Shown here in pieces: positions 1-64,000 of a stretch of 64,000 nucleotides of DNA; within the stretch, counting starts at the first letter, position 1, and every line of letters starts with the position of its first letter. A program made the translations under genes and the position numbers. The notes under the pieces were generated by a model. It did not search any database. It was not told where the DNA came from and saw nothing but the letters and a program-made list of their open reading frames with translations. The DNA comes from Celeribacter baekdonensis (lineage in GTDB: Bacteria > Pseudomonadota > Alphaproteobacteria > Rhodobacterales > Rhodobacteraceae), in contig NZ_CP028475.1 in NCBI RefSeq assembly GCF_003047105.1, positions 3,100,001 through 3,164,000 on the forward strand. The letters are read 5' to 3'.

Positions 1-546
1 ACGGTGCATGGTTTGCCACAGGTCTTCGCGGGTAAAGGCATCGAGCGCACCAAAGGGTTCGTCCATGATCAACACGTCGGGTTTGTGCACAATCGAGCGA
101 CAAAGCGAGGCGCGTTGACGCATCCCGCCGGAGAGTTCAGAGGGGCGTTTGTCCTCAAACCCCTCAAGACCAACGAGCGCCAAAAGATCGCGGGCGCGGT
201 CCTGTTTTTGGCGTTTGCTCATGCTGTTGGGGACGATTTCGAGCGGCAGCAACACGTTGTCCAAAATCGTGCGCCATTCCAAAAGCACCGGGTTTTGAAA
301 CGCCATGCCCACGGTCGAGCGCGGCGATGTGACCCGTTCGCCATGCAGCCAAACTTCGCCCTCATCGGGCTTCATCAGCCCGGCGATCAATCGCGTCAGT
401 GTGGATTTGCCACAGCCAGACGGACCAACCACGGCGCAAAAATCGCCTTCGGGCACCGAAATGTTGAGGTTTTCGAGAACCGGCAGGGGGCCGTTTTCGG
501 TTTTGTAGGCGTGGGTGACGCCTTTGATGTCTATGAGGTTTGTCAT
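1..546 (-). CDS. ABC importer ATP-binding protein, SsuB/TauB type (partial)
   Basis: ATPase subunit of a nitrate/sulfonate/taurine-class importer, expected to drive uptake of the ligand bound by the next gene upstream. Read from the ATG at 546 downward, the first 182 residues show Walker A (VGPSGCGKST), the Q-loop (MAFQNPVLLEW), the signature (LSGGMRQRASLCRS) and Walker B (VLIMDEPFGALD). The H-loop and C-terminus lie beyond the window. It follows the NMT1-type binding protein on the same strand, with a terminator-like hairpin between them. The permease gene is presumably outside the window. Family is clear; the substrate is not. Confidence 0.93.
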   Translation of the reverse strand, partial: MTNLIDIKGVTHAYKTENGPLPVLENLNISVPEGDFCAVVGPSGCGKSTLTRLIAGLMKPDEGEVWLHGERVTSPRSTVGMAFQNPVLLEWRTILDNVLLPLEIVPNSMSKRQKQDRARDLLALVGLEGFEDKRPSELSGGMRQRASLCRSIVHKPDVLIMDEPFGALDAFTREDLWQTMHR

Positions 547-577
547 CTAACTCTCTGCCGTCTCTGAGCCGCGCCAT

Positions 578-616
578 AAAAAGCGGGCGCGGCCTTTGGA
601 AAGGTCCCGCGCCCGC
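578..616 (-). terminator. intrinsic terminator between binding-protein and ATPase genes
   Basis: Inverted repeat GCGGGCGCGG / CCGCGCCCGC (583-592 and 607-616), followed on the minus strand by five T (578-582). It lies inside a transporter operon, directly after the binding-protein gene. It probably acts as a partial terminator or 3'-end stabiliser that keeps ATPase levels below binding-protein levels. Confidence 0.75.
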
Positions 617-633
617 ATCAATTTTCGGGGTGC

Positions 634-1641
634 TTATTTCAGCATCCGGTCCGCAGCGGCGGGCAGGTAGGCGTCGGTAAAATAGAGACTCGCATCCGGT
701 GCGGCTTTGAACTCATAGACCATGCCGAGTTGTTCCAAAGAGCCTTCAAACCGGGCCGCATCAATGCCGCCAAAGCCGTTTGCCACAACGTAATCGGTCA
801 ACACGTTGCCTTCGAGCGCAAGCTCCAGGCGGCGGGTTTCGAGGTCAACATCAGAGGCCGGGTTGTATTTCACCATGTTTTCGACGGCGGCTTTCGGATC
901 GACAACCGCATCTTTCCAACCGGCGACAACGGCGGTCAAAAAGCCTTTGATCGCATCAGGGTGCTCGGCGGCAAAGTCGGTGTTGACCAAAAGCACGTTG
1001 CCATAAAGGCTCACGCCAAAATCGCTCATCATAATGGTCGAAATGTCATCCTCGGGCACGCCAAGACGCACGAGGTTGAGATAGGACGAGAAGTTAAAGC
1101 CCGTGACAGCATCGACTTTACCCTCGGCCAGCATCGGCTCGCGGGTCGGAAAACCGACCGGCTCGACGGTGATCTTTGACATGTCGAGATCGTTTTCGGC
1201 GGCAAAGATCGGGAACTGTGCCCATGCGCCATCGGGCGGCGGCGCGCCCAAAACGTGACCTTCAAGGTCTTTCGGCGCTTCAATCCCCAAGGATTTGCGG
1301 CCCACTACGGAAAACGCCGGAGCATCATAGATCATCATGATCGCAGTGACCGGCGCGCCGGGGTTTTGGTCGAGAAATTTCACCAGACTGTTGATGTCGG
1401 CCATGCCAACAGGGTAGGCGCCGGTGGCCACTTTCGGGATCGCATCAAGCGAGCCTTGGCCGGCGGAGATTTCCACGGATAGGTCCTGATCGGCAAAATA
1501 TCCGGCTTCGATCGCGGTGAAAAACGGGGCGGCGGGGCCTTCGAATTTCCAGTCGAGCGCAAATGGCAATGCGGTTTCGGCATAGGCGGTGGTTGCGGTC
1601 AGCGCGAAGGCTGCCAAAGTTGTAAAGGATTTATAGAACAT
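634..1641 (-). CDS. ABC transporter substrate-binding protein, NMT1/THI5-like
   Basis: Periplasmic binding protein of the NMT1/ThiY/SsuA superfamily (335 aa). The ATG at 1641 is preferred over the longer upstream frame because it has a GAGGGA ribosome site and begins a clear signal peptide (MFYKSFTTLAAFALTATTAYA, then AETALPF). The mature N-terminus (LDWKFEGPAAPFFTAIEAGY) is the family ligand-pocket start. Members bind thiamine precursors, hydantoins, pyrimidines, taurine or sulfonates; the sequence does not say which. I saw no TPP-riboswitch-like leader, so thiamine control by that route is unlikely. It is the first gene of the operon with the ATPase. Confidence 0.88.
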   Translation of the reverse strand: MFYKSFTTLAAFALTATTAYAETALPFALDWKFEGPAAPFFTAIEAGYFADQDLSVEISAGQGSLDAIPKVATGAYPVGMADINSLVKFLDQNPGAPVTAIMMIYDAPAFSVVGRKSLGIEAPKDLEGHVLGAPPPDGAWAQFPIFAAENDLDMSKITVEPVGFPTREPMLAEGKVDAVTGFNFSSYLNLVRLGVPEDDISTIMMSDFGVSLYGNVLLVNTDFAAEHPDAIKGFLTAVVAGWKDAVVDPKAAVENMVKYNPASDVDLETRRLELALEGNVLTDYVVANGFGGIDAARFEGSLEQLGMVYEFKAAPDASLYFTDAYLPAAADRMLK

Positions 1642-1714
1642 GGATTTCCCTCGTGTCGTTCCGGCCCAGTGTGGCGCAGGGGCGTTTTCGCCGCGAGGGC
1701 AAGGTTCACAATCA

Positions 1715-1767
1715 TGTATACAACCTTTGTATTCGCACACAAATACATCACATAAACTCATGTGTGA
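1715..1767. promoter_or_regulatory. candidate GntR-type operator region upstream of the NMT1-like gene
   Basis: An 8-bp palindrome TGTATACA (1715-1722) lies 74 bp upstream of the binding-protein ATG. Two weaker inverted repeats follow: TTTGT...ACAAA (1726-1743) and TCACAT-N6-ATGTGTGA (1748-1767). TTGTATACAA-like sites are typical of FCD-family GntR repressors. No regulator gene is visible in the window, so the assignment is inference. Confidence 0.45.
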
Positions 1768-1839
1768 TTAAATATAGTGCAGGTATGGCGAATCTCGATT
1801 TCTACATGACGCAGGGGCAACCTGAGGCATGCGACTCAA

Positions 1840-1869
1840 GGGGCGGGTTTAGGTGACCAAGCCCACCCC
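1840..1869 (-). terminator. possible terminator after cpdB
   Basis: GGGGCGGG (1840-1847) and CCCACCCC (1862-1869) can pair with one wobble, 8 bp beyond the cpdB stop. On the minus strand only two T follow, so this is a weak terminator at best. Confidence 0.4.
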
Positions 1870-1877
1870 TATGAATG

Positions 1878-3854
1878 TTAAAGCGTGATGCGGAATTGCG
1901 CGAAACCATCATGGCCTTCGCCCGCGTCTTCGATGGTGAGACCGTCGAGATCGGCCAGATGTTGGTGCGCGGCAGGGCCGGTTTCAAACAACACTGTGGT
2001 GTCGCCCAAGGGAGCAAGCGACCAATTGTTGTCGGCGGTTGGATTGATTGTGCCTTGGTCCACGATATAGCGCACGATGATGTCGCGGTTGGTGTCCGGT
2101 CCTTCGAAAATCACGGTCGTGCCATCAGCGCCGGGGAAGGTGCCGCCGCCGCCCGCACGGTAGTTATTGGTGGCGACGATGAATTCCATCTCGTCGGTCA
2201 CCGGCGCGCCATTGTAGGTCAGATTGACGATGCGCGAGGCGTTCGGGTTCAAAACCTCGCCACTGGTGTCAAACCGCGACGGTTGCGAAATGTCGATTTG
2301 GTAGCTCACGCCATCAATGACATCGAAATTGTAGGAGGCAAAATCGGGGTTGAGCAAAAGCGCATCTTTCGCGCCTTTATCGACCTGATTGAACATGCCA
2401 GCGGAGCGTTCCAGCCAGCCTTTGAGTTGCGCGCCATTGATCCGTACCGCGCGGATTGTATTCGGATAAAGGTAGAGATCGGCGACGTTTTTGATCGCCA
2501 CATCGCCCACGGCCACGTCAGTGTAATATTCCGGTCCGCCACGTCCACCGGCCTTAAACGGTGCTGCGGCAGATAAGATCGGCAGGCCGTCGTGTTCGGT
2601 GCCTTTCATCATCTCGCCAATGTACCAAAGTTGGGCGTTGGACACGATTTGCACCGACGGATCGTCGGCCACGAGGGCAAAATAGGAATGCAACGGCGCG
2701 TTGGTTTTGCCCACGGCGCGGCGCACATAGGCCAGCGTTTGCTCGTGAACATCCATGATCGAGTCCAGCACAGGATCGACACTTTCGACCAAGGGGGAGA
2801 TCGAACGATCTTCGTTGCGCTGTGCGATCGGGCGGGTTTCAACGGCGTTTGTGACCACGCGCCACGCGTTGCCGTCTTTTTCCAACAGCAAATCCATCAC
2901 ACCAAGATGCGAGCCCCAATAGCCGCCCATGACCGCCGGTTTGCCGTGGATCAACCCCTTTTGCGCATCGACCGCCGCATAGCCATCATAGGTTGCAGAC
3001 GGGAACACAAGGTGGGAATGCCCGGTCATCAGCGCGTCAATGCCGTCAATCTCGGCCAAGGGCACGGACGCGTTTTCCATTCTGTCGCTGTGCGCGGCTG
3101 CGCCAATGCCGGAGTGGTTGAGTGCGATGATAATATCGGCACCTTTTTCTTTCATTTCAGGAACATAGGCGCGGGCCGTCTCGACGATGTCGCGGGCCTC
3201 AACGGCACCTTCAAGGTTCTTGCGGTCCCACATCATGATCTGGGGCGGAACAAAGCCGATCAGGCCGATTTTGATGGTGTGGGTCTCGCCGGACCCATCG
3301 GTCAGCTCGCGGTCCAAAATCACATAGGGCGGTAAAAGTGTTTTATCGGCGCGCGGGTTGGCCCCCATTTCAGTGACGACATTGGCAGAAATCACCGGGT
3401 AATTGGCTCCGGCCAATGCCTTCATCAAAAAGGGAATGCCGTAGTTGAATTCGTGGTTGCCCAAGGTGGAGGCATCAAAGCCCACGGTGTTCATGGCGGT
3501 GATGACGGGGTGCATGTCGCCCTCTTTCATCCCGCGCTCATAGGCAATGAAATCGCCCATCGGATTGCCTTGAAGAAAGTCCCCATTATCAACCAACATC
3601 GTGTTGGTTGCCTCGGCGCGCACGGCGTTGATATGCGCCGCAGTACGCGCAAGCCCGACAGTGTCGATCAGTTTGTCCGAATAATAGTCATATGGAAAGA
3701 CATGCACATGCAGGTCAGTTGTTTCCATAACCCGCAAATGCGCTTGGTTTACGGCCGCGCGCGCAGAAAAAGGGTGAAGAGCAATCAAGGCAGATCCTGC
3801 GATTGTGCCGGACATGAAGCCGCGGCGATTCATATTTGTTTTCAAACGGCTCAT
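1878..3854 (-). CDS. cpdB: 2',3'-cyclic-nucleotide 2'-phosphodiesterase / 3'-nucleotidase
   Basis: Periplasmic bifunctional metallophosphoesterase that opens 2',3'-cyclic nucleotides and dephosphorylates 3'-nucleotides to salvage nucleosides and phosphate. At 658 aa it is full-length for the family. Start ATG 3854 has a strong AAAGGAGG site; an upstream in-frame start exists but lacks one. The N-terminus carries a twin-arginine signal ([18 protein letters not shown]...ARA), so Tat export is expected. Metal-site motifs: [40 protein letters not shown]. The C-terminal half matches the 5'-nucleotidase substrate domain (e.g. [15 protein letters not shown]). Monocistronic and divergent from nudC. 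Confidence 0.93.
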
Positions 3855-3982
3855 GATGCGCCTCCTTTTGACATACGTTGGCGCAAACATTTACACGTCA
3901 CAAGACACTGGTGTGACGGCGGTAAAATTATCAGTCCTTTGACCTGAAACAAACCCTTTCGAGTTGCCTTTTTAGTCGCATG

Positions 3983-4004
3983 AACAACTTTAGGTTGTTT
4001 TTTT
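3983..4004 (+). other. small AU-rich hairpin with T-run upstream of nudC
   Basis: AACAAC (3983-3988), a 5-nt loop and GTTGTT (3994-3999) run into seven T (3998-4004). This has terminator form but only a 6-bp, A/T-rich stem, and no plus-strand gene lies upstream to terminate. It could be a leader attenuator for nudC or chance. Confidence 0.3.
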
Positions 4005-4105
4005 GATTATTGTCGCACAGAGACAACACAATCATGTGGTTTTTGCGCGAAATGCGTAGCTGGAACCGCTGGCCGTACACCCGAAATCGACATATGGCTG
4101 ACCGT

Positions 4106-5052
4106 ATGAGAAAAGAATCTGTGGTTTTTGCAGCCGGGGTGCTGCGTCGTGAGGCCCATTTGCGGCCAGATGCCAAGTCGCTTTGGGCCCAAAAAAATGC
4201 TTTGATCGTACCGTTTTGGCACAAAATGCCATTGATGCGGCAGGCGGGCGGACTTGCGTTTTGCACAACCGAAGATCCCGCGTTTGATCCCGACAAGCAC
4301 CCCTGTCTGTTCTTAGGCCTCTCAGACGAGAATGCGCCGATTTTTGCGGTCGATGTTGACGATTGGAAGGGTGCCATACCGACAGATGAGGCCGTGATGC
4401 CATGGTCGGGGGTGCCGTTCCCTGTGCAGAAATCGAAGGGACGGAGTTTCATGATTTGAGGTCGCTGATGACCCAGTTGACCCCTTGGGAGGCTGAGGTC
4501 GCGGCAACGGCACGCGGTATTTTGGAATGGCACGGGCGGCATAGGTTTTGTGCCAATTGCGGTGCGCCCACAAAGATGTCCGATGGTGGTTGGCGGCGCG
4601 ACTGTGCGGCCTGCTCGGCGCACCATTTTCCGCGTACGGATCCTGTGGTGATCATGTTGGTGACCCATGGAAATTCCGTACTTTTGGGCCGCAATGCAGC
4701 CTGGCCCGAAGGGATGTATTCGCTTTTGGCCGGGTTCATGGAACCGGGCGAGCCGATTGAGGCCGCCGTACGGCGCGAGGTTTTGGAAGAATCGGGGGTG
4801 GTCATTGGCGCGGTCGACTATGTCGCCAGTCAGCCATGGCCCTTTCCCGCCTCGTTGATGATTGGCTGTCGGGCTGAGGCGTTGACGCGCGAGATCACGC
4901 TGGATCCCAATGAGCTTGAGGATGCGCTTTGGGTGACCCGCGAGGAGCTATCTGTTGCGATGGCCGGGCTGTCCGATAAAATTCGCCCGGCCCGAAAAGG
5001 CGCATTGGCGCAATTTCTTCTGACCAAGTGGCTTGCAGACTGTTGGGAATAA
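4106..5052 (+). CDS. nudC: NADH pyrophosphatase / RNA-decapping Nudix enzyme, frameshifted
   Basis: NudC cleaves NAD(H) to NMN(H) and AMP and can remove NAD caps from RNA. The protein is split: the N-terminal domain reads in one frame to 4459, and the rest reads in another frame to 5052. Adding one G to the G5 run at 4408-4412 joins them (...MPWSGGAVPCAEIEG...). The joined protein has the zinc ribbon CxxC (FCANCG) ... CxxC (CAACSA), a perfect Nudix box (GFMEPGE...REVLEESGV) and the NudC hallmark SQPWPFP. ATG 4106 is chosen because MRKESVVFAAGVLRREAHLR resembles relatives' N-termini; ATG 4094 or 4010 is possible, and no site has a clear ribosome-binding sequence. Probably intact in the organism. 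Confidence 0.85.
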
Positions 5053-5094
5053 CGGGATAACATGGGCCGGGGCAGTGATCACAAGTGAGTTGGC

Positions 5095-5568
5095 ATGAAA
5101 TTTTCGACCCGTCAGGACATTGAAGCACCGGCAGAATTTGTCTTTGAACGCCTTGTTGATTTTGAGGGCTTGGAGCGTCAGGCGATGCGGCGTGGCATCA
5201 ACGTCAACCGTAAATCGCCCAGCCAGCCGCGTGGGGTTGGTGCCGGTTGGACGTTGAAAGTTCCGTTTCGAGGGAAATTGCGCGATTTGGTCGCTGAAAT
5301 CCGCGAATATGATGCGCCCAACGGTTTGATGGTCGACGCGAAATCAGGTGGGTTGGACATGATTTTGACCGCTGATCTTTTGGCACTTTCGCCGCAGCGC
5401 ACGCGTATGACGCTTGGCTATGACGTGCGTCCGAACACATTGTCGGCGCGGATTCTGGTTCAGTCGGTGAAATTCGCAAAGGGCACATTGCAAAAGCGGT
5501 TTGAAACCCGCGTTTCAAAATTTTGCGACCATTTGGCGGATGAGTACCTAGGCGCGTCCAAAAGATAA
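5095..5568 (+). CDS. SRPBCC (START/polyketide-cyclase-like) family protein
   Basis: A 157-aa single-domain protein with the pattern of the SRPBCC hydrophobic-ligand fold: N-terminal strand (MKFSTRQDIEAPAEFVFERL), central strands with VGAGWTLKVPFRGKLRDLVAEI, and a long C-terminal helix ending DHLADEYLGASKR. No signal peptide or membrane segment, so cytoplasmic. It follows nudC by 42 bp on the same strand and is likely co-transcribed. No ligand or reaction can be assigned; its conservation next to nudC is the only functional hint. Confidence 0.75.
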   Translation: MKFSTRQDIEAPAEFVFERLVDFEGLERQAMRRGINVNRKSPSQPRGVGAGWTLKVPFRGKLRDLVAEIREYDAPNGLMVDAKSGGLDMILTADLLALSPQRTRMTLGYDVRPNTLSARILVQSVKFAKGTLQKRFETRVSKFCDHLADEYLGASKR

Positions 5569-5583
5569 TTCGGAACGCGCCTA
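5549..5583. terminator. hairpin between convergent SRPBCC and pheA genes
   Basis: Perfect 9-bp inverted repeat TAGGCGCGT (5549-5557) / ACGCGCCTA (5575-5583) with a 17-nt loop, spanning the end of the SRPBCC gene. Placed where a shared terminator for convergent genes would be, but no T-tract follows on either strand. Confidence 0.45.
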
Positions 5584-5597
5584 AGAGTTGTCCATGT

Positions 5598-6427
5598 TTA
5601 GGTCCGACGCGGGTCAGCCGGATAGACGCCTAAAATCTCAACCATTTCAGTGAAATACCCCAATTCATCTAGCGCGCGGCGCACGTTTTCGTCGTCGGGA
5701 TGGCCTTCGATATCGGCATAAAACTGTGTTGCGGTGAAAACCCCGTCGACCATGTAGCTTTCCAGCTTGGTCATGTTGACGCCATTGGTGGCAAAGCCCC
5801 CCATCGCCTTATACAGCGCAGCCGGGAGGTTGCGGACGCGGAACATAAAGGCGGTGACCATTTTGTCGGCGCGGCGGGTATAATCGGCTTCGCGTGCCAT
5901 GATGAGAAAACGAGTGGTGTTGAGTTTGTGGTCTTCAATATGGCGGGCCAGCACATCAAGTCCGAAAATTTCACCAGCCAATTCTGAGGCGAACGCCCCG
6001 ATCTCCGGGTTGCCCTCTTCTTGAACGGATCGTGCGGCGGCGGCGTTGTCAGACCAATTGATCGTTGTCAGGCTATGGTCGCGCACAAAGCCACGGGCCT
6101 GCCCCAAAAGCACGGACATGGCACGCACCTGTTTGATGTCGGATGTTTTCGTGCCGGGAAGTCCCAAAAGGTTCACATGCACGCGCACGAAGGTCTCATC
6201 AATGATGTGCAGGCCTGATTCTGGCAAAAGGTGATAGACGTCTTGCACCCGTCCATAGGTCGAATTTTCGACCGCAATCATGCCAAGATCAGCCGCCCCG
6301 AGCGCACAGCCTCCATCGCATCCTCAAAGGTCGGGCAGGGCAGGGGCTCAAACGCGGGGCGCGCTTCACAGCATGCTTGATGGGAATATGACCCCAGTTC
6401 TCCCTGAAATGCGATGCGTCCGGTCAT
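5598..6427 (-). CDS. pheA: prephenate dehydratase, frameshifted
   Basis: Converts prephenate to phenylpyruvate in phenylalanine synthesis. ATG 6427 has an AAGGGG site and begins MTGRIAFQGELGSYSHQAC, the normal enzyme N-terminus. The frame breaks at a C4 run (6296-6299, plus strand): the frame from 6427 hits a stop soon after, while the second frame resumes with MIAVENSTYGRVQDVYHLL. One extra base gives ...AVRSGAADLGMIAVENST..., the expected catalytic-domain sequence. The C-terminal ACT domain carries the phenylalanine site (NLPAALYKAMGGFATNGVN then LESYMV). This is the monofunctional dehydratase type, without chorismate mutase. Divergent from cycM. Confidence 0.9.
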
Positions 6428-6549
6428 TTTCGACCCCTTTTGTCTCATAGTTTTGCGCTAACTTGCGTGGGTGACGGTCTTATACCTTGAAATGCACTAG
6501 GGGAAGCGGGTAGATAGCGCGCGACGAATGCATATAAACGGAACGCGAC

Positions 6550-7071
6550 ATGTTCAACACTATGACCATCACCAAGGTCGTCGGCGGCCTTTGCGGCACC
6601 TTCTTGATCTTCCTCTTTGCCAATTGGGCTGGGACCTCCATCTACTCGATGGGCGGCGCTGGTCATGATGGCGAACACGCCCAAGCCTATGTCATCGCGA
6701 CAGGCGAAGAAGATGCCGCCCCGGCAGAAGAGGTGGTCCAAGTGAGCTTTGACGAGCTTTTGGCCTCTGCTGACGTTGCGAAAGGCGAAAAAGTCTTTTC
6801 CAAATGCAAGGCCTGCCACAAAGTGGACGGCACCAACGGCACCGGTCCGCACCTTGATGGCGTGTTCGAGCGTGTCGTCGCAAGCGTCGATGGGTTCACC
6901 TACTCCGACGGCATGATGGCCCACGGTGGCGCCTGGACACCCGATGCGCTCAACGAATTTCTGCTCAACCCGAAAGGCGTTGTTTCGGGCACCAAAATGT
7001 CTTTCGCAGGTCTGCCGAAGATCGAAGATCGCGCCAATCTCGTGGCCTATCTTCAGTCGATCTCTGGCTGA
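6550..7071 (+). CDS. cycM: membrane-anchored cytochrome c (CycM/c552 type)
   Basis: Electron carrier of the respiratory chain, anchored to the inner membrane with its haem domain in the periplasm; in related bacteria it links the bc1 complex to terminal oxidases. 173 aa: an uncleaved hydrophobic anchor (about residues 8-28), a flexible acidic/Ala-Pro linker, then a class I cytochrome c fold with CKACH haem attachment (about residues 87-91) and the distal Met in GTKMSFAGL. Start ATG 6550. Divergent from pheA, followed by its own terminator, so monocistronic. No FNR box in the 122-bp divergent promoter region, unlike the oxidase genes further on. Confidence 0.9.
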
Positions 7072-7100
7072 TCTCAACAGATCGCGCCTGATTGCATCAC

Positions 7101-7135
7101 AAACCCCCATTGGCCGTGTGCCAGTGGGGGTTTTC
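7101..7135 (+). terminator. intrinsic terminator of cycM
   Basis: AACCCCCATTGG / CCAGTGGGGGTT stem (one T-G wobble) with a 7-nt loop followed by TTTTCTT, about 30 bp after the cycM stop. Strong Rho-independent terminator. Confidence 0.88.
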
Positions 7136-7278
7136 TTATGCAAACTCTTACGCGCTTGGGTGCGATCACGGTTTTTCGATGTGTTGTAACTTGCATGTGG
7201 GCGTGTCGACACATTACCGTCGCACAGAGCAAGACGCGCCGCCCAATGGCGCATCCACAACACTTTCGGAGGTTCCAT

Positions 7279-9143
7279 ATGTTCGCACGCCCCGCTTTTC
7301 GCACAGGTTTCCCGATCTTGGCCCTGTTGGCGCTTTTGGGGGGGCTGCGAAAGCTGAGGACACGATCACACGCACATGGTTCACCGATTGGGATACGGTG
7401 AAATATTCCGAACCCTTTGACCACCTCGATTACGTCAACCCAGATGCGCCCAAAGGTGGCGACATCGTTTTGGGCACGGTTGGCACCTTTGACAGTATGA
7501 ACCCCTTCTCTACCCTGTCAGGGACGCCCGCAGCTTTGTCGTCGACCCCGTATGAGCGGTTGATGGACGGGACGGCGGATGAGTTCACCGGGGCTCAGTA
7601 CTGTCTTTTGTGTGAAACCTTGGAGTATCCTGAGAGCCAGGAGTGGGTGATTTTCCACCTGCGCAAGGATGTGACCTTTTCTGACGGCACGCCGATGACC
7701 GCCGAGGATGTGGTGTTCACTCATAACAAATTCATCAACGAAGCCACGCCATCATGGCGCGCGGGCGTCAGTGCGATGATTGCGAAAGTCGAGGCGCTTG
7801 ATCCCTATACCGTCAAATTCACCTTTCAACCGGACATCCCACGCAAAGGGTTGATCGGACAGGCCGGGTCGACTTTGGTGATGCAAAAAGCGTGGTTTGA
7901 CGCCCATGACGCCAAGTTGGATGAGAAACGTTTCGATGTCTCTCCCGGCACAGGGGCCTATATGTTGGACAGCTACGACGCCGGCCAATGGGTGAAATAC
8001 AAACGCAACCCGGATTATTGGGGCATCAAACATCCGCTCAAAGTCGGGCGCGAGAATTTCGACACCATCAAGGTGATCTATTTCGGCGATACGATTGCGG
8101 CGTTTGAGGCGTTTAAATCGGGTGAGATCACGTTCCGCCAAGAAACCTCGTCTTTGAATTGGGCCACCGGTTATGATTTTCCGGCTCTGGAAAAGGGCTG
8201 GGTGATCAAAGCCACACTTCATGATGGCTCACTGCCCGGCGCGGCCGGATTTTTGTTCAACCTGCGCCGGGACAAGTTTCAGGATCGCAATGTGCGTTTG
8301 GCGCTTGGGTTGATGTATAATTTCACATGGACCAATGACACGTTGCAATACGGGCTGTTCAAACAGCGCGAAAGCTTTTGGGAAACACCGCAGCTCAAGG
8401 CCACAGGCCTGCCTGAGGGCAAAGAATTGGCCTATCTTGATGAGGTCCGCGACATGGTCCCGCCTGAGATTTTCACCGAAGAGGCGTTTTTGCCTCATAC
8501 GTCGGGCGAACGCTCTTTGGACCGTCGCAATTTGCGTAAAGCTTTGGCTTTGTTAGAGAAGGCCGGATATGTCCCCGGCGATGATGGCAAGTTGCGCAAT
8601 GCCAAGGGCGAGACGCTGGATGTTGAATTCCTGCATTACAACCCGGCGTGGGATCGCATCATCAATCCCTATATCGAAAATCTTGTCGCGTTGGGCGTGA
8701 ACGCCAGCTACAACCGCGTCGATGCGAACCAGTACCAAGCCCGAACCCAAAGCTTTGATTACGACATGATCTACAGCGGCTATGCGAACGGGTTTGAGGA
8801 AGGGTCAAGCTTTGATCAGAAATACGGATCTGACAATGTGAACGACGTGTTCAACCCGGCGGGTCTGTCTGATCCGGCGATTGATTATCTGGGCAAACGC
8901 TTGTTAGAGGTCGAAAGCTATGACGATATGGCCGCCGTTGTGCGTGCTGCCGACCGGATCATGCGCTACGACTATTTCATTGTTCCCGCGCATATGAACG
9001 ACGCATTTTGGGTGGCCTATTACAACATGTATGAGCACCCGTCCGAGGATAAAATGCCACCGCTTGATCTGGGCTATCTGGATTTTTGGTGGGTCAATGC
9101 CGACAAAGAGCAGGCGCTCAAAGCCGCCGGCGCGTTGAAATAA
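7279..9143 (+). CDS. yejA: peptide ABC transporter substrate-binding protein (YejA type), frameshifted
   Basis: Family 5 extracellular solute-binding protein of the YejABEF importer, which in enterobacteria takes up oligopeptides and microcin C-like compounds. The signal peptide starts at ATG 7279 (GGAGG site): MFARPAFRTGFPILALLALL. The frame then breaks at the G7 run 7338-7344; one more G gives ...LLGGAAKAEDTITRTW, joining signal peptide and mature protein. Mature family marks are YVNPDAPKGGDIVLG, SMNPFSTLSGTPA and FHLRKDVTFSDGTPMTAEDV. About 621 aa, normal for YejA. First gene of yejABEF; no obvious terminator between it and yejB, unlike the other importers here. Confidence 0.9.
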
Positions 9144-9161
9144 GCAGTCAGGACAATCCCG

Positions 9162-10262
9162 ATGGGAGCCTATATTTTAAGGCGCATTTTGTTGATCATT
9201 CCGACCCTTCTGGGCATCATGATCCTCAATTTCGCGCTCACCCAATTCGTGCCCGGTGGCCCTGTCGAACAGGTCCTGGCCAATATGCGTGGCGAAGGCG
9301 ATGCCTTTGCCTCCTTTACCGGCGGTCAGGGCGATGCGGGCCAAAACATGGATGTGCTCGACGGCAATGGCTATGAAAGCGAATATGCCGGGGCACGCGG
9401 TCTTCCGCCCGAGTTCATTCAGGATCTGGAACGTCAATTCGGTCTTGATAAGCCGCCTTTGGAACGCTTCCTCTCGATGATGTGGAGCTACATGCGGTTT
9501 GATTTTGGTGAGAGCTATTTCAAATCCGAGAAGGTGCTTGATCTGGTCTGGGACAAGCTGCCTGTGTCGATCACCCTTGGGCTTTGGGCGACGTTGATTT
9601 CCTATTTGATCTCGATCCCTTTGGGCATTCGCAAGGCCGTGCGTGATGGATCAAGCTTTGACACATGGACCTCGGGCATCATCATCGCCGCCTATGCGAT
9701 CCCCGGATTTCTCTTTGCGATCATGCTCTTGGTGCTGTTTGCGGGCGGGTCTTATTGGCAAATCTTCCCCCTGCGCGGTCTGACCTCGCCGAATTGGAGT
9801 GAGATGACGCTGGTTGGCAAGGCGTTGGACTACCTGTGGCACATTGCTCTGCCGGTGCTGGCCTCGGTGGTTTCGTCCTTTGCCACGCTTACGCTGTTGA
9901 CCAAAAACTCCTTTCTCGATGAAATCCGTAAACAATATGTGGTCACCGCCAAGGCCAAGGGTCTGTCTGAGTCCCGCGTCCTCTACGGCCATGTGTTCCG
10001 CAATGCGATGTTGATCGTGATCGCGGGCTTTCCGGGGTTGTTTTTGGGCGTGTTCTTTGGCGGGTCGGTTATCATCGAAACGCTGTTCTCGCTCGATGGT
10101 TTGGGGCGTTTGGGCTACCAAGCTGCGCTTGAACGTGACTATCCGGTGATCTTTGGCACGTTGTTTTTCTTTGGCCTCATCGGCCTGTTGATCGGCATCC
10201 TCTCCGACCTGATGTATGTCTTTGTCGATCCGCGTATCGACTTTGAAAAGAGGGACACATGA
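9162..10262 (+). CDS. yejB: peptide ABC transporter permease YejB
   Basis: Inner-membrane permease of the YejABEF importer (366 aa). It has the DppB/OppB-type N-terminus (MGAYILRRILLIIPTLLGIM), then a YejB-type periplasmic insertion (about residues 40-90), then five further membrane segments with the coupling-loop sequence VTAKAKGLSESRVLYGHVFRNA, which docks on the ATPase. The C-terminus is LMYVFVDPRIDFEKRDT. Its stop overlaps yejE by 4 bp (ATGA), so translation is likely coupled. Confidence 0.93.
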   Translation: MGAYILRRILLIIPTLLGIMILNFALTQFVPGGPVEQVLANMRGEGDAFASFTGGQGDAGQNMDVLDGNGYESEYAGARGLPPEFIQDLERQFGLDKPPLERFLSMMWSYMRFDFGESYFKSEKVLDLVWDKLPVSITLGLWATLISYLISIPLGIRKAVRDGSSFDTWTSGIIIAAYAIPGFLFAIMLLVLFAGGSYWQIFPLRGLTSPNWSEMTLVGKALDYLWHIALPVLASVVSSFATLTLLTKNSFLDEIRKQYVVTAKAKGLSESRVLYGHVFRNAMLIVIAGFPGLFLGVFFGGSVIIETLFSLDGLGRLGYQAALERDYPVIFGTLFFFGLIGLLIGILSDLMYVFVDPRIDFEKRDT

Positions 10263-11365
10263 CACTTTCCCCCCTCAACCAACGCCGCTGGCGCAACTTC
10301 CGTGCCAACCGCCGCGCGTTTTGGTCGCTGATCCTGTTCTCGATCCTGTTCGGCCTGTCGCTCTTTGCCGAGTTTCTGGCCAATGACAAACCGATCCTCG
10401 TGCAATACCGCGGCAACTATTACATGCCGATTTTCAATTTCTACCCGGAAACCGAATTTGGCGGCGATTTCAGAACCGAGGCCGTCTATCGCTATGCCGA
10501 GGTGCAATGTTTGGTCAAAACTGGCGGTATGGTGGACTGTTTCGACGATCCTGACGCCCTGATCGAAGATGCCAAGGACGGCGTCATCAACGGGGACAAG
10601 ATCGAGAAAGGCTGGATGCTCTGGCCGCCGATCCGCTATTCGTTCAACACCCAAGTTGAGGGGCCGGGGGCCGCGCCCTCGCCGCCGACCTCACAAAACT
10701 GGCTGGGCACGGATGACACCAAGCGCGATGTTGTCGCACGGGTGATTTACGGCTTCCGCCTGTCGGTGTTCTTCACCTTGATCGTCTCGGTGCTTTCGTC
10801 TTTCGTGGGTATCATCGCAGGCGCGCTTCAGGGGTTTTTTGGCGGCCGTACCGACCTGATTTTTCAACGGATTTTGGAGATTTGGGGTGCGATGCCGTCG
10901 CTCTATGTGATCATCATCCTGTTTGCTATTTTGGGGCGAAGTTTCTGGCTTTTGGTCATGGTCACCATCCTGTTTGGCTGGACCGCCTTGGTCGGCGTGG
11001 TGCGGGCCGAATTCCTGCGGGCGCGCAATTTCGAATATATCCGTGCCGCCCGCGCGCTCGGCGTCTCCAACGGCACCATCATGTTCCGCCACATGTTGCC
11101 CAACGCCATGGTTGCCACTTTGACAATGCTGCCCTTTATTGTGACGGGCAACATTGGCACGCTGGCGTCGCTCGATTTTCTCGGCTTCGGCTTGCCCTCG
11201 TCCTATCCCTCATTGGGCGAAATGACGCTTCAGGCCAAACAGAACCTTCAGGCGCCTTGGCTGGGCTTCACCGCCTTTTTCACCTACGCCATCATGCTTT
11301 CGCTGCTTGTCTTTATCTTTGAAGGCGTGCGCGATGCTTTTGACCCGAGAAAGACCTTTCGATGA
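10259..11365 (+). CDS. yejE: peptide ABC transporter permease YejE
   Basis: Second permease of YejABEF (368 aa). The YejE-specific N-terminal half is present: RRAFWSLILFSILFGLSLFA, then a large periplasmic segment (YRGNYYMPIFNFYPETEFGG ... WPPIRYSFNT). The DppC-like core has the coupling motif IRAARALGVSNGTIMFRHML and the C-terminus FEGVRDAFDPRKTFR. Overlaps yejB upstream and yejF downstream by 4 bp each. Confidence 0.94.
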   Translation: MTLSPLNQRRWRNFRANRRAFWSLILFSILFGLSLFAEFLANDKPILVQYRGNYYMPIFNFYPETEFGGDFRTEAVYRYAEVQCLVKTGGMVDCFDDPDALIEDAKDGVINGDKIEKGWMLWPPIRYSFNTQVEGPGAAPSPPTSQNWLGTDDTKRDVVARVIYGFRLSVFFTLIVSVLSSFVGIIAGALQGFFGGRTDLIFQRILEIWGAMPSLYVIIILFAILGRSFWLLVMVTILFGWTALVGVVRAEFLRARNFEYIRAARALGVSNGTIMFRHMLPNAMVATLTMLPFIVTGNIGTLASLDFLGFGLPSSYPSLGEMTLQAKQNLQAPWLGFTAFFTYAIMLSLLVFIFEGVRDAFDPRKTFR

Positions 11366-12969
11366 GCCTTTTGCGCTACACAGATCTCCGCGTTGGCTTC
11401 CGTCAGGATGGCGGCACGGTCGAGGCCGTCAAGGGCGTGTCTTTTACCGTTGAAAAGGGCGAAACTGTCGCGCTTGTGGGGGAATCCGGTTCCGGCAAAT
11501 CGGTCACAGCGCTCTCAAGCGTGAACCTTTTGCCCGACACGGCCGAGATCACGGGGTCGATTACCTATCAGGGTCAAGAGCTTGTCGGCACGCCCGAAAA
11601 GGAATTGCGCAAACTGCGTGGCAATGACATCAGCTTTATCTTCCAAGAGCCGATGACCTCGCTCAACCCGTTGCATACGCTGGAAAAACAGCTTTCTGAG
11701 GTGCTTTTGATCCATCACGGCATGACCGGCACTGCGGCACGCACTCGGGTGATTGAGCTGTTGGAACAGGTTGGCATCCACGACCCGGAAAGCCGTCTCA
11801 AAGATTATCCGCACCAACTGTCGGGCGGCCAACGTCAGCGCGTGATGATCGCAATGGCTCTGGCCAATGATCCTGAACTTTTGATCGCGGACGAGCCGAC
11901 CACGGCGCTTGATGTGACCATTCAGGCGCAGATTTTGGAGCTGTTGCGCGAGCTCAAAGATCGACTTGGTATGTCGATGCTGTTCATCACCCATGATCTC
12001 AACATCGTGCGCAAAATCGCTGATCGGGTCTGTGTGATGAAAGACGGAGAGATTGTCGAAACCGGCCCGACGGCGGTGATTTTCGACAACCCGCAACACC
12101 CCTATACCCAAATGCTTTTGGCCGCTGCCGCCACGGGCCGCCCGGACCCGGTGCCCGAAGACTCCGACGTCGTGGCAGAGGCCGAAAACCTGCGCATCTG
12201 GTTCCCGGTACAGCGCGGTTTCCTGCGCAAAACGGCGGGCTATGTCAAAGCGGTCAATGCCGCGACATTCTCGGTGCGCGAAGGCGAAACCTTGGGCATC
12301 GTGGGCGAATCGGGTTCCGGCAAAACCACGCTGGCGCTGGCGCTGATGCGGCTGATTTCCTCACAGGGGACCGTGGTGATTTTGGGGCAGAACATTCAAG
12401 GTTGGTCCAACCGCCAGTTGCGGCCACTGCGCGCCGATATGCAGATCGTGTTCCAAGACCCGTTCGGGTCGCTCTCTCCGCGCATGACTGTGGCACAAAT
12501 CATCGCCGAGGGGCTGAGCGTGCATAAGGTCGAGGGCTATGCCTCCAATGAGGCGGCGGTGATCGACATCATGCGTGAAGTTGGGCTCGATCCCGAGACC
12601 CGCCATCGCTATCCGCACGAGTTTTCCGGCGGTCAACGCCAACGTATTGCCATTGCCCGCGCGATGATTCTACGGCCACGGCTTTTGGTCTTGGACGAAC
12701 CGACTTCGGCACTGGATATGACGGTTCAGGTGCAGATCGTTGAGCTTTTGCGCAAGCTGCAAGTCACGCATAAACTGGCCTATCTGTTCATCTCTCACGA
12801 CCTGCGCGTTGTGCGGGCGCTGAGCCATAAAGTGATGGTGATGAAGCGCGGTGATGTGGTTGAGGCGGGCGATGCCGATGCGATTTTCGACGCGCCGAAA
12901 GAGGCCTACACCCGTGCCTTGGTGGCCGCGGCGTTTGACCTAAAAGTAGAAGAGGGCGCAGGGCTCTAA
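11362..12969 (+). CDS. yejF: peptide ABC transporter tandem ATPase YejF
   Basis: Fused double ATPase (535 aa) energising YejBE. The N-terminal domain has Walker A GESGSGKSVT, signature LSGGQRQRVMIAMAL and Walker B LLIADEPTTALD. The C-terminal domain has GESGSGKTTL, FSGGQRQRIAIARAM and LLVLDEPTSALD. H-loops ITHDL and ISHDL are both present, so both sites look competent. Each half ends with the oligopeptide-transporter tail (NPQHPYTQMLLAAA; APKEAYTRALVAAA). Last gene of the operon; a hairpin overlaps its stop codon. Confidence 0.95.
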   Translation: MSLLRYTDLRVGFRQDGGTVEAVKGVSFTVEKGETVALVGESGSGKSVTALSSVNLLPDTAEITGSITYQGQELVGTPEKELRKLRGNDISFIFQEPMTSLNPLHTLEKQLSEVLLIHHGMTGTAARTRVIELLEQVGIHDPESRLKDYPHQLSGGQRQRVMIAMALANDPELLIADEPTTALDVTIQAQILELLRELKDRLGMSMLFITHDLNIVRKIADRVCVMKDGEIVETGPTAVIFDNPQHPYTQMLLAAAATGRPDPVPEDSDVVAEAENLRIWFPVQRGFLRKTAGYVKAVNAATFSVREGETLGIVGESGSGKTTLALALMRLISSQGTVVILGQNIQGWSNRQLRPLRADMQIVFQDPFGSLSPRMTVAQIIAEGLSVHKVEGYASNEAAVIDIMREVGLDPETRHRYPHEFSGGQRQRIAIARAMILRPRLLVLDEPTSALDMTVQVQIVELLRKLQVTHKLAYLFISHDLRVVRALSHKVMVMKRGDVVEAGDADAIFDAPKEAYTRALVAAAFDLKVEEGAGL

Positions 12970-12984
12970 CGCCCCACGCCCTCT
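12951..12984. terminator. hairpin at yejF stop / dac 3' side
   Basis: AGAGGGCG (12951-12958) pairs with CGCCCTCT (12977-12984), with an inner GGGC/GCCC pair around the yejF stop codon. It lies between convergent yejF and dac. Only a weak T-stretch (AATTT) follows on the plus strand, so termination is plausible but not certain. Confidence 0.5.
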
Positions 12985-13009
12985 CAATTTCAGTCTCTCT
13001 CACTGTTGA

Positions 13010-14574
13010 TCAGGACGGGCCGATGGGGGCACAATCGGTGCCGCGCGCTTCCAACCGGCGACATGTCATCGCGGCCAAATCTTCGGTCAGTCCGAGGAAA
13101 TTCGCGTCATAGCCACGTTTGGTTTTGACCACTTTGCGCAGCGCCCCATCAAGCATTTCGATCTCTGTCAGCGCGGTGCGCAAGAGCTCTTTGCGGGCTT
13201 CATATTCCGAGCCATACGTGCCGATATTGATGCCCCAATGGCGGCTGCCAGAGGTCGAGATCCGCGTCACCACTTCGGGCCCGGTCGGGATCGGATCGGC
13301 GGACACAGCGGATGTGGGTTCGATTGAGGCGAGTTGTAATTTTTCAGGTGTCTCGTAGCGTGCCGGGCGCAGGATCGGCGCGATAGCGGGTATCGTGGGC
13401 GCGGTTTGCGCGCGTGTGGCTTCTGCCGCTAAAATTGTGCTCGCTTCCACCGTGGCCTCGGTCGCTGCGGCCAAAAGCGCGGCCTCCTGATTGGCTTTTT
13501 CCAAGGCCGAGAACACATCAGCAGAGGCAGCCAGCAACATTTGCTCATCCTCGGGGCTAATTCGCGCATTGGTCGGGCTTTCGGGATCGGGCTTTTGGCC
13601 ATATTGATGCTCACCCGCACGATTTTCGACGCCACTTTCGGGGCAGTTTCGCCCTTGGCCACCATGATAGCTGCGCCACCAACCTTACCCAAATAGGGTG
13701 GTTTTTTCGGTTTGATGACAGAGACATTTGTTGGCGCGCGTTTGAACCCAAGGTCCATCAATTCGGTCACTTTGGCGTTGCGCGCGGCTGTCGAGCGGCC
13801 GCCAAAGACGGTCGTGATGATCCGCTCATTGCCATGCTGTGCCGAGGCCACAAGGTTAAACCCTGCCGCCGCAGTGTAGCCGGTTTTGATGCCATCTGCG
13901 CCGGGATAGGCGCTTAGAAACCGCGAGTTGGTATGGGTGACGGTGGTCACACCCGCGTCGGCGGTTTTGCGCGAAAAGATGTTGTAATATTCCGGGTAAT
14001 CATAAAACACATGGCGCCCCAAAACGGACATGTCGCGGGCGGTAGACAGGTGACCTTCTTCGGTCAGGCCATTGGCGTTTTTAAACGTGGTGCGCGACAT
14101 GCCAAGCTCTTTGGCCGTGCGATTCATCCGGCGGGCAAATGCGGCCTCGGAGCCTTCGATGGCCTCGCCGATGGCGGTGGCAGCATCGTTGGCAGATTTC
14201 ACGGCGGCGGCGCGGATGAGGTAGCGCAGTTTGATTTTTTGACCGGCCTTGAGGCCCAATTTCGAGGGCGGCTCTGAGGCGGCATTGCGCGACACGGTGA
14301 CGAGGGTATCGAGGGTGATTTCACCATGTTCGACTGCCTCAAAAGCGATGTAGAGCGTCATCATCTTGGTCAGCGAGGCCGGGTGCAGTCGGGTGTCGGC
14401 ATTGGTCGCGTGCAACACTTTGCCGTTGCGCGCATCCATCACCAGCGCGGCATATTCCGCCGCCATCATCTTTGCCGACATTGCGATTGTCATCGCAAAG
14501 GCGATCAAAATAAGAGGGAAAATACGTCTTGATACGGCACGCAGGACTCCCCGCGCTTGCACGTTGCTCATCAT
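13010..14574 (-). CDS. D-alanyl-D-alanine carboxypeptidase with C-terminal SPOR-like domain, frameshifted
   Basis: Penicillin-binding protein 5/6-like peptidase S11 that trims peptidoglycan stem peptides in the periplasm. Start ATG 14574, a hydrophobic signal segment (about residues 17-38), then the three active-site motifs: SLTK (PASLTKMM), SAN (VKSANDAA) and KTG (DGIKTGYTAAAGFN). The frame breaks at a GGG run (13589-13591, plus strand). One extra base gives AKSPDPESPTNARISPEDEQ and joins the second half, which ends in a SPOR-like domain (RHWGINIGTYGSEYEARKEL ... LDGALRKVVKTKRGYDANFL). SPOR domains bind denuded septal glycan, so a division-site role is inferred. About 521 aa when repaired. 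Confidence 0.88.
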
Positions 14575-14775
14575 GATAAATCTGCCTCGTCCTGCCGGAT
14601 CATTTCGCCCAGCTTATTTTGAAAACGTAGCACAGGCTTTCGTTTGAGAAAACCGCGAATTTTCAAAGACTTTGGGAGGATGCAGAGTTGCAACGCCACA
14701 TGTGGTGGCTATGGCTACATCGCCCACCACATGGTGAAGTTCGCGGCATAAAAAAGAGAACTGCGGCGAGGGTGA
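14575..14775. other. intergenic region with a 9-bp inverted repeat
   Basis: About 200 bp between the HAD gene and dac (both minus). It holds ATGTGGTGG (14700-14708) / CCACCACAT (14724-14732) with no T-tract on either strand. No open frame with a convincing ribosome site. It must contain the dac promoter, but I cannot place -35/-10 elements reliably. Confidence 0.3.
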
Positions 14776-15479
14776 TCAGAGGCCGAGCGTTTCGATGAGT
14801 GTCGGCAGGGCCCCCAAATCACCCAGTTCACGGTAGCGTGGGTGATTATTGGGCGCCTCCGCATGTTCGATTTCCCAGGTCCAGTTGTGTGGAATGAACA
14901 CGCCCCACGCCCCGGCTTCAAGCGGCGGCAGCACATCGGACTTCATCGAATTGCCCACCATCATCGCAGCTTCGGGGCGACATTGTGCCGTGCGAAAATG
15001 CTCGCATAGACCTCGGGCGTCTTGGCGGAGACGATTTCGACCCCATCAAACAGATCGCCCAAACCGGACTGTGCCAATTTGCGCTCCTGATCCAACAGAT
15101 CGCCTTTGGTCACCAACAGGATTTCATGCTGTTCAGCGAGGGCGCGCACGGTCTCTTCGACGCCATCGAGCAGGTGGATCGGGTGCCGCAACATCTCCTG
15201 TCCGGCGGCGATCAAGTCGGCGATGACGGAGGCGGGGACCTTTTGATCCGTCACCTCTATCGCGGTTTCGATCATCGACAAGACAAAACCTTTGATGCCG
15301 AATCCATAGTGGCCAAGGTTGCGTCGCTCTGCGGCCAAAAGCCGGCGTGCCAAGTGATCCCGTTCGGTGTAATTGGCCAAAAGATCGGCGAATCGCTCTT
15401 GGGTCAGGCGAAAAAACGCCTCATTTTCCCAAAGCGTGTCATCCGCATCGAACGCGATTGTCGCGAGTTTGACAGACAT
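14776..15479 (-). CDS. HAD-family hydrolase, frameshifted
   Basis: Haloacid-dehalogenase superfamily phosphatase, about 233 aa when repaired. Motif I is IAFDADDTLWENE (nucleophile Asp and the +2 Asp); the cap is helical (C1 type); motif II is ILLVTKGDLL. The frame ends early with ARHNVAPKLR, and the acidic motif resumes in another frame as MMVGNSMKSDVLPPLEAGAW. One extra base in the G4 run 14974-14977 (plus strand) gives ARHNVAPEAAMMVGNSMKSD, the usual sequence. ATG 15479 has a GGGAG site. Substrate unknown. Divergent from clpS. Confidence 0.85.
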
Positions 15480-15596
15480 ATGCTAAGCTCCCTTTACCCG
15501 TTTTGGCATAACCCTCTTTATTCATGCGAAAAAGGGTCTATATAACGCCAATCAAGACCGTAAGTTTGTGCAAAATCCAAAATCGGAGACGCCAGA

Positions 15597-15941
15597 GTGA
15601 CCCTCTCGCCTCACATGATGTCCGACAAAGACGACCGTTTCGACGACGGCGATGTCGATCTTGCGCTTAAAACCAAGCCAAAAACCAAACGCCCGCCTTT
15701 GTATAAGGTGATGCTTTTGAACGATGATTACACGCCGATGGAATTTGTCGTTCTGGTGCTGGAGCGCTTTTTTGGCATCGGTCATGGTCATGCGACCGAG
15801 ATCATGCTGACCGTGCATAAAAAGGGCTTGGCCGTCGTCGGGGTCTTTCCGTTCGAGATTGCCGAAACCAAAGTGCAGCAGGTGATGGATTTCGCCCGCC
15901 GCCATCAACATCCGCTGCAATGCACGATGGAAAAGGAATAG
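15597..15941 (+). CDS. clpS: ATP-dependent Clp protease adaptor ClpS
   Basis: Adaptor that delivers N-degron substrates to ClpA(P). 114 aa with the diagnostic core [20 protein letters not shown] and [20 protein letters not shown]. The start is taken as GTG 15597, preceded by GGAG at good spacing. The in-frame ATG 15615 has no ribosome site but would give an equally functional core, since the N-terminal tail is flexible. clpA is not adjacent. The next gene starts 16 bp later. Confidence 0.93.
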
Positions 15942-15956
15942 GCGTTTCGCCGCTTC

Positions 15957-16964
15957 ATGATATCTTCCCGCCTCCCTCTTCTGCTCGAAGGCCACGATCT
16001 GTCTGGTCACGATCTATCTGACACGGCGCCTGCACGCGTTGTGGTCTATCGCCCTACGCATGATGCCGACCTGTCCGATCTCGCGGGCACATCTCTTCAG
16101 ATCGTTCAGGGGTTTAAGCCCGATTTCGATGCGTTCACAGCGCGCGGGTTTGAGGCCCGTGTTGAGGCTGAGGGTACATTTGATTTGGCTGTTGTGGCTG
16201 TGCCGCGGTCCAAAGCGGAGGCGCGGGCGTTGATTGCTGATGCCGCTGCGCGGTCGACGCGTGTGATCGTGGATGGGCAAAAGACCGATGGCATCGACAG
16301 CCTGTTGAAAGATGTGCGCAAACGGGTTGAGGTGGCGCAGATCGTCTCCAAAGCCCATGGCAAGGCTTTCGCCTTTTCCGGCGGCGATTTCAGCGATTGG
16401 GTTGACCCCGGTGCGCTGCGGCTGATCGACGGGTTCACCACGCGACTTGGCGTCTTTTCGGTGGATCGCATGGACAAAGCCTCGCAGGCCTTGCTGGCCG
16501 CGTTGCCTGACAAGTTGCCATCGAAAATCGCCGATCTCGGGGCTGGATGGGGCTATCTCTCCCGTCACATTTTAGACCATCCCGGAGTGAAACGTCTGCA
16601 TGTGGTCGAGGCAGAGGCCGCCGCGCTGGCCTGTGCGCGCGAAAATGTCACCGATCCGCGTGCGGAGTTTCATTGGCAGGATGCGACCAAATTCACCCCG
16701 CCCACCAAACTCGATGCGGTGATCATGAACCCGCCGTTTCACACCTCACGTGCGGCAGATCCTGGGCTGGGTCAGGCCTTTATTCGGGCTGCCGCCGGGA
16801 TGCTGTCGCCTCAGGGCCAGCTTTGGCTGGTGGCCAATCGGCAATTGCCCTATGAGGCGACGCTTGCCGAGATGTTTGGCACATGCCAACAGATTGCCGA
16901 TACGGGCGGGTTTAAGGTGCTTCACGCCGCAAAACCGCTTCGCAGGGGCGGCAAAACCGCTTAA
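15957..16964 (+). CDS. class I SAM-dependent methyltransferase, RsmC-like
   Basis: Probable 16S rRNA guanine-N2 methyltransferase of the RsmC/RlmG type (335 aa). The N-terminal half is the degenerate methyltransferase-like domain. The C-terminal half has the SAM-binding loop KIADLGAGWGYLSRHIL, the acidic strand HVVEAEAAALACA and the catalytic NPPFH motif (VIMNPPFHTSRA) used for guanine/adenine N-methylation. Start ATG 15957, 16 bp after clpS. RsmC versus RlmG cannot be settled from sequence alone. Confidence 0.85.
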   Translation: MISSRLPLLLEGHDLSGHDLSDTAPARVVVYRPTHDADLSDLAGTSLQIVQGFKPDFDAFTARGFEARVEAEGTFDLAVVAVPRSKAEARALIADAAARSTRVIVDGQKTDGIDSLLKDVRKRVEVAQIVSKAHGKAFAFSGGDFSDWVDPGALRLIDGFTTRLGVFSVDRMDKASQALLAALPDKLPSKIADLGAGWGYLSRHILDHPGVKRLHVVEAEAAALACARENVTDPRAEFHWQDATKFTPPTKLDAVIMNPPFHTSRAADPGLGQAFIRAAAGMLSPQGQLWLVANRQLPYEATLAEMFGTCQQIADTGGFKVLHAAKPLRRGGKTA

Positions 16965-16994
16965 GATGGCGCTAACATATTGCGGAGACCACTG

Positions 16995-17807
16995 ATGAGC
17001 TTTTCGATTGAAGGCAAGACCGCCATCGTGACCGGTGCGGCCAATGGCGTCGGTTTGGCGATTGTACGACATTTCGTATCCCAAGGTGCGCGGGTCATGT
17101 GCGCGGATATCGACGAATCCAGTCTGATTGAACAATACGGGGAGGCCGCCCATCAGGACGAGCCTCATATCGCCTATTTCGCCGGTGATCTGCGCGAAAA
17201 ATTGACCATCGCCAACCTCTTGTCCGCCACGATTGATGCCTTTGAAGGTGTCGACATCCTGATCAACGCCTCGCGTCAGGTGGCGATGAGTGATCCTTTG
17301 TGTGTTGAAGAAGACAATGTCGCCCATTTGATTGAACAAAACCTGATGACCTCGCTGAGATTGACGCAGCAAGTGGCGAAATGGATGATCAAACGCTCCG
17401 AAAAAAGCAGCGAAGACGAGGGCATCGTCGGCTCGATCGTGAACCTCTCTTCAATTGCCGCGCGTCGTTCGCAACCGGAATTGTTGGCCTTTTCAGTCTC
17501 TTCCGCCGCCGTTGATCAACTCACGCGCTCTATGGCGGTGGCTTTGGCGCCGAACCGCATTCGGGTCAATGCCGTGGCGTTTGGCTCGGTGATGAGCGCA
17601 AGCCTCCAGGGGATGTTGGCGGAAAACCCCGATTACCGAAATGAGATCATCGCGAAGACGCCGCTGGGCCGGGTCGCACAGGCCGCAGAGATTGCCGAGA
17701 CTGTGCAATATTTGGTGTCTGAGGCCTCCGGGTTTATGACCGGGCAAATCCTGACTTTGGATGGCGGGCGCACTCTGGTTGATCCGGTGCACGCGCCCAC
17801 TCATTAA
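16995..17807 (+). CDS. SDR-family protein with degenerate active site
   Basis: Rossmann-fold short-chain dehydrogenase/reductase relative (270 aa). ATG 16995 has a GGAG site. The cofactor loop TGAANGVGLAIV and the acidic residue after strand 2 (CADIDES, suggesting NAD preference) are intact, as is the C-terminal GFMTGQILTLDGG. The catalytic YxxxK is missing: where relatives read YSASKAAVDQLTRS this protein has FSVSSAAVDQLTRS, so Tyr is Phe and Lys is Ser. The usual N-N-A-G is also altered (ILINASRQVA). Likely not an ordinary oxidoreductase. 30 bp after the rsmC-like gene, so possibly co-transcribed. Confidence 0.85.
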   Translation: MSFSIEGKTAIVTGAANGVGLAIVRHFVSQGARVMCADIDESSLIEQYGEAAHQDEPHIAYFAGDLREKLTIANLLSATIDAFEGVDILINASRQVAMSDPLCVEEDNVAHLIEQNLMTSLRLTQQVAKWMIKRSEKSSEDEGIVGSIVNLSSIAARRSQPELLAFSVSSAAVDQLTRSMAVALAPNRIRVNAVAFGSVMSASLQGMLAENPDYRNEIIAKTPLGRVAQAAEIAETVQYLVSEASGFMTGQILTLDGGRTLVDPVHAPTH

Positions 17808-17829
17808 GTTTGAAAGGCTCTCATCGGTC

Positions 17830-18204
17830 TCAGCTCGGATATTGCTGCACACAGGCTTGGGTTGCGGCCTCTGCCTGTCTTGCCAATTGCGCTTCTTTCT
17901 TTTTCAGCGCTGCCAATTTTGCCGCTTCGGCATCAAGGTCGATGGCTTTCGGAACACGCCGGGTTTCGACGTCGGGCACGCGACAGTAAATGGCTTTGCC
18001 ATCCGCATCTTCACCACAGCGCTGAATGTCATAGTCGATGTATTCTTTTTCGACCAAGGCATAGCCACGGGCGAGATTGCCTTCGGCCTCGGAAATAAAG
18101 CTTTGCACCTGACGCAAATCTTTTGTGGCACGGGAAATGCACATCTGTTGTTCGGAACAGGCGGCGACAAGCGGCAACAGCATAAGGGGAGCAAGCCAAC
18201 GCAT
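17830..18204 (-). CDS. small putative lipoprotein of unknown function
   Basis: 124-aa protein. Start ATG 18204 has a strong AAAAGGAG site. The N-terminus MRWLAPLMLLPLVAACSEQQ is a lipoprotein signal with lipobox LVAAC, giving a lipid-anchored Cys at residue 16. The residue after Cys is Ser, so outer-membrane sorting is plausible. The mature part has three more cysteines (QMCIS, QRCGE, YCRVP) before a charged Ala/Glu/Lys-rich, probably helical segment (DLDAEAAKLAALKKKEAQLA). I do not recognise a family. Divergent from hemF. Confidence 0.75.
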   Translation of the reverse strand: MRWLAPLMLLPLVAACSEQQMCISRATKDLRQVQSFISEAEGNLARGYALVEKEYIDYDIQRCGEDADGKAIYCRVPDVETRRVPKAIDLDAEAAKLAALKKKEAQLARQAEAATQACVQQYPS

Positions 18205-18333
18205 TTGAAAATCTCCTTTTCAACTCTGTCCATACAATAGGCTTTTTCTGGCGTGGGGGAAGGGATCTTGCCGCTCTTGGCGCATTGCTGCTACTTCTTG
18301 GCGCAACATGATGCGCCGGAAAGGACTGCCTGA

Positions 18334-19251
18334 ATGAGCCAAGACGCCCGCCAAGAGATGAGCCCAGAGATGATTGACGAAAAATCCCGCGCCTCCCTTT
18401 GGTTTCGAGATTTGCGCAATCAGATTGTCACCGCGTTCGAGGCGCTCGAAGACAGCCAAACCACAGGCCCTTTTGCCGATTTGTCCGCCGGGCGCTTTGA
18501 GGTCACGGAGACCAAGCGCAGCTCGGATGACGGTTCTGACGCGGGCGGCGGGGTGATGTCCGTGATGCGCGGCGGTCGGGTGTTTGAAAAGGTCGGCGTC
18601 AATATTTCCACTGTTTACGGTGAGTTGGGCGAGCGGGCGCAAATGGCCATGGCCGCGCGTAAAGGCATTCCGGGGATGAAAGACGATCCGCGGTTTTGGG
18701 CGGCGGGGATTTCGCTTGTCGCGCATATGCAGAACCCGCACACGCCCGCCGTTCACATGAACACGCGGATGTTTTGGACGCCGCATGCGTGGTGGTTTGG
18801 CGGCGGATCGGATTTGAACCCCTGTATCGAATATGCCGAGGACACGGAGGCGTTTCACGCGGTGCAAAAGCATCACTGTGATCGCCATGACCCGAACTAT
18901 TATCCGCGCTTCAAAGACTGGGCGGATGAGTATTTTTATGTCCCGCATCGCGGTCGGGCGCGTGGCGTAGGCGGTATCTTTTTTGACGATCACAACACGG
19001 GCGATTGGGAGGCAGATTTTGCCTTTACCCAAGATGTGGGTCGCGCGTTTTTGCCCGCCTTCTTAGGCGCGACAGAAAAGCGCCGCGATACGCCGTGGAC
19101 CGAGGCCGACAAAGACACGCAACTGGTTCATCGCGGCCTCTATGCCGAATATAACCTCGTCTATGATCGTGGCACCAAGTTTGGTTTGGAAACCGGCCAT
19201 GACGCCAATGCCGTGTTGATGTCCCTACCGCCGATGGCGAAATGGGTCTGA
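18334..19251 (+). CDS. hemF: oxygen-dependent coproporphyrinogen III oxidase
   Basis: Aerobic oxidative decarboxylation of coproporphyrinogen III to protoporphyrinogen IX, in the cytoplasm. 305 aa, typical length. ATG 18334 has AAAGGA at 8-nt spacing. Family marks: GGGVMSVMRGGRVFEKVGVN, HMNTRMFWT, WWFGGGSDLNP and GGIFFDDHNTGDWEADF. The pathway partner hemE is convergent downstream, and the anaerobic alternative hemN lies 4 kb away. Confidence 0.96.
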   Translation: MSQDARQEMSPEMIDEKSRASLWFRDLRNQIVTAFEALEDSQTTGPFADLSAGRFEVTETKRSSDDGSDAGGGVMSVMRGGRVFEKVGVNISTVYGELGERAQMAMAARKGIPGMKDDPRFWAAGISLVAHMQNPHTPAVHMNTRMFWTPHAWWFGGGSDLNPCIEYAEDTEAFHAVQKHHCDRHDPNYYPRFKDWADEYFYVPHRGRARGVGGIFFDDHNTGDWEADFAFTQDVGRAFLPAFLGATEKRRDTPWTEADKDTQLVHRGLYAEYNLVYDRGTKFGLETGHDANAVLMSLPPMAKWV

Positions 19252-19260
19252 CCTACAACG

Positions 19261-19290
19261 AAAAGCCCCGCATATTGCGGGGCTTTCTTT
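19261..19290. terminator. bidirectional terminator between hemF and hemE
   Basis: AAAAGCCCCGC / GCGGGGCTTTCTTT with a short loop. A-rich on the left and T-rich on the right, so it can terminate transcription from both convergent genes. Confidence 0.88.
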
Positions 19291-19306
19291 GACGGGGCTT
19301 TTGGTT

Positions 19307-20341
19307 TCAGACGTTTTCCCGAAGCGTCTCGATCATCAGGGACACGTTGTCAGGATCTGCATCCGGTGTGATGCCGTGACCGAGGTTGAAGATATGCGGG
19401 CCTTTGGAAAACGCATCGCGGACATGACGCACCTCGTCGATCAAGCCTTGGCCACCTGTGACCATATGGCTTGAGGCCAGATTGCCCTGAACGCAGCCGT
19501 CTTTTTGCACATGTTCTGCGCCCCATTCGGGTGTGACAGAATTGTCCAAGGCGACGCAATCGACCCCGGTTTTGGCATGAAAGCCGATGTAACCGTCGCC
19601 CGCTTCGCGCGGAAAACCGATGACCGGAATGCCCGGATGGCGCTTTTTCAACTCGGAGGTGATCCGGCGTGCGGGCTCGACGGCATATTTTTCAAACGCC
19701 TCGCCTTTGAGGCTCCCGGCCCAGCTGTCGAAAATCTTGACGACTTCGGCACCGGCTTGGATTTGCATGTCGAGATATTCGATCGTGCTGACGGTCAACA
19801 GGTCGATGATCTTTTCAAAGAGGTCGTTATTGCCCTCACGCAGGGCATGGGCCGGGCCTTGGTCCGGGGTGCCGCGCCCGGCAATCATATAGGTCGCAAC
19901 CGTCCACGGCGCGCCAGCAAAGCCGATCAACGTGGTCTCTTTCGGCAGCTCACGCGAGAGGATTTTGACCGTCTCGTAGACCGGAGCAAGCACTTCGTGA
20001 ATGTCATCCTTGCCCTTCATCGGCGTAAAATCCGCCTCTGAGGTGATGGTCGACAGGCGCGGGCCTTCGCCGGTGACAAACCAAAGATCGGCGCCCAAAG
20101 CCTGAGGCAAAAGCAAAATATCGGCAAACAGGATCGCTGCGTCAAAGCCAAACCGACGGATTGGTTGCAGCGTCACTTCGGCGGCCAGTTCCGGGTTGTA
20201 ACACAGGCTGAGGAAATCTCCGGCCTGAGCGCGCGTGGCGCGGTATTCCGGCAGGTAGCGACCAGCTTGCCGCATCATCCAAATCGGCGGAACCTTTTGC
20301 GTCTCGCCTTTGAGCGCTTTGAGGATCGTTTTTTCGGACAT
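19307..20341 (-). CDS. hemE: uroporphyrinogen decarboxylase
   Basis: Decarboxylates uroporphyrinogen III to coproporphyrinogen III, the step before HemF/HemN. 344 aa, full-length. N-terminal signature [17 protein letters not shown] (substrate-binding Arg residues), the catalytic-cleft Asp in [27 protein letters not shown], and the C-terminal [15 protein letters not shown] 20341 has a GAGG site. Divergent from hemC across a short region with phased repeats. Confidence 0.96.
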
Positions 20342-20405
20342 CTGCGGCCTCCCGGTTGTGTGTCCCCGCGTTGGTCCCTTTCCTGCGTGCTTTTGTCAAG
20401 CGGCC

Positions 20406-20438
20406 ATGACGTCGCCCTGACGTCGCCATGACTTGTCA
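20406..20438. repeat. three phased TGAC repeats in the hemE-hemC divergent promoter
   Basis: TGAC occurs at 20407, 20418 and 20429, exactly 11 bp apart, inside tandem units ATGACGTCGCC / CTGACGTCGCC / ATGACTTGTCA, followed by an inverted GTCA at 20435. Eleven-bp spacing puts the copies on one face of the helix, as in a multi-site operator. It lies in the 126 bp separating divergent hemE and hemC. No known regulator consensus is matched with confidence. Confidence 0.5.
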
Positions 20439-20467
20439 GGATGATCCGCCGCAGGTATGGCTTGGCC

Positions 20468-21412
20468 ATGACACGCACACTCCCGACCCCCGCTCAACCG
20501 CTGAAAATTGGCACCCGTGGTTCCCCGCTTGCGCTGGCGCAGGCCCATGAGACGCGCGCGCGTCTTATGGCCGCGTTTGATCTGCCGCTTGAGGCGTTTC
20601 AGATCGTGTCCATTTCGACCCGCGGTGATCGGGTCCAAGACCGCGCCCTGCGCGAGTTGGGTGGTAAAGGGTTATTTTCAAAAGAGATCGAAGATCGGCT
20701 TTTGAATGGCGAAGTCGATATTGCCGTACATTCGACCAAAGATATGTCGGTGGAACAGCCCGAAGGCCTGGTGCTTGATACCTATCTGCCGCGCGAAAAC
20801 CCCTTTGACGCCTTCATCACGCTGGATGGGCGCGCGCTTGCGGATTTGCCTCAGGGCGCGACTGTCGGCTCGTCGTCGCTGCGTCGCAAAGCACAATTGT
20901 TGAACAAACGCCCTGATCTTCAGGTCATCGAATTTCGCGGCTCGGTGCAAACCCGGTTGCAAAAACTCAAAGACGGCGTGGCGGATGCGACGTTTTTGGC
21001 GCTCGCGGGGCTCAATCGTCTGGGCTTTGAGGATGTACCGCGCGTGCCCGTGACCGCCGAAGAGATGCTGCCCGCCGTTGCCCAAGGCGCGATTTCGATT
21101 GAGCGCCGTGCCGCGGATCATCATATCGCCGACATGCTTGCCGCCATTCATCACGCGCCCACAGGACAGGCTTTGGCCTGTGAACGGGCGTTTTTGGCCA
21201 AGCTTGACGGTTCCTGCCAAACGCCGATTGCCGGGCTGGCGCAGATTGACGGCGGTATCTTACGCCTACGCGGGGAAATCCTGCGTAGCGATGGTTCCGA
21301 ATCTCTCAGCGATGATGTCTCTGGTGCGATTACGGACGGTCCAGAGATGGCCATTGAGATGGCCACCAAACTGCTTGAGCAAGCGGGTGAGGGGTTTTTC
21401 GACTGGAAATAA
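20468..21412 (+). CDS. hemC: hydroxymethylbilane synthase (porphobilinogen deaminase)
   Basis: Condenses four porphobilinogens to hydroxymethylbilane. 314 aa from ATG 20468, chosen because MTRTLPTPAQPLKIGTRGSP fits relatives; a longer start 27 bp upstream is possible. Signatures: KIGTRGSPLALAQA, HSTKDMSVEQPEG, GSSSLRRKAQLL and the dipyrromethane-cofactor Cys in LDGSCQTPIAGLA. Ends 10 bp from the convergent flavoprotein gene with no visible terminator between them. Confidence 0.95.
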   Translation: MTRTLPTPAQPLKIGTRGSPLALAQAHETRARLMAAFDLPLEAFQIVSISTRGDRVQDRALRELGGKGLFSKEIEDRLLNGEVDIAVHSTKDMSVEQPEGLVLDTYLPRENPFDAFITLDGRALADLPQGATVGSSSLRRKAQLLNKRPDLQVIEFRGSVQTRLQKLKDGVADATFLALAGLNRLGFEDVPRVPVTAEEMLPAVAQGAISIERRAADHHIADMLAAIHHAPTGQALACERAFLAKLDGSCQTPIAGLAQIDGGILRLRGEILRSDGSESLSDDVSGAITDGPEMAIEMATKLLEQAGEGFFDWK

Positions 21413-21422
21413 AGGACTTGGG

Positions 21423-22817
21423 CTAGGGCAGGGTCTTGCCGGGGTTCAAAATCCCTTTCGGATCAAACGCCGCTTTCACCGCTCGCATCATCTCCAAGGC
21501 CACCGGGTCTTTGCGCCGTTGCATTGAGCTCAGCTTGCCCAAACCGATGCCATGTTCGGCGGAAAAACTGCCGCGCATGTCTTGGACGATGTCCTCCACC
21601 GCCTCCATCAACGGGTCGCACAGCGCCTGAGCGGACGGGTAGATCGTATAATGGACATTGCCATCGCCCAGATGGCTGACCGTGCACGATGTCACACCGG
21701 GATCAATTGGTTTCAGGCGCGCCTCAGCACGGCTGAGGAAGGTTTCGATCTGATCGACCGGAAGGCAGAGATCATTGATCACCAAAGGCTTGGTGTTGAC
21801 CGAGATCTCCGCCGCGGCTTCGCGAATCTCCCACATCAAACGGCGCTGTGCCACGGACCCGGCCAAAGCTGCGTCTAACACCAAGCCCGCCTCGAACATC
21901 TCGCCCAATATCTCTTCCAGCGCGCTTACAAGCGGCACTTGGCCGGTGTCATCCACGGTACAATCGCGCGGCACGGTGGAGGCGATTTCCAAGAAAATCG
22001 TGTGATCCACATCATGCCCCAAAGGCGGCATCAGATCGGCGCGAAACTGCGCCAGACGGGCCATATAATCGCGCGGCATATATTCAAACGCCTCGACCAT
22101 GCCGCCGGTGTGTTCTTGCAACCGGTTCAAAAGCTGCAACGCATCCGGCAGTGAAGGGACGGTGACCATGGCGGTGGCATAGGCCTGCGGCAGGGGGGTG
22201 AGTTTCAACACGGCGGCAGTGATCACGCCCAATGTGCCCTCTGCGCCAATCATCAGATCGCGCAGGTCATAGCCGGAATTGTCCTTGTGCAGCTCGCTCA
22301 TCAGATCAAGCACACGCCCATCGGCCAAGACCACCTCAAGCCCAAGGCAAAGATCGCGAGTGTTGCCATAGCGCAAAACATTGGAACCACCTGCGTTGGT
22401 TGCCAATGTGCCGCCGATCCGCGCCGATCCTTTGGCGCCAAATGTCATCGGGTAGCTCAGCCCCTGTGCCTCGGCGGCGATGTGCAACTCTTGCAGGATC
22501 ACCCCGGCCTCAACCACGGCGATCCGGGCCTCTGGGCGAATATCGCGAATACGGTTCATCCGCTCCAGCGAGAGGACCAATGCGCCCTCGGCGGCGGTTG
22601 CGCCGGTCAACCCGGTGTTGCCGCCCATCGGCACAACGGGCGTGGCTGTGTCATGCGCCAGCGCCATGATGGCGGAAACCTCGGCGGTCGTGTTCGGACG
22701 CACCACGGCCAAAGGCGTGGTCACATATTTGCCAACCCAGTCGCGGCCATAGGGCAGGGCGTCAGGCCCGGTCAAAACATGCGGTGTGATCGCGCGCAGG
22801 CGCTCTATGAGGTCCAT
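21423..22817 (-). CDS. FAD-linked 2-hydroxyacid dehydrogenase, GlcD/D-lactate dehydrogenase type
   Basis: Flavoprotein of the FAD-binding-4 / FAD-oxidase-C family (464 aa), expected to oxidise a D-2-hydroxyacid such as D-lactate, D-2-hydroxyglutarate or glycolate and pass electrons to the respiratory chain. PCMH-type FAD-binding motifs: VVPMGGNTGLTGATAA, GGTLATNAGGSNVLRYGN and MIGAEGTLGVITAAVLKLTP. C-terminal substrate/metal site: SHLGDGNVHYTIYP and FSAEHGIGLGK. Start ATG 22817. No GlcE/GlcF neighbours, so a stand-alone enzyme rather than glycolate oxidase. Exact substrate not determinable. Confidence 0.87.
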   Translation of the reverse strand: MDLIERLRAITPHVLTGPDALPYGRDWVGKYVTTPLAVVRPNTTAEVSAIMALAHDTATPVVPMGGNTGLTGATAAEGALVLSLERMNRIRDIRPEARIAVVEAGVILQELHIAAEAQGLSYPMTFGAKGSARIGGTLATNAGGSNVLRYGNTRDLCLGLEVVLADGRVLDLMSELHKDNSGYDLRDLMIGAEGTLGVITAAVLKLTPLPQAYATAMVTVPSLPDALQLLNRLQEHTGGMVEAFEYMPRDYMARLAQFRADLMPPLGHDVDHTIFLEIASTVPRDCTVDDTGQVPLVSALEEILGEMFEAGLVLDAALAGSVAQRRLMWEIREAAAEISVNTKPLVINDLCLPVDQIETFLSRAEARLKPIDPGVTSCTVSHLGDGNVHYTIYPSAQALCDPLMEAVEDIVQDMRGSFSAEHGIGLGKLSSMQRRKDPVALEMMRAVKAAFDPKGILNPGKTLP

Positions 22818-22899
22818 CGGTCGCTCCGGTATTTGGTCCTCGGGGTGTCGTGGAAAATGCGTGGTTTGGCAAGGGTGGGGCATCGACAAAGAGGGTGCC

Positions 22900-22936
22900 A
22901 AAAATCCGTCCCCGCCGAAGACGAGGGGACGGATTT
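22900..22936 (-). terminator. intrinsic terminator of hemN
   Basis: AAATCCGTCCCC (22902-22913) / GGGGACGGATTT (22925-22936) with an 11-nt loop. On the minus strand it runs into TTTTT, and it lies 25 bp after the hemN stop. Confidence 0.85.
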
Positions 22937-22961
22937 GAAATCCATTCAGGGCCTGTTGCGA

Positions 22962-24317
22962 TCAGACGGCGGAGGAATGTTTGGCCTGTGTCATGTCATA
23001 GGCGTCAAAATGGCGGGCGATCATCCGGGTGAGCGGGCGGGCCACGTCAAGGATGACAATGCGCTCCGACGAGGTCGCGAGCATGCCGGGAAACGCGTCA
23101 CTGACGCCTTTGGCAAAGGCTTCAAATTCGGCCTGCGACAGGCCATGGTTTTGGATCAATTCCGCGACTTCGACCCGGAAATCGCACATCAAAGCCTCGA
23201 TGATCCGCCCGCGCAAATGGTCTTCGGGGCTGAAGGTATGGCCCTTGGCGATCGGCAAACGCCCGGCGCGCACATCGGCCTGATATTTTGATGTGGCGGG
23301 ATGGTTTTGGGCAAAGCCTTGTGGGTATTTCGCAATCGAAGAGGCTCCCACGCCGACCATGGTCGGGCATTTGTCGTCGGTGTAGCCTTGGAAGTTGCGG
23401 CGCAATGTTCCAGTGCGCAACGCGACCTCAAGACCGTCGCCTTTCTTGGCGAAATGGTCGATGCCAATCTCGACGTAATCATCCCAAACGAACAAGTCCC
23501 GCGCCACGTTGAACAGGTCCAGACGTTCTTCGGGCCGGGGCAATTCATCGGTTGGGATCATGTTTTGCCGCCGCGCCATCCAAGGCACATGGGCGTAGCC
23601 AAACAAGGCAACCCGGTCCGGCGAGAGGGTCAGGAGCTTTTGCACGCTTTCGGCGATTTTTTCCGGGGTCTGTCCGGGCAGGCCGTACAAAATATCGGCA
23701 TTGAGCGAAGTGATCCCGCGGGCCCGAAGGCCATCAACGGCGGCTTTCGTGGTCTCATAGGACTGAATGCGGCCAATGGTTTCCTGAATGGCGGGATCGA
23801 AATCCTGTACTCCGATTGAGGCGCGATTCATCCCCGCCGCTGCCAGCGCGTCCAAACGCGCGTCATCGACCTCGTTGGGATCAACCTCGACAGAAAATTC
23901 GTACCGTTCGGCAAAAGGCGCCACATCACGGATCGCGGCTGACAAATCAGCGATCATACCGGCCTCAAGCAGCGTTGGCGTTCCACCGCCCCAATGCAAA
24001 TGGCCGATTTTAATCCCATCTGGAAGGCGCGCTTTCAACAGGGCCAATTCGGCTTTCAGTGTCTCGACATAGGCGGCCACAGGGCCCGCCGTGGTTGTGC
24101 CTTGCGTGCGACAGGCGCAAAACCAACACAGGCGCCGACAAAACGGCACATGGACATAAAGCGAAATCGGCTGAGACGGGTCCAGAGCCTTAAGCCAGCC
24201 TTCCACATCCCCGGCGCTTGTGGCGTCAGAAAAATGAGGCGCGGTTGGGTAGCTTGTGTACCGGGGGACACGAGCGTCAAAAAGGCCGAGCTTGCGGAGT
24301 TGCGTGTGCGTGTTCAT
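22962..24317 (-). CDS. hemN: oxygen-independent coproporphyrinogen III oxidase (radical SAM)
   Basis: Anaerobic counterpart of HemF using a 4Fe-4S/SAM radical mechanism. 451 aa from ATG 24317. The cluster motif CxxxCxxC with the HemN-specific fourth Cys reads PFCRRLCWFCAC. SAM-binding features HWGGGTPTLL and EVDPNEVDDARL; C-terminal HemN domain (DHFAKKGDGLEVALRTGTLR, GVGASSIAKYPQGFAQN). Divergent from fnrL with an FNR box in the shared promoter, matching induction under low oxygen as known for Rhodobacter. Confidence 0.95.
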   Translation of the reverse strand: MNTHTQLRKLGLFDARVPRYTSYPTAPHFSDATSAGDVEGWLKALDPSQPISLYVHVPFCRRLCWFCACRTQGTTTAGPVAAYVETLKAELALLKARLPDGIKIGHLHWGGGTPTLLEAGMIADLSAAIRDVAPFAERYEFSVEVDPNEVDDARLDALAAAGMNRASIGVQDFDPAIQETIGRIQSYETTKAAVDGLRARGITSLNADILYGLPGQTPEKIAESVQKLLTLSPDRVALFGYAHVPWMARRQNMIPTDELPRPEERLDLFNVARDLFVWDDYVEIGIDHFAKKGDGLEVALRTGTLRRNFQGYTDDKCPTMVGVGASSIAKYPQGFAQNHPATSKYQADVRAGRLPIAKGHTFSPEDHLRGRIIEALMCDFRVEVAELIQNHGLSQAEFEAFAKGVSDAFPGMLATSSERIVILDVARPLTRMIARHFDAYDMTQAKHSSAV

Positions 24318-24352
24318 GGGGATACGATCTAGAGGAACCAAAATTGGGCGCA

Positions 24353-24366
24353 TTGACCCAGATCAA
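24353..24366. promoter_or_regulatory. FNR box between hemN and fnrL
   Basis: TTGACCCAGATCAA, one mismatch from TTGAT-N4-ATCAA, 36 bp upstream of the hemN ATG and 17 bp upstream of the fnrL ATG. Positioned to serve hemN activation and FnrL autoregulation. The close position to fnrL would suit repression of that promoter. Confidence 0.8.
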
Positions 24367-24382
24367 AAACGCGAGCGCACCT

Positions 24383-25123
24383 ATGAGTGACATTGTATTC
24401 GACAACAAAGAGTGCGGGTCCTGTCCGATCCGTCACCGGGCTGTCTGTGCTCGGTGCGAGACGGACGAGCTCGAAGAACTCGATTCCATCAAATATTATC
24501 GTTCCTATGAGGCGGGCCAACCGATTGTCTGGTCTGGGGATCGCATGGATTTTGTGGCCTCTGTGGTCACGGGCGTGGCCTCGTTGAGCCAAGCCATGGA
24601 AGACGGACGCACCCAGATGGTGGGGCTGTTGTTGCCCTCCGATTTTCTTGGGCGTCCGGGCCGAGATGTCGCCCCATATGATGTGGTTGCCGTCTCCAAC
24701 CTCACGCTGTGTTGTTTCCGGCGCAAACCTTTTGAAGCGCTGATGACGCGCACGCCGCATATCGCGCAGCGGCTTTTGGAGATGACGCTGGACGAACTTG
24801 ATGCGGCGCGCGAGTGGATGCTGATTCTTGGTCGCAAGACGGCGCGGGAGAAAATTGCCTCGCTGATGGCGATCATCGCTCGGCGCGAATCCTCGCTGGC
24901 GCTTAAAAGTACGGGCGACGGTATGATGTTTGAATTGCCGCTGACCCGCGAAGCGATGGCGGATTACCTTGGACTGACGCTTGAAACCGTGTCTCGGCAG
25001 ATTTCGGCGCTTAAACGTGAGGGAATCATCACGCTGGAAGGCAAACGCAAAGTGATCATCCCGGATTTCGATCGGTTACAGATCGAAACGGGGGACGACA
25101 CCGATGGCGGGATGATGGCCTAA
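24383..25123 (+). CDS. fnrL: oxygen-sensing Crp/Fnr-family regulator FnrL
   Basis: 4Fe-4S-containing global regulator of the shift to low oxygen. 246 aa from ATG 24383, which gives the normal FnrL N-terminus MSDIVFDNKECGSCPIRHRA. Cluster-ligand candidates: Cys in ECGSC, AVCARC, and the pair in LTLCCFRR. Crp-type helix-turn-helix near the C-terminus: MADYLGLTLETVSRQISALK, with the E-SR recognition residues that read TTGAT half-sites. It sits in the middle of the genes bearing such sites. Confidence 0.95.
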   Translation: MSDIVFDNKECGSCPIRHRAVCARCETDELEELDSIKYYRSYEAGQPIVWSGDRMDFVASVVTGVASLSQAMEDGRTQMVGLLLPSDFLGRPGRDVAPYDVVAVSNLTLCCFRRKPFEALMTRTPHIAQRLLEMTLDELDAAREWMLILGRKTAREKIASLMAIIARRESSLALKSTGDGMMFELPLTREAMADYLGLTLETVSRQISALKREGIITLEGKRKVIIPDFDRLQIETGDDTDGGMMA

Positions 25124-25231
25124 GGCCAAATCACTGAACCTGCGCCACGCAACTCATATCCCTAAATGTTTTCCGGCCCACAGACTGTTCTGTCTGCGGG
25201 TCGGATTGCATTCTGGTCGTGGTGTTGGGCG

Positions 25232-26071
25232 TCAGTGCGACATCAACACCGGGATATCCGCCAATTCCAACATGTGGCGGGTTGCACCCCCCAAGATCGA
25301 TTCGCGGAAGCGGGAATGGCCATAAGCCCCCATCACCAAGAGATCGGCGTCCTTGTCTCGCAGTTGACGGCAGAGCACGTCAGAGACACGCGGCATGGTT
25401 TTGGCCAAAACCGACACTTCGGCGCGCACGCCGTGACGCACCAACATTTGACACAGCGAGCCACCCGGATCAGAACGATCAGGACCGTGTTGTGGTGGGT
25501 CGATGATGGTGATGTCCACGATATCGGCTTTTTGCAGAATCGGCAGAGCGGAACGCACAGCGCCCAAGGCTTCGGCGCTCTCATTCCACGCGACGACGAC
25601 GCGTTCGATGTTTTGCGGCACATCGGCGGTGTCGGGGACAACGAGAACCGGAACATGGCCTGAGAACAGCGCGGCTTCCAAGATTTCTTCGTGTTCGTGG
25701 CTGCGGCCCGGACCGTAAGGGCGGGGCAGAACGACAACATCAGAGAAACGCAGGAAATGTGCGAGCTGTGGAGTCAGACCGGCCATTTGCGCAGTCAGCG
25801 GGTTGGTCATCCAAGAAATCTCTTGGGTTTTCATGAAGTCCGTGACCTGAGCCTCAATCTCGCGGCTTTCCGTTTGGGCCTGTTGTAGATTGTCCTGCAA
25901 AGCCATCGCATTGGTGCCAGCATAGTAAAAGCCGGGTTGCGTGCGATCGAGGCCCAGACAAATCACGTCAAGATGCCCGTCTTCGCGGCGAGCCAGAGCG
26001 GTTGCAGCCTCAAGGGCATGACGATCCGCATCCATGTTGCAAATGATGGTTGTAATAGTTTTAAAAGGCAT
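25232..26071 (-). CDS. uspA: tandem universal stress protein
   Basis: Two-domain UspA-family protein (279 aa). The C-terminal domain keeps the nucleotide loop G-x2-G-x9-G-(S/T): VMGAYGHSRFRESILGGAT. The N-terminal domain has lost it. ATG 26071 has a GGAGG site. A perfect FNR box lies 67 bp upstream, so low-oxygen induction is likely; a usp gene between fnrL and ccoN is also the arrangement in Rhodobacter relatives. Biochemical role unspecified. Confidence 0.88.
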   Translation of the reverse strand: MPFKTITTIICNMDADRHALEAATALARREDGHLDVICLGLDRTQPGFYYAGTNAMALQDNLQQAQTESREIEAQVTDFMKTQEISWMTNPLTAQMAGLTPQLAHFLRFSDVVVLPRPYGPGRSHEHEEILEAALFSGHVPVLVVPDTADVPQNIERVVVAWNESAEALGAVRSALPILQKADIVDITIIDPPQHGPDRSDPGGSLCQMLVRHGVRAEVSVLAKTMPRVSDVLCRQLRDKDADLLVMGAYGHSRFRESILGGATRHMLELADIPVLMSH

Positions 26072-26137
26072 GGCGACCTCCGTTCGGGAATTGCGTCATT
26101 TCGACCTAAACAATGCGCCTGTGTGCGCAACGGGGCT

Positions 26138-26151
26138 TTGATTGAGATCAA
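26138..26151. promoter_or_regulatory. FNR box upstream of uspA
   Basis: TTGATTGAGATCAA, a perfect match to TTGAT-N4-ATCAA, centred about 74 bp upstream of the uspA ATG. Confidence 0.85.
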
Positions 26152-26328
26152 CAAATTTGAGAGCCGCGGCGATTTGCGCGGGGGTTCATTTAAATTTAAC
26201 TATGTAAAAGGACTAAGGGAGCGCAAACTAAGGCGCGAACCGGGCTGTTTTTATAATATTCAGCCCTTTGAGGAACGAATGCGGACAACATACGAAATTT
26301 GGGCGAGAAATCCCTTTCTCACGATGCT

Positions 26329-26342
26329 TTGACTCAGATCAA
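26329..26342. promoter_or_regulatory. FNR box upstream of ccoN
   Basis: TTGACTCAGATCAA, one mismatch from consensus and the same TTGAC variant as in the hemN-fnrL site. It lies 104 bp upstream of the ccoN start, compatible with class II activation of a promoter with a long leader. Confidence 0.82.
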
Positions 26343-26446
26343 GGAGGCTCGCCCCGATGTCGTTCAAACCGCAAACTGTCGAGACCTGTGCCAAACACGG
26401 GGCGACATGCCTAACGTAAATGGGCATCAGAACGAAGGGACGCAAC

Positions 26447-28042
26447 ATGTGGAACTACATTAAGTTGGCAGTGCTGGGGATCGCCGTGGTCCTATTCGGC
26501 CTTGCTGCAAACTACGGGCGCGATTTTGGCTATCAAGTCCACGCGCTTATTTTCATGGCCGCGGCGGCCATTACATTCATCTACACCCTGCGGACAACAG
26601 GCGACGTCAAAGCACAGCCCGAAGGCTACTTTGATGGCGTCGTGCGCTACGGTGTTATCGCAACTGCCGGCTGGGGCGTTGTGGGCTTCCTGGTGGGGAC
26701 GTTTATTGCCTTCCAGCTCGCTTTTCCGAGCCTCAACTTCGAGTTCCTGCAAGGTCACGGCAACTTTGGACGCTTGCGTCCGCTGCACACCTCTGCGGTG
26801 ATTTTCGCGTTTGGCGGCAACGCCTTGATCGCGTCGTCTTTCTACGTGGTACAACGCACCTCCGCGGCACGCCTGTTCGGTGGCGGTCTTGGGTGGTTTG
26901 TGTTCTGGGGCTACAACTTGTTCATCGTGCTGGCGGCGACGGGGTATGTCTTGGGTGTGACCCAATCCAAAGAATACGCTGAGCCGGAATGGTACATCGA
27001 CCTGTGGCTGACCATCGTTTGGGTCGCTTATCTCGTCACCTTCATGGGCACGATCTTTAAGCGTAAAGAAAAGCACATCTACGTGGCGAACTGGTTCTAC
27101 CTGTCGTTCATCGTGACCATCGCGATGCTGCACATCGTCAACAACCTGGTGATCCCTGTCTCCTTCCTGGGCTCGCGCTCTGTGATGGTGATGTCTGGCG
27201 TTCAGGATGCGATGACGCAGTGGTGGTACGGTCACAACGCTGTGGGCTTCTTCCTCACCGCAGGTTTCTTGGGCATGATGTACTACTTTGTGCCGAAACA
27301 AGCCGAGCGTCCGGTGTTCTCCTACAAACTGTCGATCATTCACTTCTGGGCTTTGATCTTTCTGTACATCTGGGCTGGTCCGCACCACTTGCACTACACC
27401 GCTCTGCCGGATTGGGCTTCGACCCTCGGTATGGTGTTCTCCATCGTGCTATGGATGCCGTCCTGGGGTGGTATGATCAACGGTCTGATGACGCTGTCTG
27501 GCGCATGGGACAAGCTGCGCACCGACCCGGTTATCCGGATGATGGTGATCTCCGTGGGCTTCTACGGCATGTCGACCTTTGAAGGTCCGATGATGTCAAT
27601 CCGCGCCGTGAACTCTTTGTCTCACTATACCGACTGGACCATCGGCCACGTGCACTCCGGTGCTTTGGGCTGGAACGGTATGATCACCTTCGGTGCTCTC
27701 TACTTCCTCACCCCGCGCCTGTGGAACCGGGATCGTCTCTATTCGCTTGGCCTCGTGTCCTGGCACTTCTGGCTCGCCACCATTGGCATCGTGTTGTACG
27801 CGGCATCCATGTGGGTGACGGGTATCATGGAAGGCCTGATGTGGCGCGAAGTCGACAGCCAAGGTTTCCTCGTGAACGCCTTTGCCGACACCGTGTCCGC
27901 CAAACATCCGATGTATGTGGTTCGTGCGATGGGTGGGGTTCTCTATCTCACTGGTGCACTCATCATGTGCTACAACCTGATCATGACTGTGCGTCGTAGC
28001 CCTGCAAAAGCAGACGTTCCGGCCATGGCTCCGGCCGAATAA
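26447..28042 (+). CDS. ccoN: cbb3-type cytochrome c oxidase subunit I
   Basis: Catalytic, proton-pumping subunit of the high-affinity oxidase; integral inner-membrane protein, 531 aa from ATG 26447 (GAAGGGA site; an in-frame ATG at 26420 is less likely). Haem and CuB ligands are visible: low-spin haem His in [17 protein letters not shown], CuB His in [11 protein letters not shown] and [13 protein letters not shown], and the haem pair in [14 protein letters not shown]. The family's cross-linked Tyr is expected in the YGHNAV region. First gene of ccoNOQP. Confidence 0.97.
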
Positions 28043-28057
28043 GGGAGGGTTTAAACA

Positions 28058-28783
28058 ATGGCTCTCATTGACAAGCATAAGATCATTGAAACCAACGGCA
28101 CCCTCCTTATGGTCGGCGCACTTTTGGTGGTCACCATTGGCGGGATCGTAGAGATCGCCCCCCTTTTCTACCTCGAAAACACCATCGAGGATGTCGAAGG
28201 CGTGCGTCCCTATTCCCCGCTTGAACTGACCGGTCGTGAAATCTACGTCCGCGAAGGCTGCTACGTCTGTCACTCTCAGATGATCCGCCCGATGCGCGAC
28301 GAAGTAGAACGGTACGGCCACTACTCTCTGGCAGCGGAGTCGAAATACGACCACCCGTTCCAGTGGGGCTCCAAACGCACCGGCCCGGATTTGGCCCGTG
28401 TGGGCGGTCGCTATTCCGATGCGTGGCATGTCGATCACATGACCGATCCACAGTCGGTGGTGCCTGAGTCGGTTATGCCGAAATATGGCTTCCTCGCGGA
28501 TCGTTATATCGACGCGGAATACATTCAGGACCTGATGTCGACTCATCGGATCGTGGGTGTGCCCTACACCGACGAAATGATCGAAGTGGCGCAAGCGGAC
28601 TTTGCCGCGCAGGCCGATCCCGACAGTGACTATGACGGGTTGATGGCCCGTTATCCCAAAGCCGTTGTGTCCAACTTCGACGGTCAACCCGGTATCACTG
28701 AGATGGATGCTCTGATCGCCTACTTGCAGATGCTTGGCACATTGGTCGACTTCTCGACCTTTACGCCTGATGCATCGCGCTAA
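28058..28783 (+). CDS. ccoO: cbb3-type cytochrome c oxidase subunit II (mono-haem cytochrome c)
   Basis: 241-aa membrane-anchored c-type cytochrome that feeds electrons to CcoN. N-terminal membrane helix (about residues 15-37), haem motif [12 protein letters not shown] with the conserved partner region [20 protein letters not shown], and the axial Met in [14 protein letters not shown] 28058 follows GGGAGGG. 15 bp after ccoN. Confidence 0.97.
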
Positions 28784-28793
28784 GGGGCATGTG

Positions 28794-28973
28794 ATGGACT
28801 ATCATATCCTTCGTGAATTTGCCGACAGCTGGGTGCTGCTTGCGATGTTCGTGTTCTTTGTCGCGGTGATTGTCTGGGCGTTCCGCCCGGGCTCGCGCAA
28901 AGAATATCAAGACGTCTCGACCAGCATCTTCCGCAACGAAGACACACCCGCCGAAAAGGAGGCGAGGACATGA
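28794..28973 (+). CDS. ccoQ: cbb3-type cytochrome c oxidase subunit IV
   Basis: Small single-span subunit (59 aa) that stabilises the oxidase. MDYHILREFADSW, one hydrophobic helix (LLAMFVFFVAVIVWAF), then the CcoQ tail FRPGSRKEYQDVSTSIFRNE. ATG 28794 has AAGGGG. Overlaps ccoP by 4 bp. Confidence 0.94.
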   Translation: MDYHILREFADSWVLLAMFVFFVAVIVWAFRPGSRKEYQDVSTSIFRNEDTPAEKEART

Positions 28974-29818
28974 GCAAAAAAGATGTGGAAACAACAGGCC
29001 ACTCCTGGGATGGGATTGAAGAACTCAACAACCCCCTCCCACGCTGGTGGTTGATGGTCTTTTATGCCTGTATCATTTGGGCCATCGCTTACTCGATCGC
29101 GATGCCTGCATGGCCGGGGATCAAAAGTGCAACTGCTGGGATGCTTGGCTGGTCCACTCGGGCAGAAGTGGCCAAAGACATCGCCTCGTTTGAGGAGATG
29201 AACGCGGGCGTGAACGCCGAGTTGGCCTCTGCCGATGTCACGACAATCGATGTGAACTCGGATCTGCACAACTACGGCGTCAACATGGGTGCCGCTGTGT
29301 TCCGGGCCAATTGTTCTCAGTGCCACGGTTCCGGTGCTGCCGGCAACGTCGGCTATCCGAACCTTTTGGACAACGATTGGCTTTGGGGGGGGACGATTGA
29401 TGAGGTCGCCTACACCATCCAACACGGTGTGCGAAACGAAACCGATGAGGCGCGCTACTCCGAGATGCCGCGTTTTGGCGCTGACGAGTTGCTTGAACCG
29501 GCTCAGATTGATCAAGTGGTTGAATATGTCCTGTCGCTGTCCGGTCAGGACAACGATGCGGCCATGGCCACCGAAGGCGCCGTTGTGTTCGCTGACAACT
29601 GTGCGGCGTGCCACCTTGAGGACGGCACGGGCGACATCTTCCAAGGTGCGCCGAATCTGACCGACGCGATTTGGCTCTATGGTGGCGATCGTGCCACCAT
29701 CAAAGAAACCGTCACCAACGCCCGTTTTGGCGTGATGCCGGCTTGGGGTCAGCGTCTGTCTCAGGCTGAGGTCAACGCGGCCGCGCTTTACGTCCACCAA
29801 CTGGGCGGCGGCCAATAA
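28970..29818 (+). CDS. ccoP: cbb3-type cytochrome c oxidase subunit III (di-haem cytochrome c)
   Basis: Entry point for electrons from cytochrome c. 282 aa: N-terminal helical segment WWLMVFYACIIWAIAYSIAM, then two cytochrome c domains with CSQCHG and CAACHL and distal Met residues in SEMPRFG and GVMPAWGQRL. The N-terminal sequence SWDGIEELNNPLPRWW is the CcoP-specific motif. Last gene of ccoNOQP, followed by a terminator. Confidence 0.97.
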   Translation: MSKKDVETTGHSWDGIEELNNPLPRWWLMVFYACIIWAIAYSIAMPAWPGIKSATAGMLGWSTRAEVAKDIASFEEMNAGVNAELASADVTTIDVNSDLHNYGVNMGAAVFRANCSQCHGSGAAGNVGYPNLLDNDWLWGGTIDEVAYTIQHGVRNETDEARYSEMPRFGADELLEPAQIDQVVEYVLSLSGQDNDAAMATEGAVVFADNCAACHLEDGTGDIFQGAPNLTDAIWLYGGDRATIKETVTNARFGVMPAWGQRLSQAEVNAAALYVHQLGGGQ

Positions 29819-29910
29819 GCTATAGGAATCCGGGCGGCAACGCCCGGGTTGCGGCACTGACCCTTGATCCTGTTCGCGCGTTTCTTCAGGGTTGGTGCCA
29901 ACAAACGACA

Positions 29911-29946
29911 ACAAAGCCGCGCTCTTGAAGGGTCGCGGCTTTGTTT
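29911..29946 (+). terminator. intrinsic terminator of ccoNOQP
   Basis: ACAAAGCCGCG (29911-29921) / CGCGGCTTTGT (29934-29944), then TT. An additional stem CCGGGCG/CGCCCGG without a T-tract lies nearer the ccoP stop. The first is the likely terminator. Confidence 0.85.
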
Positions 29947-30042
29947 CCATTTGATGTCGCTTCGCTCCTCTATGAGGGGCGGCAGGATGTCACAGGAAAA
30001 AGAAACTTTTTTGATGCATCTTTAGGAGCGAGTCTAAAAATC

Positions 30043-30056
30043 TTGATCCACATCAA
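30043..30056. promoter_or_regulatory. FNR box upstream of ccoGHIS
   Basis: TTGATCCACATCAA, a perfect match to TTGAT-N4-ATCAA, 64 bp before the proposed ccoG start. It shows the assembly genes have their own oxygen-controlled promoter in the roughly 300-bp gap after ccoP, whose only other content is the ccoP terminator. Confidence 0.87.
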
Positions 30057-30120
30057 GGCTCCATAAAGGTCTCCCCCCCATTAAGGGGAAAACGCGAACT
30101 CTGCGAAAAGGCAATGCTCC

Positions 30121-31565
30121 ATGAGCTCTACCGATACCCCCCCGAAGACAAACTTTACGCTGCCCGTGAGCCGATCTTTCCGCGTCGCGTGAAAGGCTAT
30201 TTCCGGACCCTCAAATGGGTCATTATGGCGGTCACTTTGGGGATTTATTATCTCTCGCCTTGGATTCGTTGGGATCGTGGTCCGCAATTGCCGGATCAGG
30301 CGATTCTCATCGACCTCGCCGGTCGTCGCTTTTACTTCTTCTGGATCGAAATCTGGCCGCATGAATTTTACTTCATTGCAGGCCTGTTGATCATGGCCGG
30401 GCTTGGCCTGTTCCTGTTTACCTCGGCTGCGGGGCGCGTGTGGTGTGGCTATGCCTGCCCGCAAACCGTATGGACCGACCTGTTTATCCTCGTTGAGCGC
30501 TGGATCGAAGGGGATCGCAACGCGCGCCTGCGGTTGCACCGTCAGAAAAAATGGGACCTGCGTAAAGTTCGCCTGCGGATCGTCAAATATATTTCGTGGA
30601 TTGTGATTGGTCTCGCGACCGGCGGGGCTTGGGTGTTTTATTTCACCGATGCCCCAACGTTGTTGGTTGACCTTGTGACGGGCCATGCCCATCCGGCGGC
30701 CTATTTGACCATGGGTGTTTTGACCGCCACCACAGTCTTTTTCGGCGCTATCGCCCGTGAACAAATCTGTATCTACGCTTGCCCATGGCCGCGGATTCAG
30801 GCCGCGATGATGGACGAAGACACGCTGACTGTGGCTTACCGCCATTGGCGCGGCGAACCGCGTGGCAAACACCGCAAGGGCGCAGGCGCGGACCAATTGG
30901 GGGATTGCATCGACTGTATGGCCTGTGTGAACGTCTGTCCAATGGGCATCGACATCCGCGATGGTCAGCAACTCGAATGCATCACCTGCGCGCTCTGCAT
31001 TGATGCCTGCGATGACATGATGGACAAAATCGGCAAGCCGCGGGGCCTGATCGACTATATGGCGCTGACTGATGAGCCGCGCGAAATCTCCGGCGAGCCG
31101 ACAAAACCGGTGTGGAAACACATCCTGCGCCCGCGTACGATCCTGTACACCGTGCTTTGGGCCGCTGTTGGATTTGGTCTGGTCTTTGCTCTCTTTATTC
31201 GCTCGGACATCGACATGACCGTCGCCCCCGTACGCAATCCGACCTATGTCATGCAATCCGATGGGGCGATCCGCAATATTTACGACCTGCGTTTGCGCAA
31301 CAAACATGGCGAAACGCGTGAGTTCCGCGTGAGCGTCTCTGGCGACGCCAACTTGACGGTGACGTTGCAGGGCGGCGACACTACGGCGGGCGATACTATT
31401 GCAGTGAACGCCGATGAAATGCGCATCGTGCGGGCCTATGTTGAGGCACCCGCAGGGTCCGACGCCGCAAATTCCGAACGCGAAGAGTTTTCGTTCTGGG
31501 TCGAAGATGTGGCAAGCTCCGAACGGGTCTCCGTCGACTCGGTCTTCAACGGCAAAGGAAACTAA
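30121..31565 (+). CDS. ccoG: cbb3 oxidase assembly iron-sulfur protein CcoG, start region frameshifted
   Basis: RdxA/FixG-type membrane protein implicated in copper reduction/delivery for cbb3 assembly. Two 4Fe-4S sites: CIDCMACVNVCPMGIDIRD and LECITCALCIDACDD; further Cys in WCGYACPQTVW and CIYACPWPR. Several membrane segments and a C-terminal periplasmic Ig-like FixG domain. The uninterrupted frame begins at ATG 30114 (MLHELYRYPPEDKLYAAREP), but AAAAGG is only 3-4 nt away. Adding one C to the C7 run 30137-30143 gives instead MSSTDTPPEDKLYAAREP from ATG 30121 with better spacing and a usual CcoG N-terminus. I prefer that reading. Confidence 0.92.
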
Positions 31566-31568
31566 ACC

Positions 31569-32024
31569 ATGCGCGAAATCACTGGCAAACATGTTCTCAT
31601 TGGGACCGTGTCCGCCTTTACCGTGATCATCGGGGTCAATATTTTCATGGCGGTTCAGGCCGTGCGGACCTTCCCCGGTCTCGAGGTCAAAAACTCCTAT
31701 GTTGCCTCGCAGACCTTTGATCACGACAAGGCGTTGCAAGAGGCGCTGGGGTGGACCATCGAGGCCGATGATGAAGATGGCAAACTGTACATCTTTATCC
31801 GCGATGCGAATGGCAACCCGGTGGAAGCCGCCGAAATGGGCGGCACACTGGGCCGGGCCACCAATGTTGTCGAGGATCAAACGCCTGAATTTACGTTTAA
31901 CGGGGAGGCGTATGTGGCCGAAACCGGGGTGCTGGCTGAGGGCAATTGGAACTACCGGATGGTCGCCACCGCACAGGATGGGACGCCGTTCAAACAGCGT
32001 GTTATCATTCACGTCAAACGCTAA
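31569..32024 (+). CDS. ccoH: cbb3 oxidase biogenesis protein CcoH/FixH
   Basis: 151-aa membrane-anchored protein needed for stable cbb3 assembly. N-terminal membrane helix (VLIGTVSAFTVIIGVNIFMA), then FixH marks AVRTFPGLEVKNSYVASQTF and a beta-rich periplasmic domain ending RVIIHVKR. Starts 3 bp after ccoG. Confidence 0.93.
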   Translation: MREITGKHVLIGTVSAFTVIIGVNIFMAVQAVRTFPGLEVKNSYVASQTFDHDKALQEALGWTIEADDEDGKLYIFIRDANGNPVEAAEMGGTLGRATNVVEDQTPEFTFNGEAYVAETGVLAEGNWNYRMVATAQDGTPFKQRVIIHVKR

Positions 32025-32041
32025 CCGAAAAGAGGCCCCGG

Positions 32042-34222
32042 ATGTCTGAGGTTCAGATTTCGGCCTGTCCCGCCTGTGTGGCGGGACCAGCCGCAAAGGA
32101 TGTTGCTCATGCACGTGATGTGCGCGACACCCGGTTTGTGCTCTCTTTGCCCGCGATTTATTGTGCGGCCTGTATTTCCGGCGTCGAACGCGAGTTGACC
32201 AAACAGCCCGGTGTGCGCGCAGCAAGGGTCAACTTGACGCTCAAACGCGCACATATTGAGGCGGACGAAGACGTCTCTGTCGACGATCTCGTGGGGGCGC
32301 TGACCCGCGCCGGATATGAGGCCTATGAACTCGACGCGGGCGCGATTTCGGCGACTGAAACCGACCGCCGAGGCCGCGCCATTCTGACCCGCATTGCCGT
32401 GTCCGGCTTTGCCATGATGAACGTCATGCTTCTGTCGGTCGCGGTCTGGTCCGGGGCCTCAGATGTCACGCGCGACATGTTCCATTGGATCTCTGCCGCC
32501 ATCGCGCTCCCGACCATCGCCTATGCCGCTCAGCCGTTCTTTTTCTCAGCCCTCACCGCTCTTAAAGCCAAGCGCCTCAACATGGATGTGCCGATTTCCT
32601 TGGCCATCCTTTTGGCGGGCGGCATGTCTTTGTATGAGACCTTTGAATCCGGCGCGCATGCCTATTTCGACGCCGCTTTGTCACTGACCTTCTTTTTGCT
32701 TGCGGGCCGGTATCTGGACTACCGCACTCGCTCCGTCGCCCGCTCTGCCGCCGAAGAACTCGCCGCCCTCGAAGTCCCGCGCGTGACCTTGGCCGATGGT
32801 CGGGTGATCTCGATCACCGAGGTTGAAAAGGGCGCGTTGATCCGTGTTGTCCCCGGCGCTCGCGTGCCCGTGGACGGGATCGTCATGGACGGCGCCTCTG
32901 AGGTGGATCGCTCTTGGTTGACAGGGGAAAGTCTTCCCGCGCTGGCCGAGGTGGACACGATCGTGTCCGCCGGAGAAGTCAATCTGACCGGGCCTTTGGT
33001 GGTTAAAGTCACAGCGGCGGGCGAAGACAGCTCACTGCACCGCATGGCCGATTTGGTGGCGATGGCTGAAACCTCGCGCAATCGCTACACCTCTTTGGCG
33101 GACCGCGCCGCGCGGATTTATGCGCCTGCGGTTCACCTTTTGGCGCTTGGCGCGTTCATTGGCTGGATGATTGCCACGGGGGGGGACGTTCGTCATGCCC
33201 TGAACATCGCTGTGGCCGTGTTGATCATCACCTGTCCCTGTGCATTGGGCCTTGCCGTGCCTGCGGTCACCACCGCCGCCTCTGGCCGATTGTTCCGCGC
33301 CGGGATGTTGATCAAATCCTCCACGGCACTTGAACGTCTGGCCGAGGTTGATACCGTGGTTTTCGACAAAACGGGCACCTTGACCGAAGGTCGCCCCGAA
33401 CTGTCAAATCTGTCCGACATCCCGCCGCGTGCCCGTGGCATCGCCATGGCTTTGGCATCTGGTTCGGCGCATCCTTTGTCCTTTGCGCTGTTTGCCGCGA
33501 CGCGCGCCGCCGATGTCATTCCCGCCAAACTGACCGACATTCGCGAAGTGCCGGGGCAGGGGATTGAGGCGCGTTATGATGGTTCGTCGGTGCGACTGGG
33601 CCGTGCGGCATGGCTCAATGCCGTGGCCAAGCCCCAAACTGCCACCTATCTTAAAATCGGCGATGAGACCCCTTTGGCCTTTACCTTTGTTGACCATTTG
33701 CGTGATGGCGCGGCTGAGGCAGTGGCAGCGCTCAAACGCCAAGGCAAAGATGTTGTGTTGTTGTCGGGTGATACCGCTGCGGCTGTGGCCGACATTGCAC
33801 ATCGCGTCGGAATCGCCGCATGGGATGCCGATTGCTTGCCCGAAGGCAAAGCCCTGCGCGTTGCCGAACTCACCCGGTCTGGCCGCAAAGTGTTGATGGT
33901 CGGGGATGGTCTCAATGACACCGCCGCCTTGGCTGCCGCTCATGTGTCGATCTCTCCAGCCTCCGCCCTTGAGGCCACGCGGGTCGTCTCCGACATGGTG
34001 CTTTTGGGCAAATCGCTCGCACCGTTGGGCGAGGCGACGCGCGTTTCGATTTCTGCCACCCGCCGCATCAAAGAAAACTTTGCCATTGCGGCAGGCTACA
34101 ACATGATCGCCATTCCGATTGCTTTGGCGGGCTTTGCCACCCCATTGGCCGCAGCCCTTGCGATGTCGGTCAGTTCCATCACGGTCTCGCTCAACGCGCT
34201 GCGCCTCAGAGGTAAATCATGA
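32042..34222 (+). CDS. ccoI: cbb3-specific copper-transporting P1B-type ATPase CcoI
   Basis: Exports Cu(I) across the inner membrane to load the CuB site of CcoN. 726 aa from ATG 32042 (AGAGG site). N-terminal Cys pair CPAC, then an HMA domain with CAAC (PAIYCAACISGVE), membrane helices, TGES actuator motif, metal-site CPC (IITCPCALGLAVPA), phosphorylation site DKTGTLTEG, ATP-site HP (SAHPLS) and hinge GDGLNDTAAL. All catalytic residues present. Overlaps ccoS by 4 bp. Confidence 0.96.
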   Translation: MSEVQISACPACVAGPAAKDVAHARDVRDTRFVLSLPAIYCAACISGVERELTKQPGVRAARVNLTLKRAHIEADEDVSVDDLVGALTRAGYEAYELDAGAISATETDRRGRAILTRIAVSGFAMMNVMLLSVAVWSGASDVTRDMFHWISAAIALPTIAYAAQPFFFSALTALKAKRLNMDVPISLAILLAGGMSLYETFESGAHAYFDAALSLTFFLLAGRYLDYRTRSVARSAAEELAALEVPRVTLADGRVISITEVEKGALIRVVPGARVPVDGIVMDGASEVDRSWLTGESLPALAEVDTIVSAGEVNLTGPLVVKVTAAGEDSSLHRMADLVAMAETSRNRYTSLADRAARIYAPAVHLLALGAFIGWMIATGGDVRHALNIAVAVLIITCPCALGLAVPAVTTAASGRLFRAGMLIKSSTALERLAEVDTVVFDKTGTLTEGRPELSNLSDIPPRARGIAMALASGSAHPLSFALFAATRAADVIPAKLTDIREVPGQGIEARYDGSSVRLGRAAWLNAVAKPQTATYLKIGDETPLAFTFVDHLRDGAAEAVAALKRQGKDVVLLSGDTAAAVADIAHRVGIAAWDADCLPEGKALRVAELTRSGRKVLMVGDGLNDTAALAAAHVSISPASALEATRVVSDMVLLGKSLAPLGEATRVSISATRRIKENFAIAAGYNMIAIPIALAGFATPLAAALAMSVSSITVSLNALRLRGKS

Positions 34223-34376
34223 ACGTCCTCGTCTATCTGATCCCAATCTCGCTTTTGCTCGGGGGATCGGACTTGTCGCGTTTTTCTGGTCGCTTCGGTC
34301 GCGTCAGTATGATGACCCTGAAGGGGACGCACGGCGCATCCTGACGGGCGATTACGACGATCATCCAAAAGAGTGA
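34219..34376 (+). CDS. ccoS: cbb3 oxidase maturation protein CcoS, frameshifted
   Basis: Small single-span protein required for haem/copper insertion into cbb3. ATG 34219 gives MNVLVYLIPISLLLGG, then the frame goes wrong at the G5 run 34261-34265. One extra G gives LLLGGIGLVAFFWSLRSRQY followed by DDPEGDARRILTGDYDD, a typical CcoS including the acidic tail. 52 aa repaired. Overlaps ccoI; last gene of ccoGHIS. Confidence 0.9.
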
Positions 34377-35063
34377 TTAGTCGGGGGTGGCACCGCGCGC
34401 ACGATGGACCAAGGCTTCGACCGTCGGTCCCATGGCTTCGACAATCACCGACACGCCCGTGGCATTGGGATGCACCCCATCTGCCTGCATATGGGTTTTA
34501 AGTATCTGTTCCCAAAGGCCTAAGTCGGTGAGGGGTTTGAGGAATCCGTCAAAATACAGCGTGCCATAAGTGTCAGCCAAATCCGGGTATATCGCATCGA
34601 AATGCGCTTTATACTCGGCACCATAATTGCCGGGCGCTTGCATCCCGACCAACAGGACAGGGACGCTTTTCGCCTGTGCCACTTCCAAAATGCCTTTCAG
34701 GTTGGCGCGGCTCAACTCTGGCGACAATCCACGCAATAAATCATTGCCGCCCAAGGCCACGATCATCGCGTCGATGTCCGGGGTCAGGGTCCAGTCCACA
34801 CGCGACAGCCCGCCCGCCGTGGTGTCCCCCGACACGCCTGCATTGATGATCGTCGCGTCGACGTGATGCGCCGCCAGCCAATCTTGCAATTGCGCGGTGA
34901 ACCCGTCTTGCTGCATCAAGCCGTAGCCTTGGGTCAAACTGTCACCGAGGGCTGCGATCCGCACAGGCTCGGCAGTGGCCGCCGCCGCCGCACAGATCAT
35001 CCAAATCTGAAGCAAAACAAGGGTAAATCTCTGGGAAAACCGCTTGCCGATCCGTCGCAACAC
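34377..35063 (-). CDS. SGNH/GDSL arylesterase, TesA-like
   Basis: Periplasmic esterase/lysophospholipase of the TesA (multifunctional acyl-CoA thioesterase I) family. Catalytic blocks: ALGDSLTQGYG (Ser), GVSGDTTAGG (Gly), ALGGNDLLRG (Asn) and DGVHPNATG (Asp-His). I take GTG 35063 as start: it gives a proper signal peptide (MLRRIGKRFSQRFTLVLLQI... AAAAATAEP). Longer frames would run into the divergent ATPase gene; ATG 35000 would cut the signal. As in E. coli tesA-ybbAP, it is divergent from an ABC ATPase/permease pair. Confidence 0.87.
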   Translation of the reverse strand: MLRRIGKRFSQRFTLVLLQIWMICAAAAATAEPVRIAALGDSLTQGYGLMQQDGFTAQLQDWLAAHHVDATIINAGVSGDTTAGGLSRVDWTLTPDIDAMIVALGGNDLLRGLSPELSRANLKGILEVAQAKSVPVLLVGMQAPGNYGAEYKAHFDAIYPDLADTYGTLYFDGFLKPLTDLGLWEQILKTHMQADGVHPNATGVSVIVEAMGPTVEALVHRARGATPD

Positions 35064-35100
35064 CCCATATCCAAAGGGTAAAGACACAAGGATGCCCCCG

Positions 35101-35787
35101 ATGCCTGATCCGATCATTTCGCTGAACGATGCCCGCCTGACGCTTGATGGCAATGCCGGGCAGGTCGAGATTTTGCGCGGGATTTCCCTCGATGTCGCGC
35201 GTGGCGAAACGCTGGGGCTGGTCGGGCCTTCGGGGTCTGGCAAATCGTCTCTCCTGATGTTGCTCGGCGGGCTGGAACAGGCCACATCCGGGCGCATTTC
35301 GGTGCTCGGGCGCGATTTGACCGCGATGGACGAAGACCAACTCGCGCGCTTCCGTAGGGATCATATGGGGGTTGTGTTCCAATCCTTCCACCTTTTGCCG
35401 ACTATGACCGCTTTGGAGAATGTCGCAATCCCACTTGAACTCGCGGGGGTGAGTGATGCGTTTGATCGGGCGCGCCAGGAGCTTGAGGCGGTGGGGCTTG
35501 GCGCGCGGATCGGGCATTATCCGGCACAACTCTCAGGTGGTGAACAACAACGTGTCGCACTGGCCCGCGCTGCCGCCCCACGTCCTGAAATCCTTTTGGC
35601 CGATGAACCCACGGGCAACCTCGATGGCACCACAGGCACGGCGATTATGGATCTTCTGATGGGGCTGCGGGATCGGCATGGCTCGACATTGGTGTTGGTC
35701 ACGCACGCGCCGGAATTGGCGGCGCGGTGTGACCGGATCATTCGGCTGCGTGATGGTGTATTGGATCTCTCCGAGGTCCCCGCATGA
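35101..35787 (+). CDS. ABC transporter ATP-binding protein, LolD/YbbA type
   Basis: 228-aa ATPase of the MacB/LolD group. Walker A GPSGSGKSSLL, Q-loop VVFQSFHLLPTMTALENVAI, signature LSGGEQQRVALARA, Walker B ILLADEPTGNLD, H-loop VTHAPEL. ATG 35101 has AAGG at 8 nt; ATG 35092 is too close to it. Its stop overlaps the permease start by 4 bp. Partner of the next gene and divergent from tesA, so a YbbA-type envelope/lipid-related exporter is likely. Substrate unknown. Confidence 0.9.
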   Translation: MPDPIISLNDARLTLDGNAGQVEILRGISLDVARGETLGLVGPSGSGKSSLLMLLGGLEQATSGRISVLGRDLTAMDEDQLARFRRDHMGVVFQSFHLLPTMTALENVAIPLELAGVSDAFDRARQELEAVGLGARIGHYPAQLSGGEQQRVALARAAAPRPEILLADEPTGNLDGTTGTAIMDLLMGLRDRHGSTLVLVTHAPELAARCDRIIRLRDGVLDLSEVPA

Positions 35788-38309
35788 AACTGCGTTTGGC
35801 ATGGCGCATTGCCCGACGTGAATTGCGTGTAGGCCTTCGCGGGTTTCGCGTCCTCTTGATCTGTCTCATCCTTGGCGTGGCTGCGATTGCCGCCGTGACT
35901 TCAGTGCGCGAAAGCATCTCTGTGGGCCTCGCCCGCGAAGGGGCAGCTCTTCTGGGCGGGGATGCGGAGATGACATTCACCTATCGCTTTGCCACGCCAG
36001 AGGAACGCGATTGGATGTCAGCGCAATCTGTTACAGTGTCAGAGATTGCTGATTTCCGCTCCATGCTCAGTCGCGAGGATGAACGAGCGCTCACCCAAGT
36101 TAAAGCCGTTGATGCCGCCTATCCTCTTGTTGGCTCGGTCGGTTTGCGCCCCGACATGCCGCTGACGCAGGCCCTTGCGGGGCGGGATGGAACGCCTGGG
36201 ATCGTCCTTGACCCAATGTTGCGCGAACGGCTCGGCCTTGCCCTTGGCGATCCTGTGCGTCTCGGCGATGTCGCCTTTGTTGTCATGGCCGAACTGACGC
36301 GCGAACCAGATGGGGCTTCTGCCGGGTTCACTCTCGGCCCGCGCAGCATCGTGGCGCGCGAGGCGCTTCGCAACACCGCGCTTTTATCGCCGGGCTCCCT
36401 GTTTGATGCGTCGTATCGGCTTAAACTTTCGCCGCAAACCGATCTTGACCCGCTCAAAGCCCGCGCCGAGGCGGAGGTTGCAGAGGGCGGATTTCGCTGG
36501 CGGGATTCCCGCAATGGCGCGCCGGGGGTGAATCGGTTCGTGGAGCGGCTCAGCTCCTTTTTGGTGCTTGTGGGGCTTGCTGGCCTTGCGGTTGGCGGCG
36601 TTGGCGTGTCCTCTGCAGTGCGCGCCTATCTCGATCGTAAAATCGCCAGCATCGCCACGCTCAAAACGCTTGGTGCGGACCGCGCCACAATCCTGATGAT
36701 CTATCTGTTGCAGGTGGGTGTTTTGACCCTGTTGGCCATTGTTGGCGGGGTGATCCTTGGCGGTCTCATCCCGCTGATCGCGGCGCCGTTTTTGCAAAAT
36801 GCCCTTCCCGTTCCGATGGACGCGAGCATTCATCCAGCTCCGCTATTTGAAGCGGCTCTCTATGGCGTCCTCTCCAGTGCCGTTTTCGTGCTTTGGCCCT
36901 TGGCCCTCACCGAAAAAATTCGCCCTGCGGCCCTGTACCGGGACGCGCAATTCGGCCTCAAAGGCCTGCCGCGCTGGCCCTATCTTTTGACCATTTTTGT
37001 CCTGATCGCAGCTCTTGTGAGTGCTGCAACTCTGTTTTCGGACAGTGCACGTCTTGTGCTTTGGGCGGGTGCCGGATTGGCGCTCTCCTTTGGCGCGTTG
37101 GTGCTGGCCGGGCGGGGTATGGCCGTGATCGCGCGCCGCTTGGCCCGGTTCAAAGCGCTGCGTGACTTCTTGCCCCTACGATTGGCATTGGGTTCGGTCG
37201 GCGGACCCGGCGGTGAAACCATTTCCGTTGTGCTCTCGCTTGGTTTAGGGCTCACCGTTTTGTCCGCCATCGGGCAAATCGACACCAATCTGCGCGGTGC
37301 CATTGGCCGTGATTTGCCCGATGCCGCGCCTTCTTATTATGTGGTCGACATTCAAAAAGATCAGATCGAAGGCGTGCTGAACCGCTTGGCCGAGGATACG
37401 GGTGTCACCCGATTTGAGACCGCGCCAATGTTGCGCGGCATCATCACCCGGATCAATGGCCAAGATGCTCAAACCGTGGCTGGGCCACATTGGGTCTTGC
37501 GCGGCGATCGGGGCATCACCTACGCCGCGCAAAAGCCCGACAATGCCGAGGTGACCGAAGGCGCATGGTGGTCAGAGGACTACGAGGGGCCGCCGCAAAT
37601 CAGCTTTGCCGCCGAAGAAGCCGCCGAGATGGGGCTGAAGCTCGGCGATGAGATGACGGTGAACATCCTCGGACGCGACATCACCGGCACGATCACCTCC
37701 TTGCGCAATGTTGATTTTTCCAGCGCGGGAATGGGATTTGTCCTGACAATGAATCCGGCGGCTTTGTCCGGGGCACCGCACACCCATATTGCCACGATCT
37801 ATGTCACGCCTGAGGCGGAGGCCCCGTTGATCCGCGATCTGGCGCGCACCTATCCCAACATCACGACGATCCGCGTGCGGGATGCGATTGATCGGGTCAG
37901 TTCCATCCTCAAAAGCATCGCTGCGGCTACAACTTTGGGGGCTATGGCCACTTTGGTGACGGGCGCTGTTGTGTTGGTCGGGGCTGCGGCAGCAGGCGAG
38001 GATCGTCGCAGGTTTGAGGCGGCCATTTTAAAAACACTTGGGGCGAGCCGGGGGCGGATTCTGGCCAGTTTTGCCCTGCGATCGCTGCTGTTGGGGGCGG
38101 CTGCGGGATGTGTTGCCTTTGGGGCCGGGGCCATTGCCGCTTGGGCCGTGATCCATTTTGTCATGGAGGCAGAGTTCACCCTGTCCACCCTCTCGGCGCT
38201 CTGGATCGTGGTCGGAGGGATCAGCGTTACGCTGATCACCTCCTTATTCTTTTCATGGCGTGCCATGTTGGTTCGGCCTGCACGGGTGTTGCGCAGCGCA
38301 GACGGATAA
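35784..38309 (+). CDS. FtsX/MacB-type ABC permease, YbbP-like
   Basis: 841-aa permease with two FtsX units, as in YbbP. N-terminal arm LRLAWRIARRELRVGLRGFR, membrane helix, large periplasmic domain, a first three-helix FtsX block (about residues 255-375, with ASIATLKTLGADRATILMIY), two further helices, a second periplasmic domain and a final FtsX block (about 700-835, EAAILKTLGASRGRILASFA). It works with the preceding ATPase as a mechanotransmission-type complex rather than a classical pore. Four bp from the convergent ackA. Confidence 0.9.
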   Translation: MKLRLAWRIARRELRVGLRGFRVLLICLILGVAAIAAVTSVRESISVGLAREGAALLGGDAEMTFTYRFATPEERDWMSAQSVTVSEIADFRSMLSREDERALTQVKAVDAAYPLVGSVGLRPDMPLTQALAGRDGTPGIVLDPMLRERLGLALGDPVRLGDVAFVVMAELTREPDGASAGFTLGPRSIVAREALRNTALLSPGSLFDASYRLKLSPQTDLDPLKARAEAEVAEGGFRWRDSRNGAPGVNRFVERLSSFLVLVGLAGLAVGGVGVSSAVRAYLDRKIASIATLKTLGADRATILMIYLLQVGVLTLLAIVGGVILGGLIPLIAAPFLQNALPVPMDASIHPAPLFEAALYGVLSSAVFVLWPLALTEKIRPAALYRDAQFGLKGLPRWPYLLTIFVLIAALVSAATLFSDSARLVLWAGAGLALSFGALVLAGRGMAVIARRLARFKALRDFLPLRLALGSVGGPGGETISVVLSLGLGLTVLSAIGQIDTNLRGAIGRDLPDAAPSYYVVDIQKDQIEGVLNRLAEDTGVTRFETAPMLRGIITRINGQDAQTVAGPHWVLRGDRGITYAAQKPDNAEVTEGAWWSEDYEGPPQISFAAEEAAEMGLKLGDEMTVNILGRDITGTITSLRNVDFSSAGMGFVLTMNPAALSGAPHTHIATIYVTPEAEAPLIRDLARTYPNITTIRVRDAIDRVSSILKSIAAATTLGAMATLVTGAVVLVGAAAAGEDRRRFEAAILKTLGASRGRILASFALRSLLLGAAAGCVAFGAGAIAAWAVIHFVMEAEFTLSTLSALWIVVGGISVTLITSLFFSWRAMLVRPARVLRSADG

Positions 38310-38312
38310 AAC

Positions 38313-39476
38313 CTAGTGGCGCGGTATCAAGGCCCGCGCGACCGCATCCGCGATGACTTGCTCTTCGTCCGTTGGAATGACCATCACGGGCGTTGAACCT
38401 TTGCCAATATCACGGGCATTTCGAGCATTGGCATCTTCATCAAGCTCGATGCCAAGGTAGCCGAGACGGTCGATGATTTGTGCGCGAATGCTGACTGAAT
38501 TCTCCCCGATCCCACCGCAAAAAATAAGCGCGTCGATGCCGGATAGTGTCGCCGCCATTGCCCCAATTTCGCGCCGCACGCGATAGACAAAATACTCTAT
38601 TGCATCCTTGGCCTCGGGGGCATCTGAAGCCTCCAAAACTTGCATATCCGCGCTGATCCCCGAGAGGCCCAACAGCCCGGAGTCGTGATAGAGCATATGC
38701 GTCAGCTCTTTCGCGCTCATGCCATCGGTTTCCATCAGGTACAGCAGAATGCCGGGGTCAAGCTGGCCGGAGCGTGTCGACATCGGCAGGCCATCAAGCG
38801 GTGAAAATCCCATGGTAGAGGAGATCGAGTGCCCGTTGTTCACCGCACAAATTGATGCACCACTGCCCAAATGGGCGATGATCAAGCGTTTGTCGCGCAA
38901 CTCAGGATGTTCTTTGGCGATCTGATGGGAGACGTAGTCATAGCTCAGCCCGTGAAAGCCGTAGCGTTTGATCCCCTGTTTGTAAAACCGTCTTGGGATC
39001 GCATAAATATCGTTTTCCCAAGGATGGTTGCGGTGAAACGCCGTGTCGAAACAACCGATTTGCAAGGCATAGGGAAAGGCTTGTTTGGCGGCCTCAACCG
39101 CAGACAGATTGTGCGGTTGGTGCAAGGGCGCAAGGGGATTGAAGGTCGCAAGATCGGCCATCACTTCATCGGTGAGTTCGGTTGGCGTGGCGCGCAAAGG
39201 GCCGCCGTGAACAATCCGGTGCCCGACCCCCGTCACCTCTTTGCCAGCCAAAAGCGGGGTGACTTTTTCAAGGATCACGGCGAGGGCTTCGGTCTGGTTT
39301 GACGCTGTGATGGGGAATGTGCCGTTCGGCCCACCCTGTTTGAACTTGAAACTTGGATTTGATCCAATGCCCTGTACGAGGCCGCGCGCAATCATATTTG
39401 GGGTTTGTCCAGACCGATACAGAGCAAACTTGACCGAAGATGATCCGGCATTGATCGTCAAAATGCGCTGTCCCAT
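38313..39476 (-). CDS. ackA: acetate kinase
   Basis: Interconverts acetyl phosphate + ADP with acetate + ATP. 387 aa from ATG 39476, which overlaps the stop of the upstream gene (TAATG). ASKHA-family signatures: ILTINAGSSSVKFALY, RIVHGGP, HLGSGASICAVNNG, GLPMSTRSGQLDPG and IFCGGIGENSVSIR. Translational coupling to the phosphotransacetylase fusion makes a complete acetyl-CoA/acetate module; the partner could alternatively supply another acyl phosphate such as propionyl or butyryl phosphate. Confidence 0.95.
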   Translation of the reverse strand: MGQRILTINAGSSSVKFALYRSGQTPNMIARGLVQGIGSNPSFKFKQGGPNGTFPITASNQTEALAVILEKVTPLLAGKEVTGVGHRIVHGGPLRATPTELTDEVMADLATFNPLAPLHQPHNLSAVEAAKQAFPYALQIGCFDTAFHRNHPWENDIYAIPRRFYKQGIKRYGFHGLSYDYVSHQIAKEHPELRDKRLIIAHLGSGASICAVNNGHSISSTMGFSPLDGLPMSTRSGQLDPGILLYLMETDGMSAKELTHMLYHDSGLLGLSGISADMQVLEASDAPEAKDAIEYFVYRVRREIGAMAATLSGIDALIFCGGIGENSVSIRAQIIDRLGYLGIELDEDANARNARDIGKGSTPVMVIPTDEEQVIADAVARALIPRH

Positions 39477-40861
39477 TACCGAATGCCTTGCATCCGATGG
39501 GCATGCAGCGCGGCGACCGCACAAGAGGCGAGGCGGGATTTGTCACTGTCCGAACGCGAATTTAAAATGATCGGACAGCGCGCGCCCATGACGACGCCTG
39601 CGGCTTCTGCATGGGCGATAAAGGATAGCTCCTTGGCCAACATATTGCCGCTTTCCAAATTTGGCGCGACGAGGATTTCGGCACATCCGGCGACAAGGCT
39701 TTTTAGGCCTTTTGTCCGTGCCGCGGCCAGGCTCACTGCGTTGTCCATGGCCAGAGGGCCATCTACAATTCCGCCGGTGATTTGACCGCGTTCCGCCATT
39801 TTCGACAGTGCGGCTGCATCAAGCGTTGATGGAATTTTCGGATTCACGGTCTCTACGGCGGACAGAATGCCAACCTTCGGGATCTCGATCCCAAGGCTTT
39901 GCGCGAGGTCGATGGCATTTTGGACGATGTCCACTTTCGTGGGGAGATCTGGAGCAATATTGATTGCCGCGTCCGTTACCATCAATACATGGGGAAGGCC
40001 AGGAACATCCATCACAAAAATGTGGCTGATGCGCCGCCCCGTTTTCAACCCGCCGTTTGACCGCAAAATCGGCCGCAATAGGTCGTCTGTGTGCATGTGA
40101 CCTTTCATCATCGCGGCGGCACGGTTTTCATGAATCATGTCGACCGCAATTTGGGAGGCATCAACGTGATTTGTGCTGTGGATGATTTCAAGGCCATCCA
40201 GAGAAAGATCATTTTCCTGAGCGGTTCTGAGTATTTTGTCTTGATCGCCGATCAAGATCGGAGTGATCAATGTGTGAGCGGCGGCCAATAAAGCGCCTCG
40301 TAGGGAATTGGCGTCTTCGGGTGCGACGACGGCAGTTCGTATCGCTGGCAGGGGTTCAGCCATATCAAGCAGCTTGTCAAAATGGCGATGGCTTTCGACG
40401 GTGAGACCTGGCACGTCATGTGCATCAAAACTGTCTTTTTGATCCGGCGCGATGACTTCAGCCTCGCCTTGGACCAAGAGCGTGCCATCTGCAAGGGACA
40501 CCGTTGTGTGAAAAATCGCGACGCGATCGTTTTCTTTTCGGATCAGTTTGACGCGGGCAACCAGTTCGTCGCCAGCATGCGCGCGCCCGAGAAACCGAAG
40601 ACTCTGAGATTTATAGAGTGTACCCGGACCCGGCAAACGGTTTCCAAGGACAGAGGAAATAAGAGAACCAACCCAAAAGGAAGGCGCAACGGCTTCAGGT
40701 TTTCCATCTTTATCGCCGTCCTCTCGCGGAAGATGCATTGGATTTAAATTGCCCGAAGCATGCGCAAAAACATAAAGATCATCTGCGACGCACAAACGTC
40801 GGGTCTCGGCTTCCATTCCGATTTCAAGCTGATCGAATGGAACATTTTGGAATACAGTCAC
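39476..40861 (-). CDS. MaoC-like hydratase fused to phosphate acetyl/butyryltransferase
   Basis: Bifunctional protein (461 aa). The N-terminal MaoC/hotdog domain (about residues 1-140) has the hydratase-2-like stretch LYVFAHASGNLNPMHLPRED. The C-terminal PTA/PTB domain (about 165-461) has RGALLAAAHTLITPILIGD, RRISHIFVMDVPGLPHVLMV and GGIVDGPLAMDNAVS. It transfers acyl groups between CoA and phosphate, feeding ackA. Start: GTG 40861 with AAGGA six nt upstream is better than TTG 40867, which abuts that site. The fusion is common in alphaproteobacteria; whether the hotdog part is active is unclear. Confidence 0.88.
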   Translation of the reverse strand: MTVFQNVPFDQLEIGMEAETRRLCVADDLYVFAHASGNLNPMHLPREDGDKDGKPEAVAPSFWVGSLISSVLGNRLPGPGTLYKSQSLRFLGRAHAGDELVARVKLIRKENDRVAIFHTTVSLADGTLLVQGEAEVIAPDQKDSFDAHDVPGLTVESHRHFDKLLDMAEPLPAIRTAVVAPEDANSLRGALLAAAHTLITPILIGDQDKILRTAQENDLSLDGLEIIHSTNHVDASQIAVDMIHENRAAAMMKGHMHTDDLLRPILRSNGGLKTGRRISHIFVMDVPGLPHVLMVTDAAINIAPDLPTKVDIVQNAIDLAQSLGIEIPKVGILSAVETVNPKIPSTLDAAALSKMAERGQITGGIVDGPLAMDNAVSLAAARTKGLKSLVAGCAEILVAPNLESGNMLAKELSFIAHAEAAGVVMGARCPIILNSRSDSDKSRLASCAVAALHAHRMQGIR

Positions 40862-40921
40862 GTGCAATCCTTGCTGTGCTGGAATTTCAGTTATGCCCTA
40901 CTTGCGGTCTAAACTGGATAC

Positions 40922-40934
40922 GGCTCTATGAGCC
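40922..40934. promoter_or_regulatory. 13-bp palindrome upstream of the MaoC-PTA gene
   Basis: GGCTC-TAT-GAGCC, 60 bp upstream of the MaoC-PTA start. Could be a small operator; no regulator is linked to it and chance is possible. Confidence 0.3.
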
Positions 40935-41073
40935 ATATCAACCCAAGCCTGAAGTTTTATGAAACTTTCGTATTTACATCAGTGTTATGTCTTTAAGCGT
41001 AGTGCCTTATGTATCCTACTTTCGCAACTGTGTGCAGTGCCCGGCCTTCTTTTCATAGGGAAGAACGGCGAGG

Positions 41074-41110
41074 AGCATGCTTGATGGGCAAAGTTTCCAT
41101 TAAGCATGCT
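41074..41110 (-). terminator. hairpin at the 3' end of the chemoreceptor gene
   Basis: 14-bp inverted repeat with one G-T pair: AGCATGCTTGATGG (41074-41087) / CCATTAAGCATGCT (41097-41110), 9-nt loop, 8 bp after the mcp stop. No clear T-tract on the minus strand, so either an imperfect terminator or an mRNA 3'-end stabiliser. Confidence 0.55.
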
Positions 41111-41118
41111 GGACAGGT

Positions 41119-43917
41119 TTAAGACGCGAGGCTGAAATCATCGTCCCCTTTAGGGGATGATGCCGCTGTCGTAGAGGGGCGGGAATCGTCTTCCTTTAAA
41201 ACAAACTGTGACACAATCTCGCTCAGAGTTGCGGCTTCGTTGGCCAATGAGAAGCTTGCGGCTGTTGTCTCTTCAAACATCGCTGCGTTTTGTTGAGTGG
41301 TTTGATCAAGATTGGCGACAGCTGTATTGATTTCGGAAATCCCCGCCGATTGTTCTTCAGCGGACGTTGCAATTTCGGACATGTGCGTCGCAATTTCCGA
41401 AACATCATGGACGATGGAGCGGAGAGCTTCTCCAGTTTGGTCGACAAGAGAAACGCCGCGTCCCACTTCTTGTCCAGATTCCGAAATCAAGTTGTTGATT
41501 TCGCGCGCAGCTTCTGAGGATCTTTGCGCCAGTGCACGCACCTCGGATGCGACCACGGCAAAGCCGCGTCCGGCCTCGCCTGCGCGTGCAGCCTCCACGC
41601 CAGCATTCAGTGCCAGCAAATTGGTCTGGAATGCAATATCATCAATAACACTGATAATTTTTGAAATTTTACCAGAGGAGTCTGAAATCGCGTCCATGGC
41701 AGAAATGGCTTCCTTCACCACAGAGCTTGCTGATTGGGCATTCATTTTTGCGCCACCAACTGTTTTGTTTGCCAGCGCTGCCCCATCTGCAGCTGATTTG
41801 ACCGCAGCCGTCAGTTGCGTCAATGCTGATGCCGTTTCGCCGAGTGTCGATGCGGCCCGCTCTGTACGGCGAGACAAGTCATCGGCAGCATTTGAGATTT
41901 CACCCGAGTTTGAATGAATGGTTTGAGCTGTCTCGGAGAGGCGTTCGACCACTGAGCGCAAAGAACTGACTGCTGCGTTATAATCCATGCGAAGTTGTTC
42001 GTAGCTCGCTGGAAATTGTTGATCAATTGTTTGGCGGACGTCTCCTTGGGACAGGCGGCGAAGCCCCTCGGCAAGGGCTTCCACCACAGCGCTCTGTTCA
42101 GCGTGACGTGCTTTGCGTTCAGCTTCAGCGGCTTCTTCTAGAGCACGGCGTTCTTGTTCGGTCGCAAGTTCGCGTTCTCGGTCGCGAGTTTCCTGTTGTT
42201 TCTGCCGTTCAAGCTCTGCCGCTTCGCGTTCTGTTTTCTCGCGGGCCGCCTCTTCTTGCGCTTGGGTTGCGCGACGTGCATTTTCGGCGGCTTCGTTTTC
42301 CATACGGTCTTTTTCGACAAGGTTATTGCGGAACACTGTGAGTGCTGAGAACAGCCGTGCTATTTCACCGTATTGGCCGCCGACGCGTTTGATTTCTGTC
42401 ATGTCGCCAATCGCAAGGCGTTCGGTGCTTGCTGTCACGGCGGACAACGGGCGCATAATCAGCAGAAAAGTCAAAACGGGTGCCCCAAGAACAATTGCCG
42501 CAGCAATCAGGGCAATTCCGTTCATTGTCATAGATGCTTGTTTTGCGGTTCCCATCAGAGTTTGGCTCGCATCCGAGATGCCAATGATGGAGTCTTTAGA
42601 AATGCTCATGACCATGTCGCTGATCCGTAACAGATCAGATGACACAGAGTCGGTTGCGACTTGACCCAAACCGCGTGCCTGCAGAGCTTCGATCCGCGTG
42701 GCTAAGAGGCCGCTTTCGGGATTGGTGGCTTCAAGGAGCAAGGCCACCTTTTCTGCAAGGTCTGGAGGGAGATCTTGTAAAGTGTCGCGGATGTGTGGTG
42801 CTTCGCTATCGATTTCGAATTGTAGGGCGTGGATATAGCCCGCGTTGATGGAGGCCGCGCCTTGCAGCGCTTTGATCAAGATGGATTTGAGCGAGGTGTC
42901 GAGGCGCGCGAGATCAGTGATGTTCTTTACGTCAGTGTTGAGAAGATCTGTCACGACTTTGGCATTTTGCGCGAGTGTATTTGTGCTTTCGGCATCTAGA
43001 TCAGCAAGGACGCTTTCCACAGCTTGGGATGTGACTTCGTTGAGGGTCTCCTGAGAGGTACGCAAAAGATGGGCGCGTACTTTCATGTCGAAAGGCGACA
43101 AAGTTATGAACTCGGCCTGAAAAGCGGAGGCTTCGCGAATGGAGGGCACAAATTCAGCAGAAGAGGTGTTGTTTTCCATGTCCACGAGCAGGGCATCAAT
43201 CTGTGCCTGTGCCTCGCTGGCCATCGCCTGAAGGTCTGAACGTGTCCCTAAATCGTTGGTTTCAAGAAGTGCCTGAGTTGCCCCAACAGTGAGATTTAAT
43301 TCTGACTTGAGCAGCAATGTGAGTCTCAGAGCATCAACTTCGCGCTTGAGGAGGTGTTTGAGGCTCTGGTTAGATTTCGAACTGGCATTGTTCCCGGCCA
43401 GCAGCAGCGCGAAGGAGGCGCGGTCGATCCGGCCCTGTAGGGTTTCGCTCAATTCACGCGATTGTTGATTGAGTGTTGAGAGCGCTTTCATGTTGCGACT
43501 TTGGGCCGACAACTCCGCACTGCGGGCGGCCATCAACGCGTCAATATCGGCAGTGAGTGACGCCATTTCAGTTTCAATATTTGCGTATTGATCAAGATCC
43601 AAATCTTGGATTTGAGCCAGAAGACGTGACCGTGTTTCGCGCACGGTGTCTGAGTTGGAATCGATGGCGAGGTGCGAATTCGTTGTCAGCAATGTGTTGA
43701 TCGCATCTTTGAGGCTAGATACGGAATTGGCGATACCAGAGGCAGTTTCAAGCGGTGGAATAGACTCTGCAACGAGTGTATCAACCTCGTCGTTGATGGT
43801 TGAAATGAGCGACCCAGACACGAGGATCGCAGCGGCCGTTGTGCCCGCCAATGCGAGCATGATCACCAAAATCTTGGCTGCCACTGATCCAAGGAGAGTC
43901 CTGATTTTCGTCTTCAT
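41119..43917 (-). CDS. methyl-accepting chemotaxis protein with long sensor region
   Basis: Large chemoreceptor (932 aa). N-terminal membrane helix (about residues 13-36), a very long periplasmic sensor of about 420 residues predicted largely helical, a second membrane helix ([20 protein letters not shown]), a HAMP region ([20 protein letters not shown]), a strongly charged coiled-coil spacer (residues about 535-610), a second HAMP-like unit ([17 protein letters not shown]) and the signalling domain with the hairpin tip [23 protein letters not shown] 43917 has a GGAG site. No CheW-binding or che genes nearby. Looks more A/T-rich than neighbours by eye. Ligand unknown. Confidence 0.93.
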
Positions 43918-44283
43918 ACTGCGCTCCGTTCCGTCATTTCGGGCCCGAACTGATGCCTTTTCAGAAAAGGGTCCCGTGTCAATCGACCGTAAGGTTGCAG
44001 CAAGGTGCTAATATTCAGTTGATCTGAGCAGCATCCATAAATTTGTATATATTTGATGCTGTGCGATGAGCGAGATCGTGCCCCGCCCAATGACGGAATC
44101 ACACGGCCAATGTGAGATCTGGGCAATGAAAGCGAGCGGGCAAACCTTTATCTTTCGCGCATCATTGTGACAGTTCTTTGAACAAACGCCCAAAAATTAG
44201 TCAAACATGCCGGATTTGATCCGAGAGCAATTGTGCATTTGTATACAGGCTTGTGTGCGCGATTTCCCAGAACACAGACTATT
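43918..44283. other. intergenic region upstream of the urtA leader
   Basis: About 366 bp between divergent mcp and urtA, A/T-richer than average. It contains no open frame with a credible ribosome site and no recognisable operator. It should hold the mcp promoter and the urtA promoter. Confidence 0.4.
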
Positions 44284-44374
44284 CCTGCGCGCCACTGCCG
44301 AGGGATATCCCGTCATCTGAGGCGCGCGAGGGGACATGCGGTGGCGACGAACTTGCCGGTAGCCACCACCGCAT
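44284..44374 (+). promoter_or_regulatory. structured leader hairpins upstream of urtA
   Basis: Two adjacent inverted repeats. The first is CCTGCGCGCC (44284-44293) / GGCGCGCGAGG (44321-44331), with palindrome GGGATATCCC (44302-44311) in its loop. The second is ATGCGGTGG (44336-44344) / CCACCGCAT (44366-44374). With the terminator-like stem that follows, the region resembles a regulatory mRNA leader. I could not match it to a known riboswitch class. Confidence 0.5.
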
Positions 44375-44410
44375 TCACAGCAACAGAATAACGCTGCAAA
44401 GGGGAATGTA

Positions 44411-44453
44411 GGCGTTTTGTCCAAAAATTCAATCAATTGAATGGACGCCTTTT
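44411..44453 (+). terminator. attenuator-like hairpin 43 nt before urtA
   Basis: Nested stem: GGC...GTCC (44411-44422) and ATTCAAT (44427-44433) pair with ATTGAAT (44436-44442) and GGACGCC (44443-44449), followed by TTTT (44450-44453). It has Rho-independent terminator form but lies between the leader hairpins and the urtA start, so it would act as an attenuator or end a small leader RNA. Confidence 0.6.
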
Positions 44454-44495
44454 AAAGGCAGACGTCGCAGTCCTTGCGGCTTCCAACAAGGGAAC

Positions 44496-45788
44496 ATGGA
44501 AGTGAAAACCAAACTTAAAGCCACTCTGGCGACCGCTCTTTTCGCAAGCACCGCGATGGCCACTGCGGCCTTTGCAGAGTGCCCGGTCAAAGTCGGCGTG
44601 TTGCACTCGCTTTCGGGGACGATGGCGATTTCTGAAACCACGCTCAAAGACACAATGTTGATGCTGATCGACGAACAAAACGCCAAAGGTGGTGTTCTGG
44701 GCTGTCAAATCGAAGCCGTCGTCGTCGATCCGGCCTCGGATTGGCCGCTCTTTGCCGAAAAAGCGCGCGAGCTTTTGACCGTGCACAATGTTGATGTGAT
44801 GTTCGGCAACTGGACCTCGGTGTCGCGCAAATCGGTTCTGCCGGTGATCGAAGAGCTCAACGGCCTTCTGTTCTACCCGGTGCAATATGAGGGCGAAGAG
44901 AGCTCCAAAAACGTGTTCTACACAGGCGCTGCGCCGAACCAACAGGCGATCCCGGCGACAGACTATTTCCTAGACGAACTGGGTGTCGAGAAATTCGCGC
45001 TCTTGGGCACCGACTATGTCTACCCGCGCACCACGAACAACATCCTTGAGTCCTATCTCAAATCCAAAGGCATTGCAGCCGAAGACATCTTTGTGAACTA
45101 CACGCCGTTTGGTCACTCCGATTGGTCGAAAATCGTCTCTGACGTTGTGGCGCTGGGCGCAGATGGCAAAAAAGTCGGCGTGATTTCGACCATCAACGGC
45201 GATGCCAACATCGGCTTCTACAAAGAACTCGCCGCGGCTGGCATTTCCGCAGATGACATCCCGGTTGTGGCCTTCTCGGTTGGTGAAGAAGAGCTCTCCG
45301 GTCTCGACACCTCCAACCTCGTCGGTCACTTGGCTGCCTGGAACTATTTCATGTCCGCCGACACCCCAGAAAATGCCGCCTTTATTGAGGCTTGGCATAA
45401 ATTTATCGGCGATGACAAACGTGTCACCAATGACCCGATGGAAGCGCACTATATTGGGTTCAACATGTGGGTGAATGCCGTTGAAGCCGCTGGCACCACC
45501 GATGTCGACGCGGTGACTATGGCGATGTACGGCCAAGAGTTCCCGAATCTCACCGGCGGTACTGCTGTGATGAACGTCAATCACCACCTCTCGAAACCAG
45601 TCTTGATCGGTGAAATTCAGGCCGATGGTCAGTTCGACATCATCTCTCAAACCGCTGAGGTGCCGGGTGATGCATGGACCGATTTCTTGCCGGAATCTGC
45701 GGTGTTGATGTCGGATTGGAAAGACCTCGGCTGTGGCATGTACAACACCGAAACCAAGACCTGCGTTCAGTTGAAATCCAACTACTAA
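44496..45788 (+). CDS. urtA: urea ABC transporter substrate-binding protein
   Basis: Periplasmic urea receptor (430 aa). ATG 44496 has AAGGGA. Signal peptide MEVKTKLKATLATALFASTA, with cleavage expected after AAFA before ECPVKVG. Type I (Leu/Ile/Val-like) binding fold with the UrtA-specific stretches VGVLHSLSGTMAISETTLKD, FGNWTSVSRKSVLPV, LFYPVQYEGEESSKN and TGAAPNQQAIPATDYF. Heads urtABCDE; two hairpins separate it from urtB. Nitrogen-starvation control is usual for the family but no NtrC site was recognised. Confidence 0.96.
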   Translation: MEVKTKLKATLATALFASTAMATAAFAECPVKVGVLHSLSGTMAISETTLKDTMLMLIDEQNAKGGVLGCQIEAVVVDPASDWPLFAEKARELLTVHNVDVMFGNWTSVSRKSVLPVIEELNGLLFYPVQYEGEESSKNVFYTGAAPNQQAIPATDYFLDELGVEKFALLGTDYVYPRTTNNILESYLKSKGIAAEDIFVNYTPFGHSDWSKIVSDVVALGADGKKVGVISTINGDANIGFYKELAAAGISADDIPVVAFSVGEEELSGLDTSNLVGHLAAWNYFMSADTPENAAFIEAWHKFIGDDKRVTNDPMEAHYIGFNMWVNAVEAAGTTDVDAVTMAMYGQEFPNLTGGTAVMNVNHHLSKPVLIGEIQADGQFDIISQTAEVPGDAWTDFLPESAVLMSDWKDLGCGMYNTETKTCVQLKSNY

Positions 45789-45854
45789 ACATTTTGGGTT
45801 TGAGTTGAGACATGACTTAAATCCGAAACCTGTGAAACCCAACTGAGGCCGTGG

Positions 45855-45899
45855 GCGTTTCGGGACATCTCGATGACTTACTAGATCCCGAAACGCTTT
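45855..45899 (+). terminator. hairpin-terminator between urtA and urtB (first)
   Basis: Perfect 11-bp stem GCGTTTCGGGA (45855-45865) / TCCCGAAACGC (45886-45896) followed by TTT. It lies 66 bp after the urtA stop inside the operon and probably reduces read-through into urtBCDE. Confidence 0.75.
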
Positions 45900-45918
45900 C
45901 AGCCGCGATTTGACACAT

Positions 45919-45948
45919 GAAGGGCGGTGCTCCTGCCGCCCTTCGTTT
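45919..45948 (+). terminator. hairpin-terminator between urtA and urtB (second)
   Basis: GAAGGGCGG (45919-45927) / CCGCCCTTC (45936-45944), then GTTT, ending 20 bp before urtB. Second stem in the same gap; together with the first it would favour a separate abundant urtA transcript. Confidence 0.75.
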
Positions 45949-45968
45949 CCAGCCAAAAGAGATAGCTC

Positions 45969-47921
45969 ATGATCCGCCGAATTCTCGCGGCTTGTCTGGT
46001 GTTTCTGACCCTTGCGCTCACCGCGCAGGCTCAGGACCGGACGATCCAAGACGTGCTGCAAGAGCACGCTGAGGCCATCGTAAAATCCTCGCGCACAACC
46101 ATTGGACCGGCGATTGAGGCCGTGGCCAATTCCGGCCTGCCTTCGGCGCAAACCGTTTTGCAAAAATGGCAGAACAAGGACATGTGGCAGTGGTCAGAAA
46201 ATGGTTTTTTCTACGCGGCAACTGTCGCAGGCGCTGAGGTCACGTTGACGGATTTCGACACCGGCGAGACCGTTGCAACCGTGGCAAAAGGTGACGTGAG
46301 CCAGCTCAAACCAAACTCAGGTATTCGGGCGATGATCGGTGCGGCTTTGGTGCAATTCCAACTCAACGATCCCAATCCTGACCGCCGCCGCGAGGCCCTT
46401 TTGGCGATTCAGCGCGATGGCGAAGCCTCACACCTCGCCCCTCTGCGCGCCTCAATTGAAAATGAGAACATCCCAGAGATCAAAGCGCTCAAAGAGGTCA
46501 CAGAGCGGCTTTTGACCATTTCTTTCGACAAAGACGATGCCAAACGGATCACGGCGATCGAGGGCCTTGGCTCCTCCCTCTCGCTCGATGCCCGCGCCGC
46601 GCTCAACCCGGTTCTCAGCGCCAAATTGGTTTATGCCGAGGACTTGCCAGAGACGGCAAACATCAAACGTGAGATCAAGCCGGGCTCAGAGGCGCTGTCT
46701 GTATCGGATGCCTTTGCTCTGATGGTCTCTGCCGGGGTCGCAATCGCGCAACCCACGATTTCTGAACGTAAATCAGCCCTCGTAGAGCACATGGACAATG
46801 GCAAAGTCGGCGGCGTTCCTGTCTCCGATTTGACCAGTCAAGATGCCCGTGACCACGCCTATCAAGCCCTTGCGTCCGAGGGCCTCGTCCCGGCTTTTGA
46901 CCCCGCATTTTCCATGGAGGCCGCCGTTAAAGGTGTGCGCTTTGCCGAGGTCTATGACGAACCTTCCGCTGCCGTTACCGAGGCCGCGCAAAAGACCCTT
47001 CACAGCATCAACCGCGCCGTTGGGATCAACCAATTCCTCGATCTGTCGCTTGACGGTCTGTCGCTTGCCTCGATCTACTTTCTCGCCGCCATTGGTCTTG
47101 CCATCACCTTTGGTGTCATGGGCGTGATCAACATGGCGCATGGCGAATTCATCATGATGGGCGCCTACACCGGCTATGTGGTGCAACAGATCATCCCGGA
47201 TTACACCGTCTCGATCCTCGTTGCGATCCCAATGGCCTTTGCCGTCACATTCGCCGCCGGGGTGGCGATGGAGCGGCTAATCATCCGTTGGCTTTACAAC
47301 CGTCCGCTTGAAACGCTGCTTGCGACCTTCGGCGTCTCCATCGCCCTGCAACAAATCGCCAAGAACATTTTTGGCACCCAAGCCCGCCCGCTCACCTCAC
47401 CCGGTTGGCTCGATGGCGCGTTGGTGATCAACGATGTGTTGGCGATCTCTTACATTCGCATCGCGATTTTTGTCCTCGCGCTGATTTTCCTCGGCATTTT
47501 CCTCTTTATCATGAAGAAAACCCGCCTTGGCCTTGAGACCCGCGCGGTCACTCAAAATCCGCGTATGGCGGCCTCGATGGGCATCAACCCGGATCGGGTG
47601 AATATGCTCACCTTTGGGCTTGGCTCCGGCATCGCCGGTGTCGCAGGCGTGGCCATCGGGCTTTATGCCAAAGTGACCTCGGAGATGGGCACGGATTATA
47701 TTGTGCAAAGCTTCATGACCGTAGTTGTTGGCGGTGTCGGCAATATCTGGGGCACGCTTTTGGGCGCTTTGGGCATCGGCTTCCTGCAAAAGGGCATCGA
47801 ATGGTTCAACCCGTCCAACACGTTGGCGGCCCAGACCTACATGATCATCTTCATCATCATTTTCATTCAGTTCCGACCCAAGGGCATCATCGCCCTCAAG
47901 GGCCGCGCGGCGGGGGATTAA
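45969..47921 (+). CDS. urtB: urea ABC transporter permease UrtB
   Basis: LivH-type permease with the UrtB-specific long N-terminal periplasmic part. 650 aa: signal/anchor (MIRRILAACLVFLTLALTAQ), an alpha-helical domain of about 340 residues (with LLAIQRDGEASHLAPLRASI, HEAT-like), then the membrane core from SLASIYFLAAIGLAITFGVM with GVINMAHGEFIMMGAYTGYV and the ATPase-coupling loop TRAVTQNPRMAASMGI. Starts 180 bp after urtA. Confidence 0.95.
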   Translation: MIRRILAACLVFLTLALTAQAQDRTIQDVLQEHAEAIVKSSRTTIGPAIEAVANSGLPSAQTVLQKWQNKDMWQWSENGFFYAATVAGAEVTLTDFDTGETVATVAKGDVSQLKPNSGIRAMIGAALVQFQLNDPNPDRRREALLAIQRDGEASHLAPLRASIENENIPEIKALKEVTERLLTISFDKDDAKRITAIEGLGSSLSLDARAALNPVLSAKLVYAEDLPETANIKREIKPGSEALSVSDAFALMVSAGVAIAQPTISERKSALVEHMDNGKVGGVPVSDLTSQDARDHAYQALASEGLVPAFDPAFSMEAAVKGVRFAEVYDEPSAAVTEAAQKTLHSINRAVGINQFLDLSLDGLSLASIYFLAAIGLAITFGVMGVINMAHGEFIMMGAYTGYVVQQIIPDYTVSILVAIPMAFAVTFAAGVAMERLIIRWLYNRPLETLLATFGVSIALQQIAKNIFGTQARPLTSPGWLDGALVINDVLAISYIRIAIFVLALIFLGIFLFIMKKTRLGLETRAVTQNPRMAASMGINPDRVNMLTFGLGSGIAGVAGVAIGLYAKVTSEMGTDYIVQSFMTVVVGGVGNIWGTLLGALGIGFLQKGIEWFNPSNTLAAQTYMIIFIIIFIQFRPKGIIALKGRAAGD

Positions 47922-47924
47922 CCC

Positions 47925-49151
47925 ATGGATTTCTTGAAAAAATACCCTTCGCTTCCGGCCTTTATCGCCACTTTGCTGATCTTCACTCTTGCGGTCACGT
48001 TCCTGTCCGAGGCCTATGGCACGGGGGCGATGTCGACCTCTTTCGTCAAAACGCTGGGCAAGACACTCTGCCTTGCCTTGGTTGCGATTTCGATGGATTT
48101 GGTCTGGGGCTACACGGGTATTCTGTCGCTCGGCCATTTCGCGTTTTTCGGCCTTGGCGGCTATATGATCGGCATGTGGCTGATGTTCGCGCGCACGAAA
48201 CTCATCGTGGTCGAAAGCATGGCCGCCGCAGACATTCCCGCCACGGCGATGGAGATCAAAGACGCCGTTGGCACGCAAATCTTTGGCGTTGTTGGTTCGT
48301 CCGATTTCCCGCTGGTCTGGATGTTCGCCCATAGTTTCTGGGCCCAGATCGCATTGGTTGTTTTGGTTCCGGGCGTTTTGGCGCTGGTCTTTGGCTGGCT
48401 TGCGTTCCGCTCGCGCGTCACGGGCGTCTACCTGTCGATCCTGACCCAGGCGATGACCCTCGCCCTCTCGCTCTATCTGTTCCAAAACGACAGCGGCTTG
48501 CGCGGGAACAACGGGCTTTCGGGCCTGCAAAACCTGCCCGGACTGGATGCGGTCTCCCAAGATGCGGTGTCGATCTGGTTCTTTTGGGCCTCCGCCTTTG
48601 CGCTTTTGGTCACCTACCTCATCGCCAATTTCGTCGTCTCCGGCAAATTCGGCTCGGTCATTCGCGGCATTCGCGATGATGAGGCGCGCGTGCGGTTTTT
48701 GGGCTATTCCGTAGAGGGGTTTAAACTCTTCGTCTTTGTCCTCACCGCGGTCATCGCGGGCATCGGTGGGGCGCTCTATTATCCGCAAGCCGGGATCATC
48801 AACCCGGCTGAAATCGCTCCCATCGCTTCGATCTATCTCGCGGTTTGGGTCGCCATCGGTGGTCGGGGGCGGATCTACGGCGCAGTGATCGGTGCGGGCG
48901 TGGTCTCGCTGGTCTCGACCTATTTCACCGGTGGCCAAGCCCCCAACATCAACCTCGGATTTTACACGATCAAATGGGTCGATTGGTGGCAGGTGCTCTT
49001 GGGCCTCTCCTTTGTTCTCGTCACATTGTTCGCGCCCAAAGGCATCGGTGGTTTGTTTGATCTGATCTCCGGGCGCTTGTCCCCCAACCGCAAAGGCGCG
49101 CCGCTTGGCCCTGACCAAGGCAGCTTGCGCGAAGAGGAGGCCGAGAAATGA
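47925..49151 (+). CDS. urtC: urea ABC transporter permease UrtC
   Basis: LivM-type permease (408 aa), partner of UrtB. Marks: SMDLVWGYTGILSLGHFAFF, a periplasmic loop after the third helix, GNNGLSGLQNLPG, the coupling loop IRDDEARVRFLGYSVEGFKL and the C-terminal APKGIGGLFDLI. 3 bp after urtB; overlaps urtD by 4 bp. Confidence 0.96.
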   Translation: MDFLKKYPSLPAFIATLLIFTLAVTFLSEAYGTGAMSTSFVKTLGKTLCLALVAISMDLVWGYTGILSLGHFAFFGLGGYMIGMWLMFARTKLIVVESMAAADIPATAMEIKDAVGTQIFGVVGSSDFPLVWMFAHSFWAQIALVVLVPGVLALVFGWLAFRSRVTGVYLSILTQAMTLALSLYLFQNDSGLRGNNGLSGLQNLPGLDAVSQDAVSIWFFWASAFALLVTYLIANFVVSGKFGSVIRGIRDDEARVRFLGYSVEGFKLFVFVLTAVIAGIGGALYYPQAGIINPAEIAPIASIYLAVWVAIGGRGRIYGAVIGAGVVSLVSTYFTGGQAPNINLGFYTIKWVDWWQVLLGLSFVLVTLFAPKGIGGLFDLISGRLSPNRKGAPLGPDQGSLREEEAEK

Positions 49152-49888
49152 GCCAGCTTTTAGAAGTGTCGGGCGTCTCCGTGTCTTTTGACGGGTTCAA
49201 AGCCATCAACAACCTGTCCTTCTCCATTGGTCCGGCCGAAATGCGCGCCATCATTGGGCCGAACGGGGCGGGCAAGACCACATTTATGGACATCGTGACA
49301 GGCAAAACCAAACCCGACGAAGGCTCTGTGCTTTGGGGCGATATGTCGAAAAACCTGATCGGCATGAATGAGGCCAAAATTGCCCGCATCGGCATAGGCC
49401 GTAAATTCCAACGCCCCACCGTGTTCGAAGATCAAACTGTGTTTGAAAACCTCCTCATGGCGGTCAAAAATGACCGCTCTCCGTGGTCCGTGTTGTTCTT
49501 CAAGCCTAAATTCAAGGATCTTGCCAAGGTTGAAGAGCTCGCCTCCGAAATCGGTCTGTCTGATCAGCTTGAGCGCAAATCCGGCGAGCTGTCTCACGGT
49601 CAAAAGCAATGGTTGGAGATTGGTATGCTCTTGGCCCAAGACCCGCAGCTTTTGCTGGTCGATGAACCCGCCGCAGGGATGACTTTGGGCGAGCGTGAAC
49701 ACACGACCGACATCCTCAAAGAGGCGGCGAAAACGCGTGCTGTCGTGGTGGTCGAACATGACATGGATTTCGTGCGTCGGCTTGAATGCAAAGTCACGGT
49801 TTTGCACGAAGGATCGGTTTTGGCCGAAGGCTCGCTGGATCATGTGACGCAAAATAAAGACGTCATAGACGTCTATCTTGGCCGCTAA
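49148..49888 (+). CDS. urtD: urea ABC transporter ATPase UrtD
   Basis: LivG-type ATPase (246 aa). Walker A GPNGAGKTTF, Q-loop GIGRKFQRPTVFEDQTVFEN (UrtD style), signature LSHGQKQWLEIGM (the Urt variant of LSGGQ), Walker B LLLVDEPAAGMT, H-loop VEHDMDFV. Overlaps urtC by 4 bp; the next gene starts 13 bp later. Confidence 0.96.
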   Translation: MSQLLEVSGVSVSFDGFKAINNLSFSIGPAEMRAIIGPNGAGKTTFMDIVTGKTKPDEGSVLWGDMSKNLIGMNEAKIARIGIGRKFQRPTVFEDQTVFENLLMAVKNDRSPWSVLFFKPKFKDLAKVEELASEIGLSDQLERKSGELSHGQKQWLEIGMLLAQDPQLLLVDEPAAGMTLGEREHTTDILKEAAKTRAVVVVEHDMDFVRRLECKVTVLHEGSVLAEGSLDHVTQNKDVIDVYLGR

Positions 49889-49901
49889 AGGAGAGACGAC
49901 C

Positions 49902-50600
49902 ATGCTCGATGTGAAAAACCTCTCACTGCACTATGGCGGTTCTCAGATCCTCTATGATGTGGATATTTCTGCGCGTGCGGGCGAAGTCACCTGTGTCATG
50001 GGCACCAACGGCGTTGGCAAAACCTCTCTGTTGAAGGGCATCTGTGGCACTCATCCGCGTTCGGGCGGCACGATGACGCTTGATGGTGAAGATGTGGGCC
50101 GGGCACCGGCGCATGAACTGGCCAAAAAAGGCCTTGCCGTGGTGCCGCAAGGCCGGATGATCTTTCCGCTTTTGACGGTGAAGGAAAATTTGGAATCTGG
50201 CTTCACCTGCCTGCCAAAATCAGAACATTTTATTCCTGATGAGGTGTTCGAACTTTTCCCCATTCTCAAAGACTTCATGCACCGTCGCGGCGGCGATCTT
50301 TCAGGCGGGCAACAACAACAATTGGCCATTGCCCGCGCCCTGATCATCAAGCCGAAACTGTTGCTTTTGGATGAGCCGACCGAGGGCATTCAGCCCAATA
50401 TCATCCAACAAATCGGCCGGGTCATTGCGCTTTTGCGTGACCGAGGCGACATGGCAATTGTCTTGGTCGAACAGTATTTTGAATTTGCCTACGACCTTGC
50501 GGATCAACTTGTGTTCATGGAACGCGGTCGCGTGACCTCTCGCCACTCAAAATCCGAAATTTCCAAAGAAGAGGCCGCAAAAACCTTCCGTATCGCCTGA
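49902..50600 (+). CDS. urtE: urea ABC transporter ATPase UrtE
   Basis: LivF-type ATPase (232 aa from ATG 49902, which has AAAGGAGAG; a longer frame starts inside urtD). Walker A GTNGVGKTSL, Q-loop VPQGRMIFPLLTVKENLESG, signature LSGGQQQQLAIARA, Walker B LLLLDEPTEGIQPNII. Completes urtABCDE. No urease genes follow within the window. Confidence 0.96.
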   Translation: MLDVKNLSLHYGGSQILYDVDISARAGEVTCVMGTNGVGKTSLLKGICGTHPRSGGTMTLDGEDVGRAPAHELAKKGLAVVPQGRMIFPLLTVKENLESGFTCLPKSEHFIPDEVFELFPILKDFMHRRGGDLSGGQQQQLAIARALIIKPKLLLLDEPTEGIQPNIIQQIGRVIALLRDRGDMAIVLVEQYFEFAYDLADQLVFMERGRVTSRHSKSEISKEEAAKTFRIA

Positions 50601-50632
50601 GTTTTCCCACGCCTATCAAGGACTTCTGACTC

Positions 50633-50660
50633 TGCGGTGCAGCATTCATGCGGCACTGCA
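50633..50660 (+). terminator. weak hairpin after urtE
   Basis: TGCGGTGC (50633-50640) / GCACTGCA (50653-50660) with one G-T pair and no T-tract. Located between urtE and the LacI operon; possible weak terminator. Confidence 0.3.
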
Positions 50661-50689
50661 AAATCCGACTATTTGATAAAAAGCCGTTG

Positions 50690-50705
50690 CCGAAACCGGT
50701 TTCGG
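50690..50705. promoter_or_regulatory. LacI-family operator upstream of the regulator gene
   Basis: Perfect 16-bp palindrome CCGAAACCGGTTTCGG with central CpG, the form bound by LacI-family repressors. It lies 32 bp before the GTG start of the lacI-type gene, so it should control that gene and the co-directional transporter genes (autoregulation). Confidence 0.8.
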
Positions 50706-50737
50706 AGGCCCAGTGTGGGGCCGAGGAGGCGAATCAG

Positions 50738-51853
50738 GTGAGCTCAGACGTCAAATTAGATCGACGCTCCCGCGACAATGGGCGGGTGACGATCAGTGAT
50801 CTTTCACAGGCACTGAGTCTGACGAAAGGCACCGTCTCCCGTGCCCTCAACGGCTATCCTGACATCGCCGAAACCACGCGTGTGCGCGTCATTCGCGCCG
50901 CAAATGCGATGGGATACCGCCCGCTCAGTCATGCCCAAGCCATCAAAACCGGACGCAGTTGTTCTTTGGGCCTGGTGATCCAATTGTCCGAACATGATGC
51001 GCACCGGCCCTTTTTGGCGGAGTTTTTGGCCGGATTGACCCAAGCCGCGTCAAAAGCGGGCTGGACCCTGACGGTTGCGACGGCGGAAAATGACGCCGAC
51101 ACGCTGCGGATTATGCGCGATCTGGTTGTGCATCAAAAAGCCGATGGGTTTATCTTGCCGCGCGTGCTTTGGGATGACCCGCGTATCGCAAGCCTCACAC
51201 GCGAAAATACGCCCTTTATTTGTTATGGGCGGCCAAAAGATTCACGCGAAATGTCCTATTTTGATGTCGAGGGTGAGGTCGCGATGGCCGAAGCGGTCAG
51301 CTATCTTGCTGGCCTCGGCCATCGGCGCATCGCCTATATCGGCAGTGCCGAATACTATGCCTTTTCGCATATGCGCCGTGACGGATACAAAGCGGGCATT
51401 GATGCGATGGGGTTGGGGTTTGATCCCGATCTGATGCAAGAGGGCGCGCTGTCCCCGGAGCAGGCAAGCGTTGCCACACGCCGCCTTTTGGCGCTCGGCA
51501 CCCCGCCCACCGCCATCATTTGTGCCACGGATAGTTTGGCGCGCGGGGTCTATGATGTTGCCAATGAACTGGGCTTGGCCATTGGCGCGGATCTGTCGGT
51601 CGTCGGTTACGATGGCTCGCCCGAAGCCTCCGCCATGTGGCCCAGATTGGCCAGTTTCGCCGTTGATACCCGCAAAGCTGGGGCGACTTTGGGCGAAATG
51701 TTCATCGCGCGTATCCGCGATCCCAATGCGCCTGTTGCCCAACACTTGATCCGGGCCGAATTTCGCCCCGGCGGCTCCACAGGACATCCAAAACTGACGC
51801 CAGAGCAACTGGTGCACGCATTGGCCCAACGACGGGCCACACAAAACATCTGA
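50738..51853 (+). CDS. LacI-family transcriptional regulator
   Basis: Sugar-responsive repressor (371 aa). GTG 50738 is chosen over ATG 50648 because GAGGAGG lies 8 nt upstream, and the longer start would put the operator inside the coding region. Helix-turn-helix and hinge: VTISDLSQALSLTKGTVSRA ... AANAMGYRPLSHAQAIKTGR. The periplasmic-binding-protein-like effector domain contains LGLVIQLSEHDAHRPFLAEF, GHRRIAYIGS and AIICATDSLARGVYDVANEL. First gene of a six-gene transporter/hydrolase operon; the effector is presumably that substrate. Confidence 0.92.
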   Translation: MSSDVKLDRRSRDNGRVTISDLSQALSLTKGTVSRALNGYPDIAETTRVRVIRAANAMGYRPLSHAQAIKTGRSCSLGLVIQLSEHDAHRPFLAEFLAGLTQAASKAGWTLTVATAENDADTLRIMRDLVVHQKADGFILPRVLWDDPRIASLTRENTPFICYGRPKDSREMSYFDVEGEVAMAEAVSYLAGLGHRRIAYIGSAEYYAFSHMRRDGYKAGIDAMGLGFDPDLMQEGALSPEQASVATRRLLALGTPPTAIICATDSLARGVYDVANELGLAIGADLSVVGYDGSPEASAMWPRLASFAVDTRKAGATLGEMFIARIRDPNAPVAQHLIRAEFRPGGSTGHPKLTPEQLVHALAQRRATQNI

Positions 51854-51877
51854 CGCAACTCATCTAGGGAGAGAGAC

Positions 51878-53227
51878 ATGCGACTTACCAAACTGACACT
51901 TATGACAACGGCGGCCACCGCCTTGGCATTGTCCAGCCTCGGCGCATCCGCCGATACGCTGCGGTTTTGGACCACCGAAGAACAGCCCGAGCGTTTGGCC
52001 CGGCAAGAGGCGATGGCCGCAGATTTTGAGGCCAAAACCGGCCACACGGTCGAGGTGATCCCGGTCACCGAATCCGATCTCGGCACCCGTGCGACCGCGG
52101 CGTTTGCTGCGGGCGATTTGCCGGATGTGATTTACCACCCGTTGCAATACGCGCTGCCTTGGGCCGAGGCCGGCATTCTTGATACAGACGCGGCCGCCGA
52201 CGTGATCGAAGAGTTGGGTGTCGATACATTTGCCCCCGGTGCGCTCGCAATGGCGGCGATTGACGATGGCTATGCCTCCGTTCCGGTCGATGGTTGGACC
52301 CAGATGATCATCTACCGCAAAGACCTGTTTGACGCGGCGGGACTTGCCGCGCCGACGTCTTATGCCGCAGTTGAGGCCGCTTTGGCCAAATTGCACAATC
52401 CGCCCGAAATGTATGGCTTTGTTGCCGCGACCAAGGTCGACGAAAACTTTATGTCTCAGGTGCTCGAACATGTGTTTTTGGCCAATGGCGTGAGCCCCGT
52501 TGGTCCCGATGGGTTCAAGCCGCTTGATGTCGCGAAAACCACAGAAGTGCTTGATTTTTATAAAGCCATTGCGGATGCATCGCCTCCGGGCGATCTCTAT
52601 TGGGATCAATCGCGCACGCTGTATTTCTCGGGCAATGCCGCGATGATCATCTGGTCGCCGTTTATCCTTGATGAACTCGCAGGCCTGCGCGACAGCGCCC
52701 CGCCCACGATCAACGATGACCCAACATCGCCGGAATTGGCCTCTAAAACCGGTATCGTCACCACCTTTTCCGGCCCGTCCAATCCCGATGGCGCGGCATG
52801 GGGTGACATTCGGTATTTCGGCATCACCTCAGATGCGTCCACCGACGCGGCGGAAGAGTTCGTAAAATATTCGATGGACGAGGGCTACACCCAGACCCTG
52901 TCGATCGCGCCCGAAGGAAAATTCCCGGTGCGGCGCGGCAATGCCGAAGATCCGGAAGCGTTTTCCAAGGCCTGGGCGGAACTCCCGGTTGGCGTCGATC
53001 GCAAAGCCCCCTTGGGTGAGCTTTATGCGCAAGACATGATCGACGAAATCGTCGGCGGTTTGGATGTGGCGCAGCGGTGGGGCGTCAAAGACGGCCAGCT
53101 CGCATTGGCGTCCAAAATGATCAACTCTCAGGTCATCAACCGCGTTGTGCGCGAATATATCGACGGCAAAGTTGATGCAGCCACCGCCGTGGCGGAGATG
53201 AATAAAGAGCTTGGCGCAATCGAATAA
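51878..53227 (+). CDS. carbohydrate ABC transporter substrate-binding protein
   Basis: Family 1 extracellular solute-binding protein (449 aa). ATG 51878 follows a GGGAGAGAG site; signal peptide MRLTKLTLMTTAATALALSS, cleavage expected near GASA-DTLRFW. Mature motifs: TLRFWTTEEQPERLARQEAM, AGDLPDVIYHPLQYALPWAE, VPVDGWTQMIIYRKDLF and YFGITSDASTDAAEEFVKYS. Its operon holds a GH63-like hydrolase of the glucosylglycerate/mannosylglycerate type, so an alpha-glycosylated osmolyte or disaccharide is a reasonable ligand guess. Confidence 0.92.
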   Translation: MRLTKLTLMTTAATALALSSLGASADTLRFWTTEEQPERLARQEAMAADFEAKTGHTVEVIPVTESDLGTRATAAFAAGDLPDVIYHPLQYALPWAEAGILDTDAAADVIEELGVDTFAPGALAMAAIDDGYASVPVDGWTQMIIYRKDLFDAAGLAAPTSYAAVEAALAKLHNPPEMYGFVAATKVDENFMSQVLEHVFLANGVSPVGPDGFKPLDVAKTTEVLDFYKAIADASPPGDLYWDQSRTLYFSGNAAMIIWSPFILDELAGLRDSAPPTINDDPTSPELASKTGIVTTFSGPSNPDGAAWGDIRYFGITSDASTDAAEEFVKYSMDEGYTQTLSIAPEGKFPVRRGNAEDPEAFSKAWAELPVGVDRKAPLGELYAQDMIDEIVGGLDVAQRWGVKDGQLALASKMINSQVINRVVREYIDGKVDAATAVAEMNKELGAIE

Positions 53228-53246
53228 GCGCCCTCTTTGCTCTCCT

Positions 53247-53277
53247 GCGGGGCGGTAGGATCGCCCCGCTTTTTCTT
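53247..53277 (+). terminator. intrinsic terminator between binding-protein and permease genes
   Basis: GCGGGGCG (53247-53254) / CGCCCCGC (53262-53269), then TTTTTCTT, 20 bp after the binding-protein stop and 23 bp before the permease start. Probably a partial terminator setting subunit ratios. Confidence 0.82.
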
Positions 53278-53299
53278 ACACCGGACACGGGGTGACACC

Positions 53300-54547
53300 A
53301 TGTCGGACATCGGACCTCCGCGCGGGGCCGGGCCATTGGCTCGGACCGAGGCGCGCCTTGCTTGGGGGCTTTTGGCTCCAACCATCACCGCCGTTTCTCT
53401 TGTGGTGATCCTGCCGCTTTTGGCGATTTTCTGGATTTCGGTCAAACCCGTCTCGCTCTCTGATTTGCGCGCGCCGGACCCCATTGTGCGCGAGGATTTG
53501 CGCGGCAAACCCAGTGTGGCGGGCGATGAGGCGACGCTGCGCTACCGTTTGCGCAACTCCTCTCCGAAATCTGAAATCACCGGGGTCACGCTGACCGATA
53601 GCTGGCCTGTGGGTCTGAGCCTTGCGGGTGATCTTGATCCGCGCTGCACGATTTCGGATGCGATGCTGCGCTGTGACTTGGGTGATTGGGAGGGCGGGTT
53701 TCGTGACACATTGACGATCCCCGTGGTGACCGATCAGGCATTTTTTGACCAAGCCACCGACGTCGAGGCCAGCGTCGTCAACGTCGATGGCAAGGCATCT
53801 TTTGTGCTCACCAATGGCAACTTCACGTTGAAGAACTTTGTATCCGTATTTGATGGTGGCGAGTTCTGGTCTGTGTTGGGTGTGACCCTATTTTACACCA
53901 TCTTTGGCACATTGGGCGCGATGATTATGGGGCTGTTCGCCTCTCTCTTGCTCAATCATTCGTTTCGCGGACAAGGCATTTTGCGTGGCCTGTACCTGTT
54001 CCCCTATGTCGCGCCCGTCATCGCCGTGGCCTTTGCGTGGATCCTCTTGTTTGATCCGTTCTCTGGGTCCGCCAATGCGCTTTTGATCCAAATGGGAGTC
54101 ACGGAGGGCGCGATCAACTTCTTTGGCGAGCGGCCTTTGGCGCTGATCATGGTCACTTTGTTTGAGATTTGGCGCTATTTCCCGCTGTCGTTCCTGTTCA
54201 TTTTGGCGCGGATGCAATCCATTCCGACCGATATGTATGAGGCCGCTGACATGGACGGGGCCTCGCCGTTTCAACAATTTTGGTATCTGTCGATGCCGCA
54301 ACTTTTGGGCATTCTATCGGTGCTGTTCCTGTTGCGCTTCATCTGGACCTTCAACAAATTCGACGACATTTTCCTTTTGACTGGCGGCAACGCCGGCACA
54401 CGGGTTTTGACCGTCAATGTCTATGAACAGGCCTTTGCCGTGTCCAACATCGGTGCGGGGGCGGCGGTTGCCGTGGTGATTTTCGCCTGTCTTCTGTTGT
54501 TTTCCGTGTTCTTTTTTAAAGTCATGTCTCGGGAGGAAGGGCTATGA
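53300..54547 (+). CDS. sugar ABC permease (MalF type) with inserted DUF11-like domain
   Basis: First permease of the operon (415 aa, about 100 more than common). ATG 53300 is chosen because the longer frame crosses the terminator. After membrane helix 1 (LAWGLLAPTITAVSLVVILP) comes a periplasmic insert of about 110 residues (about 50-165). Its pattern ATLRYRLRNSS...TGVTLTDSWPVGLSL...CDLGDW...DTLTIPVV closely resembles the DUF11 Ig-like repeat of cell-surface proteins. The remaining helices and the EAA loop (YEAADMDGASPFQQFWYLSM) are normal. Overlaps the next gene by 4 bp. Confidence 0.9.
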   Translation: MSDIGPPRGAGPLARTEARLAWGLLAPTITAVSLVVILPLLAIFWISVKPVSLSDLRAPDPIVREDLRGKPSVAGDEATLRYRLRNSSPKSEITGVTLTDSWPVGLSLAGDLDPRCTISDAMLRCDLGDWEGGFRDTLTIPVVTDQAFFDQATDVEASVVNVDGKASFVLTNGNFTLKNFVSVFDGGEFWSVLGVTLFYTIFGTLGAMIMGLFASLLLNHSFRGQGILRGLYLFPYVAPVIAVAFAWILLFDPFSGSANALLIQMGVTEGAINFFGERPLALIMVTLFEIWRYFPLSFLFILARMQSIPTDMYEAADMDGASPFQQFWYLSMPQLLGILSVLFLLRFIWTFNKFDDIFLLTGGNAGTRVLTVNVYEQAFAVSNIGAGAAVAVVIFACLLLFSVFFFKVMSREEGL

Positions 54548-55755
54548 AGATGCTCCGGTTTGGCTATCTCACCGGCCCGATTTTGGGGGCACTATGGACC
54601 TTTATATTGGCCGTCACCGTCGCTGTGGCGATGAGTTTTGCCACGGGTGAGGCGTTTCGCCCATCATTGATGTGGTCGTTGCTCTTTGGTGGGCTGACCG
54701 GCTTTGCGTTGGTTGGGCGGGGTCACATGCGTGTTATCGTCCCGGTCCTCTGCATTATTTATTTTGCCGCACTGAGCCTTGGAATCGGCCCGGTTTTGAC
54801 CGGAAATGTCTCTTTGATTGCGCGGTTGGCTGCGGCGCTATTCTTGGGCGTCGGGATCGGTTGGCCGATGGTGCGTTTTGTCGAAGACCTGCCCATGGGG
54901 ACGCTCACGCGGCATGAATTCGAGGGTGCCGTCATCATGGCGCTCAAAGGGTTTGGCTATATTTTCTTCACCGCTATCGTCGTTATTCCCTTCTATGTGA
55001 TGGTGATGACCAGCCTCAAAAACCAATCGCAGCTGATGCAAAACCCGCTCGATTTCTCGATTGACCTGTCACAAGGCTGGGGCCTGTTTCGCTCCTATTA
55101 CGAGCTGATGACAGAGTTCAATTTCGGCTCCTATATGTGGACCTCGTTTTACATTTCTGTGCTCACGGTCCTGATCACCTTGGCCTTTGCCATCCCCGGT
55201 GCCTATGCCGTGGCGCGGCTCAGGTTTCGTGGTCAAGTGGCATTTTCGCGATCTATCTTATTGATTTATATGGTGCCAATGATCGTTTTGGCGCTGCCGA
55301 TCTACATCGCCTTTTCGATGATGGGCCTGCGCAATTCGATCACGGGCATCGTGATGATCTATCCGGTCACGACCATCCCCGTGGCGCTTTATATGTTGCA
55401 AGGCTACTTTCGCGGCCTGCCCGCAGAAATCGAAGAGGCGGGGTTGATGGACGGTCTGTCACGGCTTCAAGTGATTTGGAAAATCACCCTACCGCTCTCG
55501 CTGCCCGCGCTCGCTTCGGTCTCGCTTTACGTCTTTATGATCGCGTGGAACGAATTTCTTTTGGCCTTCATGCTCTTGGATGATCCGTCAAAATTCACCC
55601 TGACACGCGGCATCGCCTCGCTCAACTCGTCTGAAATTCCGCGCCAACACTTGATGGCCGGGTCGGTCATCGCCACGGTGCCGATTATGGCGCTGTTTTT
55701 GGGCTTAGAGAAATTCATGACCAAAGGCCTGACGGCAGGGAGTGTCAAAGGATGA
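54544..55755 (+). CDS. sugar ABC permease (MalG type) with N-terminal membrane extension
   Basis: Second permease (403 aa versus about 280 usual). The normal MalG-type core begins near residue 135 (LKGFGYIFFTAIVVIPFYVM) and keeps the EAA loop EEAGLMDGLSRLQVIWKITL and the C-terminal LEKFMTKGLTAGSVKG. In front lie about 130 residues with roughly four extra hydrophobic segments (e.g. GALWTFILAVTVAVAMSFAT, VIVPVLCIIYFAALSLGI). The extension's role is unknown. Overlaps both neighbours by 4 bp. Confidence 0.9.
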   Translation: MKMLRFGYLTGPILGALWTFILAVTVAVAMSFATGEAFRPSLMWSLLFGGLTGFALVGRGHMRVIVPVLCIIYFAALSLGIGPVLTGNVSLIARLAAALFLGVGIGWPMVRFVEDLPMGTLTRHEFEGAVIMALKGFGYIFFTAIVVIPFYVMVMTSLKNQSQLMQNPLDFSIDLSQGWGLFRSYYELMTEFNFGSYMWTSFYISVLTVLITLAFAIPGAYAVARLRFRGQVAFSRSILLIYMVPMIVLALPIYIAFSMMGLRNSITGIVMIYPVTTIPVALYMLQGYFRGLPAEIEEAGLMDGLSRLQVIWKITLPLSLPALASVSLYVFMIAWNEFLLAFMLLDDPSKFTLTRGIASLNSSEIPRQHLMAGSVIATVPIMALFLGLEKFMTKGLTAGSVKG

Positions 55756-57038
55756 CATCGGCAATCGAAAACCCCCTTGATCAAGCGGCGCGCGATGTCC
55801 TTTTGGGCAATGATCGCGGCGGCTACACCATCCCAACGGCGCGGCTTTACCCTTATCAATGGAATTGGGACAGCATGTTTTCCGCTTGGGGCTACGGCAC
55901 GTTTGATATGGTGCGCGCGTGGCAAGAGGTCGATCTTTTGTTTGCCTCTCAATGGGATACCGGCATGGTCCCGCATATCATTTTCCACAACCCCGACCCG
56001 GATTACTTTCCGGGCCCTGGCGTGTGGGGCGCAACACATACGCCGCCCACCTCGGGCATTTCCCAGCCGCCGGTCGCCGCCACATTGATTTTGAAACTCT
56101 ATGAAATGGACCCCGAGGCGGGCCTGCCGCATCTCAAAACCCTCTACCCAAAGCTGGTCGCGTGGCATGATTGGTGGATACGCGAGCGGTGCAAAGATGG
56201 CCCTGTGGCGATCATCCATCCGTGGGAATCCGGGCGCGACAATTGTCCGGATTGGGACATTGGCATGGAAGGGGTGCAGATCAATGAGGACGATCCTTAC
56301 ACTCGGCGCGACACGGGGCATGTGAACGCCGACGAGCGCCCGTTGAAATGGGATTATGACCGCTATCTCGCGATCTTGGCCTTTGGCCGTTCGGTCAACT
56401 GGGATGATCGCGCGATGTATGAAAATGGGCCGTTTTTGATGGCGGATCCCGGCATCAGTTTCGTGCTGTTGCGTGCCTTCATGGATTTGATCGAGATTGG
56501 CCGCATCTTGGGCGAAGACACCGCCGAATTGAGCGCTCAACAAGGCCAGCTTCGAGATGGGATCTCGAAACTTTGGAACGTGGAAAAAGGCTGGTTTGAC
56601 GCCTATGATTTGCGTACGGGCGACTATGCCAATGTGCTCGGGTCGGGGGCGTTCTTGGCCTATTTTGCGGGGGTGTCTCGACCGGCCTTGGATGCGCATT
56701 TTGCGCGGATTTGGGACAAGGTGAGCTTTGGTGTGCCCTCCGCCGACCCGGAGTCCGAACGCTTTGATCCACGGCGCTATTGGCGGGGTCCGACATGGCC
56801 GGTGGTCAATTCCTTGATCGCCATGGGGCTAACAGACATGGGGCGCAATGAGGCCGAAACACGCCTGCGCAATGAGACCGCTGCTTTGATCGAGGCGGGC
56901 GGATTTTGGGAATATTATGACCCGCTCGACGGCACACCCTGTGGCGGCGCGTCCTTTGGCTGGACCGCCGCGATTTGGCTGACGTGGTGCGGTAAAGGCC
57001 GTACGGCGGCGCAAACGGCAGGCAAGGAGACAGAGTAA
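55752..57038 (+). CDS. GH63-like glycoside hydrolase (glucosyl/mannosylglycerate hydrolase type)
   Basis: Cytoplasmic (alpha/alpha)6-barrel hydrolase (428 aa, no signal peptide). Family marks: TARLYPYQWNWDSMFSAWGY, QWDTGMVPHIIFHN, HPWESGRDNCPDWD (expected general-acid Asp) and GFWEYYDPLDGTPCGGASFG (expected general-base Glu), as in glucosylglycerate/mannosylglycerate hydrolases and bacterial GH63 alpha-glucosidases. Being inside the ABC operon, it probably cleaves the imported glycoside. The exact substrate (glucosylglycerate, mannosylglycerate, glucosylglycerol, trehalose-like) is not settled. Overlaps permease and ATPase genes. Confidence 0.85.
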   Translation: MTSAIENPLDQAARDVLLGNDRGGYTIPTARLYPYQWNWDSMFSAWGYGTFDMVRAWQEVDLLFASQWDTGMVPHIIFHNPDPDYFPGPGVWGATHTPPTSGISQPPVAATLILKLYEMDPEAGLPHLKTLYPKLVAWHDWWIRERCKDGPVAIIHPWESGRDNCPDWDIGMEGVQINEDDPYTRRDTGHVNADERPLKWDYDRYLAILAFGRSVNWDDRAMYENGPFLMADPGISFVLLRAFMDLIEIGRILGEDTAELSAQQGQLRDGISKLWNVEKGWFDAYDLRTGDYANVLGSGAFLAYFAGVSRPALDAHFARIWDKVSFGVPSADPESERFDPRRYWRGPTWPVVNSLIAMGLTDMGRNEAETRLRNETAALIEAGGFWEYYDPLDGTPCGGASFGWTAAIWLTWCGKGRTAAQTAGKETE

Positions 57039-58048
57039 TGGCAAGCATCGAACTTCAGGCCGTCGAAAAATGGTTCGGCAATGTTCAGGTGATCAAAGGC
57101 GTTGATCTAAAGATCGAGGAGGGTGAATTCATCATCTTCGTCGGCCCGTCGGGATGCGGAAAATCCACCCTGTTGCGGATGATCGCGGGATTGGAGGAAA
57201 CGTCTCGCGGCAAGATCTTTGTTGGTGATCGCGATGCCACATCGGAGCCCCCCTCTAAACGCGGCCTGGCCATGGTGTTTCAATCTTACGCGCTGTATCC
57301 GCATATGTCGGTGCGTGACAACGTCGGCTTTGCACTCAAAGCGGCGGGTGAATCGAAAGAGGTGATTGCCCAAAAGGTCGATGAAGCGGCACATGTGCTC
57401 AAGCTCACCGATTATATGGATCGACGGCCCAAAGACCTCTCCGGCGGTCAACGTCAACGTGTTGCCATCGGGCGGTCCATCGTGCGCGACCCAACCGCAT
57501 TTTTGTTTGATGAACCATTGTCAAATCTGGATGCCGCCCTTCGGGTTGAGATGCGCTACGAGCTTGCGAAATTGCACCGCTCACTGGCCTCAACGATGAT
57601 TTATGTGACCCATGATCAGGTTGAAGCCATGACTTTGGCCGACCGCATCGTTGTCTTGGAGGCGGGTAAAATTGCGCAGGTTGGTTCACCCAAGGAACTT
57701 TATGAACGTCCCGGCAATCTGTTTGTGGCGCAATTCATCGGATCACCCAAAATGAACGTGATCCCGGCCACCGCCGTTGGTCGTGGCGATGCGGCCAAAG
57801 ATTTCGGCGTGCGCCCTGAGCACATCACCGTTGTACCCGAAGGGCAGGGCGACCTCGACGGTGTGGTCGATGTGGTCGAATATCTGGGGGCCGATACCTA
57901 TGTCATCATCGACGCAGAAAACGGCGCGGGCCAAATGACCATCCGCGATCTGGGCGATGCGGCGCATCAACCGGGCGAAAAGGTTGGCCTGAAATTCGCC
58001 GAAGGCCGCACCCATCTGTTTGACGCAGACGGGCTTGCCATTCGCTAA
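57038..58048 (+). CDS. sugar ABC transporter ATPase, MalK/UgpC type
   Basis: 336-aa CUT1-family ATPase. Walker A GPSGCGKSTL, Q-loop MVFQSYALYPHMSVRDNVGF, signature LSGGQRQRVAIGRS, Walker B FLFDEPLSNLD, H-loop VTHDQVEAMT, and a C-terminal OB-fold regulatory domain (FGVRPEHITVVPEG ... FAEGRTHLFDADG). Starts in a TAATG overlap with the hydrolase. Last gene of the LacI-controlled operon. Confidence 0.95.
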   Translation: MASIELQAVEKWFGNVQVIKGVDLKIEEGEFIIFVGPSGCGKSTLLRMIAGLEETSRGKIFVGDRDATSEPPSKRGLAMVFQSYALYPHMSVRDNVGFALKAAGESKEVIAQKVDEAAHVLKLTDYMDRRPKDLSGGQRQRVAIGRSIVRDPTAFLFDEPLSNLDAALRVEMRYELAKLHRSLASTMIYVTHDQVEAMTLADRIVVLEAGKIAQVGSPKELYERPGNLFVAQFIGSPKMNVIPATAVGRGDAAKDFGVRPEHITVVPEGQGDLDGVVDVVEYLGADTYVIIDAENGAGQMTIRDLGDAAHQPGEKVGLKFAEGRTHLFDADGLAIR

Positions 58049-58073
58049 GGGGCCCGCGCCGGTGACGCCGCCC

Positions 58074-60824
58074 CTACTCGTCTCTGGCGAGAGGGGCGAT
58101 CTCGGTGCGCGCTGCCGCCCAGCGATTGAGCCAGGCCAGACCCGCCAAGGCAAGTCCCAAGAACAGCAATGAGAAGATGCGGATAAGGCCCCCGAGGCCG
58201 CTGATGTCCAAGAAGAAAACCTTTGCCACGGCGAGACCGATGAACACCAATCCGATTTTGCGGAGCATGGCGTTGGGGCGGGCGAGGGATTGATAAAATA
58301 CGCCCGCGCCGATCACCAGCAACGCAACAGTGTAGCTGTAGAGTTCTGGTTGATCCATTCCAGGCCATTCCATGCCCGTGGCACCGCGCCAGAAATGGCG
58401 GATCGTCAGAACCAACCACAGCCCGGTAAGGGCCAAAGCGGCACCAAGAAATGCCATCTTTTGTGGCTTTGAAATCGCGCGCAACCGCCATGCTCCGGCG
58501 CCGAGGGCGAGAGCTGGCAATAGGTAGGCCGGGATCAGCGTGTTGAAAATTTTCGGTCCCAAAATGAGGTTGGAATAGGAGCCGAACAGCGGGTTTGAAA
58601 CGGTGATTGCCAGCAGGACAAGGAAGCCGCCGAGCAACACAAAGAGGCTCCCAAGGCCGAGACGAACCATGGCAAAAGCCCCGCCGATTTGCACCCGGTG
58701 CAGTTGCGCCATACCCAACACGATCCAAATCGTCGCGCCGATGCCAAAGGCCCAATGGCTGTCCACATCATTCACGCCGCTCAGGCTGACAATGGCGCGA
58801 TAGAGCAGGATCGAGACAAGGATGCCGAGAGAGGAAAACACGGCGCTTTCCAACAGGATCATGGCGTTTTGACGCTGTGCGGCTTTCACCAAAACATAGG
58901 ACACAGCAAAGGCCACAACCGCACCGCCATGGGACAACAGCATATCCGCAAGCGGGGCCTCAATTGCCCAGTCTTTGCCCGGATCAACCACCAGCCGATA
59001 GCCAACAAAGACAACGCCCGCGAGCATATAAAGGCTCATCAGCGGCAGGTTGAATTTCCGGTCCAGCCAGGCCGCCGCCACAATCGTCAGGGCGATGGCG
59101 GTGGTCAAGGCGCTGGAGCTGAACATAATGATCATCGCAAAGGCGATACAGGCCAAGGCGGAGAGGATGGCAAAGGACATGCGCTCGCGGTGCGCGGGGA
59201 CGTCAGCGTGGGCAAACCGTTCCGCCATGCCGACCATAACCGCGCCAATGATCATCGCGTGAAGGGCCCAAGCATAGCTGCCCAGGTTGTCCGCGGGGTG
59301 CCAGAACACCTCCATTGCGATGGCCAAAGCGGGGGCCAAAGTTGCGGCCCCCAAAGCGACAAACATTTGCGCCGGACCGTTTTGCAGCGATCGCCACGCG
59401 CCAGCGATGGACAGCAAAAGCCCGATGGCCACGATGATACTGGCCATCAGGGACATTTGCGGCGCTTGGAAATCAGAGCCTAAGTCTTGCGACACTTGCC
59501 ACAGCGGCGCGCCCGAGGCGACAATCGCAACCAACGCCCCTGCGGGCAGAATGGCCAAATCTACAAGTGCTGTGGCTTTGCGGGCCCACACCAGGATCGC
59601 GAGCGTGAGCAGGGACAGCATCGCCACAGCCGTCCAAAACAGATCGGCATGGGTTGTTTCAAATGTGGTAAAGAGAATGAGGCCGCTTGCCGCGAGGACC
59701 GAACCGCCCGCAAGCCGCACCGGAAATTCGGGCCATGCGATGTCGGCGTCTTTGGAGAACACGGTCAAGCTGAGCAGGGTTCCGGCGTGGTCTGGCATCC
59801 ATTTGCGTACTGGGATCGCAATCGCGATCAACGCCAAGACTGTGCTGTACATCGTGAAGTAGAGCGGCGCTGGCCAACCGGCTGCGAGCATCAACATCGT
59901 GCCCGCGCCAAAGCCCGCAACCAGGGAGATGACCGAGACCCATGCCCAACGGCGCAGAGTGTCAATGGACAGTCCAACGGCGGTAATGATGAAGAAATAC
60001 AGCAACAAGAAGGATGGCGTATCAGAGGCCCCGCCGATGATGAAGGGCGCGATCATCGCCCCAATCACACCGACAGCGGCCAAAAACGGCCCGTAGAACC
60101 ACCCCAAAATCAGCGCCAAAGCCCCAACGATTGCCATGCCAATCAGCGCCATTTCTGGCCCGATAAAATTGTACAGCAGGCGGGCGGCAAGCACGCAGGC
60201 AAAGAGCGTAACAATCCCCGCGCCCGAGAATGTCGATGGCAAATAGGCGGTGCTACTGCTTTCATCATCGCCGTGACGTCGGCGAATATATTCACCGGCT
60301 GCGACCAAAGCGCCACCAAACACAAAGGCGGCGGTGATCCGCACGGCGGGCGGCAAAAGGCCCTGTTCCACACTGTAGATCACAAGGAAAATACCGGCCA
60401 AAGCCAAGGATAAGGCCGAGGCCACGTAGAACCAGTTCTTCGTCACCCATGTGACCAAAGCCTGAACGTTGTCCGCGTTAAAGACGACAGCTTGAGAGGG
60501 GGCTTCGGGTGTCGGTTCAGCCGGACCTTGGGCTGTGGTGGCCGCTGCGTGTGAAGGCATGTCGAGCGCTGCGGATTCCGGTTTGTGCTCGCCGGGTTTT
60601 TGGGCAACCTGTGGGATATTTGAGGCCGTGTACGCAAGGTCACGGGGAGCGGCTGTGGCCTGCACAGGGGTGGTTTGCTCGCCTGTGAGGACCCGTTTTT
60701 CGAGCGTTGCGAGGCGCTCTTTCAAATTGGCGTTCGAAATCAACAGATAAATAACGGCGATCGGCGTTGCGGCAACCAAAACAGCGAGAATAACAAACAG
60801 CGCTTCCAAAGACCCATTCCACAT
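58074..60824 (-). CDS. DUF2339 multi-spanning membrane protein
   Basis: Very hydrophobic 916-aa protein of the DUF2339 family: an N-terminal membrane helix (LFVILAVLVAATPIAVIYLL), a short coiled coil (NANLKERLATLEKRVL), a Pro/Ala-rich cytoplasmic or periplasmic linker (to about residue 110), then more than twenty predicted membrane helices to the C-terminus. Start ATG 60824, weak ribosome site. The family has no established function. Convergent with the preceding ABC operon (25 bp gap); monocistronic. Confidence 0.88.
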   Translation of the reverse strand: MWNGSLEALFVILAVLVAATPIAVIYLLISNANLKERLATLEKRVLTGEQTTPVQATAAPRDLAYTASNIPQVAQKPGEHKPESAALDMPSHAAATTAQGPAEPTPEAPSQAVVFNADNVQALVTWVTKNWFYVASALSLALAGIFLVIYSVEQGLLPPAVRITAAFVFGGALVAAGEYIRRRHGDDESSSTAYLPSTFSGAGIVTLFACVLAARLLYNFIGPEMALIGMAIVGALALILGWFYGPFLAAVGVIGAMIAPFIIGGASDTPSFLLLYFFIITAVGLSIDTLRRWAWVSVISLVAGFGAGTMLMLAAGWPAPLYFTMYSTVLALIAIAIPVRKWMPDHAGTLLSLTVFSKDADIAWPEFPVRLAGGSVLAASGLILFTTFETTHADLFWTAVAMLSLLTLAILVWARKATALVDLAILPAGALVAIVASGAPLWQVSQDLGSDFQAPQMSLMASIIVAIGLLLSIAGAWRSLQNGPAQMFVALGAATLAPALAIAMEVFWHPADNLGSYAWALHAMIIGAVMVGMAERFAHADVPAHRERMSFAILSALACIAFAMIIMFSSSALTTAIALTIVAAAWLDRKFNLPLMSLYMLAGVVFVGYRLVVDPGKDWAIEAPLADMLLSHGGAVVAFAVSYVLVKAAQRQNAMILLESAVFSSLGILVSILLYRAIVSLSGVNDVDSHWAFGIGATIWIVLGMAQLHRVQIGGAFAMVRLGLGSLFVLLGGFLVLLAITVSNPLFGSYSNLILGPKIFNTLIPAYLLPALALGAGAWRLRAISKPQKMAFLGAALALTGLWLVLTIRHFWRGATGMEWPGMDQPELYSYTVALLVIGAGVFYQSLARPNAMLRKIGLVFIGLAVAKVFFLDISGLGGLIRIFSLLFLGLALAGLAWLNRWAAARTEIAPLARDE

Positions 60825-60978
60825 AATGAAAAATATCAGAGTGTTTGAGCAGAGCTTTTGATGAAAGTCTAGGCCAGAGGGTGGTCAAACTGACGGGGCG
60901 GGCTTTGCCCTGTGTCGCAATATGAGCACCAGCCCATATGCTCTTGGGCAGTTGATGTTGGTTTTGGCATGGGAGGGA
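60825..60978. other. short intergenic region, DUF2339 to tRNA
   Basis: About 150 bp with no open frame I can support. It should carry the DUF2339 promoter and the tRNA 3' trailer. No terminator stem with a T-tract was found. Confidence 0.3.
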
Positions 60979-61055
60979 TGGTGGCGGTGCAGGGACTCGA
61001 ACCCCGGACACGCGGATTATGATTCCGCTGCTCTAACCAACTGAGCTACACCGCC
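60979..61055 (-). tRNA. tRNA-Met (CAT), elongator type
   Basis: 77 nt including an encoded CCA (60979-60981). Acceptor GGCGGTG / CACCGCC, D-arm AGCTCAGTTGGTTAGAGC, anticodon arm GCGGA-ATCATAA-TCCGC with anticodon CAT, and T-arm GGGGTTCGAGTCCCT. The G1-C72 pair and arm sequences fit elongator Met of alphaproteobacteria, not the initiator; a lysidine-modified Ile-CAT tRNA is less likely but not excluded. Confidence 0.95.
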
Positions 61056-61250
61056 GAAGTGCCGCGTAGTTAGTCGGTCGGGCGCAGGGGGTCAAGAGGG
61101 AAATTGCGCCTGATCCCGAACAAATTGTGCATTCCAATCCCGATCTGATTTTTGCGGCCTGTGGGGGGCTGTTGCGCTGTCGGCTTGTTGCTTGGGAGAT
61201 GATCCAATAGGTTCGCCCATAGGACGACAATCAGGGTGGGGTTTCTACGA

Positions 61251-64000
61251 ATGGGCGCGGCACAGTGGGAATTTTGGATTGATCGCGGCGGCACGTTTAC
61301 CGATGTGGTCGGACGCGCGCCAGATGGAACATTGCACACCCATAAGCTGCTGTCCAACAATCCCGAACGCTATGTCGATGCGGCGGAACAGGGCATTCGC
61401 GATCTGCTTGGGCTGAGTGCGCATGATGCGATCCCTCAGGGCTGCATTCGCGCCGTCAAAATGGGCACAACCGTTGCCACCAACGCGCTTTTGGAGCGCA
61501 AAGGCGAGCGGGTTTTGCTCCTTATGACCGAAGGGTTCCGTGACCTTCTGCGGATCGGCTATCAAACCCGGCCCGATCTCTTTGCCCTTCATATCAAGCG
61601 GCCCGATCTTTTGTATGAACAGGTGGCCGAGGTTCGCGAACGTCTGAATGCCGATGGCGGCGTGGTCATGCCGCTGGACGAAGAGGGGACGCGCGCCACG
61701 CTGCAAGCGGGCTATGACGCAGGTCTGCGTGCGGTCGCCATCGCCTTTTTGCACGCATATTTGAACCCTGATCACGAGGCCCGCGTGGCCGAAATCGCGC
61801 ACGCCATCGGCTACACCCAAATCTCCACTTCTCACGATGTGTCCCGCCTCGCCAAACTGGTTTCGCGCGGCGACACCACTGTGGTTGATGCCTATCTCTC
61901 CCCCATCCTGCGCCGCTACGTCGATCAGGTCGCATCGGCACTTTCCTTGGGCCACGCCTGTGAACGGCTGTTGTTCATGCAATCCAACGGCGGCCTGACG
62001 GATGCTGCGCTGTTCCAAGGCCGTGATGCCATTTTGTCCGGTCCGGCAGGGGGGATTGTTGGCATGGTGCGCACGGGTGAGGCGGCGGGGTTTGACCGTC
62101 TTATCGGCTTTGATATGGGCGGCACCTCCACCGATGTGTCCCATTACGCGGGGCTGTATGAACGCTCGTTTGAGACCGAAGTTGCAGGCGTGCGGATGCG
62201 CGCGCCGATGATGGACATTCACACGGTTGCGGCGGGCGGTGGCTCGATCTGTACCTTCCGCGATGGGCGGTTTCAGGTCGGACCAGAGTCGGCGGGGGCC
62301 GATCCCGGTCCCGCCTCCTATCGTCGTGGCGGACCGCTTACGGTGACCGATTGCAATGTGTTTTTGGGCAAGCTGTCGCCCGATCATTTTCCGTCTGTCT
62401 TTGGCCCTGACGGCAACGAGCCGCTGGATCTGGCGGCCACTCAACGGGGCTTTGCGGCCCTGACCCAAGAAATCAACGCCGCCACCGGACAGTCGCTTGG
62501 CCCAGAACAGGTTGCCGAAGGGTTTCTCAAAATTGCGGTCGATAATATGGCCAACGCGATCAAGAAAATCTCGGTCGAGCGCGGCCATGATCTTAGCGAT
62601 TATACCTTGCAATGTTTCGGCGGCGCAGGGGGGCAACACGCCTGTTTGGTCGCCGATGCTTTGGGCATGACGCGGGTGCTGATCCACCCGCTTGCGGGCG
62701 TGTTGTCCGCCTATGGCATGGGCTTGGCCGACATCCGCGCCCTGCGCGAGGCACAGGCCGATTGCCCGCTCTCGAACCTTGCTCCGGCAGAGGTTATAGC
62801 CGCGCGGTTGCAGGCCGAGGCAGAGGCCGAAGTTGCTGCCCAAGGTCTCGCGAATATCCGCATCCTCACCCGGGCGCATCTGCGCTACACGGGCTCGCAT
62901 CAAACCCTTGATGTGCCGTTTGGCGCTGCATCGGATATGTCGCAAGCCTTTGAAGACGCGCATACATCCCGCTTTGGCTTTGCGCCTCCGGGGCGTGATC
63001 TGATCCTCGATATGATCGCGGTCGAAGCCATCGGTGGCACCGGGGAAGCGCCCACAGCCTGTCCCATGCCGACAGGCGAGGTCAGAGCCAAGGCCCGTGT
63101 GATGGTCCGCGCCGAAGGCTGGGGCGCGGTGCCGTTATATGATCGCCAGGCTTTGCCGCAAGACAGCGTCATCTTTGGCCCGGCCATCGTCGCGGAACCG
63201 ACCGGCACCAATCTCGTCGAACCCGGTTGGTCGGCGCGTTTGGATCAGTTCGGCAACCTCATTTTGACCCGCGACACGGCCGCCGAACGCGTCGCGGCCA
63301 TGGGCACGGATGCCGATCCGATCCTGCTTGAAGTCATGTCGAATTTGTTCATGTCTGTGGCCGATCAAATGGGCGCGACCTTGGCCAACACGGCGTGGTC
63401 GGTGAACATCAAAGAGCGCTTTGATTTCTCCTGCGCCATCTTTGACGCGCAGGGCCATTTGGTCGCCAATGCGCCACATGTTCCGGTGCATTTGGGGTCG
63501 ATGTCCGACAGCATCCAAACCGTCATGCGGCTGAATCCGGATGTGGCAGAGGGCGATGCTTTCGTGCTCAACTCCCCCTATCGGGGCGGCACCCATTTGC
63601 CTGATATCACTGTGGTCACGCCGGTGTTCTTGGAGGGTAAACCCGCGTTTTGGCTCGGCTCGCGCGGGCACCATGCCGATGTCGGCGGGCGTACCCCCGG
63701 CTCAATGCCGCCCGACAGTCGCAGTCTCGAAGACGAGGGCGTCGTGATTGAAAACATGCGCCTGCTCAAAGACGGTGTGTTCCAGGAGGCGCATCTGCGC
63801 GAAATCTTGGCCTCTGGCCGCTATCCCGCGCGCAATATGGATCAAAACATCGCCGACCTTCAGGCCCAAGTCGCCGCCAATGAAACCGGGAAGCGTGCCT
63901 TGATCGGGGTGATCGCGCGCTACGGCGGGGCCACCGTCACCGCCTATATGCAGCATGTCCAAGACAATGCCGAAGCCTCGGTCCGCGCCGTGATTGACCG
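61251..64000 (+). CDS. 5-oxoprolinase (HyuA-HyuB fusion), partial
   Basis: ATP-dependent opening of 5-oxo-L-proline to glutamate, or a related hydantoinase. The frame is open from ATG 61251 (GGGTGGGG upstream) to the window end (916 codons); the family is about 1200 aa, so roughly a quarter is missing. The HyuA part starts [19 protein letters not shown], with [36 protein letters not shown] and [12 protein letters not shown] (actin-like ATP site). The HyuB part follows from about residue 690: [52 protein letters not shown]. No frameshift seen. Confidence 0.93.

Follow-up and report, generated by a model that had tools for sequence, protein, structure and literature searches.

G/C homopolymer under-calling as the very probable cause of seven interrupted genes in the Celeribacter baekdonensis LH4 assembly

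The window considered here is a stretch of 64,000 nucleotides of the Celeribacter baekdonensis LH4 chromosome (G000:C4:3100001-3164000; positions given without a contig refer to this window). Seven of its genes change frame at a G/C run, and in each case the nucleotide alignment shows the loss of one base relative to the nearest relative, G012. These breaks are in all likelihood consensus errors left behind in an assembly made from long reads only, caused by under-calling of G/C homopolymers; the living cell, whose DNA would be predicted from the comparison to carry the longer runs, almost certainly has all seven genes intact. This explanation is supported by the PacBio-only origin of the assembly, the restriction of the shortening to G/C runs, the spread of the breaks over four chromosome blocks, and the indispensable genes that are hit. 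In the proposed mechanism, consensus calling would sometimes write a G/C run one base short (n-1 instead of the true n), the more frequently the longer the run, and such one-base under-calls would put about one gene out of frame every 15 kb in the compared blocks.

Seven interrupted genes and their relatives

Four of the genes lie on the forward strand. In nudC, a name taken from the sequence-only reading, the break (4408) falls at a called run of five G (4408..4412), and the two frame pieces extend over about 4070-4450 and 4408-5049; the gene occupies a single frame in all five relatives. yejA (ATG 7279, stop 9143) is broken at 7344, beside a called run of seven G (7338..7344) so near the start that the start and the remainder of the gene are in different frames. 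In ccoG (ATG about 30121, stop 31565), a called run of seven C (30137..30143) precedes the break at 30144; the start used by the relatives is out of frame with the remainder of the gene, and nucleotide alignment finds eight C in four of the five relatives against seven in the window. The short ccoS gene (34219-34376) has a called run of five G (34261..34265) and a break at 34266. The other three are on the reverse strand: pheA (5598-6448), with a called run of four C (6296..6299; four G in the gene sense) and a break at 6300, near codon 51, where G012 has a run of five; dac, encoding a D-Ala-D-Ala carboxypeptidase (13010-14574; called G4/C4 run 13553..13556; break 13556); and a gene for a HAD hydrolase (about 14776-15479; called G4/C4 run 14974..14977; break 14974). 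The sequence-only reading had described runs of 3-7 bases; in gene order from nudC to ccoS the called lengths are in fact 5, 4, 7, 4, 4, 7 and 5.

When the G012 proteins are searched against the translated window, six of the seven genes come out in two frames. ccoG appears in a single frame from residue 7 onward, because its run starts in the sixth codon. It had also been claimed that one added G or C repairs every gene. The one-base loss holds for all seven; the base absent from LH4 relative to G012 is the run's own base in four (pheA, HAD, ccoG and ccoS). In the other three (nudC, yejA and dac), the absent column is A or T, and it is therefore presumably, rather than visibly, a run base that is missing there. 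Family searches give matches for pheA, dac, HAD, ccoG and ccoS, and for yejA the family support covers its substrate-binding domain only. The closest named record to the pheA product is from Celeribacter halophilus (93%; records from the same genome may have been left out).

Despite their breaks, yejA keeps an open reading frame of 683 residues (7092-9143) and ccoG one of 483 residues (30114-31565), both with a false start. In these two genes automatic annotation may hide the error behind a wrong start rather than flag a pseudogene.

Almost all of the window can be aligned with G012, at 89-91% nucleotide identity. When the seven G012 proteins were searched against four further relatives (G007, G003, G001 and G008), all 28 gene-genome pairs were in one frame; as G012 is the query source, its seven self matches complete the count of five relatives out of five with uninterrupted orthologs. 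A comparison with close relatives had been proposed as a check on the breaks, and its outcome agrees with the sequence-only reading. At the nudC break, nucleotides were compared with G012 alone. A translated scan with G012 open reading frames of at least 60 residues did not show the breaks in yejA, ccoG and ccoS, owing to a chance open reading frame upstream, a break close to the start and a gene of small size; these three are shown by nucleotide alignment and by the search with the relatives' proteins.

Two further length differences in the window were not counted as gene breaks. The first, in an A run at 15579, passes the strict rule given below, and is upstream of the likely start of its gene, in a stretch whose length varies among the relatives; the second, at 32029, is intergenic. 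A duplicate of the region was also considered and rejected, pheA having one match in the genome.

Spread over the chromosome and the genes affected

LH4 was compared with G012 over 648,225 aligned LH4 bases in four chromosome blocks (218,631, 153,655, 154,004 and 121,935), plasmids excluded. The fixed rule applied asked for an open reading frame of at least 45 residues across the gap in one of the genomes and five or more mismatches on either side, half or more of them in third codon positions; the coding score had to reach at least 4. Under this strict rule LH4 has 38 breaks of net -1, of which 34 are beside a G/C run of at least four, and two of net +1, both away from such runs; two of net +2 and one of net -8 make up the remaining strict LH4 breaks. 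With G012 as the broken side there are five strict calls, namely three of net -1 (two beside a G/C run) and two of net +1. The mirror case, in which LH4 is one base longer beside such a run and the frame is open in LH4, occurs twice, with low scores (4.3 and 5.5).

The set of minus-one breaks beside a G/C run comprises 42 sites, 36 found by the fixed rule and six added by hand. The latter adjoin gene ends, and three of them are in the window (yejA, ccoG and ccoS). Two of the 42 sites have runs of only three. Two further strict -1 sites, with no G/C run within three bases, were dropped (44 are listed), and five weak-scoring rows were left out of the counts. The resulting rate is one break per 15.4 kb, equivalent to about 287 gene breaks if constant over the 4.44 Mb genome; this pooled rate leans high because the block around the window was chosen for the finding, and some of the listed sites may be real differences. 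With 15, 9, 12 and 6 sites in the four blocks, the breaks are spread rather than confined to a single locus.

Ordinary, independent pseudogene formation in the seven genes would fit frames that are truly interrupted in the assembly. All seven breaks share one direction and one base type, breaks recur at about one per 15 kb across four separate blocks, and indispensable genes (glmM, folA and lysA, see below) are among those broken. On these grounds this explanation deserves next to no credence, and the earlier judgement that independent pseudogenisation is unlikely gains from the wider comparison.

All seven breaks precede 34.4 kb, and the earlier observation that none follows holds within the window. 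A further candidate, added by hand, is situated just past the window's end (C4 3166179), near a gene end. The absence of later breaks had been tentatively put down to coverage differences, an explanation that is not needed. With 42 sites, a 30 kb stretch has a probability of 0.17 of containing none, the observed maximum of seven in 30 kb is reached in 15% of 2000 random placements, and 34 bins of 20 kb have a mean of 1.21 and a variance of 1.50 (dispersion p 0.16), all without correction for unaligned gaps. The zero-site probability and the frequency of such a cluster mean that the edge at 34.4 kb calls for no special cause. Called five-base G/C runs number 24 in positions 1-34400 of the window (70 per 100 kb), compared with 130 per 100 kb upstream, 111 in positions 34401-64000, 131 just downstream and 97 in the G012 counterpart; given this lower count, a locally higher error rate is conceivable.

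The identity of the broken genes is informative. Phosphoglucosamine mutase (glmM) is present only in pieces in LH4, and other matches in the genome reach 27-30% identity. Dihydrofolate reductase (folA), identified by a best match below the model's curated cut-off, is likewise only in pieces and has no other match in the genome. Diaminopimelate decarboxylase (lysA) has two breaks and survives only in pieces, with other matches again at 27-30% identity. An LptF-like permease, whose match is just below its cut-off, is also broken. glmM, folA and lysA are normally indispensable to a free-living Gram-negative cell. Since LH4 grows in culture (PMC5958252), breaks in such genes would hardly be tolerable if real.

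Both subunits of NAD(P) transhydrogenase also look broken, at G000 C4 1648372 and 1649268, about 0.9 kb apart; the beta subunit has a family match just below the cut-off, and the alpha subunit was judged by eye from its protein.

Base, length and context of the affected runs

A same-base comparison of isolated one-base changes, in which the longer run has at least four bases, separates G/C from A/T runs. In G/C runs LH4 is shorter in 26 cases and longer in 6; in A/T runs it is shorter in 14 (including window position 15579) and longer in 13. Leaving aside the counted frame breaks, 11 of the 26 shorter G/C runs remain, to set beside 6 longer ones.

This asymmetry bears on the possibility that LH4 is a true mismatch-repair mutator that has lost mutL, with the breaks as recent, real homopolymer deletions. 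mutL (G000 C4 2947478-2949096) is indeed split into two frames in LH4 and in one piece in all five relatives (the base-level comparison being with G012 only), and the rate of breaks climbs with run length, as a mutator would have it. A mutator is also expected to change A/T runs and to lengthen runs, neither of which agrees with the near balance in A/T runs and the excess of shortening in G/C runs. In a living mutator, indispensable genes would be expected to have been spared, yet glmM, folA and lysA are each broken and the genome has no close second copy of them. mutS gives one match with no stops. The mutL break itself is at a GGGG run before C, which is the class seen most often at the other sites. 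A mutator is thus very improbable, and the mutL split is probably the same under-calling artefact; on the strength of it, LH4 could be mistaken for a mutator.

The dependence on length can be put in rough figures. By true run length, the inferred miscalls are 16 of 1023 runs of five, 13 of 167 runs of six, 5 of 39 runs of seven and 6 of 11 runs of eight, rates that are rough and too low (the numerators are gene breaks in 648 kb and the denominators come from 884 kb) and that assume each counted break to be a run called one base short. On this rough count most G/C runs of five and six are unaffected, and the effect is partial. The systematic under-calling put forward by the sequence-only reading is thus strongly supported as a tendency, but it is not deterministic. 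LH4 was also checked for an overall deficit of long G/C runs and showed none, though called five-base runs are few in positions 1-34400 of the window.

Context also plays a part. Of the 16 runs called as four, read in the G sense, 15 have a C directly after them and 12 a C directly before, whereas C follows 1525 of the 3027 GGGG runs overall, or about half. This bias might reflect polymerase kinetics or base modification. A single trigger motif was considered and rejected: TCGGGGGC is only partly depleted, with 58 occurrences in LH4 (884 kb) and 79 in G012 (836 kb), and the context is therefore a bias and not a rule.

A different account would accept hundreds of real minus-one deletions in G/C runs and have the frame restored by transcriptional or translational slippage, which would explain why the cells live despite hits in indispensable genes. 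Slippage normally requires longer runs, and 16 of the affected sites have runs called as only four. The seven genes are uninterrupted in all five relatives, and the pattern fits a known consensus error, as the available text of PMC4832174 describes it. Slippage is accordingly an exceedingly remote prospect beside consensus under-calling.

Origin of the assembly, and consequences

The assembly that contains the window is taken to be the published LH4 assembly of PMC5958252. It comprises 4,436,768 bases in six contigs (C4, 3,586,785; C1, 420,560; C2, 123,420; C3, 127,457; C5, 64,040; C6, 114,506), each exactly 100 bases below the size given in PMC5958252, perhaps through trimming at submission. 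According to the same paper, PacBio RS II reads were assembled with HGAP 3.0 in SMRT Analysis 2.1, at about 215x chromosome coverage and 99.99% consensus concordance, and no short reads are described (PMC5958252). That genome paper does not mention such breaks. The available part of PMC8874975 gives an average nucleotide identity of 74.6% between LH4 and the C. baekdonensis type strain, and the species name therefore looks wrong. The word 'frameshift' is absent from the accessible portion of a paper that names Celeribacter baekdonensis LH4.

SMRT Analysis 2.1 is older than the P6 chemistry, and the LH4 consensus may have been called with an unsuited model. A close precedent, as far as the available text goes, is Streptomyces albus SM254, sequenced with P6-C4, assembled with HGAP v3 at 262x and polished with Quiver to QV > 50; Illumina reads then corrected 205 indels, 'nearly all' of them in G or C homopolymers (PMC4832174). 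The assembler generation, the high coverage and the G/C-homopolymeric nature of the leftover indels are shared with LH4; unlike LH4, for which no such step is described, SM254 was Illumina-polished (PMC4832174, in the part available). In that same text the 205 indels belong to 7.17 Mb, compared with the extrapolated 287 or so gene breaks in the 4.44 Mb of LH4. The accessible text on Kastor reports that homopolymer deletions in long-read assemblies inflate counts of frameshifted pseudogenes; as in those cases, the LH4 breaks are revealed by comparison with relatives (PMC12007338). The main example in the same text is a nanopore assembly whose errors fall more often on A/T than on G/C runs, in contrast to the bias in LH4, which is G/C only.

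Points that count against an artefact include the coverage of about 215x, the split of mutL, the listed sites with a run of three or none, the strict calls on the G012 side or of other net change, and a case elsewhere in which PacBio-only assembly sufficed. In the last of these, a Streptococcus pyogenes assembly from PacBio reads alone was fully equal to the hybrid one, according to the available text of PMC7363880, and such errors are therefore not inevitable.

The artefact is ordinary, partial and G/C-specific, and extends across the four chromosome blocks tested. Since this genome represents its species in the collection searched, its errors can spread into comparative work. Claims of gene loss, pseudogenes or auxotrophy drawn from the LH4 assembly, as for phenylalanine, lysine, folate or cbb3 oxidase assembly, are unsafe, and the finding is a caution rather than a discovery.
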